The notes beneath the pieces are model-generated. The model was not told the origin of the DNA and made no database searches. It was given only the letters and a program-made list of their open reading frames with translations. From positions 5,082,239-5,146,238 of the forward strand of contig NC_037270.1 of NCBI RefSeq assembly GCF_000002425.4: a stretch of 64,000 nt of DNA. The letters are read 5' to 3'. Source of the DNA: Physcomitrium patens. Lineage: Eukaryota > Streptophyta > Bryopsida > Funariales > Funariaceae. The translations under genes were made by a program, and so were the position numbers. Shown piece after piece: positions 1 through 64,000 of the stretch (the first letter of the stretch is position 1; the number at the start of each line of letters is the position of its first letter).

Positions 1-2003
1 CACTGCTGCTCAATGCAATCTGGACCGGTTTTGGGGCTACATCACGCAACTTCCTCCTCTTGTTCGCCGCTCCTCGCGTCGTCCGCTGTCGAGTGTATGC
101 CCCCATCCCGCCCAAGTACGACTTCTTCCCGTATCCACAATCTGCACCCCACCACGCAACCACGCAGCTGAGTACAGAGCTCCTTAGCTTGCTGGACGCA
201 AGCCTCATAGAAGTCCAGTACCAACCATCAGCACGCCCCCACACAATCACCGCATCCTGCCCACCCCCATAACAACTCTCCCTCCCCAACATCCCCACCA
301 TCACGCCACGCATTCCTCCTACCTTCGCTGCACCCCGAATCCGTCGACTCCATCTCCGCATGCTGCCGTTTCGCCCTCGTCCCGCCCACGTGGTTGCGCT
401 TCGCAACCTTCACGGCCCTCCGCACCTTCAAGCTCCTGCTGTACGATTCTAGCTTCGTCGTCATTGTCTCCGGGTGAACGCGCTGCGACGTCCCATACCC
501 GTGCTCCTTCTTGTAAAACTTCCCCTCCACTCTGCTCATCACCCTCCTCACCATCGGCCGACTGCTCTTGCACTCCGCCACCCCTGGACTTGCCACCGCC
601 AACCTCCCGCACGAACCCCCCCTCCCTTTGCTCTTCCCCGACACCACCACCTTCCTCTCCTCCACCTCCACCTCCACCTCCATGCTCCCCGCATCGTCAT
701 CCTCCATCCCTTCCTCGCCTTCCTCCATCACCTCCGCCGACTCCCCGTACTCTTCGCTCTCCGACATCTTGCACTGCATCTGCATCTCCGCAACCGACGT
801 CGCCGACCTCTTCCACCCCTCGCAACCACCTCCGTCCATCGGACCGCACACCCCCTCTGCCTCCATCGACTTCGAGCACACCAGCGCCTCACTCACCACC
901 GCTTCCGACTTCGATGACGCCTGCTTCACGCCCACGCCCGCTTCCACCACCACCATCTCTTCTCCCACCACCTCCACCGCTGCGTGCGTCCTTTCCTCCG
1001 CTGCTGCGCCAACCTCCTCCGTAGAATACCGCTCCACCTCTCTGCTTCCGCCATACGTTCCCGAAACTTGCACCATCTCCTTCACACCGCAGCGGGGCGA
1101 CCCCACTTCGCCTCCAGCCTGCGTACTCGACATGTCACTATCACACACAGGCGCCATCACCTGCAATCCTCCGCCAACTTCACCATCAGCATTCCGCATC
1201 CACTGCACATCGCTCACCTCAAAACACGCATCTACCGCACCCTACACTCCCCACCCTCCACCACCCACATCCCATCCTCAACCAACATCGTCGCCGCCAC
1301 ACTTACCACGCCTTCCATCGCCGACCCCTTCGTATGTACAACCGCTCCGCTGCCCTCGTCCACCGCCACATCCTTCACAAACGCCCCCCGATCCTCTTCC
1401 TGTGCTGGACTCCGCGCCCCACAGCTCGCGCTTTCACCATCGTTGCTGCCCTCGACAGACACCTCGTCCACCGAGCTCACATGCGTCACGCCCCCTGCAT
1501 ACGCATTCCCGCTTCCACTCGACTGCGGTTTGTCCACGGACGTGAAGTCTTTCACGCTGTCCAGCCCTGATATCTGAGAATCCATCCCAGACTGCGACTT
1601 GCCCCTCGCGCCTTCGCCATCACCCTGCTTCGCGCCGTTCGGATCGTCGCTTCTCGCGTCTTGCAGTATCTGGCCTGCCACCGTCGCCAGCAGTTCGAAC
1701 ACTCCAGTGCGAGCCAGGTTCACGCCATGCCCCTTCGCGGCATCGCCTGATCGCCCCTGCACCTCAGTCACACGTGCATCACGTTAGAGGAATGAGAAAC
1801 CATTCGCCAGATTCATGCAAGGAAATCTCAGCTCCTGCGACACAATTACGCTGCAATCGCCGAGGCATCTACATACCGATGCTGGACTCATTGCATTCAT
1901 GCCAGGGCAGACATCGTACCCGCTGCGACCGCAGACCACGCGGAAGCGCAGGGCCATCGTATCCGGGAAAACCGCCACCAACTCTTCGAATTCGAGGCTC
2001 CAT
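1..2003 (-). CDS. Telomere-repeat-binding protein (TRP1/RTBP1-like), N-terminal part, four exons, runs off left edge
   Basis: My exon model on the minus strand is 2003-1877, 1746-1307, 1160-323 and 141-1 (open at the edge); junction phases agree and give about 515 codons. The ATG at 2003 opens a short exon with a GFPGYDGPALPRGLRS stretch. Exon 2 carries GVFELLATVAGQILQDARS. Together they match the plant TRP1/RTBP1 N-terminus, where a GF.GY..P..PR..RS segment precedes F-(D/E)-LLATVAG. Introns have usable sites: GTATGT at 1876, GTAAGT at 1306 and GTAGGA at 322 as donors, with CAG acceptors. Exon 3 has an acidic Glu/Val-rich middle and a basic end; exon 4 has KRRKLRDVAPKP. Family members bind double-stranded telomere repeats in the nucleus through a C-terminal Myb-like domain, which would lie beyond this window. 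An alternative exon 3 start is 1202. The assignment rests on N-terminal motifs only. Confidence 0.68.
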
Positions 2004-3700
2004 CTTTGCTTACGTGTACGTCAAACGCTAGCCATTACCAGTAACTTCCTGAATGTGGTGTGGATTTTCAGCGGAACCAAGTTGTTGAGGTTTCTGGTAA
2101 GAGTAGTAGCATGACAAGAAGTGCTGCAAAGCAGGAAGCAATTAGTATTGGGATTTGCAAATGTACAGAGTTTAGGGGCGTGGTGTTGGATTCAAGAGTT
2201 GTGCATCGACTACAACCTGTTTGTAATTCAGTTGGTGTTTATGGTGGTTTTGACATTCTTTTTGGACAAAAAAAATCACAGCTGTAAGTTAAACAGTTGA
2301 AAAATAAACAAGTATCCACCTCAAGTGGTTCATGCAGTTCTGTAGGAAGCTGCGTTACACAGAGTAGTGATCCGAACGATATGTATTTTTGACAGTTCCT
2401 GGACTACTTCGTATTAAAAGCGTGTGAAGCATTTGTTGGTCCAACGGCTGCATATTCCTCAAGTTGAACGCAGAGCATAGCTACGAAGAACGACACACTT
2501 ATGATAGTGCCATAGAACGCGGCACGCATACGTTATACGAAGTTGCAGACAGAAACTGAGCCACTTCGATGTGTGCAGAAAGCTGTGACTTCCAACATAT
2601 GAAATTGATGGGAACATTACTACGAATATAAAAGGTTTGAATGGCATATAGGAAAAAATTCTCCCAAATCTGGACTTCATAAATCTCGATGCATGCTACT
2701 GTAGGCTTAGGAATTCATTACTAGTTGCTGTAAAGATCTCCACCTATCTAAGGTAGCAACAAGCACTCCGAAGAAACGACTGTTAAGTAAAGACGTTAAC
2801 TTAAACCCTCAGACATACTAACCCCTCAATAACGCTTCGTCATCACTTACGACTTCAGAACGTTTCATGGAATTCGGACTTCATTTCAGTAAACTGTAAC
2901 ACACGGAAGACAGAAGGTGCACAGAGGCAGGGTTTCGAGTAGTCCCCCATCGCCCCCCGATCGTCCACAAAAACCCCGTCAAAACCCTTACTCAACCCGT
3001 AAAGACACTGCCTGACTAAATAGAACCTTGCAGGAAAATAGGCCGCACTGATACTAAGCAATACGAATTTCGGTAGACGAACTTATCCAATGAACACAAA
3101 ATCTCGGCTCAAAAGCTGTCCACTCTCGACTAACATACATATGCTGTTCTTTCATTTTCAGCTATCTGCACTCCACGGACCCACAGAAAACTTCGCTGGA
3201 ACTTAACGCTTAACTGCAGATCGGCTTTCCTATAATTCCCTCGCACTACGCAACCAAGTAAAAATGACAAAAATTAACCAAGTACACCACAACCGCAATG
3301 ATCACTGCGTCACAACACCGCCACTCACCCCTTGCACCAAAACCAACCTTAACACACAGTAAATAGCTGCGTCAAAATCATCGGTGTGTTGAAACGACAA
3401 GACAAACAGCTTAACTGAAACTAAACGCTGTCTATTCCAGCACAACTGTTTCGATGTGAACGCCGATAGCGTAGCCCGAGACTCAGATCTGATGCGTTGA
3501 CCACAACGTGAACGCCACGAATAGCGCTGATCAAAGCCCCGAGCGGTCACCACAAAAACACTTAAACCGGATAACAGCACCAACACTATAAAATGGTAGA
3601 AACAACTACGCCAAAGCAAGTCCACATCAGACCAGCTTGAAAGCTCTCTCAGTCTGCACATTACTACTCGATCATGATTTCTTTCAAACAATTTAAAGAA
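2004..3700. other. Upstream region of the telomere-binding-protein-like gene
   Basis: This stretch lies upstream of the ATG at 2003 and should contain 5' UTR, possible UTR introns and promoter sequence. A short upstream ATG with a quick stop occurs just before the start (minus strand, about 2035-2020). I find no further coding exon and no clear TATA box, and the transcription start cannot be placed from sequence alone. Confidence 0.3.
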
Positions 3701-4990
3701 ACCACTGCCAAGAACTCTTGTTCCTAACGATCACCACTCAATCACGCCCCTAACCCCTCAACCTTCGACCTTCAACCTTCAACTTCACGGCCACCCTCCC
3801 CTCCTAACCCAACCCAATCATACTACTTCTCCACCACCACTTCTTCTCCACTCCTCGCTTCCATCTCAAACTCCTACGACGCACTCCACTCCTCCCACAC
3901 AATGCATCCCTCTACACCACTCCCCGAATCCAACACCCTCTTCTCATCCCGCATCCACAACAACAATTCCTCCCCCATCTTCCCACTCAACTGCCCCACA
4001 CTCGACTCCTTCCATGTCCACCACCACCCACCACGCTCCTACCATCAATCGCCCCACCATACACCCGATCTCAATCATCCCTCTCCCACGCTCCTCGCAC
4101 CTACCTCACACTCCCTCCCAACATCCACTTCATCCCTACCTTCGCCACAACTCTTAGCTCTCCACCATCAAAATTACCCTCCCTCCACCCCGGCCTCTCA
4201 CAACCAACGCGCCCACACTCAATCCCACAAACCGGTCCTCCCTTCCACCCGCACCCGCCCTCCCAACCTCCCACCATCGCCTTCCCGCGCCAAATCACAT
4301 CAAAAACCCCGACAACACCGCCACCCCATTCAATTTCCAAACCCTTCCCAGAGTCGAGTCCACACCTTGAACACGCCACCGATTGCAAGATGCACGCCCA
4401 ACACAGGGACGCAAATGCCCCGATCGAAGCCGCACCTTGGTACACCAACCCGCGCGCAACCAACACCTCACCGGCGCCAACGAATTGGAGAAGCAACGCC
4501 CAGAGGTTCCAAAGGAGAATGGAGAAAGGTAAGCCCAGTCTCAAACGCAGACACACACAGCATGCAAGTCATGGGACGAGAGAGGGGGAGCGAAGAAGCA
4601 GAAAACGAGTCCGTCAGGAGAGACGACGAAAGCAACATCCCTTCCCAAGTACCACGACGTCGCACGGGCCACCCGGTCAGCCCGCGTTGCCATCTGCCCG
4701 GCCGGCAGCCATACCCGGGGTATACGGGGGGATGGAGGGAGGGGCAGCGCGGGTCGTGGGCGGGGTTTGGGTGCCAGGAGAGTGGGTGGCTGTGGAGTGG
4801 TGGGGTGCCCAGTGTCACGAATGAGCTCTCATGGAAAGAAAAAGCGCACCTGGGGGACGACGACCAGGGGTCACTGCCCGCCGGGCAGCTGACCGGACCC
4901 TTCCCCACCCCCCCACCATCACCAACCATGTGCATAATCTTCCGGTCGGTAGAGAACAAGCAACCCTTTCCTTCCTGAAGTGGGAATTGT
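3700..4990. other. GC-rich, strand-asymmetric (C-rich on plus) tract, no supported gene
   Basis: The plus strand is strongly C-rich and G-poor from about 3730 to 4400 and becomes G-rich around 4560-4860. A 358-codon open frame (3902-4978) exists, but its Ser/Pro/Thr/His composition is what C-rich DNA yields and it matches no family I know. The tract may be a distal 5' UTR exon or promoter of the minus-strand gene, or of an unseen plus-strand transcript. Confidence 0.3.
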
Positions 4991-7900
4991 TTGGTAAACT
5001 ACAAATAGGATTTACCATAGAATAAATTTCCAGTTTATACTTCTTTAAGAGAAAGTCCATCATGGTGTTGATCTTGAAATAGAGATGGAGATGATTAGTG
5101 AAGTCAGTTGTGTTTATAATGTTTCATTTTTCAACTTTATAATTTGCACTGAGACCTCAGAGAATGTGTAGAGGCTTTAAAACTAACTAATTTATTAATC
5201 GGTTTCTTTTTTACCGAAAAGAAATTTCGCAATAAGCAAGGATTTTTTGTTTTTCTTATCTTTTATTCTTAATGTTTTGAAGTATATAAATGCGTGCAAT
5301 ATTTATCAGCCACAAGTACTCAACTGTGTTCCAATGTTTTCAGGTACACATTATTGTTGTATGCAATTATTGAGGGGTTTCTATCAAGGGTTTTAGGTAG
5401 CATGACTGTTTTTCTTAGTATTATTATTTTAACCAGAATAAGTGGTTTTTATTTCAGGTATTTGAAATGATGCTTTTCACAATGAATGTCTGCATGCATG
5501 ATTACATTCATCCAATAAGTTCTTGTTGTTCACATGCATTTGTTTATACAACATGTTTGAGTCTTTTGAGCCAGTCAAGTAGCATTGGTAGTTGTTATTA
5601 GTTCCATTGAAGGTTCCCTCATTCACTTGTGTTTGTATTACTTTGACGCACATATGAAGCTTCTTAAACCCATAGTTTTTGTTTTAGTATATTTTCCCAA
5701 GTACAGATTAACAGAGAAGGTCGAGGAGCCTGGTCTAATCATGGAATAAGCAAAAAATCATTGCATGCACTAAGATACTACTGGTGAATTCAATATGTAT
5801 TAATGTTAATATGGATGAATAAATGAAATAGATAAAACAATAAATATGGAGGGTTTGATAGATTAATTTGAACAAGTAAGTCAGGTGCTGATTTCAAACT
5901 TGCTAATTGCCAATTCTTTCTTTTCTTTTTCTTTTCTTTGCTTTTTTAACACAGTTTTCCGGAATTGGTACAATGCAAAACTAGCATCACATCTTAACAG
6001 CTTTTCTGCATCAAATATACAATTCTCTTGTTTACTTGAAAGACAAAGAGATACTCAAGCCAATTGATGTTTAGAAAAAGGAGATAAACGTTTTTCTTAC
6101 CTTTTCCTTTTCCTTTTCCTTTTCTTTTTCCACTGTCTGTGTGGTTACAGTTTTTGGGACCACCCTCATTATACAAACAAAGGATGTAATACAATAAGTA
6201 AATGGGTATCATGTAGTATAATAAGGCTGTTTACCAAACAGAGCCAGGCTTTATTTATTGATTTATTTATTTATTTACTCATTTATTATTGAAATGGCCT
6301 TGATGTGACCATCGGCAAACACAAGGGGGAAGGGGGGGGGGCAGTCAAAGTACACATAGACACTACCCTACAGACTCTTCCTCTGTATTTTTTTTTCTGT
6401 TTTTTTCCCCACCCCCCAAACTGACTCAACTGCATTGTAGTTTTGTAATCTGCCTCTGCTGCTACTGCTAAGACCAACACCACAGGCTCTCTCTCACCCT
6501 CCATGGATGGTAAATGTGTTGCCCTCCTTCACCTGTTGAGAGGGAAAGTACTCTCTTGTAATGAATGAGGCCATGTAGGAAGAATGAAAAAAGTAGCCCT
6601 CCCCCTCTGATTGGAAGGCTGTGGCTCAGCCTTTGATCGATTGGGATGGGTATGAGCCCAAACTTGTTGGTTCAACATAAGTGAAGGAGGATTGGGGCCA
6701 TATCAATAGTGTAAATATTAGTAGTAATATTGGAAGTTGTAGTAGTAGTGTGTGATTGAGCACAAGAAGCAGAGGAAGCTTAGCTGTTCTCCACATCGAG
6801 AATCAGAATGGTTGACAGCAATGCTGGCAGAAGCAAAGCACTAGTGCAAGGTAGGGGGCAGACACAGCAGAGCAGGGGAGGAGGGTGTGATATGAGTGAG
6901 CTGCATTATTGCCTGACACACTTAAGCTCATTGCCCCCTAGTACCAATGATGCCCTGCCTGCCCTCCCTCTTGATGTTGAATAATCAGGATGAATTCTCC
7001 ATCTGTAACAAAAGGAAATCAAATAACCATCCAAATTTGTTTATTTTGAACTGTATATACATGGATACATATTCAATCGAAATCTTCACTAAAACAGAAC
7101 CAAAAAATTAACGTTTTTATAATTCAAAGTTATTCGAGTTTAATGGCTTGACAGCAAAGAAGGGATGTTGGAAGAAGAAGCCCAAGAAGAAGGTAATTTG
7201 CTACAGCCTTTGTATGCATGTCTGTTTGTTTGCATTACTTTTGTGTTTTTTCGAACCATTCTCCTCGCCATTTTCATGTATTACTTAACCCTAAGTTCCT
7301 CTCAATACCATTCAATCTTTCAAAAAAAAAATAATACCCAAGTGAGGTGTTGTATCAACTACACAAATACTGCTGTGATGGGATCCCTCTTTTGCCCTAC
7401 ATGCTGTCATTGCTATTGATAAGGTTCTGAGATTGTGAAGGTCCAAGTGTACATTGTAAGGTCACTCAGAGAGCAACTGAAAGTTCAAACCAACACCCTT
7501 GTTCCTCACATCCTAAAGGAACACTTACTTCTGTTAATTTATTTAGGTGTGTGTGTCCTCTCTAACTTCCAAATGTAAAATGATTCAAAAGTACGAAAAA
7601 TTGGATTATAAGGTGTCATAACCCCAATTGTTGCAGCTTCCAAATCTCAAAGTCCTGTTGTCCTGTTCACTAGCTTAGATGCTCAGTAGCTCAATTTCAT
7701 AATAGCTTGTGGACATAAAATACTATGCCATGATTTATTTGTGTAAGAACAAAGTAATTTTTGAGTATGTGCACATACATACATGACACCCTTCCTTTCA
7801 ATTTTAAACCTGGGGTTTTGGAGGATTTGAGCATTCATACAGTTTCATGCTGAAGTACATGTGTCAACATAGCATGGTTTGAGGAAAACCTGTGGGGCTT

Positions 7901-10000
7901 GTGCATGGTGCAATGCTTTTCCTCTTGATTTGCTGTAAAACCTATTTACCTGGATTGGGCTTGCTTTATATTCATGCTTAGACAAGAGGGAGGATTCTAT
8001 TGGTGACTGCAATAGAATAAGTCTTTGGTGCCAAGCAGCTACTTGGAAACTTCATATTGGTGAAAGAATTGCTTTGTATCTTCACAGATCCATGGATGGA
8101 TGCCAAACTGCACCAGGGTAATCCATCTTGAACTGCTTGATCCCTTCTCTCCATGTTTTATGTATGCAAGTATTTTTGTGTACATTGTTTATATTCACAT
8201 ACACATTCTAAAACTCTTTTGCAGAAAATAAATAAATATGCAAAAAATTGGTTGCACAGTGATTAGAAAATATTTTCATGAGAACATCTTAGATTTGCTT
8301 GTGTGTAAGATGAATCTGTACCAAATATGCAAGGATGTTTTATGAAAAAAGCTTTACATTGTGTGGATTTAATTTTGAAATGTTATTGATGTAAAAGTGA
8401 AGTAATTGCTTATATTATGATGCTAAAAATTTACAACATGCCAAATCTAGTTTTGTGTTCAACCCCACATGATACTAATGCTCATCCTGAGAAAGTATCA
8501 AAGCCAAAAATCTACCATACATGTAAACAATGAAAACAAACCAATGTTCTTTTTGAAGAGGAATTAAAGTGAAGGTCAATTTGTTTTTGTGTTTGTTTGG
8601 ATTTGAGAGTTCCCACATTGATGTTTTTATTCTAATTGTATGTGAATTAAGGGAATTGAAAAACCACTATGCTCCATTGCATTTGTTTTTTTGACAATGA
8701 AAAATGCACAAACTTTATTTGCACACATCACTGAAAAAGACCTAATTGTCAAACTTTGATTTCTTAAGCTTCAATAAAAAGGTCAGCTTTGAGGTCAATT
8801 CCTTTTCATGATAAGAAGGGTGATTTCAAATGCAATTGGAATGAGATGACCAAGGTGGGTGCATTCTAATAAAATATTGAATGAGATGACAAACATTTCT
8901 TTTACACTGCATATTTGGAAGCAATGAATTCCTTCTGTTTGGGAAATTATTTAGATGACACAGAACATCCAATCATGGATGACGATTGACACGTGTCGGT
9001 GTTTGAGGGTCCATCATTGACTTTTTACAGCTAAATTTTACACTTCTCACATGCTGATTGGAAACAATTTCGATTTTGTACACTCTGTTGTCTTTTTGGA
9101 GGATAAAAACAAATGGCCAATAAGTAAAAGAAAGATGAAGACATAATAAAGAAAAGTGGGTTTGAACAAGCAAAGTAGCTTACATTATAAATGGAAATGT
9201 CCACAGTGCCAAACAGTTTTTTAAGCAGCTGAGTGTTTTCTCCTGTCATGCCTTCCTGTTTTTTTATGTCATTTTAACATAAGAGCAAAGAAACCTGGAG
9301 GGAGACTTCCAGCAGGCTTTCAAATTTGGTGACCTGGCTGTGGTGCAATTATAGAGGCTCTCTTCCTTGACCACTCCAGACAACCAAGGATAGATTCTCC
9401 AATTTGTTTCACACAATTTATAATATTCAACATAAGAAAAAATTAAAATAATATATATATATATATATATATATACACAATTAAACATGGAGGTTCTTAA
9501 AGTGAATCCTCATGTTTAGTATAAATACATGCAGGTCAACCTTCACTTTTAAATTTGACATTTTCTTTTGTGTTCAGATAATATGTGATGGTGATTCTAT
9601 GGTGATTGGTTATCATGGCTTTGGCTTTGGCATTCAAATATGAAATGGGAATTATCAATTGTTTTGTTTTCCAGATTACTAATTTATCTTCCACCTCTAG
9701 TTGCAAAGTCGTACAATTTTAACAATTTTACAAACCAATGAGAATCAAACACATCGTTCCTTGAAAGTGGGTAATGATTTTCATGTTTCAACCATGAATA
9801 CAATGACATTGATGTAAGTGACCCATTAGAATTACATTAGATGCTTGCGCTTTTTCATCACTGAATGATAAATTTCAGAATACTCTTTGTTTGCCCTTTA
9901 AAATTGAATTCATTCTCAAAACGGACCCCTTTCCCACACGCTGCTGAATACGCGCCACGCGTGTGGTATTTGGATGGGAACTAGAACAGCCAATAGCGTC
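4991..10000. other. AT-rich intergenic DNA without recognisable gene
   Basis: No reading frame here resembles a known protein and no transposon motif is visible. It holds short low-complexity stretches: CTTTT-type runs near 5930 and 6100, ATTT repeats near 6255, a poly-G run near 6332, and an (AT)n run at about 9450-9477. Nothing else is supported. Confidence 0.5.
9450..9477. repeat. (AT)n microsatellite
   Basis: Uninterrupted AT dinucleotide run in intergenic DNA. Confidence 0.9.
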
Positions 10001-10009
10001 ACAGTGACT

Positions 10010-10720
10010 CAATATGTGGACTCCGGCACAGGAGAGGGGGGGGGGGGGGAACGAGGGGCATCAGGGAGATCGCGACGGAGATGCCTTCGTTCCCGTGGTT
10101 GGTATACTCGTGAAGAAGGGAAGATGAGACTGCGGATGGACACCCAATGAGTCTCTGGGAAGCCCAATGACTAAAGGGTGGGGCGGCCTCTCTGACTGGC
10201 TCCGGTGGATTATACGATTCCCCATCTCAGCGAAAAAAAGCGGGTGGAGGGGGTGGGGTGGGGTGGCATGAGTTACCGGTGGATCCGGTAGCCTGGGCAG
10301 GGGCTCGTGCACTTTGCGCCACAGAACCTTCATTGAGAGCAGGTGCCCGGTGAAAGCCAACCTCTAGAGGGGCAGATCTATAGAAAATTCCTATAGGCTC
10401 GGGTAGCGGGCAGATAAGAAATGGTGGGCCCCATTTGAAGTCAACTGCTGGTTCGACAGGGTTGGGGCAGATGATGTGTGAGTGGGAGGTGAAGCAGCGC
10501 AATGAGCTCTCCTCCGTAAATTGCAGTCCCTTGCCCCTCCCAGTCTGATCCAACTCCAACTTTCTTCCACTGCCCCAGTCGGCCATTCTGTCCTGCCCAA
10601 ATCCAAAAAAATACCTTCACCGTTGTCAATTCCAAGCTGAAACCATCTCTCAACTTCGGTCAATATTAAACTCACTGGATTTGTTACAATCACCCGAAAA
10701 TTTTGGAACATGGTACGCCT
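10010..10720. other. GC-rich island in AT-rich intergenic DNA
   Basis: Base composition changes sharply to GC-rich, with a poly-G run near 10036. Frames up to 119 codons exist on the minus strand but none resembles a known protein. It could be a promoter or 5' exon of an unannotated transcript. Confidence 0.35.
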
Positions 10721-10761
10721 TCTTTTCCCAATTGTTTAATTGTTGTCCATTTTCCTTTAAA

Positions 10762-10796
10762 ATGTATGTATGTATGTATGTATGTATGTATGTATA
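10762..10796. repeat. (TATG)n microsatellite
   Basis: About eight tandem TATG units just right of the GC-rich island. Confidence 0.9.
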
Positions 10797-11028
10797 TTCA
10801 CACACACAAACTTATTTATATGAAGTTTCTTAGTGGATTGTGTTAAATATGGATGACTTTTATTAAGGCATAATGGGTGGATGCTTGTTGCAATGACAAT
10901 TGCAAAGCCATGAGATTAAGTTGACAAGATATATTGTAAATTTAATTTAGAAAGCTGTCAAACTTAGTAATTAGAGATTCACTGATTAGCTTTCACTGTT
11001 TGTTACAACAGAACAATGAATGTTTGAG

Positions 11029-11052
11029 TGTATATATATATATATATATATA
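11029..11052. repeat. (TA)n microsatellite
   Basis: Uninterrupted TA run in AT-rich intergenic DNA. Confidence 0.9.
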
Positions 11053-11433
11053 AACATTTTTCTATCAAAAAAATAAAATAAATTTGGGAAATGCATAGAA
11101 TGATGTTTTGAAGATTTTGAAAAGATAATGCAAAAAATACTAAAGAAAATGAAAAAAACATTTGAATTTATATAAATTCAAGGTTCAATGGTTTTATTTG
11201 TTATAGACTGAACATCAATAAATACAGTCAATTACAAATACTCTTTCTCAGTCACACACATACAGATGTATAGATAGTCACACAAATACACATACCTGAC
11301 ACGTGAATAGTTATATTAACATTTCAGACATTGAATAAAAAATATAAATAGCTGTACTCTTTCATTAGATAAATATAGATATAAAATGAATAAACCATAA
11401 AATAGAAGATTGAAAAGTACACAAATACACACA

Positions 11434-11437
<4 letters not shown>

Positions 11438-11469
<32 letters not shown>

Positions 11470-11480
11470 CACACACACAT
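11438..11480. repeat. Compound (AT)n-(AC)n microsatellite
   Basis: An AT run passes into an AC run after a short ATGT interruption. Confidence 0.85.
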
Positions 11481-11991
11481 CATTTTGTAAAACTGTGATT
11501 ACAAACCATAACACAGTAACGGTGAAGTTTTTTATGCAATTTGTGTCAAACCAAAAATACAACATATAGAAACGGGTCAAAATCCACAGTGTTACACACC
11601 TAAAAACAATGCTAATGGATTTAATAATAGATCATCCAAACTTTAAAACATTTTTGTCCACAAGACTTCAAGAAAATAAGATGATTAAAATCATTTATAA
11701 AGATAATAAATTGAGCCATTTTTATAGTATAAAATAAAACAATAAAAAAATAATACCACAATGAAATAATAATAAAAAACCATAAAAAAAGGTTGGATTT
11801 GCAACCAATGATGGTGAGTGGATCAATTTTGTTCATACTTGGATCAATTTAAAAAATCTCTAAAAAATTTGTGGTTTTTAAATTTTCATTTGTAATTTAA
11901 TATAAGATTATATATAATTTTTATATTTTTATGTTTTTTTTATGTTTTTTTAATGTTTTTTAATGTTTTTTTTTTCTCTCTCTATGTGTAA

Positions 11992-12761
11992 GGATTTTGC
12001 CAATACTAGAGTTTTTGCTATTGCCCTTACAACTTATCATTCACCACATATTATTATAGTTTTTGCTATTGCCACCATAAGCTGCCATAAACTAGTATTG
12101 TACCCCACAATGCATTTATGGAACATTGCCAATGCACACTACAATGGATAAAATATACATGCTTTATGGATGTGCATTTTAGTATTTAATAAGTGTATTG
12201 TGGTGTGTAACATAAATTTAAGGCAACTTGTGGTGGCATTGGCAAAATTGTGATGGCATATATTAGATGGCAAATTATGGTGACATTAGAAACACTATTT
12301 TGTATAGCCAATAGAATTGACAATGACTATTGCAATGATCAAATGATTTTGAATTTTTATGCTTGTTATGGTTAATAACGTTTTCAAGAGGAGTTAATGT
12401 CTTTTTGGTAGCACTCCATGTTCATTCATTATATCAATACATATTTCAAATGTATTATCATATGGATGTTGCTCATGCTATTGCAATTTTTGCTACTGTT
12501 ACCATGATTTTTGCTATTGCTACCACAATTTGCCATTCATTGTATACTACCATTATATTTTTGCTATTTCCATCACAACTTAGACTTAATAATATTTTTA
12601 ATTATTTTAAATGAAAATTAAATTTAAAAATTGTAAATATTTAAGAAATATTAAAAATATTTTCAATTATTTTGATTGAAATAAAAAACTATAAAAAAAT
12701 GTCAATTAGATGACAAATTGTGGTAGCAATAGCAAAAATTATGGTGGTGTTACCAATATCC
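11992..12761. mobile_element. Fold-back/MITE-like non-autonomous repeat
   Basis: The motif TTTTTGCTATTGC followed by CCAC-type sequence recurs near 12012, 12062, 12512 and 12560 in one orientation and near 12225-12290 and 12715-12740 in the other. The ends begin GGATTTTGCCAATAC at 11992 and, on the opposite strand from 12761, GGATATTGGTAACAC, forming imperfect inverted ends. There is no coding capacity. No clear target-site duplication is visible, so the boundaries and class (fold-back, PIF-like or other) are uncertain. Confidence 0.5.
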
Positions 12762-13369
12762 TATAATATACATTGTCAATAATGTATCATCAAACAATTT
12801 GTCCTAGTCAATCAATGGCACATTCATTCATTCATTCAAGAGCTATTGTCAACAAATGGCATGAACCTCACTCAATCTCTCAGTTTGCTAACATATTCAT
12901 CCATAAATCCATCAGCTATGAGGCATACATGCCATGAGTAAATGACTTTTTGAACCTTGCACTTCATGTCTTCACTGCATGAAAAAATGTAAAATTGCAA
13001 CAAAAAAAGCATTTGTTTTGTTTGTTCCACTATTTTAAAGACCTGAACCCTTTAAGTGAATTAAAAAAAAGGTATGAAATTCTTCTCAAATCAATGAAAT
13101 GGAAAGGTGATTCAAGTATTGTACAACCAAGACAGTCTTGCATGAATACATCCATCCATCAACTTATTATGTTCTATTAAATTGAATCATGATTTTATAA
13201 TAAGTTGCATTAAGGCTCAAAGGAAGTTCACTTAAAGTTTCAGTGTGCAAAATTCACATACCAAAGTGGTTACTTGCCACGTGTCTCCCTCTGTACATGA
13301 TCGCATGTATTATTTACATATATAAATATATAAATGTTCATTTTTACAACAATGGCACGATCCTATTCG

Positions 13370-14140
13370 AATTCACTTTGGTCTCCAGCCTGCTCAGCAA
13401 CTCACCCCGGTCTCCAGCCTGATCAGCAAAAGTGATAGCTAAGTCACCGATCCAGGCTGCCAATGGAATGAAAAGAACAGAGAATAATGAACATGTAACT
13501 TTGGAAAGTTAAAAAGACATGGGAACTGTTCTATTTATAGGTCCCAAAATGATTCTCCTGAGTAATCATGTTCCATTAAATCCCGTTTTCCAGATGCCCT
13601 CATTTCGTGATTATAATAACAACCATAAGTCTGAACGATTCTAAGAATATTCCAACAACCAGCTCCACTTCTCTGACCCCACGTCGGACTTTGTCCCCCG
13701 CCCCCCCCCCCGCCCAAACCCCGGACGACCAGCACAGAATTTCGGGTTACCCGTCATTTGCCGCACATCGACTCCAGACATTCCACGTGTTTCTGACAGG
13801 GGCCTTTTTTTTTCCACACAGTTGCTGAAGAAATGCGGTGAGTAGCGAGCAGAGTTCCATGGTTGAGGAACTGTGGGTTTGACTGGATGGGGGTGGATTG
13901 GATTACAATAAGATAGGGCCCGTAAAGCCGCGGCTCTCTTGTATGTAAGCTGGACTCCAAATTGTGGATCATAGGAGCCCGAGTACCAAGTCCCAAGTGA
14001 TAGACACGTATATATATATATATATATATATGCATATAAAGCAGAATCCGACATCCTTGCTAAACCAAAAGTACGTTGTTTGCATTCGAGCATGAGAAAG
14101 TAATTACAAAAGAGCTGAACCATTATCTTCCCTCCATAAT
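13370..14140. other. GC-richer patch with a short tandem repeat and an (AT)n run
   Basis: The phrase GGTCTCCAGCCTG occurs twice within 13380-13420 as a short tandem repeat. A poly-C run lies near 13700 and an (AT)n microsatellite at about 14011-14032. Open frames on the minus strand are not protein-like; one reads through the microsatellite as alternating Ile/Tyr. Possible promoter or exon remnant, no firm call. Confidence 0.3.
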
Positions 14141-14495
14141 ATCATCCTAGAAATGTAAATTTTATGTGTGTAAGAAGTCCACAAGTTCCTTTTTATTTTT
14201 TAATAGAGTTAATTTGAAGTATGAAGTTTATATCATTTTCGCTTTCTGAAACAGCTAATGTATCAGTATTTTTCTTAAAGGTAAACATTGTTTTATTGTG
14301 ATGGAAAATGCCTTCATCTAATTTTACATGACTTGTTTAAGGATGCACATAGATAAATAAATAAATAGAAGTATTCAATACTTCCAAACTATAATTTTGT
14401 TTGATATTTACGGTTGGACAAATGTTTTACAACATTAATTTTGGAATAGTAGACAAGTTAATTTTATAAAAGTATATCTATTTATTAATAAAAAA
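14140..14495. other. AT-rich flank next to the transposon nest, nothing recognised
   Basis: There is no LTR end or coding remnant in this stretch. The first recognisable gypsy gag sequence begins near 14500. Confidence 0.4.
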
Positions 14496-14499
14496 ACAA

Positions 14500-16060
14500 G
14501 ATTGAGATGAAAATTTTGCAATAAAGCAATCGAACAATAATATTATATGCTTTATAATTTTGATAACTTGCAATTGATATTAAGTAAGATAATGTTGCAC
14601 TTATTAATCAATTTTTCCACGGATTATAATATGAGGTAAAAAAATTGATGCACAACTTACCTAATCTCCAAACATTGAATCAAATAATTAACTTTGTTAT
14701 GAAATGTGACAATTAAATTTTAAAATTTTAATTTTAGAATTGCACAAGTACTCTTTAATAGTACTATAATTCAATGGAAACACCAATGTCTCCTCAATAC
14801 GTATATTTGAAAGTAGAGGATATACAAATTGATGCAATACATTTTAAACTTCTTACTGAGTAAAAAAAGACTTGTTGTTGTCAGGCATGATTGTACTTAT
14901 TATAATCCAAGGATATTATTTAATATTCTTTAAAGAATCAACACAACCACAAATTGAAGAGTACAGCTATAAAAAAAAATAATATGATAAAAAAAAAGTT
15001 TATCCAACTACAATAGGAACTATGAAGCTCAAACCTTCTATAATATCTAGCAAAGGTCCTATTTTCTTCTTAGAATCATCTCTTTGTTTTACAATAAATA
15101 TTATTTTAGAACCCAAACATCACAAAGCCTCTACCTTATAAGATTTAGGAGCCTCAATGTATTTCTTAGATGAAGAATTTATTAAAAGATATAACATATT
15201 TTTAGTGAAGTAAACTAAATTTGTTCACGTAGAAGTCATAGATGGTCATCCATTATTTTTAAAAGATCTTATTCATGAAATCCTTCCTATAGAAGTAACA
15301 ACTAATGGTTATAGTAGCTTTATAATATTTTATATCATTAGATCTTTTTCTAATCTAGTCATTTTAGATTTATCATGGCTAAAAATATATAATTCTAAAA
15401 TAGATTGAATTTTTTATAGTCTTAATTTTTTTGAAAGTATAACTAAGAGTGTAATTAATCAAGTAAAAAGTCATATAATTAGTGCAACTAATCTTATATT
15501 TGTAAATACAATAGCTTTCTTGTACACTACAAAAAAAAGATTATCTTATATTATTTGTGCCACACTTATTTCTAATGGTGAAAACACTTCAAGTGGCATT
15601 CTAAGTCAATATCAAGATTTTCAAGATGAATTTGAAAAGAAGAATGCGCATACTCTATCAAAATATTATTCTTATGAGTGCTAAATTGACCTTCAAGAAG
15701 GAACTCAATTGCCATTTGGACCAATTTATAGTTTATTACAAAATGAGTTAGCTGAATTCAAAGAATATATTAAAGTGAATCTAGCCAAAAACTTCATGTG
15801 CCATTTCATATCTCCAAAAAGAGCTCTAATTTTATTTATGAAGAAAAAAGATAGATCATTACAGATATATGTCAATTATCAAAGACTCAACAAAATCACC
15901 GTTAAGAATAAGTACTTGCTATCTTTGATATCTAAACTTCTTAATTAGTTGAATCAAACTAAAAAATATATAAAAATAGATCTATGAGGAGCATACAATC
16001 TAGTATATATTAATAAAGAGACAAATAAAAGATTGCATTTCAAACTAGATATGGACATTT
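14500..16060 (+). pseudogene. Element C, left piece: gypsy gag end, protease and RT start (decayed)
   Basis: Sequence from about 14500 aligns with the second half of element B gag, then with its protease region near 15140-15260 and its RT start. The clearest frame is 15709-15948, with MPFGPIYSLLQNELAEF and a LAKNF...KKKDRS segment matching the RT N-terminus of B. Many stops interrupt it. The 5' LTR and gag start are missing, so C is 5'-truncated. At 16060 the pol sequence stops in RT because element B has inserted; it resumes at 28598, with a CATTT duplication at both sides (16056-16060 and 28598-28602). Confidence 0.85.
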
Positions 16061-16621
16061 TATCATGGACATAATCATATAAGCTAGTAATTACATATAC
16101 AAATAGGTAGAAATAAGTAAAAGTAGGTAAAAATAAGTTAATTCTATAGTATTTAATATGAAAGCTTCCTAGAAGCTTTATAGACGTTGCTTTGACTTCA
16201 TAGGTGTCTTTAATTGACTTTCAGGATTCAAAACGTGGTCAACAAGTTGGCCATGTGCCACACATGTTGTTAGCTTGAAGATCAAGCTAACTATATGGCC
16301 CACACATAGAAAAACTTGCCTTGTAAGTTAAAGCATGTGTTCTACAAAGTCAACACATATTGGAGGTCCTATAGAACGTCGCCACGTAGCTCCTAGTTAG
16401 ATAGTATATATAGAGACAAGAGTGAAGGCTTCTTCGCTCTTGTCAACTCCTTTCTTGCTTCCAGTCTAGTTTTAAGGGTCTCTAGTTTTCTTGTCTTTTG
16501 GCAATAGCCATTCCAGTTTTTCTTTCAAAATACATACTTGTTTATTTATATTTTGTTACCTTTCTTTGAGTGAAGGCTCACTTGTCTGAATTGTTTTTTC
16601 ATCGAGTTCTTGTCCTTCACA
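16061..16621 (+). repeat. Element B 5' LTR
   Basis: Starts TATCATGGACATAATCATAT, decayed from TGTCACGGACATA in the 3' LTR, and ends TGTCCTTCACA. A TATA-like TAGTATATATAGAGAC lies near 16402. The ends form the short inverted repeat TGTC...GACA typical of this family. Confidence 0.9.
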
Positions 16622-16749
16622 GATTGACAAGAGTACACCTACAATATCAATGCTTTGTCTAATCTTGATTAAGAGTGGATTACCCTTTTTTTTTGATAAG
16701 ATATAAGCATATTAGAAGTTGCGGATTACCCTCTTCTAAACTGATATTG
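16622..16749 (+). other. Element B leader, left part
   Basis: Begins GATTGACAAGAG right after the LTR; a degenerate version of the tRNA-Met-type primer site (AATATCAATGCT) follows about 20 bp in. The leader is split by element A at the TATTG target and resumes at 22893. Confidence 0.7.
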
Positions 16750-17172
16750 TGTCACGGACACAAAATACAGACTTGAAATCTAACAAGAAGTTCAAGAAGA
16801 AGTGGCAAAACTAGATTAAACAGATGATTACAAGAACAACACCAGAAAGGTGAGCTAGAACTCCAAGAGATGTGTTGTCGAGACTGAAGAACCCTTCAGC
16901 CTCGACTCCTATATATACTACTGAATAGGAAGCTTCTCGAGCTACTTCCGCTAACAAGGACGCTTCTCCAACAACTTCTAGTAATTAGAAAACTTCTCGA
17001 GCAACTTCCTAGAATCTATCAAAATATTCTAGAACCTTCTAAGAGAATCTTTAGGGAATATTCTAAGAATCTTCTAGAACCTTCTAAAGGAATCTTTAGA
17101 GAATCTTTAGAGAATCTTTAGAGAATATTTTAGAAGAATATTCGAAGAATCTTCCAATGTATGTCCATGACA
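16750..17172 (-). repeat. Element A 3' LTR
   Basis: On the plus strand it runs from TGTCACGGACAC to TGTCCATGACA. It aligns with 22477-22887 over its whole length with about 4-5% differences by eye and one extra copy of a 12-bp AGAATCTTT-type unit (near 17080-17130), which explains 423 versus 411 bp. A TATA-like TATATATAG occurs near 16910. Confidence 0.93.
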
Positions 17173-17190
17173 TCACCTCCTCTTCTAGCT
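17173..17190 (-). promoter_or_regulatory. Element A polypurine tract
   Basis: On the minus strand AGAAGAGGAGGTGA directly precedes the 3' LTR start, as expected for the plus-strand primer of reverse transcription. Confidence 0.75.
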
Positions 17191-17221
17191 TCGAGGTCTC
17201 CGAGAAGCAATGTGTTATCAG

Positions 17222-17569
17222 TCAATACCAACGCAAGAAAATGAAAATCTGTCGCATCACATCCGCTATGAATTCCAATTGTTGTTCGCGAGGCAAATGA
17301 TTCATCGGCCCTTGGAGCCAACGGTAGTGACCAACACCTTCAACCTCTGATCAAGCGTGGACTTCTGTGTCTTCATTGTGAAACTGTCCTCCAAACACAC
17401 CTTCTGGCTGACCGTCGTAGGCAGGCTCGACCTCAAATACAATTACTAGCGATCTGTTGCTCGGTATCCTCCGACGTCGTCGTGGTGCAGGCGGTTCTTC
17501 ATCTCGCGGTCATCTTCGTGAGCTAGTCGCTTGAGATGACATAACAAGTGTAGTATCTTGACTATCCAT
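17222..17569 (-). pseudogene. Element A ORF3: extra gene between pol and 3' LTR, unknown function
   Basis: A frame from ATG 17569 to 17222 (116 codons including the stop) has two internal TGA codons (17512-17510 and 17353-17351). It contains LVIVFEVEPAYDG and, beyond the second TGA, HYRWLQGPMNHLPREQ. The same motifs in the same order occur in the corresponding place of element B (LVIVLEVETTPDG; YYRWLRGPINHLRREQ) and in C and D. Many A/B differences are at third codon positions, so the ORF was probably translated. There is no transmembrane segment, zinc finger or known domain, so it is not env-like. Many Ty3/gypsy elements lack such an ORF. Confidence 0.7.
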
Positions 17570-17695
17570 GTCCAAAGGCTAAAATGATGAGAGCAAACTA
17601 TAGTTGCTAACAAAGTTCTACACTATCGAACTATGGGTTTTGGAGGTGCCCTCCTCCCTTTTTATGCTACTTGATGAGCAAGCTTCAGCAAGAAG

Positions 17696-20600
17696 CTATC
17701 GTTGAATCGGCTTAGGTTTATGAGGATATCGTTGATGAAATTCTTGTACCTTTTTAGGCGCATTGGCAAGATTTTCGGCACGCTCCCACGTTCGTTCATT
17801 GATGTCGTATCCACTCCAATGCACTAAATACTCCAATTTTCTTCTATTACGCCGTGAATCTAGTACCTTTTCCACCTCGTATTCCTCATGGTTTTCAATT
17901 TCGATACTTGGTGGCGGACTTTGTACTCTTTGGGGAAAAGCTGACTCTCGATAAGGTTCCAACAAAGACACGTGAAAGACTGGATGTACCTTCATAGTAG
18001 CTGGTAACTCCAGACGATATGCCACCGGATTGATCTGCTTCCCGATAACAAATGGCCTTAATCTCCAATAGTCCAATTTGTCACATGGCCGCTTGGTCTT
18101 GATATTCCGTCGAAGAAGCCATACTTTACTTCCAACTTTAAAAGTAGGTGCCTCATTTCGATATTTATCTGCAGATGCCTTGTAACTCTCTTGGGCAGAT
18201 TGCAATTGAAGCTTCAACGTCGCTTGAAGCTCCGATAATTGCTTCACAAATCCTTCAGCTGCTGGGTTGTTATTTGCTGAAGAACTCAATAAATCGAGCT
18301 TGGGGTGGTATCCGTAGTTGGAGAAGAATGGTGTTTGTTGAGTTGACGCATGAAGAGTGTTGTTGTATGCGAACTCAGCAAGCGGTAGATATGCAGTCCA
18401 ATCATCTTGTTGATAGTTGATGCTGCATCGTAAATATTGCTCCAAAACTTGATTCACCCGCTCCGTTTGACCGTCAGTTTGAGGATGAAAAGCCGAAGAG
18501 AGCTTAATATCCACCTTCAATATCTCAAAGAGGGACCTCCAAAACTTGGATACAAACTGAGTACCTCGATCCGACACGATATCATCTGGTAGGCCATGAT
18601 AACGATATATGTTATTAAGAAAGAGTCTTATGGTGTCTTCACTTGACGATGTTTTCTTGCAAGGCACGAAATGCGCCATCTTTGTAAATCGATCCACCAC
18701 AACAAAGATGCTGTCAAATGAATTCGATGGCGGTAGGTCCGTAATGAAGTCCATAGAAACTGAAGACCATGGTCGGTGCGGAATAGGCAATGGCTGGAGA
18801 AGTCCATACGGACGATGTCGAGGGATCTTGGATCTTGAACAAACATCACAAGAAAGGACAAATTCCTTCACATCCTTCCACATTTGGGGCCACCAAAAAT
18901 CTCATGAAATGAGCTCCAAAGTCTTGTTGAATCCAAAATGTCCCGCAGCTGGAAAGTCGTGGCGAGATTGAAGTACTCAGAGTCGAGTTGGTCCTTTCGG
19001 GATATACAACCGCTCCTCAAAATACAGAAGATCTCCCTCCACCTTAAACTTGTCATTATCGACACGTTGTTTGATGTTAAGAGCTATAGAATCCTCAATG
19101 GTCGCAGTACGTACCTCGCTGAGGAAGCCGTCATCGATAGTTGCAACAGTAGCAAAAATCCTGAATTTTTCTGGTTTCAACAATGTTGTACATTGTTGCT
19201 CAAACGCTGCTTCTCCAGCCTTTGGCGCAAGATACGATCTCCTCGATAATGCGTCAGATAATCCTTGCTGTTTTTCAGGGCGGTAGGTGATAATAAAGTC
19301 AAATCGTGATAGAGACATATTCCATCGAGCTTGACGACGATTCAAAATTCGAGCTGTCATGAAGTACTCCAAATTCTTGTGGTCCGTATAAACAGTCACT
19401 GGATGTGCAGCTCCTTCGAGGAAGTGACGCCACTCTTGGAAGGCATCCACTATAGCAAGCAGCTCTTTGTCGTGGATCTCGTAGTTGATCTCAGCAGTAG
19501 AGAACTTCCGTGAATAGAACGCAACTGGGTGAAGCTTCTTGTCTATGCCCATCTGTGAAAGCACAGCTCCCAAAGCAAAATCTGAAGCATCGGTCTCTAA
19601 ATAGAAAGCCTTTGCAAAGTCAGGGTGTACCAAGATTGGAGCCGTAGTGAATGCCGTCTTGAGATCTTGAAATGCTTTTGCTGCTTGTGATCCCCATTCG
19701 AGCTTGTCTTTGCTTGTTAGACGCGTGAGTGGTGCAGCAACTTGAGAATAATTCTTGATGAAGATCCGATAGAAGTTAGCAAATCCAAGAAAACACTGAA
19801 CATCTCTAACCGTCTTCGGAACTTCCCAAGATATAATTGCTTCTACCTTTTTTGGATCCATCTTCAAGCCCTCTGTAGTCGCAATGAAGCCCAAAAATTC
19901 CATCTCATTCTGGTGAAATTGACACTTCTCCAACTTGGCGTAGAGTCCTCGTTCGCGTAGTTTTTCAAGAACCAAACAAACGTGCTTCTCATGTTCTTCT
20001 TCATTCTTGGAAAATATCAAAATATCATCCAGATAGATGACAACAAAGTCATCGAGGTACTCCCGAAAGATGTCGTTCATCATATGCTGAAAGACCGCTG
20101 GAGCATTGGTAAGACCAAAAGGCATGACATTGTACTCAAAATGGCCATACCTTGTACGAAAGGCAGTCTTCCATTCATCTCCTTCTTTGATTCGCACAAG
20201 GTTGTAGGCTCCTCTTAAATCAATCTTTGTAAAAATCCTTGCACGTCCAAGTTGATCTAAAAGGCCGGAGATCAAAGGTAAGGAATAGCGATTTTTCTTG
20301 GTCACCTTGTTGAGTCCTCGGTAGTCCACGCACATCCGCAGTGAGCCATCCTTTTTCTTCACGAATAGGATTGGTGCTCCAGCTGGCGACTTTGAATGTC
20401 GAATAAAATTCTTGGCTAGATTCTCATCGATGTACTTCCGCAATTCTGCCAACTCCATCTGCGATAGGTTGTATATTGGACCAAAAGGTGGTTGCGCTCC
20501 TTCCTCTAAGTCTATGGCGCAATCATATGGTCGATGTTCCGGCAGTATATCGGCGTTCTTCTTCTGAAACACGTCTTCAAAATCCCTATATTGCTCTGGT

Positions 20601-21166
20601 ATATTCGATGTTGAGATATTCTCGCCGCTAGTTGGAGCTGCATAAATGACAAATGGTGCGCCTTCCTTGGACGATCTTAGGAGCGCTCTCGCTCCAATAA
20701 ACATGGATTTCTTCATGTAGGTTCTACCAACAGGTTTATTATTATTTTTTTCAGGAAATGTTATCCTTCGTAGCCTCCAATCAATGGACGGATTATGATC
20801 TTCTAACCAAGAAAGACCAAGGATAACAAGGCTTGATGGAGTTCTAATAATATTAAAAACAACGTGACTACTATGGTCCTTAAACACCACTTCTATAGGT
20901 TCTGATTCGTGGGTAACGTTGCCTGACAATAAGGGTCGTCCATCTATCACCTCTACGTGAACAGGTTTGGACTTCTGTACTAAACGGATCTTGTGGCGTT
21001 TAGCAAACTCTTCATCTAAAAAACAAGTAGATGCCCCCGAATCCAATAAAGCTAAAGTTTTTTGTTTTTGAGGGCCTAAAAACAAAGGAATTGTAAAGCA
21101 ACGGGCAGGTTGGACAGAGAAGGAGGAACCTGATTGTTGTCGTGATATTAGATTGTCCAGCCGCAC
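17696..21166 (-). pseudogene. pol: Element A pol: protease, reverse transcriptase, RNase H, integrase, chromodomain
   Basis: One frame of about 1157 codons with two TGA stops (18979-18977 and near 18904). Domains from the N-terminus: aspartic protease LLDSGAS (residues 41-47), RT about 250-430 with YLDD at 378-381, RNase H about 522-640 (ETDASDFALGAVLSQ, HDKELLAIV, YTDHKNLEYF), integrase zinc-binding end (CDVC), DDE core (SMDFITDLP, SDRGTQF, FHPQTDGQTERVNQ), then a chromodomain with EYEVEKVLD, LVHWSGYD and TWERAENL that keeps its aromatic residues. The polyprotein would make cDNA in cytoplasmic particles and integrate it; chromodomains direct integration toward marked chromatin. Both stops would truncate it before or within integrase. 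Confidence 0.93.
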
Positions 21167-22172
21167 GGTTCCTATGTGGCTGGGCGTCGTCGTTTTCCGG
21201 AATCATCGCACTTCTAGTCTTGACAGGGTGCCAATTTTGCTTCTTTGGGCAATTTCCAACCTTGTGACCTTCTTCTCCACAATACAAACATAACCCATCC
21301 TCCATACGCCGTTTCTTCTCTGTTGGAGTAAGAGATCGGACACGCGCCGTGTCGATTTGCATGTCTGTTGCCTCCGAATGTGAGTTTAAGCTATTTGCAG
21401 ACATAGTCACGTCGTAACGAGTCATTTGGTGTCTTGGACGTTGGTCTTGGCGACGTTGGAATAGGCGGTTGTCACACTTTACAGCTTGGCTAATAGCTTC
21501 GTTGAGCATTTGAGGATCAGGAAGAGATAACAGCAAGTCCTTCACATCATCCTTCAAGCCTCAATAAAACTGACTCACCAATGCCTCTTCACCCCAATTA
21601 ATGTCACTTGCCAATTGTCTGAAATCCGAGGCATAGACTGATGCAGAGCGTGTTCCTTGTCGTAGCGATCGGATCTTTGTTGTAGCCCATCGAACTTTAT
21701 CATGCTCGCCAAATGCTTCTGCAAACGCCTCCAAGAACGTTTCAAAGTTGCTCAGGATTGGCGATTGCTTCTTGAACAAGGGAGTAAACCAAGACAGAGC
21801 TTGTGCTGTAAGCAAGGTTCCAACAAGCCCAACACGCGCTTCCTCCGTCGGATAACGTTCGGGCTGTAAAATTGTTATCAACCTGATTTGGTTGACAAAA
21901 CCTCGAAAGTTGGAACGAGTTCCATCAAACTTATTCGGAAGACTAACTCGAGGCTCCTTTCGTTGTAGGACTACTCGATCTTGTTGAAGTGAAGGTAGAA
22001 CTGCTTCTTCTGGCGCAGAAGTTTGAGGCTGATATGCTTTAGATGGCGCTATCCCAGATGCTCCATTATTATGGAGTCCTACCATGACTCCTTCGATCTC
22101 TTTTGTCCTATGTGACAACGAGGCAAGAGCATTTATGATGGCGTCTAGTTTGGATTCCAAACTTTCAGCCAT
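21012..22172 (-). pseudogene. gag: Element A gag with CCHC zinc knuckle, one in-frame TGA
   Basis: Frame from ATG 22172 (MAESLESKLDAI) to 21012, 387 codons including the stop, broken by TGA at 21563-21561 in a VSQFY-stop-GLKDD context. The N-terminal region looks coiled, the middle (KFDGTRSNFRGFVNQI...ALSWF...FGEHDK) is the retrotransposon capsid domain, and the C-terminal part has an intact zinc knuckle CLYCGEEGHKVGNC. Pol overlaps its end in another frame. Compared with B, C and D, which share CTACAATAG at this point, A lacks one base (CCACATAGG), which alters the gag end. Confidence 0.9.
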
Positions 22173-22440
22173 TTTAACGTCTTAACCTTCGGTTAACCTT
22201 TAGAAAGAAGAAAAAAGAGTTTTGACAAGTGGACAATATTGGTTCAGAGGAGATTACTCCGCAACCTCTAAAACGCCTTAAGACTCCAAGATGAGGGGTA
22301 ATCCACTCTCTCCAAGAAGAATAAGGCTCCAATATTGAGAAAGAAGAGATACCAGTTTAGAGGAGGGTAATCCGCAACCTCTAAAACACTAGCACACCTT
22401 CAAGAAGAGGGGTAATCCACTCTCTAACAAGAAGGAACTA

Positions 22441-22453
22441 GCTCTGATACCAG
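22441..22453 (-). promoter_or_regulatory. Element A primer-binding-like site (tRNA-iMet type), offset from the LTR
   Basis: On the minus strand TGGTATCAGAGCT matches the usual plant tRNA-iMet primer site, but starts 23 bp inside the LTR border at 22477 rather than next to it. The intervening bases begin GTTTGTCGAGACTGC. Confidence 0.6.
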
Positions 22454-22476
22454 TGAAAATGCAGTCTCGACAAACT

Positions 22477-22887
22477 GTCACGGACACAAAATATAGACTT
22501 GAAATCTAACAAGAAGTTCAAGAAGAAGTGGCAGAACTAGATTAAACAGATGAGTACAAGAACAACACCAGAAAGGTGAGCTAGAACTCCAAGAGATGTG
22601 TTGTCGAGACTGAAGAACCCTTCAGCCTGGACTCCTATATATACTACTGAATAGGAAGCTTCTCGAGCTACTTCCGCTAACTAGGACGCTTCTCCAACAA
22701 CTTCTACTAATTAGGAAACTTCTCGAGCAACTTCCTAGAATCTATAAGAATATTCTAGAACCTTTTAAGAGAATCTTTAGGGAATATTCTAAGAATCTTC
22801 TAGAATCTTCTAAAGGAATCTTTAGAAAATCTTTAGAAAATATTCTAGAAGAATATTTGAAGAATCTTCCAATGTATGTCCATGACA
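22477..22887 (-). repeat. Element A 5' LTR
   Basis: It aligns with 16750-17172 and has the same TGTC...GACA ends. On the minus strand it starts TGTCATGGACATAC. It is followed by the TATTG duplication. Confidence 0.93.
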
Positions 22888-22892
22888 TATTG

Positions 22893-22976
22893 TCCTTAGT
22901 ATTTTCTTTGTTCGCAAGTCCTGTCTTATATTTGTCTTGAGCGATATTAGATATCTTCTCTCTTCTAAGTGTTATC
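22893..22976 (+). other. Element B leader, right part
   Basis: Continues the leader interrupted at 16749 and leads to the gag ATG at 22977. Confidence 0.7.
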
Positions 22977-23983
22977 ATGGCAGAACTTATTGAAATGAAG
23001 AGTACAATGGCAAGAATGCAAGAGGAATTGAGGGAGTTAATGCTTGCGATGCATCAATTCAATTTACCACCACAAGGAGTAACAAGATTGGCAGGAAGTG
23101 AAGATATAGAAATGGTTGGAGCTGCTTCATCATCTGCACCAAACCATGTCCTTTCTCCTATGGTGGAACGCCCTTCAAATGTTAGAGAATCAAGAATTAT
23201 CCTATTCGAGAAGTTTGACGGCATCAGATCCAAGTTTTGAGGATTTATCAATCAAGTGCAACTTGTGATTGAACTTCAACTCCAAAGCTATCCAACTCCA
23301 GGATCGCAAGTTAGATTCATTGGTACGCTTCTTTCAGGTTCAGCACTATCGTGGTTTTCATCTTTTCTTGAACGACAAGATTCAATATTGGATAATCTAG
23401 AGGTTTTTTTGGCAGAGTTTTGATCCATGTATGGAAAACATGATGCAATTCGTGTTGCAACCAATAAGATTCATATTTTACAACAAGGCAATCGATCAGA
23501 ACGTTATATGCTTCACAATTTTGACAACTTGCAACTGATATCAAGTGGGATGATGCTGCACTTATTAGTCAATTTCTCCACGGATTACAATATGAGGTAA
23601 AAAAATTAATGCTCAACTTACTTGATCCTCAAACATTGAATCAAGCAATTGACCTTGTTGTGAAGTGCGACAATCGCCTTTTTGAATTCTAATGTGAGAA
23701 CCGTACAAGTGGACCTCAACATTACTATAATTCAATGGCAACACCAACACCTCTTCAACACATACATTCGGAAGTAGAGGATATGCAAATTGATGTAGTA
23801 CGTTTCAAACCTCTTATTGAGCAAGAAAAGACTCGTCATCATCAAGAAGGATTATGTTTTTATTGTGGAGAACCTAAGCACACTGCTCAACATTATCCAA
23901 TGAAACGACACAATCACAAAATGACGAGTATGGCTGTGAAAGAAGATAATATGTCAGAAAACAAGTTTGTCCAGCTACAATAG
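22977..23983 (+). pseudogene. gag: Element B gag (decayed)
   Basis: Starts with MAELIEMKSTMARM, predicted coiled, and continues through the capsid region (EKFDGIRSKF, ALSWFSSF) with TGA stops near 23238 and 23421 and a frame change near 23530. The zinc knuckle is LCFYCGEPKHTAQHYP, in which the last cysteine has become tyrosine. The frame ends in CTACAATAG at about 23983 and pol continues one base back, an arrangement shared with C and D. Confidence 0.88.
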
Positions 23984-23986
23984 GGA

Positions 23987-26900
23987 CTGTGCGGTTGGAA
24001 CCTTGCACAACATCTAGTAAAGGTCATATCCTCTCTTCAGAGCCCTCTCCTTATTTTACATTAAATGTTATTGTAGGACGTAAACATTACAAAATCTGTG
24101 CCTTGTTAGATTCAGGAGCCTCAGCATGTTTTTTAGATGAAGAATTTACTAAAAGACATAGTATATCTTCAGTAAAGAAAACTAAATCTGTTCATGTAGA
24201 AGTCATAGATGGTCGTCCATTATCTTCTGGAGATATTACTCATGAAACCCTTCCTATAGAAGTAATAATCAATGGTCCTAATAGTTTTGTAGTATTTAAT
24301 ATCATTAGATTTCCCTCTAATCTAGTCATTGTAGGTTTATCGTGGCTAGAAAAATACAACCCTCAAATAGAATGGATTTTCCGAACTCTTACTTTGTCTA
24401 AAAGTATAACTAACAGTGTAGTTAATCAAGTATAGAGTCATAAGTCCAGTTCAATTAAATCCGTATTTATAGGTACAAAAGCTTTCTTGCATGCTGCTAT
24501 GAAAGAATCATCATATATTATTTATGCCACACCCATTTCTACTAGTGAAAAAACTTCAAGTGACATTCCAAGCCAATATCAAGAATTTCTAGGTGTATTT
24601 GAAAAAAAGAATGCGGATACACTCCCAGAACAACATCTCTATGATTGCTCAATTGACCTTCAAGAAGGAGTACAACTGCCATTCGGACCAATCTACAGTT
24701 TATCACAAAATGAGTTGGCTGAACTCAAGAACTATATTGAAGAAAAAATCTAGCCAAGAATTTCATATGCCATTCTAAATCTCCGACAGGAGCTCCAATT
24801 CTATTTGTGAAGAAAAAAGATGGATCATTGCAGATATGTGTTGATTATTGAAGACTCAACAAGATTACCATCAAGAATAGGTATCTACTACCTTTAATAT
24901 CTGGACTTCTTGATCAGTTGAATTAAGCTAAGATCTATACAAAAATAGATCTTCGGGGAGCATACAATCTAGTATGCATCAAAGAAGGAGATGAATTGAA
25001 GATTGTGTTTTGAACTAGGTATGGACATTTGAATACAACATCATGCCTTTTGGACTTACAAATACACCAGTAGCTTTTCAACATCTAATGAATGACATTT
25101 TTTGAGAGTTTTTGGACGATTTTGTCGTCTGTTATCTAGACGACATCTTGATCTATTCTAAGAATCCAAAAGAACATGAACTTCATGTTCGTCATGTGTT
25201 ACAAAAATTAAGAGATGCAGATGTCTATGCCAAGATAGAAAAGTGTGTATTCTACACTACTCAAGTCGATTTCTTAGGTTATATCATTTCAAATGATGGA
25301 CTTGTGATGGATCCTAATAAAGTTCAAACTATTATAGACTGGAAGATCCTAAAAACGGTAAGAGATGTCCAATGCTTTTTGGGATTTGCCAACTACTATC
25401 GGATCTTCATCAAAGACTTCTCTCGAGTTGTAGCTCCACTTACACGTTTGACTTGTAAAGACAAACTCCAATGGAATCAAGAAGCGGAAGTTGCTTTTGA
25501 ATCTTTGAAGACAGCGTTTGTGTCTGCACCAATCTTATATCGTGTTGATTTTTCCAAAGTATTCTTTATGGAAACAGATGCATCGGACTTTGTTCTAGGT
25601 GCAGTTTTATCACAAATGGGAACAGATGACAAACTTCATCCAGTAGCCTTTCATTCAAGAAAATTCTTAGCAGCAGAAATCAATTATGAGATCCATGACA
25701 AAGAACTTCTTGCAATTGTGGATTCTTTTCAAGAATGGCGTCATTATCTAGAAGGCGCTTCTAGTCGAGTCACCGTGTATACGAATCATAAGAACCTCGA
25801 ATATTTTATGTCAATACGTGTATTAAATCGTCGCCAAGCTCGTTGGAGCATGTCTTTATCAAGATTCGAGTTCATCATCACTTATCGGCTAGGAAAACAA
25901 CAAGGTTTGTCCGATGCCTTGTTTAGACGTTCTTATCTTGCACCAAAAGAAGGAGATGCAGCTTTTGAGCAATAAAGAATGGTTCTCTTGAAGCCGGAGC
26001 AACTTCATCTTCGAGCAATAAAATCAACAATGACTATTGATTTAACTTTTCTTAAGCAAGTCCAGTTAAGTATGTCTTCAGACCCTCTTGTTCATGATAT
26101 CAAGAATAATTCTTCTAAATCTCATGATCCCTCTAAATTTGAATTCAAGAACAACCTACTCTATTTCGAAGGATGCCTTTATGTTCCAGAAGGAGAAGCA
26201 CGTTTACATGTTCTTCAAGCTCGTCACGACTTCCCAGTAGCACGATATTTTGGATATAATAAGACTTTGGAGCTGATATCTAGGGATTTTTGGTGGCCTC
26301 AAATGTGGAAGGCAGTTAAAGACTTTGTACAATCATGTGATGTTTGCTCAAGATCGAAAACTCCTCGTCATCGACCTTTTGGACTTCTTCAGCCATTACC
26401 CATTCCAGAACAACCATGGTCTTCTGTTTCTATGGACTTCATCATGGATCTTCCAATCTCATGTTTTTATGACTCTATATTCGTGATAGTAGATCGTTTT
26501 ACCAAGATGGCACATTTTGTACCATGTACAAAATCTATTATAGGTGAAGAAACAACTAAACTCTTTCTTGACAATATCTATCGCTATCATGGATTACCCA
26601 AGGATATTATATCAGATAAGGGAACTCAATTTGTATCAAGATTTTGGCGGACTCTTTTCAAGATTCTTAAAGTGGATATAAAACTATCTTCGACATTCCA
26701 TCCTCAAATTGATGGGCAAACGGAGCGTGTTAATCAAGTTTTGGATCAATATTTAAGATGTACCATTAATTACCAACAAGATGATTGGACAACTCTTTTG
26801 CCATTGGCAGAATTTGCTTACAATAACATGGTACATTCTTCTACAAAATAAACACCTTTTTTTGCTAATTATGGTTATCATCCACGACTTGATACTTTTG

Positions 26901-27478
26901 ACTTTTCAAAAGTTAATAATCCTGTTGTGAAAGATTTAGCAATTTATTTATTAGAGCTACATGCAACGATGAAGGCGCAGTTAAAAGAGGTCTATGAACA
27001 ACAAAAGGTCAATGCGAATATCTGTCGAAAGGAACAACCATCATTCGTCTTGGGTGATAAGGTATGGCTACTTCGTCGCAATATCAAGACCACTCATCCT
27101 TGTGACAAGTTGGACTATTGAAGGCTAGAACCATTTTCTATTTTTGTACAAATCAATTTAGTTGCATATCATTTACATCTACCAGAGTCAATGAAAATCC
27201 ATCCAGTATTCCACGTGTCTCTTCTTGAACCATACAAGACAATGGACATACCAAGAAGATGACAAGCTCCACCTCCTCCTATAGAAGTGGACAATAATGA
27301 AGAGTTTGAAGTAGAAGAAGTCTTTGATTCAAGGCGGCGTCAAAATAAATTAGAATATCTTGTTCATTGGTGCGGATATGGTATTAGTGAATGCACATGA
27401 GAGCCAATAAAGAATCTTACAAATGCAGCAAAGGCGGTGGAGGCTTTTCATCGACGACATCCATCAAAATCAAGATGA
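23987..27478 (+). pseudogene. pol: Element B pol with chromodomain (decayed)
   Basis: Protease ALLDSGASACFL at about 24100-24130, RT with YLDDILIYS near 25133, RNase H (ETDASDFVLGAVLSQ, IHDKELLAIV) to about 25930, integrase 26200-27120 (CDVC, SMDFIMDLP, SDKGTQF, FHPQIDGQTERVNQ) and a chromodomain near 27310-27470 (EVEEVFDSRR, LVHWCGYG). Stops and frameshifts occur at about 24433, 24752, 24849, 25016, 25104, 25972, 26849, 27119, 27260 and 27398. Homologous to A but clearly diverged, so a separate lineage of the same family. Confidence 0.92.
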
Positions 27479-27572
27479 AAACCTTCTTTATAAAACAAAC
27501 AACATCTAGGCAAGTTAACATTCTACTTTCAATTCTTCTTCGTAGCTTCTTTGTAGTAGTGACACTCAGGAG

Positions 27573-27995
27573 ATGGAGAACCAACAACCAGCGGATTCGA
27601 CTCAAGAGCCTTTATTTGTTGACCTGTCAGATGAGACATTACGAAAGTCACAACCTTCAAGACGACACAATCGAGATGAAGATCTTCAAGAATGACATAT
27701 TCTTCCTTGAATAGATGGCGAGATACAATGCGTTTGGTATCACGATTTGGGAAGGGACTCCCCATGTTTGGTGATTGTGCTAGAGGTAGAAACAACTCCT
27801 GATGGTGTTTCAAATATTCTATTTGAAGGAAGTTTTGAAGGCCGCAACAATGATCAAATAACTAAGTGATCTTCCCGCCCTGGTATGCGATACTACCGAT
27901 GGTTGAGAGGCCCCATCAATCATCTTCGAAGAGAACAAAGATCAGAGTATGTGGTGAATAGAATTCGTCGCATCATAGATTTTCTTAACATATGA
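27573..27995 (+). pseudogene. Element B ORF3, unknown function
   Basis: A 141-codon frame from ATG 27573 (MENQQPADSTQEPLF) with internal TGA codons at codons 41, 46 and 99 (27867-27869). It includes EVETTPDG before and YYRWLRGPINHLRREQ after the codon-99 stop. The first two stops are explained by TGG or CGA decay; the codon-99 stop is shared in position with A, C and D. The ATG-to-codon-99 distance is identical in D. See the A copy for family comparison. Confidence 0.7.
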
Positions 27996-28036
27996 TGACT
28001 ACTCCTCGTGGAACTCGTCCCTAAAAGGAGGGGTAA

Positions 28037-28597
28037 TGTCACGGACATAATCATATAAGCTAATAATTACATATACAAATAGGTAGAAATAAGTAAAAGT
28101 AGGTAAAAATAAGTTAATTCTATAGTATTTAATATGGAAGCTTCTTAGAAGCTTCATAAACGTTGCTTTGACTTCATAGGTGTCTTTAATTGACTTTTTG
28201 GATTAGAAACGTGGTCAACAAGTTGGCCATGTGCCACACATGTTGTTAGCTTGAAGATCAAGCTAATTATGTGGCCCACATGTAGAAAAACTTGCCTTGT
28301 AAGTTAAGGCATGTGTTCTACAAAGTCAACACATATTGGAGGTCATATAGAACGTTGCTACGTAGCCCCTAGTTAGATAGTATATATAGAGACAAGAGTG
28401 AAGGCTTCTTCACTCTTGTCAACTCCTTTCTTGCTTCCAGTCTAGTTTCAAGGGTCTCTAGTTTTCTTGTCTTTTGGCAATAGCCATTCCAATTTTTCTT
28501 TCAATATACATACTTGTTTATTTATGTTTTGTTACCTTTCTTTGAGTGAAGGCTCACTTGTCTAAATTATTTTTTCATCGAGTTCTTGTCCTTGATA
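28037..28597 (+). repeat. Element B 3' LTR
   Basis: Starts TGTCACGGACATAATC after a purine tract (AAAAGGAGGGG) and ends TGTCCTTGATA. It is the same length as the 5' LTR and is followed by the CATTT duplication. Confidence 0.92.
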
Positions 28598-30902
28598 CAT
28601 TTTGAATACAATGTTATGCCTTTACGACTTATAAAAGCACCAACGACTTTTCAACATCTTATGAATGATGTCTTTTGAGGATTTTTAGATGAATTTATTG
28701 TCTGTTACCTAGATGATATCTCAATCTATTTTAAGAACATAGAAGAACATGAATTTTATGTTTATTGTATTTTACACAATTTAAGAGATAAAAGATTCTA
28801 TATCAAGATAAAAAAGTATTTATTTTATATTACTCAAATTGACTTTTTAGGATATATTATTTCAAATGATGGACTTATGATAGATTCTAAAAAAGTTCAA
28901 ACTATTATTGATTAGAAGATTTCTAAATGATAAGAAATATTCAATGTTTTTTGGATTTTGCCAACTATTATTTGGTCTTCATCAAAGACTTATTTTCAAA
29001 TTGCAGCTCTACTTACATATTTAACTTGTAAAGATATACTTCAATGGATTTAAGAAGCAAAAGTAGCATTTGAAGCTTTGAAGACAACCTTTATTTTTGT
29101 ACTGCTTTTATATGACATCAACTTTTTTAAGCCATTCTTCATAAATACAAATATATCAAACTTTGCTTTGAATGTTATATTATCACAAATGGAAAAAAAT
29201 GATAAACTTTAGCAAATAGCTTTTTATTTCATTTTTTTTTAATAAGTAAGATCAACTCCAAGATTTACAACAAAGAACTTCTCGCAATTGTGGATTTGTT
29301 TTAAGAATGATGCCATTATTTGGAAGGTACTTCTAATCCAGTCTCTTTTTATATGACCACAAGAATCTTAAATATTTTATATTAATTCATATTTTGAATC
29401 ATTGTCAAGTCAGTTAGAGCATGTTTTTGTCAATATTTGATTTCATGATCACTTTTCAACTTAAAAAATAATAAGATTTCTTAAGCACCTTTTTTAGACA
29501 TTCTTATCTTTCATCAAAAAAAAAAACTCATCTTTTGTTCAACAAAGAATGATTTTCTTGAAATTGGAGCATTTTTATCTTTATGCAATAGAATCAATAT
29601 TGATTGTTGATTCAACCTTTATGAAATAAATTCAATCAAGTATAATCTTTAATCCTCTTATTTATGATATTAAGAATCTTTTTTTTAAGTCTCATGATGC
29701 TTCCAAGTTTGAGTTCAAGAATAACTTACTCTATTTGAAAAGATGCCTAAATATTCTAAAAAAAAAAACATGTTTATGTATCCTTCAAGCACATCATGAC
29801 TTTTCAATGGTTGGATATTTTGGATAGAATAAGACTTTGAAGCTTATATCTAAAGATTTTTGATGGCTTTAAATATAGAAGGCAATGAATGACTTTATAA
29901 AGTCATACAACGTTTGTTCAAGGTAAAAAATTCCTCATCATCAATCCTATGGACTTCTCCAATTATTTTCTATATTCGAACAACTATGGTCTTTTATTTC
30001 TAAGGATTTATCACAAACGTTCTATTCTCAAATTTGTATGATTTTATATTTGTGATAGTAGATTATTTTCTCAAGATAGCATATTTTGTACCATATACAA
30101 AATCTATCTTGGTTAAAAAAATAGCTAAGCTTTTTCTTGAAAACATCTATTGCTAATATGAATTATTTAAAGATATTATATTAGATAGAAGACTCAATTT
30201 ATATTAAGATTTTAGAGATTCTTTTTTAAGATTTTAAAAATAGATATAAAATTATCTTTGGCCTTTTATTCTCAAATTCATGGACAAATGGAGCATGATA
30301 ATCAAATTATAGAATAGTATCTAAAATATTCCATCAATTATTAATATGATAATTGAAAGACTCTCTTGCTATTGACACAATTTGATTATAATAATATAAA
30401 ATATTTTTCTATTCACCAAATATCTTTCTTTTTTAATTATAGTTATCATCTACAACTTAATATTTTTGACTTTTTGAGAGTTGATAAACTTATGGCAAAA
30501 AAATTGGCAAATTATTTATCAAAGTTATATGCAATAATGAAGGTGTAATTAAAAGAAGTTCAAAAAATAAAATAAAAAATAAATGCACATGCTTATTACA
30601 AGGATCAACCTTAATTCAACACGGATGACAAGGTATGGTTATTTTGTCACAATATCGAGACTACTTACTCTTGTGACAAGTTGGACTATTATAAGCTTAG
30701 ACCTTTTTTCATTTTTAAATAAATAAATCTACTTGCTTATCAATTACACAAATTGGACTCAATGAAGATCTATTCTATATTCTACATATCTCTTCTGGAA
30801 CAATACAAGATAATGAACATATTAAGAAGAAAAGAAGTATCACTTCTTCCTATAGAAGTCAATAATAATAAAAAATTTGAGCTGGAAGAAGTCTTAGATA
30901 TC
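28598..30902 (+). pseudogene. pol: Element C, right piece: RT, RNase H and integrase remnants
   Basis: Resumes exactly where the left piece stopped, with an FEYNVMP-like segment and a YLDD-like motif (TACCTAGATGATATC, near 28708). RNase H and integrase similarity continues with many stops; the frame at 30753-30935 covers the segment before the chromodomain. Near 30900 the alignment to B jumps from the chromodomain start into ORF3, so about 400 bp including most of the chromodomain is deleted. Confidence 0.85.
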
Positions 30903-31177
30903 ACAACTTTGGAAAAGACTTCTAATTTTTGGTGATTTTATTAGAGGTAGGAACAACTCCTAACAATGTTCTAAATGTTTTATTTGAAAGAAATTATAAA
31001 GGCCTCAACAATAATCAAATAGCAAGGTGATTTTTTTGTCCTAGTATAAGACATTTTTGAAAGCTGAGAGAACCTATCAACCATATTTGAAGCAAACAAA
31101 GATGAAATTATGTAACAAATATAATTTTTCACATCTTAAATTTTTTCAATATATGATGATCCTGTCTTGTGGAATTC
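30903..31177 (+). pseudogene. Element C ORF3 remnant
   Basis: After the deletion the sequence reads LVILLEVGTTPNN and NNNQIAR, then TGA at 31028-31030, at the same aligned position as in A and B. Beyond it REPINHI remains recognisable. Confidence 0.65.
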
Positions 31178-31197
31178 ATCTCTAAAAAGAAGGATAA

Positions 31198-31761
31198 TAT
31201 CATAGACATATATACTTAATTAAGTAATTACCTACATTATTAGATAGAAATAAGTAAAAATAAATAAAAATACATTAATTTCATAATATCTTCTAAAGTA
31301 GCTTCACAAAAGCTTCATACATACGATTTTAATTTTATATATATTTATAGTTGAATTTTAGGTTACAAACTTGGTCAAAAAATTAACTACATATTATACA
31401 GGTCAATAGCTTGTAAAATAAATTAACTATGTAGTGCATACATAGAAAACTTGCCTTGCAAGTTAAGATATGTGGCTTGTAAAGTCAATACATATTGAAG
31501 GTCCTATAGAATGTTACCAAGTAACACTTAGGTGGATATTATATATAAAGGTAAGAGCAAAGTCTTCTTTACTCTTATTAATTTTTTTCTTCCTCTAGTC
31601 TAAATTCAAGAATTTATTTTTATTTTTTTTGTCTTTAGGCAATAATCATTTTGACTTCTTATTAATATATATATATAAAATTCTTATTTCTATTATGTCG
31701 TACTTCTTTGTAGAAAAGCCTCACTTAATTATTTACTTTCATTGAGTTCTTGTCCTTGATA
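31198..31761 (+). repeat. Element C 3' LTR
   Basis: Starts TATCATAGACATATATAC and ends TGTCCTTGATA. It aligns with the B LTRs throughout, including the TATATATAAAGG region, but is much more diverged. No 5' partner exists in the window. Confidence 0.85.
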
Positions 31762-32345
31762 GTAATTGATATGCAATAGCATTAATCTACTCACGAAAAA
31801 AAATGGTCTAACTCTATCGTAGTCTAACTTATTACAAGAGAAACTAATATTTTTATTACAATAAATCCACTATATTATATTATCAACTTAAAGTAAAAAT
31901 TGTTCATTGGAATAAATATTTACATCAATCTTTTATTGTTATTATTATTTTTTTGATTATGCCTTCATTATCACATATATCTTTGATAAATAATTTTTAA
32001 AAATTTATACCACAAAACTATCAAATTTTATAAAGTCAGAATTACCAAATTGTGGATAGTAATCATAATTTGTATAGAAGGTATTTACTAAATAAAAGAA
32101 TTTATTTTATAATTATATAAATATTATGCTAAAATTAATAATCATTATATAATCATCTTTATAGTAATTCATTCTTCATTTTAGATAGGATTTTAAAATT
32201 TTATTTATTTATTTAATTTCTCTATTTTATAGACATTCAAAAATTAAAGATAGTTTTATCTCTATTTTTAATGATTAAAAAAGTAATTTCTAAAAATTCA
32301 ACACAAATTAAAATTGATTAGAAGATATAATATCTTATAACAATC
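31762..32345 (-). pseudogene. pol: Element E, 3' half: integrase remnant on the minus strand
   Basis: Read on the minus strand from 32345, the sequence follows B integrase from the IIS-DKGTQF region onward (GATATTATATC, then GATAAAACTATCTTT) down to GTTAGACTACGATAG near 31830, which matches the KLDY segment of B. It begins exactly where the other half of E ends at 46301, interrupted by D'. It stops at 31762 against the LTR of C. Confidence 0.75.
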
Positions 32346-32851
32346 TATCAAAGACATGAATCTCAAAGAAAAAAAATCCTCAATACTCTCTTGTGTCATT
32401 AAAAGGAACTAAAAAGTCACTCAAAGATGATGCCCTATTCAACTAGAATGGCTACGGCTAAAAATAAGAAGACAAGAAAGTCTTGAAATAGGACTAAGGT
32501 TTAAAAAAGTATTAACAAGAGTAAGAAGGCTTCTTTATTGCATCCATATATACTTTTAACTAGGACTACGTCAGAATGTCATATAGGACCTCCAAAATGT
32601 ATTGACTTTGTAAGACATGTAACTAAACTTGTAAGGCAAGTTTTTTAAATGTACACAATACAACTTTTTTGCTCCATAAGCTACTAATAATTGGTTAACT
32701 CATTGAACAAGTCTCTAACCTACGAATCAAATACAAATACATTTAAAGTCAAAGCAGTATCTACGAAGCTTTAAAGGAGCTTTTTTAGAAGATATTACAA
32801 AATAAATTTAATTTTAACTCCTTCAACATAATCATATAGGAATTTATCAGA

Positions 32852-32896
<45 letters not shown>

Positions 32897-32898
32897 CA
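32346..32898 (-). repeat. Element D' 3' LTR
   Basis: On the minus strand it starts TGTCATATATAT and ends TCTTTGATA. Its outer flank reads GATTG on the minus strand, close to AATTG beside the LTR at 46302. A 40-bp (AT)n run lies at 32855-32894. Confidence 0.8.
32855..32894. repeat. (AT)n microsatellite inside an LTR
   Basis: Uninterrupted AT run close to the LTR start. Confidence 0.9.
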
Positions 32899-32950
32899 TT
32901 ATCTTCTCTTTAAGGGACAAATTCTATAAAAAGTAGTCATCGTATACTAA

Positions 32951-33355
32951 TAAAAATCAAGATGCAACAAATGGCATTTCTTATAGATAATATTTTCTTT
33001 GAAGATGATTGATAGGTCTTTTAAGCCATTGATAATGTCTCATATCAAGACGTGAAGATTACCTTATTATTTGTACATTGTTGAAGCCTTCATAACTTCC
33101 TTCAAATAAAACATTAAGAACATCATTAAGAATTATTTTTAGGTCTCATAAAATCACCAAATATCAAGAGTCTCTTCTAGGGTCATGATATCCAAAATGT
33201 TGTATTTTACCATCTATTTGAGGTAGAAAATGTCGTTCTTAAAGATCTTCATCTTAATAACATTGTTTTAAAGATTGTATCAATTATAATGTATCATTTG
33301 GTAAATCAACAAATGAAAGCTCTTGAGTTGAATCTATTGATTTTTGGTTTTTCAT
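32951..33355 (-). pseudogene. ORF3 remnant of the left arm
   Basis: Mirror copy of the right-arm ORF3 (52309-52713). The shared-position stop is TAA at 33061-33059. The last part, beyond 33015, lies outside the identical arm and is diverged. Confidence 0.6.
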
Positions 33356-36300
33356 CTTTTTAATATCACAAATACATAGAAACTACAAACAAGGGTAGAA
33401 GATAGAATGCTATCTTTTTTAGATCTTATTTTTTTATAGTGAAGATTTGTTATTCTTTATTTTGATTTTGATGGATGTTATCAATGAAAAGTCTCAATTC
33501 TCTTTGTTGCATTTATAAGATTCTTTATTGGCTCTCATGTGCATTCATTTATATCATATCCACACCAATGAATAAGATATTCCAACCTATTTTGGCACCG
33601 CCTTGAATCTAAGACTTCTTCTACTTCAAATTCTTTATTATTATCCACTTCTATAGGAGGAGGTGGCATTTGTCTTCTTTTTGAGATATTCATTGTCTTA
33701 TATGATTTAAGAAGAGACACATGAAATATAAGATGGATCTTCATAGACTTTGATAGATGTAATCAATAAGCAACAAGATTGACTTATTTACAAATAAGAA
33801 AAGATTCAAGCCCACGATAGTCCAACTTGTCACAAGAATAAATAGTCTTAATATTACAATAAAATAACCATACCTTATCATTCATGTTAAATTATTGTTG
33901 TTCCTTGTGATAAGCATTTGCATTGATCTATTATTATTCTTGATCTCCCTTTGATTGCATTTTTATTATTGCATGTAGTATTGACAAACAGTTTGCCAAA
34001 TCTTATACTATATGATTATTAATTTTTGAAAAGTCAAAAGTATCAAGTTGTAGATGAAAACCATAGTTGGCAAAGAAAGATACTTTTTGAGTGGAAGAAT
34101 GTACCAAATTATTGTACGCAAATCCTGCCAGTAGTAAAACAATTGTCCAATCATCTTGATAATAATTGATGGTACACATCAAATACTACTAAAAAACTTG
34201 ATTCACACATTCTACTTATCCATCAATTTGGAAATATAAAGCTAAAGAGAGCTTTATATCCACCTTTAGAATGTTAAAAAGGATTTTTCAAATCTTGATA
34301 TAAATTGAGCCTTCCTATTTGATATAATAACTTAAAGCAATCCATAATAGCAATAGATATTGTCAAAAAAAAACTTAGCCATTTCTTCACTTGTAATAGA
34401 TTTTATACATGATACAAAGTGTGTTATTTTGATAAAAATGAACTACAATTCATAAATATAGAATTATACAAACTTTAGATTAAAAGATCTGTGATAAAAT
34501 CTATAGATATAAAAGATCATAATTATTTTGAAATAGGTAATGGCTGAAGAAATCCATAAGGTCAATAGCAAGGAGTTTTGGATCTTAAACAAATATCACA
34601 TAATTGTACAAAGTCTTTGATTTCCTTCCACATTTGAAGCTATAAAAAATCTCTTAATATTAGTTCCAAAGTCTTCTTGTATCTAAAATATCCAGTTGTT
34701 GGAAAGTCATGACAAGCTTAAAAAACACATAATTATGCCTCGTCTTTTGGAATATATAATCATCCTTCAAAATAGAGTAGGTTATTCTTGAACTTGAGCT
34801 TTGAAGTATCATGAGATTTAGAAGAACTATTCTTAATATCATAGACAAGAAGATCAAAGAACATACTTGATTGAATTTGCTTGACAAAGGTTGAATCAAT
34901 AGTCAAAGTTGATTTTATTGCTCAAAGGTGAAAATGCTTTGGCTTTAAGAGAATCATTCTTTGTTGATTAAAAGATACATTTCTTTCTTTTTGTACAAGA
35001 TAAGAATGTCTAGAAAAGACATTTGACAAACCTTGTTGTTTTCCAAGTCAATAAGTGATCTTAAAATCAAATCTCAATAAAGACATGCTCCAACAAGCTT
35101 GGCAACAATTCAAAACAAATATCGATATGAAATACTCAAGGTCCTTATGATCTGTATGTACAATGATTGGATCCAAGGTACCTTCTAGATAATGACACCA
35201 TTTTTGAAATGAATCCACAATTGCAAAGAATTCTTTGTTGAGAATCTCATAATTAATCTTAGCTGTTGAAATTTTTTTTTAATATAAAAGCTATTAGATG
35301 GAATTTATTATTTACTCTTATTTATGACAATACTACATCTAAGACAAAGTTTGATGCATTTATTTCCATAAAAAATGTCTTAGAGAAGTTAGTATGATAT
35401 AAGATTGGTGTAGAAATAAACTCTATTTTTAAAGCATCAAATGATGCTTTGGCTTCTTTACACCATTTAAGTTTGTTTTTACAAGTCAAATGTATAAATA
35501 GAATTGTAACTTGAAAAAAATTCTTAATGAAGATCTGATCGTAATTGATAAAGCCCAAAAAGTATTGAACATTTTTTATTGTTCTTAGAATCTTCTTATT
35601 AATGAGAATCTGGATCTTTTTTGGATCCATCATTAGCCCTTTGTTGAAAATAATGTATTCTATGAAATTAACTTGAGTAGTGTGGAATACTCACTTTTCT
35701 AACTTGGCATATAATCTTGTATCTCTAAGTTTTTATAATACACAATAAATATGAACTTCATGTTTTTTTATATTCTTAGAATAGATTAAAATATCATCTA
35801 AATAATAGATGATAAAATCATCAAAAAAATACATAATAGACATCATTCATTAAATGTTGAAAAGCAGTTGATACATTTGTGAATCCAAATGGCATAACAT
35901 TATATTTAAAATACCTACATCTGGTTTAAAATACAATTTTTTTGTTCATCTCTTTCTTTAATGTGTATCAAATTATAGACTCCTTGTAGATCTATTTTAT
36001 ATAAATATTTAATTAATTTAATTAATTAAAAAACTCCTAGAATTAAAAATAGAAGATATTTATTTTTGATGGTGATCTTATTCAGTACTTAATAGTCTAC
36101 ACACATTCATAGAGATCAATTTTTTTTTTTCTTCTCAACTAAAATAGGAGCCTTGATTGAAGATTTAAAATGGAATATGAAATTCTTAGCCACGTCCTTA
36201 TCAATGTATTTTTTAAGTATAGCTAATTCATTTTGTAATAGGCTATAGATTGATTCAAATGATGGTTGAGTCTATTTGTGAAGATCTATGGAACAATCAC

Positions 36301-37107
36301 AAGGACAATGGTCTAAAAAAATATTTATATATTTTTTTAAAAAAACATCTTAAAAATCTTGATATATGCTAGGAATATTACTTGATATCTTTCTACCATA
36401 AAAAATGGACGTGGCATATATAGCAAAAGATGATCCTTCTTTAGTGATATGCATAAAAGTTCTTGTAACTACTAGTAAGGACTTGAATATACTAAACTTA
36501 TGTACTTCAACTTGGTTAATGAGATTTTGGATTAAACTACAAGAAAAATTAAAGTTACAAAAAATCCAATCCATTTGAGGATTATATTTTTTTAATTAAG
36601 ATAATCCTAAAGTAATAAAATTAGATAAAGATCTTATTATATTAAATATTACTATGCTATTATGATCTTTAATTACTACATCTAAATAGATAATTTCATG
36701 CGTAACATCTCTAAAAGATATCAAATAACTATCTATGACTTCTATATATATATATATATATATATATGGATTTAAATTTCTTAACTAATGATATCTCTTA
36801 TTTTTTGACAAAATTTTTATCTATAAAACAAGTTAAGGCTCATAAATCTAACAAAACTAAGACTTTGTGATTTTTTTGTCCTAAATAAACTTCTATTGTA
36901 AAACATGGTGAAGAGTTTGAGGAAAAAATATAACCTTTACTAGAAATTATTCAAGATTCTAGCCACACAATCTCTATTGTAGTTGGAGAAACTCTTTTTC
37001 TAACACATTGTCTTCTTTGGCAACCATGCTTTTTTATTTTGTGGTTGCATTGTTTCTTTGCACAATGTTAATTAATATTTTTAGCTTCTCCATAATATAA
37101 ACATAAA
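33015..37107 (-). repeat. Left arm of a 4.1-kb inverted repeat (gypsy pol region)
   Basis: This segment is the reverse complement of 48545-52649. Four translated frames (33535-33744, 34660-34899, 35322-35633, 36350-36574) are identical in both arms with constant coordinate sum 85664. The one difference I found is the length of an (AT)n run: 25 bp at 36743-36767 here versus 37 bp at 48885-48921. Identity ends abruptly at both borders, with mismatches at 33014 and 37108. Confidence 0.93.
33484..36990 (-). pseudogene. pol: Gypsy pol in the left arm (heavily decayed)
   Basis: Protease, RT (MMDPKKIQILINKK segment at 35322-35633), RNase H, integrase and a chromodomain remnant (EFEVEEVLDSRRC, LIHWCGYD) at 33535-33744 are recognisable against B. 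Stops and frameshifts are frequent, so the copy is old although the two arms are identical. By the flanking evidence the body of this arm originally belonged to D'. Confidence 0.85.
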
Positions 37108-38047
37108 CCCTCTTGATGTTGTCAGGTCTTTTTTTCTTGCTCCATGAGGGATTCAAAATGTATCATATCAATTTCCATTGGTTTTCATCTTGATTAATAA
37201 GTTTTTGAAAACATGAGAGCTTCCATCATTACTTGATTTTATCTTATCCATTCTATCATTTTTCTTGACATCTTTTAAATAATTGATTATTACATAGAAT
37301 GGTTTGAATAATAGATTATTTTAAAGATTCTATCTATGATATTATGAATAACAAATCTTTGGCATTATCCTTCAAATTATATTAATATTGATTGATAAGA
37401 GCTTTGTGATTCTAATCTATATTGCATGCTAGATTTTGGAATTTAGTTATATATATGGTGGCTAATCATAATTCTTGTTATAAAGATAAGAGCTTGATCT
37501 TTGCTACTCTTTCCTAATCACTTTCTCTGAATGTATTCGTAAATACTTTAAAGAATGAATTCAAATCATAAAGGTGTTGTGAATCTTTTTTTATTAAAGA
37601 TACTAATCAAGAGAGAGCACTTTTTTATAGAACTGCATCTATGAACCCGACTTGAGTAAATCCATTAGGATATTGAAAGGGATGCAACCTTAAATAGCAT
37701 TTGACTTGTTGTAAAAATCTTCAAAATTTTGATCTTGTTCTATCATACTTCTCATGCATATTTATCATTGTTGTAGTCATAGTTATAAAATCAAAATTTT
37801 CTAGATTTGGTTGTAAAGTCAATCTACTTGCTTCCTTCAAGTACACAACTTCTTAATGTAAACTCTAAACCTCTTCCATTGGCATAGGAATAATATTTCT
37901 ATTATTCACATTGAAAATATGTGAGATTTCTACTCTTAGAGTATTATCAAGCTCATGAAGATTTATAATAGTTACAAATTTATTCTCACTTTCAATAAGA
38001 GTAACATCCATAATTTTTCCTTCTATAGACAATTCAAACAAATTCAA
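37108..38047 (-). pseudogene. gag: Element D gag remnant
   Basis: The frame 38047-37865 (MNLFELSIEGKIMDVTLIE) is the gag start and resembles 47060-47242 of D' with about ten residue differences. The rest follows gag with stops through the capsid region. This part lies outside the identical arm. It connects to the arm at 37107 now, but probably belonged to the right arm originally. Confidence 0.75.
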
Positions 38048-38270
38048 ATAATTAAATTAGAGGAAAGTAATCTGTAACTTCTAATTTCAAATGAAATTTT
38101 TTATAAAGATATATAATCCATTCTTTTTAAGTAAAAAATTAGTGTTACAAAACAAGATTGTTTGTTTAAAGGTAAATAGTCTAAAATCTTTAAAATATAA
38201 CTATAAAAGTGAAATAATCCACTTATTTCTTAAAATAGATAGAAATAGTAGATTAATATTCTTATTTAAA
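38048..38270 (-). other. Element D leader
   Basis: Untranslated leader between LTR and gag. It begins TTTAAATAAGAATATTAATC on the minus strand, similar to the D' leader after 46837. Confidence 0.6.
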
Positions 38271-38810
38271 TATCAAGGACATGAATTACGAAGAAAGAAA
38301 TTTTCAATATATTCTTGTATCACTAAAAAGAACTAAAAAGTCACTCAAAGATGATATAGTATTAAACTAGAATGGCTATTGCCAAAAATAAAAAGACTAG
38401 AAAAGACTTGAAACAAGACTAAGAACTAGAAAGGTATTGATAAGAGTGAAGAAGGCTTTACTCTTGCTTCTATCTATATTCTTAAGTAGGAACTATTTAA
38501 GAATGTCCCATAGGACCTTCGAAATATGTTGACTTTGTAAGGCCATATCTTAACTTGTAATGCAAGTTTTTTTATATGTACACCATATAGTTAGCTTATT
38601 TTGTAAGGTACCAATATATGATTAACTTATTGACTAAGTTTTTAACCTACTAATCAACTACAAATCCATATAAAGTCAAAGCAACATGTATAAAGCTCTT
38701 AGGAAGCTCTTCTTGAAGATATTTCAAATTTAATCTATTTTTAACTATTTTTATATACTTCTACATAATTATATAGGTATTTATTAAAATATGTATGTAT
38801 ATTTGTGACA
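38271..38810 (-). repeat. Element D 5' LTR
   Basis: On the minus strand it starts TGTCACAAATATAC and ends TGTCCTTGATA. The outer flank is GGTTA on the minus strand and lies inside copia gag sequence. Confidence 0.82.
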
Positions 38811-39353
38811 TAACCATAACATTGCTGTGAAAGTGGCCAATATGATGAAGTTTCCTTTGGATGTCATATACCTTTGTCATGAAGGTCATAACATCCATAT
38901 TATTTGACATGTGTAAATTCTTCCATTTGTTCAAAATAACCATTGTATCTGCAATGGTGTTTGTATGGTATATTGAGTTGAATTTGTACCAAGTATCTTG
39001 TGGATAAGAAAGATCTTCTACAAACATACAAAGCTCAAGCTATTATGAAAATTTAATGACTGAAAAGACTTATTGTTGTTTGAGTTATAGATGGTCTTGA
39101 TCTTGTGAAGGTCTAAAAAGTGATGTTGATGGTGTAGTATGCAAATCTTTAGTTTTACTTGAATCAAGATCAGCAATGGCAGAGTAAGTTGCTTCAAAAG
39201 TTGCTTGATCATTCATTGGTGTAGTTGTAGAAGGCAAGTCGTTGACAACCTGCCATAGATTGTCTTGAAGAAATAGCTTTGTTGTATAGATTTCCACAAT
39301 TAAAAGTTAGCAAGACCTAATAGCATAACCTCTTTAGAAACTACCGTATCCAT
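38811..39353 (-). pseudogene. gag: Copia element F, gag start
   Basis: ATG at 39353 (MDTVVSKEVMLLG), then a frame change, then LFLQDNLWQVVNDL and PQDTWYKFNSIY...MTFMTKVYDIQRKL, the UBN2-type copia gag signature. The sequence breaks off at the D LTR at 38810. Its continuation is at 54906 on the opposite strand. Confidence 0.8.
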
Positions 39354-39532
39354 GGTACCCAAGGGAATAACTTGTGATGTGCACAATGTGCATATATTCT
39401 AGTGGATAGTGTTAAAGTACTAAGTAATACAAAGGTTAAAAGGACTTCTGAAGTGGAATATTCCTATGGCTGGTTTAGAAAACTCAGCACACTAAAAAAT
39501 ACTTGATGCTAATGGATCAAGGACCTAGCCTA

Positions 39533-39543
39533 CTCTGCTACCA
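39533..39543 (-). promoter_or_regulatory. Copia F primer-binding site
   Basis: On the minus strand TGGTAGCAGAG follows the LTR end directly, a one-base variant of the tRNA-iMet primer site common in plant copia elements. Confidence 0.75.
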
Positions 39544-39690
39544 TGTAGGAAATACTAAACAAAATGAACTATATTGAACTGAGAGCTTCTGAACAAGAGC
39601 TCGTATTTATACAGAGTATCAGGATAGAATCCTGAACGAGGATGAACGTAGTTGCTAGTCTGTTAATGCTTATCATCTACAAGGCCAACA
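39544..39690 (-). repeat. Copia F 5' LTR (147 bp)
   Basis: On the minus strand it runs TGTTGGCC...TTTCCTACA with a TATA box CTGTATAAATACGAGC. It is the same length as, and very similar to, 61659-61805. The outer 5 bp read CTTCG on the minus strand (39691-39695), identical to the 5 bp after the other LTR. Confidence 0.88.
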
Positions 39691-42600
39691 CGAAGTGCAT
39701 GATTTCAGATGACCAGGTTTTAGGGCTGTGAAACTCAGTAAGCCCTACCATATGAAGCGAGTGTTGAGCTCATGAAACATATTTTTTTCGCTGTGCACAG
39801 GAGTGCAAAAGGCCATGAAGACTCTAATGCTTGCAAGAATGTCGTGAGGAGGGGTTTCTCGGACACGTTTGTATGCACAAGGCCGACCTTGCCAGCAGTA
39901 AAGGTAACAGAAATTTTTCTGTGGCTAGCCCACAAGCTGAGAGTCTTCTTATCCACAGTTAATTTGACTGATCACACATAATTTGCCTCCCAGATGTTTG
40001 ACTAGCTGGTGTATCGTGATCGCATCAACAGTGAGTGACTTCGTTTCAACCTGCAGCTTTACTTGATCAAAGGTGGTTTGCGAAGACTTGGTGGGCCTCC
40101 AAATTGCACCAGCTACAAGTAAGCCCTCTTTGATTTAAAAAAGCACGGTCCTTTCAAACTTGGCGGACCTACCTGGACGAGAGTTGAGAATTTACATTGA
40201 GACTTCTGCTGCATAATTGAAGGTTAGAAGGCTGAGATCATTCAGAAATCATCGGGGGCGTCGTTAAAGAAGGGTACACAGTAGTTTTTTGAGTTTTAAA
40301 TGTCATCACCTCCTCTGCTTGCTCAATGCATCACCTTTGCCCTTGTCCAATGCTCATGTCCTTTAATGAACAATGTCCGTGCTGTACAAAACTAAAGAGA
40401 TGGGAGCGTAAGGTTGTATTATGAGCAAAGATACTCACTACCAACCGTATTGAATTTAGCACATTTCTGACTTTTACGAACAAGGGGCCTTGTAATTTGA
40501 AACCCCTGTTCACTGGAATTTTGCAACAGAATTAGAATGGATCATTTGGTCTCCACTTTGAACGAAGTAACCGCTGAATGTAATGAATATAACTTTGACC
40601 TTTGACTTGCTTTGATCCTCTCCATACTAAGTTTACCCAAAATCCATGACAATCAATTTTCTTGGAGCCGTAGCTCGAAATTGTCTAGATTTTGGGCGAG
40701 AAATATCATATATCAATGGAATTTTTTTGCACATGCACCTGTGATTGAAATGCTCAAAATACAGCAATTGATGAGCAGTATAGGTTATCGTGGTTGGGAA
40801 ATCCTTCCAGAAAACATGAAGTTGGATCGTATTCCATGAGTTTAACTGGAATTATGCACTGTCTTGTGACTTCATCATCAAGTCATTGGCATCGACTCAA
40901 GAAGATCTTTCTCGGTACTCTAGATTTTCACCGCACCGTCTCACACCTGAAGACCCAGATTGACTTTCGTTGCTCTTTACCAGAGAGTCGCGTTTTCTAT
41001 GGCAGCCTCAAGACTTGCAGTCTCTTTCCGACTTTCTCCCGGTCTTTAAGCGCTGTCTTCTTCGACTTTTGCAGGTAAAATTCCGATTCTCAGCTTTTAC
41101 TTTAATCTTTGAAGGTATTTTTCGTGGGTGTGTGCCATTTCCCGGAGGTAATCAATCAAACGAAAGTTCGGGATGTTTACCAAGGGTGAGATAATTGAGA
41201 CAGTTATGAATTCATCGATACGCGCGTTCATCGCTAGTTCAGTTCCGAATTCTGTCTGTATCGGAACTGGATCGTGCGCTTCCAATGTAAGACGGTGCCA
41301 GACGTTAGCCAGAGGGCACGTCTTAAGTACATCCCTGCATGAAACCGGGATGAATTAACTCTAGCTTAGGCCCCCCTACGACTAGACGAGATCGATTGTC
41401 GATCAAACATGTGCAATTGCAGAACCATGTTGGTGGAGTTGGAACAAGAGAAGATCAGGTGGGGCCCGCTTGAAACAAGACGTAGACAATGCTGTGGCTA
41501 TGGCGCTGGCCGAGATTGGCCAGTGCAGTTCCATTCACATAGAGTCGTACTATTTCTTTCCTCCATGTTTATACCTGAATGTATATATATATATATACAT
41601 ATACAAACTCAATTATATCTCTCTCTCTATATATATATTCATTGAATTTCTCTGGCTTGTTCAATTGAAGTTACTCTGCTCAAGATTCATCCAAAGTTTG
41701 GAATACGGTCACTCTCGCCCCGGCTCCCCGCTCTCCCGCTTGAAAGATTCCGTCGGATCCAGCATGATGAATTTGAAAGAGGCGATGAGTTTGAGGCTCA
41801 CACGCAATGTAGGGGAAGGAAGGGATGGAAGCTTATGGCGAAAGATACTCAAAACTACGGCGCGAGGGGTAGGTTTTTTTTCCAATGATTATCTTCCACC
41901 ACAAGGAACCCACCCACCTTGCTCTCTGGGCTGCTTGCGGCGTGATTTGCACAAAACCACGTCAAAATCTTTCAGTAACTTCCCAAGCAAACAACACTCC
42001 CGCACGCCGTAAAAACCCACATCGCTTTGCTGTGGCTAATCCATGGCTGGCCCATGAACCCATCTCACTAAGCTTTCAGAAGACGTAGCAATGACGAGGC
42101 AGCGTTGCACCACGATTCCACAGGCACACGAAGAACACAACACGAAGACAACGACCGAGGAAACTGATGGATTTCGAAACGGATGTGATAGCATTTGAAT
42201 GTCGGCTTTTAAATTTTAATCTGGTGGATTTTACTTCAGTCTGCTCAGGAGGGTGCCCGTGGCTCTGAACTATTAGGCTCTGAAAAAGCCTCCTAGACTT
42301 TGAATCCCGCTTCATCAGTGCTGTTCAGTTCTCTCAAATTTAGCCATTCTGTCAGAATTGGTTATTGACGTTTTTTTCTTAAAAATACAAGGAAGGGAAA
42401 TCTTGTTTCTGGTTCCATTCCCGAGTAATTAATTATTTTTTCCATTCCATAAACTATGTGGACGAGCAACTATTTTTTGGTGATATACTAAATCAGTAAC
42501 AAATTTTTTGAATGATAAGGGAGTTCTTTTATAAATTGAGATGTTGATTACTTGTATGATTTTTGTATTTTTTACATTTTTGAAAAAAATGATTCAGCAT

Positions 42601-43914
42601 TGACTGCTTCCACCATATTTTTAAGTCACCTTATGAGATGGGCAAATTTTTACTTTTTACTTTTCTCCATCTGTTTTGTTAAGTTTAAGTCCTCCATTAT
42701 TAACCGTACTGTATTTGAAAATTCAATGTTTCAAATGGTGTCCTATTTGAGGTCAAGTCTTTGAACCTTATGCATGTTCGTTTCAAAAATTTCAATGTGT
42801 CTGTGAGAGAGAGAGAGAGGGAGAGAGAATTTTCAAAACTCCTGTATAATCTCAAGCATAAATTTGGCAATCACAACGTTTCAATGAAACTTTAATGTGT
42901 CCAATATTTTTTCGTTACAGCCATTTGGTTTTAAATTTTAAATTCTGTATATTGTGTATGACTTGACTGTCTCCTGCAGTGTTTTTTTCTCTCACAATTT
43001 TTGCTAGATTAAAATAACATTTGAATCTAGAAAATATTGAGTTGCTTAATTAATTACATTCTTTGAATTCTTTATTGAATCTTTGGTAAAGAAATATAGT
43101 TGTATAATTATCCATATTGAAATCTTTATTAAAAAGCATGTTTTTGTATTTATGATGTATGACATCCAACTACCCATTATATTACTTTGTTGTATTCTGA
43201 CAATCCTTTGGATTCTCATATATCAAATTGTTGTTCATGTAGGTGACATATATATATACACACACACACATTGAATGAACATGCATGTGCAATGAATGAC
43301 ACTAAGTTACAAATAATCCCAATTGTTTTTAAAATACAAAGAACAAGATTAAGTTTCAGATAAAATAAACATTGTTTCCATATAAAATCATTTCTGAGTT
43401 TTTTGGAACAACTTTTGGTGGAATAAGTGTTCATAGAATTTCTATGAAGACATTTTGAGGACCTTGGTAAAAGTATAATTGATAGACCAATATTACAAAG
43501 ACTATATGTTTTAGAAAAGGAGTTGAATTGTAATTTATGATTAAGTTTTTATACATACATACATATGTATATATATATATATATATATATACACATTTGC
43601 ACTTAATAATAATCATGCAGTTTTTTTGAGCAATGCACTAAATAAATGAAAGATATTCATAGCTGATGTTCTTAATTGAGATTTTATAGGTTTTCACATC
43701 ATATTGATTCTATTTGTATTTTCCAACTAGAAACTGATAATGATTGTGGAATGTTATATAACATCACAAAACAGTAATTTAGTGTTATGGAATAGAGCTA
43801 TAGGTCTTCTTAGAACCCTCACAAGGAGTTTCAGAAAAATAGTGGCTTGTTGTGACTGATAGAAACGAAAATATTAAACTCTTTCTATGTGTAAAATAAA
43901 ATAAAAAAATGTTA
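39691..43914. other. Host DNA inside the inverted spacer, no confident gene
   Basis: Unique-looking sequence of mixed composition. The part 40800-42100 is GC-richer. An open stretch around 41680-41870 (plus strand) encodes LERFRRIQHDEFERGDEF and related charged sequence and could be an exon, but no family is recognised and splice sites are unproven. Microsatellites occur at about 41581-41597, 43247-43271 and 43564-43591. A short GA-rich run lies near 42810. Confidence 0.4.
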
Positions 43915-44001
43915 TTAATAATTAATGAAACACTTTTCCATTTAAAATCTCCAATAGAAGTTCCTATTTTGTTTGTGAAGAAAAAGAATGGATCATTGCA
44001 G
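43915..44001 (+). pseudogene. pol: Element E, RT start fragment
   Basis: Encodes [13 protein letters not shown], matching the RT start of B ([13 protein letters not shown]). It is cut at 44002 by repeat X copy 1, and its own 5' part is missing. Confidence 0.75.
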
Positions 44002-44790
44002 TGTCATATTATGTGAAGTCTTGTTTGAAAATGCACCAAACTCTTAGATGTGGAAGATAAATTGGAAATTGCAACAACAAGCTCCTAATAATTTTAATAG
44101 AATCCTCAATCAATCCTATTTAAACCTAAATATTACTAATCAAATATTAATTAAATCCAAAATAAGTCATAAAAAATAATAAAAGAAACATAAAAAATCT
44201 TAAATAATTTTAAAAAAAATCCTAAAGAAATAATAAAGAAATCTTAAAGAAATATTAAAATAGAAATAATAAAAAATACTAAAATAAAAATCTTAAGTAA
44301 ATCCTAAGTAAGCCCTAATCAAAATTTAATCAAATCTTAATTAAATCTCAATTTAATTTAAAAATTTAAAAATAAAATTCCAAAATAAATCTTCAGTAAA
44401 TTCTAATAAAATTCTTAAAAAATCCTAATCAAGTTCTAATCAAATCCTCACCAAATCCTAATGTATAATAAAACCTTAATAATCAATAATTTATTTGTTG
44501 ATTTCAATTCAAAATTTGCATATCTTTTAATCTATTAATTAAAAATAAGTAAAATATTTTTTAAAGAAGATTATATATATCAAATGAGAGATAATCTTCA
44601 TAATCTACTTTGATATTGGTTGGCTTTTTTTTCTAACCTTAATGCCATTCCTCCAACACCAATATCTCTTGATTCTACTATTCAATTTCTTTAAAAAAAT
44701 TCATAATTTTAGGTAATTATCTTTGTTATTTTTATGTAAAATTTTATTTCAATTTAATTGATAAATTATCACAAAGCTTAGAAATCTTTA
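44002..44790 (+). repeat. Repeat X copy 1 (3' end lost)
   Basis: Starts TGTCATATTATGTGAAGTC, like copies 2 and 3, and contains a degenerate AATCCTAA-type tract at about 44050-44480. Its right end is missing together with some E sequence. Reverse transcriptase similarity of E resumes at roughly 44790; the exact point is unclear. Confidence 0.7.
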
Positions 44791-46301
44791 TTAGTTTTTT
44801 AAATACATAATCAATGATTTTTATTAATATTTTTCAATAATTTAGTTGTTTGATATCTAATGAATATTTTAATTTATTCTAAGAATAAAAAATAATATAA
44901 ATTTTATATTTAATGCTTATTATACAAACTTAGAAATGCAAGATAATACGTCAAGATAGAAAAGTATTTATTTTATACTACTCAAGTTGACTTTTTATGA
45001 TGTATTGTTTCAAATGATGGTCTTATAATGGATTTTAAAAAAATTCAGACTATCATTTATTTAAAGATTCTAAAAAAGGAAAGAAATATCTTGTATTTTT
45101 TAAATTTTACTTAGTATTATTAAAATTTTACTAAGAATTTTTTTAAAATTGAAGCTTTATTTGTGCATTTGACTTGTAAAGACAAATTTGGATGAAATAA
45201 AGAACTTGAAAAATCATTTGAAGCTTTGAAGAAAATTTTTATTTTTCACTAATCTTATATTGTATCAACTTTTATAAAATATTTTTTATGTAAACAAACA
45301 CATTAAACTTTGCTTTCGATGTGATATTTTTACAAATAAAAGAAAATTAAAAGATTTCAATTTAAGAATTTTTTTAGCAATCAATATTAATCATAAGATC
45401 CACAACAAAGAACTTCTTACTATTATAGATTCATTCAAGAATGATGTCATTATTTGGAAGGTGCTTATAATCAAGTGATTTTTTATACAAATTACAAGAA
45501 TCTCAAATACTTTATATAAAAATGCATATTGAATTATTGACAAGCTTGTTGGAGTATTTTCTTATCAAGTTTTATATTCAATATCATTAATTGACTAAAA
45601 AAACAACAAGGTTTGTTAAACATCATGTTTATTTTTTTTTTATCTTGTACCAAAAAAATGAATTGTAACTTTTCAATAAAAACAAACTATTCTTTTGAAA
45701 TTAAAATAATTTCATCTTTGATCAATAAAATTAACATTAATTATTAATTCAATCTTTTTAAAAAAATTATAATGAATTATATTCTTAAACACTCTTATAT
45801 ATGATATTAAAAATATATTTTTAAAATATTTTAATACTTTTAAGTTTGAATCAAATATCAATCTATTCTATTTCAAAGAATACTTATATGTTCTAGAAGG
45901 TGAAATATAATTTTTTATTTTTTAAGCTTATCACAATTTTCTTATTATAAAATCTTTTAGATATAATAAGATCTTGAAATTAATTTCAAGAGATTTTTAA
46001 TAGCCTCAAATATAAAAGGAAATTAAAGGCTTTATATAATCATGTAAAATTTCTTCAAGATCAAAAATTTGTTGTCATCAACTTTACAAAGTTTTTCAAT
46101 TACTTCTACATCAAAATAATTATGGTCTTTTGTTTTTATATATTTTATTACAAATCTTTTAATCTCAAGTTTTTATGATTTTATATTTATAATAATAGAT
46201 TCTTTTACTACAATAGCATATTTAAAAATATATATATAACTATCCCAGTAAAAAAGACAACTAAAATTTTCTTAGATAATATTTATTACTATAATAAATT
46301 G
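44790..46301 (+). pseudogene. pol: Element E, 5' half: RT, RNase H and integrase remnants
   Basis: Follows B pol from the YLDD region (TTTAATTTATTCTAAGAAT) through RNase H (IHNKELL-like) to integrase, ending in the NIYYYNKL segment just before the D' LTR. The next residues of integrase are found at 32345 on the minus strand. Stops are abundant and this is among the oldest copies. Confidence 0.78.
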
Positions 46302-46837
46302 TATCATAGACATACATATTTATTCTAATATTTACCTATTCTAATATTTACCTATGTGATTAAGCATAAATAGTAGATTTATTTCATAACATGTTTTAGA
46401 AAAGCTTTTGAAAAGCTTCATGGATATTATTTTGACTTTATATATATTTGTAGTTAATTGGTGGTTAAAAATTTAGTCAGCAAGTTAACCACGTGTTGGT
46501 AGCTCGTGGAACAAGCTAACTATGTGGCCTACATATAAAAAGCTTGTCTTGCAAGTTAAGATATATGCCTTACAAAGTTAACATGTTTTGAAGGTCCTCT
46601 GGGACATCTTCATATAGTTCTTAGTTAAGAATATATATAAAGGCAAGGTAAAGCCTTCTTTACCATTATCAATATCTTTTTAGTCCTTACTCTTGTTTTA
46701 AGACTTTCTAGTCTTTTTTTTTTTTGCAATAGCCATTCTAGTTTAATAATATATCATCTTTGAATGACTTTCTAGTTCTTTTCAATGATACAAGAATGTA
46801 TTGAGAATTTCTTTCTTTGCAATTCATGTCTTTGACA
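46302..46837 (+). repeat. Element D' 5' LTR
   Basis: Starts TATCATAGACATACATATT and ends ATGTCTTTGACA; a TATATATAAAGGC TATA-like motif is near 46632. The preceding 5 bp are AATTG within E integrase. Confidence 0.85.
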
Positions 46838-47059
46838 ATTCGACAAGACTATTAATTTACTAATTCTATTTACTTTAAGAAGTGAGTGGATTATTTCACT
46901 TCTATTCTTGTATTTTAAAGATTTCAAACTATCCACCTTTAAATAATAATCTTATTTTCTAACACTAATTTTTTCTTTGAAAAGAATAAATTATTCCTCT
47001 TTATAAAAAAATTCATTTGAAAATAGAAGTTGTAAATTACTTTCCTCTAATTTAACTTT
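46838..47059 (+). other. Element D' leader
   Basis: Begins ATTCGACAAGACT, resembling the first bases after the A and B LTRs. No gene. Confidence 0.6.
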
Positions 47060-48544
47060 ATGAATTTTTTAAAATTGTCTATGGAAGGCAAAATTATGGA
47101 TGCTATTCTTATTGAAAGTAAAAATAGATTTGTAACTATTGTAAATCTTCATGAGCTTGATAATACTCTAAGAGTAGAAATCTCACGTATTTTCAATGTG
47201 AATAATAGAAATACTATTCCTATGCCAATGGAAGAAGTTTAGAGTTTGAATCAAGAATTTGTGTACTTAAAGGAAGTAATTAGATTAACTTTACAACCAA
47301 ATTTAGAGAATTTTTCTTCTACAAGTATAACAAGAACAATGATTAGTATGGATGAAAAACTTGATGGAACAAGATCAAAATTTTGAAGATTTTTATAATA
47401 AGTCAAGTTCTATTTAAGGTTGCATCCCTTCCAATATCCTGATGGATTTACTCAAGTCAGATTCATAGGCACACTTCTAATAGAAAATGCTATCTTTTGA
47501 TTTCTACCATTAATAATTAAAGATTTGGGACTCTTTTATGATTTGAATTAATTCCTAAAAGTATTTACAAATACATTTAGAGAAAGTGATTAAGAAAGAG
47601 TAGCTAAGACCAAGCTCTTATTTTTATAGCAATGATCACGCTCAGCCACCATATACGGTGCTAAATTCTAAAATCTTACTTGCAATGTGGATTGGAATCA
47701 CAAAGTCCTTATCAATCAATTTTTATATGTATTGAAGGATAATGTCAAAGATTTCTTATTGACAATATCAAAGATAGAATCTTTCGAACAATTTATTACT
47801 CAAGCCATTCAATGCAACAATTGATTAAACAAAAGATGTGAATAATAAAGACTTGATTAGAGAAGAACAAATCAAGTAATGATGGAAACTCCCATGTTTT
47901 CAGAAACGTATTCATCAAGGCTAAAATCTATCATAGACATATATTAGTATTTTGATAAATACTTATATGATTAGGTAGGAATAAATAAAAGTAGATAAAA
48001 ATAGATTAATCTCATAAGACCTTTTAGAAAAGCTTCCTAGAAGCTTCATAGACATTGCTAGACTTTACGTGTATTTGTGGTTGATTGATAGATTAGAAAC
48101 TTAGTCAATAAGTAAACTACGTGTTGGTAGCTTATGAACAAGCTTACTATATGGTTTATATATAAAAAAACTTACCTTACAAGTTAAGATACATGTCTTG
48201 TAAAGTCAATATCTTTTAGAAGTCCTTTAGGACATTGCCACATAGGTCTTAATTAAGAGTATATATGGAGGCAAAAGTGAAGCCTTCTTCACTCTTATCA
48301 ATGCCTTTCTAGACCTTAATCTTGTTCCAAGACTTTCAAGTCTTCTTGTTTTTGGCAAAAGTCATTTTAATTCATTATAATATCATCTTTGAGTGATTTT
48401 TTAGCTCCTTTTGGTGATATTTGAGTATATTAAAAAAATTCTTTTCTCAAGATTCATCTCCTAAATAAAACCAATGTAAATTGATATGATACGTTTTGAA
48501 TCCCTCATGGAGCAAGAAAAAAAGACCTGATAACATCAAGAGGA
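47060..48544 (+). pseudogene. gag: Element D' gag, interrupted by a solo LTR
   Basis: Frame 47060-47242 (MNFLKLSMEGKIMDAIL) begins gag. Capsid similarity continues with stops to 47928, where a solo LTR is inserted, and resumes at 48468. The zinc-knuckle region lies near 48540. This part is clearly diverged from D gag at 37108-38047, in contrast to the identical arms. Confidence 0.78.
47929..48467 (+). repeat. Solo LTR inserted in D' gag
   Basis: Starts TATCATAGACATATATTAG and ends ATTCATCTCCTAAATA, a full-length relative of the D LTRs. The flanks are AAATC and AAACC, a near match expected of an old 5-bp duplication. D gag has no such insertion at this site. Confidence 0.8.
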
Positions 48545-48882
48545 TTTATGTTTATATTATGGAGAAGCTAAAAATATTAATTAACATTGTGCAAAGAAAC
48601 AATGCAACCACAAAATAAAAAAGCATGGTTGCCAAAGAAGACAATGTGTTAGAAAAAGAGTTTCTCCAACTACAATAGAGATTGTGTGGCTAGAATCTTG
48701 AATAATTTCTAGTAAAGGTTATATTTTTTCCTCAAACTCTTCACCATGTTTTACAATAGAAGTTTATTTAGGACAAAAAAATCACAAAGTCTTAGTTTTG
48801 TTAGATTTATGAGCCTTAACTTGTTTTATAGATAAAAATTTTGTCAAAAAATAAGAGATATCATTAGTTAAGAAATTTAAAT

Positions 48883-48924
<42 letters not shown>

Positions 48925-51900
48925 GTCATAGATAGTTATTTGATATCTTTTAGAGATGTTACGCATGAAATTATCTATTTAGATGTAGTAATTAAAGATC
49001 ATAATAGCATAGTAATATTTAATATAATAAGATCTTTATCTAATTTTATTACTTTAGGATTATCTTAATTAAAAAAATATAATCCTCAAATGGATTGGAT
49101 TTTTTGTAACTTTAATTTTTCTTGTAGTTTAATCCAAAATCTCATTAACCAAGTTGAAGTACATAAGTTTAGTATATTCAAGTCCTTACTAGTAGTTACA
49201 AGAACTTTTATGCATATCACTAAAGAAGGATCATCTTTTGCTATATATGCCACGTCCATTTTTTATGGTAGAAAGATATCAAGTAATATTCCTAGCATAT
49301 ATCAAGATTTTTAAGATGTTTTTTTAAAAAAATATATAAATATTTTTTTAGACCATTGTCCTTGTGATTGTTCCATAGATCTTCACAAATAGACTCAACC
49401 ATCATTTGAATCAATCTATAGCCTATTACAAAATGAATTAGCTATACTTAAAAAATACATTGATAAGGACGTGGCTAAGAATTTCATATTCCATTTTAAA
49501 TCTTCAATCAAGGCTCCTATTTTAGTTGAGAAGAAAAAAAAAAATTGATCTCTATGAATGTGTGTAGACTATTAAGTACTGAATAAGATCACCATCAAAA
49601 ATAAATATCTTCTATTTTTAATTCTAGGAGTTTTTTAATTAATTAAATTAATTAAATATTTATATAAAATAGATCTACAAGGAGTCTATAATTTGATACA
49701 CATTAAAGAAAGAGATGAACAAAAAAATTGTATTTTAAACCAGATGTAGGTATTTTAAATATAATGTTATGCCATTTGGATTCACAAATGTATCAACTGC
49801 TTTTCAACATTTAATGAATGATGTCTATTATGTATTTTTTTGATGATTTTATCATCTATTATTTAGATGATATTTTAATCTATTCTAAGAATATAAAAAA
49901 ACATGAAGTTCATATTTATTGTGTATTATAAAAACTTAGAGATACAAGATTATATGCCAAGTTAGAAAAGTGAGTATTCCACACTACTCAAGTTAATTTC
50001 ATAGAATACATTATTTTCAACAAAGGGCTAATGATGGATCCAAAAAAGATCCAGATTCTCATTAATAAGAAGATTCTAAGAACAATAAAAAATGTTCAAT
50101 ACTTTTTGGGCTTTATCAATTACGATCAGATCTTCATTAAGAATTTTTTTCAAGTTACAATTCTATTTATACATTTGACTTGTAAAAACAAACTTAAATG
50201 GTGTAAAGAAGCCAAAGCATCATTTGATGCTTTAAAAATAGAGTTTATTTCTACACCAATCTTATATCATACTAACTTCTCTAAGACATTTTTTATGGAA
50301 ATAAATGCATCAAACTTTGTCTTAGATGTAGTATTGTCATAAATAAGAGTAAATAATAAATTCCATCTAATAGCTTTTATATTAAAAAAAAATTTCAACA
50401 GCTAAGATTAATTATGAGATTCTCAACAAAGAATTCTTTGCAATTGTGGATTCATTTCAAAAATGGTGTCATTATCTAGAAGGTACCTTGGATCCAATCA
50501 TTGTACATACAGATCATAAGGACCTTGAGTATTTCATATCGATATTTGTTTTGAATTGTTGCCAAGCTTGTTGGAGCATGTCTTTATTGAGATTTGATTT
50601 TAAGATCACTTATTGACTTGGAAAACAACAAGGTTTGTCAAATGTCTTTTCTAGACATTCTTATCTTGTACAAAAAGAAAGAAATGTATCTTTTAATCAA
50701 CAAAGAATGATTCTCTTAAAGCCAAAGCATTTTCACCTTTGAGCAATAAAATCAACTTTGACTATTGATTCAACCTTTGTCAAGCAAATTCAATCAAGTA
50801 TGTTCTTTGATCTTCTTGTCTATGATATTAAGAATAGTTCTTCTAAATCTCATGATACTTCAAAGCTCAAGTTCAAGAATAACCTACTCTATTTTGAAGG
50901 ATGATTATATATTCCAAAAGACGAGGCATAATTATGTGTTTTTTAAGCTTGTCATGACTTTCCAACAACTGGATATTTTAGATACAAGAAGACTTTGGAA
51001 CTAATATTAAGAGATTTTTTATAGCTTCAAATGTGGAAGGAAATCAAAGACTTTGTACAATTATGTGATATTTGTTTAAGATCCAAAACTCCTTGCTATT
51101 GACCTTATGGATTTCTTCAGCCATTACCTATTTCAAAATAATTATGATCTTTTATATCTATAGATTTTATCACAGATCTTTTAATCTAAAGTTTGTATAA
51201 TTCTATATTTATGAATTGTAGTTCATTTTTATCAAAATAACACACTTTGTATCATGTATAAAATCTATTACAAGTGAAGAAATGGCTAAGTTTTTTTTTG
51301 ACAATATCTATTGCTATTATGGATTGCTTTAAGTTATTATATCAAATAGGAAGGCTCAATTTATATCAAGATTTGAAAAATCCTTTTTAACATTCTAAAG
51401 GTGGATATAAAGCTCTCTTTAGCTTTATATTTCCAAATTGATGGATAAGTAGAATGTGTGAATCAAGTTTTTTAGTAGTATTTGATGTGTACCATCAATT
51501 ATTATCAAGATGATTGGACAATTGTTTTACTACTGGCAGGATTTGCGTACAATAATTTGGTACATTCTTCCACTCAAAAAGTATCTTTCTTTGCCAACTA
51601 TGGTTTTCATCTACAACTTGATACTTTTGACTTTTCAAAAATTAATAATCATATAGTATAAGATTTAGCAAACTGTTTGTCAATACTACATGCAATAATA
51701 AAGATGCAATCAAAGGGAGATCAAGAATAATAATAGATCAATGCAAATGCTTATCACAAGGAACAACAATAATTTAACATGAATGATAAGGTATGGTTAT
51801 TTTATTGTAATATTAAGACTATTTATTCTTGTGACAAGTTGGACTATCGTGGGCTTGAATCTTTTCTTATTTGTAAATAAGTCAATCTTGTTGCTTATTG

Positions 51901-52649
51901 ATTACATCTATCAAAGTCTATGAAGATCCATCTTATATTTCATGTGTCTCTTCTTAAATCATATAAGACAATGAATATCTCAAAAAGAAGACAAATGCCA
52001 CCTCCTCCTATAGAAGTGGATAATAATAAAGAATTTGAAGTAGAAGAAGTCTTAGATTCAAGGCGGTGCCAAAATAGGTTGGAATATCTTATTCATTGGT
52101 GTGGATATGATATAAATGAATGCACATGAGAGCCAATAAAGAATCTTATAAATGCAACAAAGAGAATTGAGACTTTTCATTGATAACATCCATCAAAATC
52201 AAAATAAAGAATAACAAATCTTCACTATAAAAAAATAAGATCTAAAAAAGATAGCATTCTATCTTCTACCCTTGTTTGTAGTTTCTATGTATTTGTGATA
52301 TTAAAAAGATGAAAAACCAAAAATCAATAGATTCAACTCAAGAGCTTTCATTTGTTGATTTACCAAATGATACATTATAATTGATACAATCTTTAAAACA
52401 ATGTTATTAAGATGAAGATCTTTAAGAACGACATTTTCTACCTCAAATAGATGGTAAAATACAACATTTTGGATATCATGACCCTAGAAGAGACTCTTGA
52501 TATTTGGTGATTTTATGAGACCTAAAAATAATTCTTAATGATGTTCTTAATGTTTTATTTGAAGGAAGTTATGAAGGCTTCAACAATGTACAAATAATAA
52601 GGTAATCTTCACGTCTTGATATGAGACATTATCAATGGCTTAAAAGACC
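48545..52649 (+). repeat. Right arm of the 4.1-kb inverted repeat (gypsy pol region)
   Basis: Reverse complement of 33015-37107, apart from 12 extra bp in the (AT)n run at 48885-48921. First mismatches are at 48544 and 52650. The spacer between the arms is 37108-48544. Confidence 0.93.
48660..52195 (+). pseudogene. pol: Gypsy pol in the right arm (heavily decayed)
   Basis: Same content as the left arm: protease start after CTACAATAG near 48672, RT around 49520-50010, RNase H near 50280-50640, integrase near 50990-51850 and a chromodomain remnant at about 51990-52130. It follows the B gene order throughout. By its flanks this arm originally belonged to D. Confidence 0.85.
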
Positions 52650-52713
52650 CATCATCCATCTTCAAAGAAAACAAAGATTTGAATATGTGTCAAATAGAAT
52701 TAACTTGTTGTAG
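52309..52713 (+). pseudogene. Element D ORF3 remnant, unknown function
   Basis: A 135-codon frame from ATG 52309 (MKNQKSIDSTQELSFVDL) with several stops. It is indel-free relative to B up to the shared-position stop, which is TAA at 52603-52605 (codon 99 in both). Beyond it RHYQWLKRPIIHLQRKQRF matches B and A. Confidence 0.68.
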
Positions 52714-52735
52714 AATTTGTCCTTAGAAATGCAGA

Positions 52736-52957
52736 GAACGGTACAAGTATATATACATTCTTTGATAAATACATATATGAGTACATTGAAGTTAATAATA
52801 GTGGATAAAAATAAAACTATTTTTATTATTCCTTCTAGAAAAGTTTCTTTGAAGCTTCATGGACATTGTTTTAATTTTACATATCTTTATAGTTGATTGA
52901 TAGATTAGAAACAAGTTAACGAGATATTAGTTGCTTGTGGAGCAAGATAATTGTGTT
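52736..52957 (+). repeat. Element D 3' LTR, left piece
   Basis: Diverged LTR start (the TGTC end is mutated, so the border is approximate), followed by sequence aligning with the first part of the other D-type LTRs. It is interrupted by repeat X copy 2. Confidence 0.75.
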
Positions 52958-52961
52958 ACGT

Positions 52962-54591
52962 TGTCGTATTATGTGAAGTCTTGCTTGAGAATGCATTGAG
53001 GACTTAGCTATGGAAGGTAAAAGAAAATTGCAACAAAAGGTCCTAAGAATCCAATAGGATTTTAGAAAATTTATAATTAAAAGTTAACAATCATAATCAA
53101 ATATTAAGCAAGCTCAATTAAATTTTATTGAAGTTATAAAAAAAACACAAGGAAATCCTAAAGAAATATAAAAGAATATTATAGAAAACTTAGTCAAACC
53201 TTAACAAAAATCTAATAGAATCTTAAATTCTAACCAAATCCTAATTCTAATCTAACCTTAATCAAACCTTAGACAAATCCTAAATCCTGAATCGAATCTT
53301 AATCAATTCTTAATCAAACTTTAAACCTTAAATCAATCCCTAATCAAATCCTAAATTAAACCTTAAATCCTAATTCAAACCCTAATCCAAACTCTAAACC
53401 CTAAATCAAATCCTAAATCAAACCCTAAACTCTAAATCCTAAAACAAATCCTAAACCATATCCTTATCCTAACAAATCCTAAATCCTAAACCAAATCCTA
53501 ACCAAATCCTAATCCTAAATCTTAATCAAACCCTAATCCAAACCAAACTCTAATCACAGATTTGAAAATTAAATAACTAAAGATTGAACTGTTGATTCTA
53601 ATTCAAAATTTGCATACTACTTGGAATTTAAGTTAGAATCTAGCACACAAATTTCGAAGAAAATCGCACTTACCAATTAGTCGATGACCTCAAAATTCCG
53701 CTCGAATGTTGGATGGTCTCTCCTTCTCCAATCTTGATGCCAACTTCCAACACTGACATTTTCTTTTTCCACCATTCGATTGCTTCCAAATTTTACTAGC
53801 ATATAGGAAATCATATCTTCTACTGATAAAACCAAAAATTTCTCCAATCCAGCTAGCAAATTTCTAGATATCTAAGAAAACCTTACAGGTCCTCAAAACC
53901 CTAAATTCCGAGATCTTAGCGCACAAAAATCTTCATATGTATCGATCTAGCCACTCAATTGACCTCAAATCTCTTATACACATTTACAAAAAGCATACCA
54001 ATAATTCTCGAAATTTTCACTTGTAAAAATGCTACAAAAGACATGAAATCCAAACATTTGTAAACTAGTTTTATTTCTCAAAGATTTGAATTCACAGTGA
54101 ACATCACTCGCTTTGAAAATCCCTCAAAAATCCAATACTGATCCAAACGACACGAAATCACCTCTCAAAAATTCTTCCACAAGTCTTTTCTCTAATTTGG
54201 CTCTTTGATCTGCCAAAGAACTTTTAGTCGCCGTCAGAGCATGGTTTTGTGCGTAGGGGTCTGATTTCGACCTAGGTTCATAACCGGTCCTCTTTGGGTA
54301 TCAACTTTCATCTTCTTGAGGTAATTTTTACTAATTTGCACTCCTAACTCCTCCCTACATATGCCTATATTCTTTATTTTTCTAATCTACTTTGTTTTGT
54401 CTTATTTATGGCCTTACAAAATAAATAGAAGTATAATTTGTAAAATGACAGCATTAGCACCTTTAATTTTTCTACCCTTTGACTAATATCTATTTTTCCA
54501 AGATAATTTGCTACAACATTTTTGAAGTGAGATCCTCAAAACATGATATTTTCTTCACCCTTTCACTTGTTAGCCATATTACATCATGACA
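52962..54591 (+). repeat. Repeat X copy 2 (complete, 1630 bp)
   Basis: Starts TGTCGTATTATGTGAAG and ends ATTACATCATGACA. ACGT flanks it on both sides (52958-52961, 54592-54595), and removing the insert restores a continuous LTR. Because the ends are near-palindromic, a shorter duplication cannot be excluded. It holds a degenerate telomere-like array at about 53080-53560 and a more GC-rich right half. The minus-strand frame 53859-53677 (VSVGSWHQDWRRRD) is not a known protein. It may be a solo LTR of an unknown retroelement or a non-autonomous DNA transposon. Confidence 0.8.
53080..53560. repeat. Degenerate CCTAAA-type (telomere-like) array in repeat X copy 2
   Basis: Irregular tandem units such as AATCCTAAATCCTAAACC, with occasional perfect AAACCCTAAA. 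These resemble decayed plant-type telomere repeats (CCCTAAA). X copies 1 and 3 have comparable tracts. Confidence 0.75.
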
Positions 54592-54905
54592 ACGTACATA
54601 TAAAGAACTTGCCTTGTAAGTTAAGATACATGTCTTACAAAGTCAATAGATTTTGAAGGTCCTATAGAATATTGGTATGTAGTTCCTAATTAAGAGTATG
54701 TATGGAGTGAAGGGTGAAGCCTCCTTCATTCTTGTCAATGCTTTTTTAGTCTCTAGTCTTGTTTGAAGATTTTCTAGTTTTTTTTTATTTTTGGAATTAG
54801 CCATTCTAATTCAATACTATATCATCTTTGAGTGACTTTTTTGCTCTTTTTAATGACATAAGAGTGTATTGAGGATTTCTTTCTTTGAAATTTATATCCT
54901 TGGCA
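54592..54905 (+). repeat. Element D 3' LTR, right piece
   Basis: Continues the LTR after repeat X and ends TATCCTTGGCA. The next 5 bp are AGTCA, compared with GGTTA beside the D 5' LTR. Confidence 0.8.
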
Positions 54906-55822
54906 AGTCATATACAAAATATTTTATAAACTACTTCATTGATTTGACTTGTTTATATAATAAGTTAAAAATAAACATACTATACTAACATTCAAAGAGC
55001 TCAATACATAACTTCAAATAAAAAAACATCATATTAGACTTCGACAAAATATTCAAAAGAAGTACTAATCATGAACTTTTATTATGCTATCAACCACTGC
55101 TATTATCCATAATAAAATCACTAATCTTATAATTTTTTTAACTAATTACAAATAAGTTTTGATTAATTTATATGTACTTGATGTGAGATTTTTAGTCTTA
55201 ATTTTAGATATTTTTTTTATGTCTATACAACTTCAAATAGCTCTTGCAAATTCTTATGAATAGCCATTGCATTCTTTTGGACTATCAAATTAGTACTATT
55301 TATTTTCTACTAGCCCTACTCATAACCATTCTTCATCTTTTATAGAAGATCCATAATTAAATGCAAATATTATAGAGCATGGTTATGACAATCAATAGAA
55401 CTTGTTTGAGGATCTTATTGAAGTTATCTATAAAGTTCTTATGATCTAAAAAAATAACAATGAGCGGATTTTTAATTTGTATACTTCTATCTACTTTTTA
55501 AGCAATGAAGATTCTTTTTCCTTCATGCTCGTCCTTAGTAATCTCAGCAAAAAGAAGCATCTATGTAATAAGAGATCAATGGCCAACTCAAGTCTTTCCT
55601 TTTAAAAATAAATAAATTCATAAATGATATTAAATACATATCTGAACTACAGTGCAATATATTATTTTTTGATAAACTTGTTGATATAGGACATATTATT
55701 TTATTCAATAAAAAATATTATGTCATATTAATCTAGATAAAGCCATTCATAATTATTGCATCCGAAAAAAGAGATACTCTAATAAGATTATACAAACTAG
55801 TAACCATAGATGATATAACCAT
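54906..55822 (+). pseudogene. Copia F, gag end and protease region (decayed)
   Basis: Resumes copia gag where it broke off at 38811: an FDLF-like segment, then LTFKEL, as in the usual LTFEEL portion of copia gag. Further on only weak similarity remains. It is interrupted by X copy 3. Confidence 0.65.
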
Positions 55823-57391
55823 TGTCATAATATGTGAAATCTTACTTGAGAATGCTCTGGGCACTTAGCTATGGAAGGTAGAATGGAAATTACAACAATA
55901 AAATCCTAATTCTAATAGAATACTAACTAAAATCTAATTAGACTATAACAATGCTAAACAAGCTTTATTCAAAATCAAAGAAATGTCAAAGGAATTACAA
56001 AGAAACAATAAGAAATCTTAAAGAAATATTAGAATGCTTACAAATATAAGTCAAATATATCTCAATTCAATCTTAATTTAATCCTAATTAAAATCCTATT
56101 GGTCTTCATTAAAACTTTAGGCCAAAAACTAACTAAATCTTAAATCTTAAATAAATATTGATAAAATCTTAAACCCTAATCAAATCCTAATCCTAAACCA
56201 AATCCTAACCAAATCCTAACCAAATTCTAAATCCTAAACCAAATCTTAATCTTAAATCAAATCCTAATCCTAAATCAAACCCTAACCAAATCCTAAATCC
56301 TAAACTAAATCCTAACCAAATCCTAAATCCTAAACCAAACCCTGATCAAATCCTAGTAATTTCGATAACAGATTTAAATCTCAATTACTAATAAATGAAC
56401 CATTGATATTAATTCAAAATTTGCACACTTCTTAACAATTAAGTTGACAACAAGCACAAAAAAATTGAAAAGGATTGGAATTACCAAATAGACAATAACC
56501 TCAAAAACGTGCTTGGATATTAGTCAGCCTCCTTCTCTAACCTTGATGCCAATCTCTTCGAGCCAATATCTCTCCTTTTCACCATTCGATTGATTTCAAA
56601 AATTTTATATACATAGAAAAATAAGTCTACTATTTTCATTTATAAATTTAATTTCAATCCAAAAAGTAAATTCCAAGCATCTTAAAAATCCTCACTAGAC
56701 CTAAAATTCTTTTTCTAAAACCTTGATCCACTTAAACCTCAATAACCCTCAATTAAATCATTTGATTAAGCTAAAATTTATAATACCTATTAAGCCTAAA
56801 TATAACCATTAATCTACAAAATTTTACTTATAGATCTATTACAAAACTCTTGAAATCATCCAAAACATCAACCCTATTTTATTTCATAAAATCCAAGTCA
56901 TCTAAAAACAAACTTGACTTTGTAAAGCTCTTAAAAAATCATTACGAATCCAAATCATCCAAAACCAATGCTCACAAAAACTTTATCTAGTTTTCTATCA
57001 AAACTTGTTCTCCGATCTACAAAAGAATCTCCAAATCGTCATCAAGATTTGGTTTTGTATATTGGGATCTATTTTCAACGTAGATTTATAACCGGCCTTT
57101 TTTTGGATATCAATATCTAGTTTTTCTAGATAATTTTTGCTAAAATTTACTTTTAACTTCTTTCTAAAGATGTCTACATTATTTATTTTTCCAATCTACC
57201 TTATTTTGCTTTATTTTTGGCCCTACAAAGTAAATAGAAGCTATTTTTCTAAAAGAGCAGTATTACTACTAAAAGTTTTACTACCTTCCTATCTTTTTTT
57301 CATATTTTTCTTCTTTATCTTTTAACTTGGCTCTTCTATAATAAGATCCATATTATTATCTTTCACCATATAGTCATGTTACAATATGAAA
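55823..57391 (+). repeat. Repeat X copy 3 (complete, 1569 bp)
   Basis: Starts TGTCATAATATGTGAAATC and ends TTACAATATGAAA, a decayed ATGACA. CCAT flanks it exactly on both sides (55819-55822, 57392-57395). The telomere-like array is at about 56040-56355. It aligns with copy 2 over most of its length. Confidence 0.8.
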
Positions 57392-60300
57392 CCATCTCAA
57401 TAATAGAAGTACTTTGTGTTACAATAAATTCTAAATTGCATATTTCTTCAACAATACATCTCTTAAATCTTTGGTATTAGCAATTAAGTCATATCAACTA
57501 TCAAATTTTGAGCCTATTCAACAAAAAAAAAATTTGAGATGGCATTCAAAATTCACAATAATTCCTTAGTCCTATATATTATGCTTTAAAGAAAAATATG
57601 CCAATCTTTTCTTTAGCAAACAATACATCAAGTGAAAATTCCATTAGAATTAATTGACATCAATTTTTGTAACAAGCTATCGATATCATCATTAGAACAT
57701 TCAAATTATTTCTTTGTCTTTATTAATGATTATAATAGGAAATATTGGATTTACTTCTTATAATCAAAAGCTAAAACCGTCACTAAGTTTCAACAACATC
57801 AATACGTACTGAAAAGGCAAAAAAATCAAAAAATCCTCAAAATATGCTTTAATAATGGAAGAAAATATACTAATGAAAAGTTTGACTATTACCTCTAATC
57901 TCAAGGAATTCTTTGGATCTATCTACTACTCATATATCCTAAGAAAATGGAAGAATTACACTATTTTCAATAAAATTATATCTATACTATTTAGAGAAAA
58001 AATATCTATTTTTTTTAAACAAAAAGAATGTAGATAACCATCCAACTAGTGAATTATATATCCACTTGTTTAATTGACAATATTGCCTTCAACAAACTTT
58101 ATTTTAGCAGCAAATTAAATCTCAACTGTTTATTTATTTTAAGTTGTATCATACACAGCCATCAAGATAAGTTTGATAAACTTAGATCTTGCTTCTTCAC
58201 CAAATTTTTTTTGGATCTAATTAAGAATTCAAAGCATATAAAATATAGCTACTAAAATTAAACCAAATCCAAATAAATAGGGATATAATCTTTAGAGATG
58301 ACTACTTTTTAGATACAAATAATGAAGAGAGCATCTTAATTGTATCTATACTTATTTTATCAAAATATTCTAATATATTGGAAGCATTAATATCTTATTC
58401 AAATTCATCTCAAATTCCATTGCTTATACCATTATAATTGACTCTATTAAGCTTATTAGACTCTCTAAAAGTGACCACTACAGAGCCAATTTTACAAAAT
58501 TATATGAGTTAGTAATTGTCTATATTCTTTGCTAATGCTTCAACAAAACTAACTACTTAGTCTTCTTTAGATCCTTCTTTTTATTAAAATATATTAAACA
58601 ACCTTGAATATTAGCCAATAATTGATGCATTTAATGATTTCACATCACTTTTGGACTATTGACAAAATCCAAGTAATGACTAATAACTTCAATCGATATC
58701 AAAAACTTTTCACAGTGGCAAAAGAATTCAACATTCATCTTGATAGTTACAAGCTTATTTTGTGGTTGTATACGAGCTACTAGTAGAGCCTACCTATTTC
58801 ATTGATATACAAAAATGATACATGGACCTTCATATCATTCTTTATTGGAAAAATTCCTATAAGTATCAAATGGATTTTTAAAGAAAAATTAAAATTAAAT
58901 ACGTCATTTTAAAAATATAAGGCACATTTAGTAGTTCAAGATTTTGAACAACAACCAAGAATTGATTATGAAGATACTTTTATGCTATTAGTGAAATGGA
59001 GAATAATCAAACTTCTATTCACTCTTATTGTATACCAATTTAGAATTTATTATGAAGATACTTTTGTATTAGTAGTGAATTAGAAAATAGTCAAACTTCT
59101 ATTAGCTCTTGCTACATAATATAATTAGCTATTATATCATATAGATGTCAAAACAACCTTTCTACATGGGAATCTAAAACAAGTAGTCTTCATCACTCAA
59201 CCTTAAGGCTTTGATGTCCAAAGAAAAAAAAACACCTTATATATAGGTTCCACAAAGCATTATATGGTTGTCAACAAGCACTTAAATAATGGTATAAGAA
59301 AATAGATTTTTTCTTACAAAATTAAGGATTTATCAAAGATTAAGGTGACTACAACATATATGTTGTAAAGCATGAAGCAAAAATTCTATTCCTTGCTTTA
59401 TATGTTGATAATGTATTATTCATAGGAAATTACACTAGGTGAATTGAATTATTCAAAAATTAGCTTGAATGTCAATTCAATATATCTAAGCCAGAAAAAT
59501 AGAATATGACTTTGTTTTTTTAAAGCTAATGGCATATAAATCACACAAGGGATTTTTGAGACACAAAGACCTTGAAACAAATATTAAAGCTTTTTGATAT
59601 GAAAAATTATCAACTTGTTTCTATATCCATAGTTGAGAAGCTTAAACTACAAACTAATATGAAAATGCTTTATTGTGACCCTGAGCTATATACATCAATC
59701 ATTAGAAAATTAATCCAATTGCAACATACTCGCCCAAACATTTCTTATGCCATTAGAATTTGCATCACATTCATAGCTAGACCTCAACTACTATAACTAT
59801 AAGCTATAAAATATATTTTCAAATATCTCATATAAATCAAACATTATGACATTTTCTATAAGAAAAATAACAACTTATAAATTTTAGGCTATGTGGATGC
59901 TAAGTAGGCAAGAGATTTAGAGGATATAAAATCTACAATAGACTTTGTATTTTGTCTTGAACAAGGATCTATTAAATGATTATTAAAAAAAATAATAAAT
60001 TGTTGCTTTCAATTCTTTTGAAGCAAAATACATGGCTCTTTCTACTACAATACAAGAAGTAGCCTAGCTGGAGAAATTAACAAGAAATCTAGGCCTATAA
60101 ATTAATCATATAGTAATTACACTATGACAAAAAAGCTTTTATAAAAATAGAAACTAATTCCAAAATTAACCAATGCATAAAGCATATTAGTACTTATTAT
60201 GACTTTATTTATGAATGGATCACAACTTGTGAAATCACAATTCAATATGTACCATCCATAGAACAAAACATCAATATCTTTAATAAGTCTTTAGACAAAA

Positions 60301-60700
60301 TAATATTTCAAAAAAATTAGAAATGCTTATAATTAAGTAATTACTATGATATAGCAACTGTTGTAGATAATCAACACATAGATAATTAAATTATATTACT
60401 ACTATAAAAACCTCTCTAACGAAACATCTTCTATAAGAATTAATATTAGGTATTTTATGTAGCCTAATTGAGTCATTATTCATGAATTGTACTCCAATAA
60501 GAATATTTTCTACAATCGACATAATATTCTTAAAATTCTTTGAAGCCAATATATTTCATTCATGTAATTAAGACATAAAATCAAACAAGGGATAATTACA
60601 GCATTTACATGCTTTTTTGACATAGATAATAAATTCACAGCTTCTTTTTTGATGTCTTCTAATACACTCTGAAGAATCTTGTTTACATCTACATCACTAT
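57392..60700 (+). pseudogene. pol: Copia F pol: GAG-pre-integrase, integrase, RT and RNase H (decayed)
   Basis: Recognisable in copia order: SHINYQILSL (GAG-pre-integrase, near 57467), integrase YFFVFINDYNRKYW (near 57709) and NNGRKYTNEKFDYY (57852), RT KWIFKEKLK with KAHLVVQ and IDYEDTF (58868-58980), HIDVKTTFLHGNLKQ (59138), FHKALYGCQQALK (59250), ALYVDNVLF (59395), then TRPNISYAI (59731) and the RNase H segment ALSTTIQEVA (60032). Integrase precedes RT, which defines copia. Stops are frequent. Near 58965-59090 a segment of about 100 bp is duplicated in tandem. Confidence 0.88.
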
Positions 60701-61218
60701 TTTTGTATTATGTATATTCTTTCTTGAGAATACATCAAGCTCCTAATTGTAGAAAGTAACTAGAAATACAACAATAAAATCCTACAAAGTCAAATAGAGT
60801 CTTAATTAAATTTTAAGTAATCTTTAACAATTTAAATTAAACTTTAACCAAATCAAAAGTAATTTAAAAGAAGTTACAAAAGAAACATAAAGAAGTTATA
60901 AATTAATTTCAAATAATAATAATAATAATAATAAAATCCTAAAAAAAAAGCTTCCAAAACCTCTCAGATGTTAACTACCTTCCTTCTCTAGCTTGAATAT
61001 TGATCTTCCAATAACAATTTTTTCCTAGTAAACTATTCAAATACTTTAAAAACTGACTCTTCTAAAAGAAGGCAGCATTAGCACTTGTTAATTTTTCCTA
61101 CCTCCTTGTCTATTATCTATATTTCTAAGATAATTTGCTAAAATAATTTCATTTAAGCTCTTTTATAATAAAATATTTCTTTTCTTCTTTCAACTAATGG
61201 CCATGTTACTACATGACA
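60701..61218 (+). repeat. Repeat X copy 4 (internally deleted, 518 bp)
   Basis: Starts TTTTGTATTATGTATATTC, decayed from TGTCGTATTATG, and ends CTACATGACA. CTAT and CTGT flank it. The telomere-like array and much of the centre are missing, but both ends match copies 2 and 3. Confidence 0.7.
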
Positions 61219-61658
61219 CTGTCAAACTCCTTCTCCACCTCCATCTCCAATCTTTTCTATTGAAGCATTGTAGATACATCATTCTTTAAGCCTACTGATT
61301 TTGCCTTGAATAGACAATGTCGAATTCACAGCGCAAGGAAATTCTGCTTCACTCAAACAAAGTTCACTAACCTCAACCGCACTCAAACAATTCTCTGCCT
61401 CTGATTGTTGACATTCAAGACAGCAACTAACACTTGCTAAAAAACAGAACCTCCACGAAGACAGAATCAATAATGCAACCCACTCCAACCACTCATTGAC
61501 TATTATAGTAACTATCACGGGTATCTCCAGCACTAAAAGCAAAGAAACTCAAATAATCACCACAACATTAGTCTCTATTGTCAAGTCTATCAATCTACTA
61601 ATTGTCGTTAGGGTTTTTCCTTCAAATCCTAGAACCGATGTTTTAGAGAAAGACGGCG
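61219..61658 (+). other. Copia F, 3' untranslated part before the LTR
   Basis: No coding similarity. A purine-rich AGAGAAAGACGG precedes the LTR and may be the decayed polypurine tract. Confidence 0.5.
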
Positions 61659-61805
61659 TGTTGGCCTTGTAGATGATGAGCATCAACAGACTAGCAACTA
61701 CATTCATCCTCGATCAGGATTCTATCCTAATACTCTGTATAAATACGAGCTCCTGTTCAGAAGCTCTCAGTTCAATATAGTTCATTTTGTTTAGTATTTC
61801 CTATA
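61659..61805 (+). repeat. Copia F 3' LTR (147 bp)
   Basis: Runs TGTTGGCC...TTTCCTATA and is the mate of 39544-39690, but in opposite orientation in the window. It is followed by CTTCG (61806-61810). Confidence 0.88.
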
Positions 61806-64000
61806 CTTCGATGATGCGGTTGCCGAGTCAGAATACTCGACACAACCCATCTAGGCTTCAATAATAGGAGGAGAGGCTGCCCAATCATGTGGTTCGCTGG
61901 GGCTTCGCCAACTGTCTACCCGAGAAACAAACCTCCGTAGAAAGGTACACAGTCGTCTACTCCACCTGCAATAATTCTTATCTCTCAGATTGATAGAATT
62001 CCCTGATGAGCACAAGTGACTACAAATCAAGGTTTCTGTTAACCTGGTGTTATCGGGTGAAGAATCGTTCCTCTCAAGTGCAATGAGACAGGAGGGGATG
62101 CATGAAATTTGAACATCATCTTCTAGAGATTGTCGTCGAAGTGATTCGGAGAAACGTCAAGTGTTGTTTATTTCGCCTTTGCTTAGTTGAATCTGAGTGA
62201 TAGCTGGCAAACGAAGCATCAAGTCCATCCTTGCTTCTTCAAATGATTGCCTCACCTTCCTCAGCGAAATCGTGACGACATTTCGAGCAGCCACCAAACA
62301 AGTGATAGAATAAACGAGGAACTGTCTTGATGAGTGCTGCAAACAAGCAAACCACGAGACACTCAGCTGCTTGGCAGTGAAGCTGCAGGGAGTTGTCAGA
62401 GTCGCTGAAGTCACAAGGCATTTGTGCACGGAGCAATTGTTGCACTTTCCCGATACGAAGCAGTAGCTTAAATCATAAAATGCTACGACAGTAAAACAAA
62501 CTGTCGAAACACACACAAGGGGCTTTACTTTGTCGATCACACTCGTACAAGGTGAACAGATGGATGGGAAGCAATAATAGTGTTAGAGGAAATGAGTAAA
62601 TCCTTCTCAACCTCAAAGTCGGAAGCAAGCAAAAAGTGATAATAATTTTGGAGCACACATGAGCATTCTACACAGGTAAATGGTGTGGTTCCTAATTTTT
62701 CCCCAGTACAAGGAAAGGTTAAGCGTTGAAGTGTATTTCAGAAGATAAATGCAGAAACACTTAGATGTGGGTTTAACACAGAATTTGCTCATAAAGCTGA
62801 AGGTTTTGTTGGGTTGCATCACCCAGTCTATTGTGGTTTGTGTAGGTGAGACAAACTAACCCAACCAATCGAGTAATTCAATGTGTGGGGATACTCACCT
62901 TTGTTTACATAACTTGCTTAAATGAAAATAAATAAATAAAAATTATGTGCTTTTCTCTTTTGGTTCAAGCTTGCTTATGTTAAATCCTGTCAACGTTAAT
63001 TAGAATCAACAACCGTTGTTTTGCTTCGCAGGAATCTGGACTTGGCAGTTGCCCAATAAACCACGTGATTGGGCAGCAGCAAAAAATTTAAAACAAAACA
63101 AAACAAAACAAGTACGAGAAAGAGGTAAAGACCTGGCCAGCTGAGCTGGCAGCTCTCTCATTGTTGCCTTGGATTCTTGGTCCAGGGTGGTCCTTCTACC
63201 CTGACCCACCAGATTGTTCCCATGTATACAACGTGTTCCTATCTATCCACCCAATGAGTTCCCCTCGTAAAGTGCGATGTCCTTTGCACAAGGAATCCTT
63301 GAGTTCTACACTACACACTTCATTCAATGACAGACACACTCACTCACACACTCACACATGAGCTCTCTCTCTCTTGGGGAACATGGATGTTCCCAACCCT
63401 TCATTTCTCAGGGTGCCACTTCCACGGCCATAGGATCTCCTTCCCCAGCCTGACCCACCAGATCCTGACTATTCTTCTCCTTGCTGACTCAGCATTTTGC
63501 AAACATCTGCTCATTTCCGTTCAAGTAGTGTTATGCATGCACAGGAATAAAAAAATTGGTTATTTATAAAATCTATATTCAAAACAATCCAAATACTGTA
63601 GTTTTTCCAAAACCCTTGTAAAACTTGCGAGTGAATATCACAATAGATTTATCTTTATTTTCGTTTTTAACTCACTGTACCAAGAACAAGACGATTGTAT
63701 TTCTACATAGAAAATGTAAATCCAACATTTATACTAAAAATATAGATGATTATATTATGATAAATGATATATCTACTGGTTTGCTGAATGCAGAGAATGA
63801 ACCTTCATTCATGCTTTAGACTCTTTAATTGACATTCATATTTTAACTTTTACTAGTCGTTTTTGATGGTGTCAATACCTTTCAATGTATAAAATTCAAA
63901 AATAGAAAATTTCAAACTATGTTTCAATTCACACTATTCTTTGTTTAATTACAGCTTATAACTCACATTATTAGATGAATTTTTTATAATTAAATCCAAA
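61806..64000. other. Host DNA right of the transposon nest, no confident gene
   Basis: Mixed-composition sequence. A minus-strand frame (62540-62157) ends in VRQSFEEARMDLMLRLPAI, which is mildly exon-like, but no family or splice model supports it. An AAAAC pentamer run lies near 63090, a CACT/CACA repeat near 63335, and CCTGACCCACCAGAT occurs twice (about 63200 and 63450). In the ancestral order this region was adjacent to the reverse complement of 39691-43914. Confidence 0.4.

Follow-up and report, generated by a model that had tools for sequence, protein, structure and literature searches.

An 11.4-kb spacer between two inverted gypsy retrotransposon copies is probably inverted relative to its earlier order

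Elements at the locus

The window (the whole 64-kb stretch of Physcomitrium patens DNA analysed here) is densely packed with nested gypsy copies, as identified by BLAST. Within it we distinguish two related copies in opposite orientation, D and D', and two host elements, E and F, each split into a 5' part (E5', F5') and a 3' part (E3', F3'; Table 1). D and D' are chromoviruses (Ty3/gypsy): in the internal part of D' (arm B), a chromodomain (PF00385, E = 5.8e-11) lies downstream of Integrase_H2C2 (E = 8.4e-10). Pfam matches on this arm involved three frames, with RNase H, integrase zinc-binding, SH3 and chromo domains above the cut-off and reverse transcriptase slightly below it. Both copies are old and decayed. 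Among the best 120 of 5641 proteins resembling the nested chromovirus, the named sources were frogs, the alga Closterium and Tanacetum, at 43–63% identity.

F is a copia (Ty1) element, in which an integrase match (rve, E = 9.1e-5, below cut-off) lies upstream of an RVT_2-type reverse transcriptase (E = 2.7e-24) in F3', and the order of tblastn matches agrees. All eight polyproteins inspected, out of 50 run, matched F3'; none of the 50 matched F5', where Pfam returned Retrotran_gag_2 at E = 1.3e-5 (25.1 bits versus a cut-off of 27), and a protein search with this gag segment matched none of 42 candidates.

Table 1. Features of the locus, in window coordinates
Feature	Position	Strand	Evidence and remarks
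E3'	31767..32345	-	Continuation of E; DNA alignment to relatives
3' LTR of D	32346..32885	-	Adjoins E3'; inner end approximate; flank GATTG at 32341-32345
Arm A	33015..37107	-	Interior of D, a decayed chromovirus copy; alignment with arm B
Spacer	37108..48544	.	Inferred to be inverted (flip reunites E and F); crossover possible anywhere inside the arms
5' region of D	37186..38270	-	84% identical to 46839-47928
5' LTR of D	38271..38810	-	Adjoins F5'; flank GGTTA at 38811-38815
F5'	38811..39543	-	Leader and N-terminal gag; Retrotran_gag_2, below cut-off
5' LTR of F	39544..39690	-	Outer flank CTTCG at 39691-39695; TGGTAGCAGAG, resembling a primer-binding site, follows
E5'	44760..46301	+	Gypsy fragment, start approximate, ends in integrase region; alignment to relatives, weak Integrase_H2C2 match
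5' LTR of D'	46302..46838	+	Adjoins E5'; flank AATTG at 46297-46301
5' region of D'	46839..47928	+
Solo LTR	47929..48467	+	Insertion in D' only, at inner end of arm B; flanks AAATC/AAACC
Arm B	48545..52649	+	Interior of D', a decayed chromovirus copy; alignment with arm A, Pfam
3' LTR of D'	52743..54905	+	Start approximate; insert at about 52958-54593; flank AGTCA at 54906-54910
F3'	54906..61658	+	Decayed copia integrase, RT, RNase H; repeat insert at about 55822-57265, with the stretch ahead of it unassigned; Pfam, tblastn of polyproteins
3' LTR of F	61659..61805	+	Outer flank CTTCG at 61806-61810

Near-identical arms inside diverged copies

Alignment of the window sequence identified an inverted repeat pair at 32991–37185 and 52673–48467. 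Across 4093 aligned bases, the near-identical core of this pair (arms A and B) differs at 2 positions and by a single 12-bp TA indel (~99.95% identity). Based on a 200-column profile of D against D', identity is 1.0 in the arms and steps down to about 0.8 at either arm end, so that the arms match each other much more closely than do the colinear sequences on either side. The 5' regions of the two copies carry 174 differences over 1074 positions (84% identical) and their like LTRs are 78–83% identical; set against these values, the identity of the arms points to recent gene conversion between them, which the original prediction had not included. Stop codons number 90–107 per frame in arm A and arm B alike, and because this decay is common to both arms, the homogenization followed it.

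The LTRs of D and D' carry a signal of their own. Both LTRs of one insertion are identical at the start, yet 24 of the 39 informative columns pair 5' with 5' and 3' with 3', which suggests, on site patterns and an LTR tree with modest support (0.755 and 0.893), an older exchange between D and D' that followed their insertion. The remaining columns are divided between the flipped pairing (7, six of them within the first 104 alignment columns, a poorly aligned part) and the present pairing (8). In ten realignments the present pairing exceeded the flipped one in column count eight times, fell below it once and tied once. Flipped pairs are 77.8% and 80.2% identical versus 80.8% and 79.2% for the present pairs, which does not favour the flip, and LTR pairing was rejected as a test of order since neither identity nor sites discriminate. 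Chimeric copies of D and D', expected after a crossover, are not evident from the LTR site patterns.

Order of the split host elements

In alignments to three relatives, E5' ends at 46300–46301 and E3' starts at 32334–32348. The halves abut within 8 bp on all three, with the end of E5' and the start of E3' falling at 30164/30162 on relative B, 26595/26603 on relative C and 51326/51319 on arm B, and a flip of the spacer therefore reunites E. The original prediction had the integrase of E running from 46301 (+) to 32345 (-); the continuity holds on all three relatives, but the integrase label fares less well, the Integrase_H2C2 match in E5' being below cut-off (E = 0.0033) and E3' having Pfam matches in 0/3 frames.

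The same flip reunites F, based on its LTR pair and target-site duplication. The two LTRs, at present on opposite strands, are 96% identical (145 aligned bases), and CTTCG forms the outer 5 bases at both edges of F when read in element orientation, in agreement with what had been predicted. A copia gag stopping at 38811 and continuing at 54906 had also been proposed, and here the 5' side is backed by the below-cut-off gag domain but the 3' side is not. Pfam with a relaxed cut-off returned no match of any kind in the three frames over the first 0.9 kb from 54906. A profile covering residues 1–520 of 12 relatives gave a sole listing there (E = 1.6), far from the gag part, and a short profile from 6 relatives gave no credible match. 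Sliding gag scores at starts 54907–54911 ranked 10,993rd to 38,594th of 127,700 positions, which is chance level, and so a resemblance by eye of one frame to one relative was set aside.

For D and D', the target-site duplications appear to favour the flip only modestly. In the flipped pairing 4/5 and 3/5 bases match (7/10), and the AATTG and GATTG flanks predicted for D' are present, versus 3/5 and 2/5 (5/10) in the present pairing; the claim that no pair matches in the present order was thus overstated.

Without any inversion, E5', E3', F5' and F3' would have to be pieces of different elements that end by chance at D or D'. While the dense nesting of gypsy copies in the window and the chance-level gag join would both accommodate this, it is a highly improbable reading given that E5' and E3' abut on three relatives, that no further gypsy fragment was seen to end at the E break in the BLAST list of the window and that the F LTR pair has an exact 5-base outer flank in common.

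The ends of E5', E3' and F5' coincide with ends of D or D'. Each breakpoint holds one of two homologous transposable element copies in opposite orientation, and host sequences are swapped between the breakpoints, as seen from the E halves, the F LTR pair and CTTCG. The breaks fall where two inverted gypsy copies terminate, and these copies have a nearly identical 4.1-kb tract in common; homologous recombination is therefore the simplest route, and we retain the predicted inversion of the spacer by recombination between these arms. We propose an ancient insertion of two oppositely oriented chromovirus copies, D' into gypsy element E and D into copia element F, both of which would then have decayed. 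Much later, internal parts of D and D' may have recombined as inverted repeats, with gene conversion bringing the 4.1-kb tract to near-identity and a crossover, probably within that tract, inverting 11.4 kb to give E5'–D'–F3' and F5'–D–E3'. Besides gene conversion, an exchange of this sort is expected to yield inversion by crossover, and the two would plausibly be one process. We assign this scenario as a whole a probability of about 0.74.

The order of the locus was read from one sequence of one assembly and is presumably real. An assembler that misjoined an un-inverted genome through the two arms would have produced an identical order, and their 99.95% identity over 4.1 kb would probably suffice to misguide joins made from short reads or mate pairs; moreover, it is in the un-inverted order that E and F make sense. 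Such an error is nonetheless unlikely: the absence of any N in 64 kb would fit a long-read assembly easily spanning 4.1 kb, the arms differ by 2 bases and one indel and so were not simply copied, and gene conversion would remain to be explained. If the real order were the other one, the locus would be a clear example of converted inverted repeats misleading assemblies.

Comparable systems and orientation of the spacer

By analogy, the proposed conversion and crossover between D and D' would resemble a known type of event, namely transposable element-mediated inversion or a homogenized inverted repeat. The palindrome arms of mammalian X chromosomes and willow sex chromosomes are long and gene-bearing. 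Their repeats are described as being kept alike by gene conversion (PMC8981503, PMC7023750), as the palindromic repeats here appear to be, although those palindromes, unlike ours, are on sex chromosomes. For inversion 2z3 of Drosophila buzzatii, the account cited describes opposite-oriented copies of the element Galileo at the breakpoints, exchanged outside sequences and ectopic recombination (PMC2775673). Our locus likewise has inverted copies at the breakpoints and exchanged flanking sequences, with ectopic recombination as the putative mechanism; it differs in that the recombining copies are LTR retrotransposons residing within other elements, that the inversion spans only 11.4 kb, that chimeric copies are not evident from the LTR columns and that the comparison covers the inverted order alone. 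Similar in repeat size is the flip/flop region of Saccharomyces chromosome XIV, where inversion between gene-conversion-homogenized inverted repeats of about 4.2 kb has been proposed as a by-product (PMC9731477). At both loci, inversion is proposed for the DNA between homogenized repeats; however, the yeast repeats, as described there, carry genes and flank a region seen in both orientations among strains and species, whereas ours are dead retrotransposon arms in one sequence.

As a sub-case of the favoured scenario, the orientation may not be fixed: converting arms could keep flipping the spacer, with both orders present in the population or in one individual. We consider this possible but short of probable, since the near-zero arm divergence, the older exchange indicated by the LTR columns (24/39) and a geometry the same as that described for the yeast region (PMC9731477) are set against a single sequence with the present order alone. 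Slightly more tentative is a living flip-flop of dead retrotransposons, in which continual gene conversion would keep D and D' in concert, the 11.4 kb would re-flip with both orders segregating, and insertions in one copy, the solo LTR among them, would set the ends of the shared tract. Split as they are, host elements E and F would be a record of the earlier locus order, and the identity step inside two old copies a record of the reach and recency of conversion. Should both orders occur in the species, conversion and inversion between heavily decayed, CpG-depleted repeats could be measured at this locus.

The LTRs of F (96% identical) look younger than those of D nested inside it (about 80%), an age order that conflicts with the nesting unless the mutation rate varies along the locus or the LTRs were converted. 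Searches of the window for tRNAs and Rfam families found none. Repeat-induced point mutation was rejected as an unlikely cause of decay, with a CpA index of 1.17–1.50, not lowered, in 12/12 segments. TpA/ApT was 0.91–0.92 in two segments of F, F3' and the 5' edge.

Two inverted gypsy copies with near-identical arms

The right half of the window consists of nested, decayed LTR retrotransposons and includes two Ty3/gypsy copies in opposite orientation, D and D′. Because one of their inverted arms (arm B, in D′) retains coding traces above the cut-off for RNase H, integrase zinc-binding, SH3 and chromodomain, with reverse transcriptase (RT) just below it, we classify both as chromoviruses; each arm carries 90–107 stops per forward frame. 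The arms (33015–37107 versus 52649–48545) differ at two positions and by 12 bp in a TA run. Just outside them, the colinear 5′ regions of D and D′ differ at 174 of 1,074 aligned positions (104 of them transitions), and identity is 82.9% between 5′ LTRs and 78.4% between 3′ LTRs. Identity drops at once beyond the arm ends, with a 200-column profile standing at 1.0 within the arms and at about 0.8 on either side.

It is very unlikely that 4.1 kb stayed identical without exchange while D and D′ came to differ by 16–22% elsewhere; homogenisation of the tract is recent and postdates the death of both copies. The pattern points to gene conversion between inverted repeats, a recent event that adds to the original prediction of an inversion. 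The inner end of the identical tract lies ≤78 bp from a solo LTR that breaks homology there; the solo LTR sits where the homogenised tract stops, as if heterology had halted conversion.

Coordinates of LTRs, repeats and nested elements in the window
Feature	Position	Strand	Remark
D 5′ LTR	38271-38810	-	
D internal part	down to about 32990	-	
D 3′ LTR	about 32346-32885	-	
D′ 5′ LTR	46302-46838	+	
D′ 3′ LTR	about 52743-52957 plus 54594-54905	+	split by 1.6-kb insert
Solo LTR	47929-48467		D/D′ family, inside D′
F LTR	39544-39690	-	147 bp
F LTR	61659-61805	+	147 bp
Repeat copy	52958-54593		in D′ 3′ LTR; weak inverted ends GTTGTC...GACAAC
Repeat copy	about 55822-57265		in F
Repeat copy	about 43999-44753		adjoining E5′
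Element B	about 14505-16060 and 28602-31761		hosts element C
Element C	16061-28597		flanks CATTT; nested in element B
Younger chromovirus	16750-22888	-	open frames of 741 and 401 aa; nested in element C

Elements probably split across the spacer

The 11.4-kb spacer between the arms (37108–48544) had been proposed to be inverted through recombination between the two gypsy copies, with gypsy element E stopping at 46301 (plus strand, at the D′ 5′ LTR) and resuming at 32345 (minus strand, at the D 3′ LTR). Its halves, E5′ and E3′, were aligned separately to three relatives, and this break was borne out. On B, E5′ ends at 30164 and E3′ starts at 30162, overlapping by 3; the corresponding positions are 26595 and 26603 on C, leaving a gap of 7, and 51326 and 51319 on arm B, overlapping by 8. 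These offsets may be explained by a target duplication of 5 bp together with fraying of the alignments. Alignment scores for E3′ were 259 to 382, versus 178 to 194 for five shuffles against B only. Since the halves nearly abut on all three relatives, E is most simply a single element broken up by the D/D′ system. The halves join by DNA alignment, but the integrase said to cross the join found no counterpart in E3′, which had a Pfam match of its own in 0 of 3 frames. Neither a 5′ LTR of B nor a continuation of E3′ was found in 10000–14600; one deletion near 14505 might have removed both.

The LTRs of copia element F are 96% identical and lie on opposite strands, yet both are flanked externally by CTTCG in element orientation, as originally described. 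Domain content is complementary, with gag only in F5′ (minus strand) and integrase, RT and RNase H in F3′ (plus strand). The predicted resumption of gag at 54906 was not recovered: the direct score was at chance, and neither Pfam nor two home-made profiles gave a credible match. The F join is therefore drawn from the LTRs and the CTTCG duplication rather than from gag, and on these and the E join inversion remains the probable reading of the spacer.

Although D is nested in F, the LTRs of the host are far more alike (96% versus about 80% for D). The interior of F is badly decayed, and a tandem duplication in its RT region (58944–59110; units of about 84 bp, 80% identical) suggests that F is older than its LTRs imply. 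GC content is 0.35 and 0.39 at the two ends of F versus 0.26 inside; this age tension could reflect slower decay at the edges of F, or conversion of its LTRs as well.

LTR pairing and probable recombination between D and D′

With the spacer flipped back, D/D′ target-site duplications match at 4/5 (AATTG/GATTG, as predicted for D′) and 3/5 positions (GGTTA/AGTCA), but the present pairs also match in part (GGTTA/GATTG, 3/5; AATTG/AGTCA, 2/5), so that this comparison, taken alone, favours the flip weakly. The four outer LTRs count slightly against it. Of their 39 two-against-two columns, 7 fit the flipped and 8 the present pairing, a null result for chimeric D/D′ elements, and across ten realignments the present pairing had more columns than the flipped in eight, fewer in one and a tie in one. 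The other 24 columns group 5′ with 5′ and 3′ with 3′ LTRs (chi-square P = 0.0009; bootstrap 0.998; largest class in 10/10 realignments) and suggest past D–D′ exchange outside the present tract, although the first 150 columns align poorly and tree support is modest.

Break repair between inverted copies can lead to conversion without crossover or, less often, to crossover with inversion, and a single recombination process would account for the identical arms, split E and split F. An assembler misrouted through the arms would split E and F too, but would not render the arms identical. Both halves of this mechanism have been described, and we do not claim their combination as unreported: PMC9731477 proposes conversion and crossover-inversion via inverted-repeat repair for the yeast flip/flop region, the process invoked here, and PMC2775673 infers the inversion half for Galileo.

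The old elements (28602–60400) are CpG-depleted (observed/expected 0.14–0.21 in B, arm A, E5′ and F3′); their CpA index does not fit fungal repeat-induced point mutation, which is an unlikely cause of the decay. The three repeat copies are about 65–67% alike and contain degenerate CCTAAA-like arrays. For the younger chromovirus, identity reaches 91% (over 75% of the query) among the best of the proteins listed.
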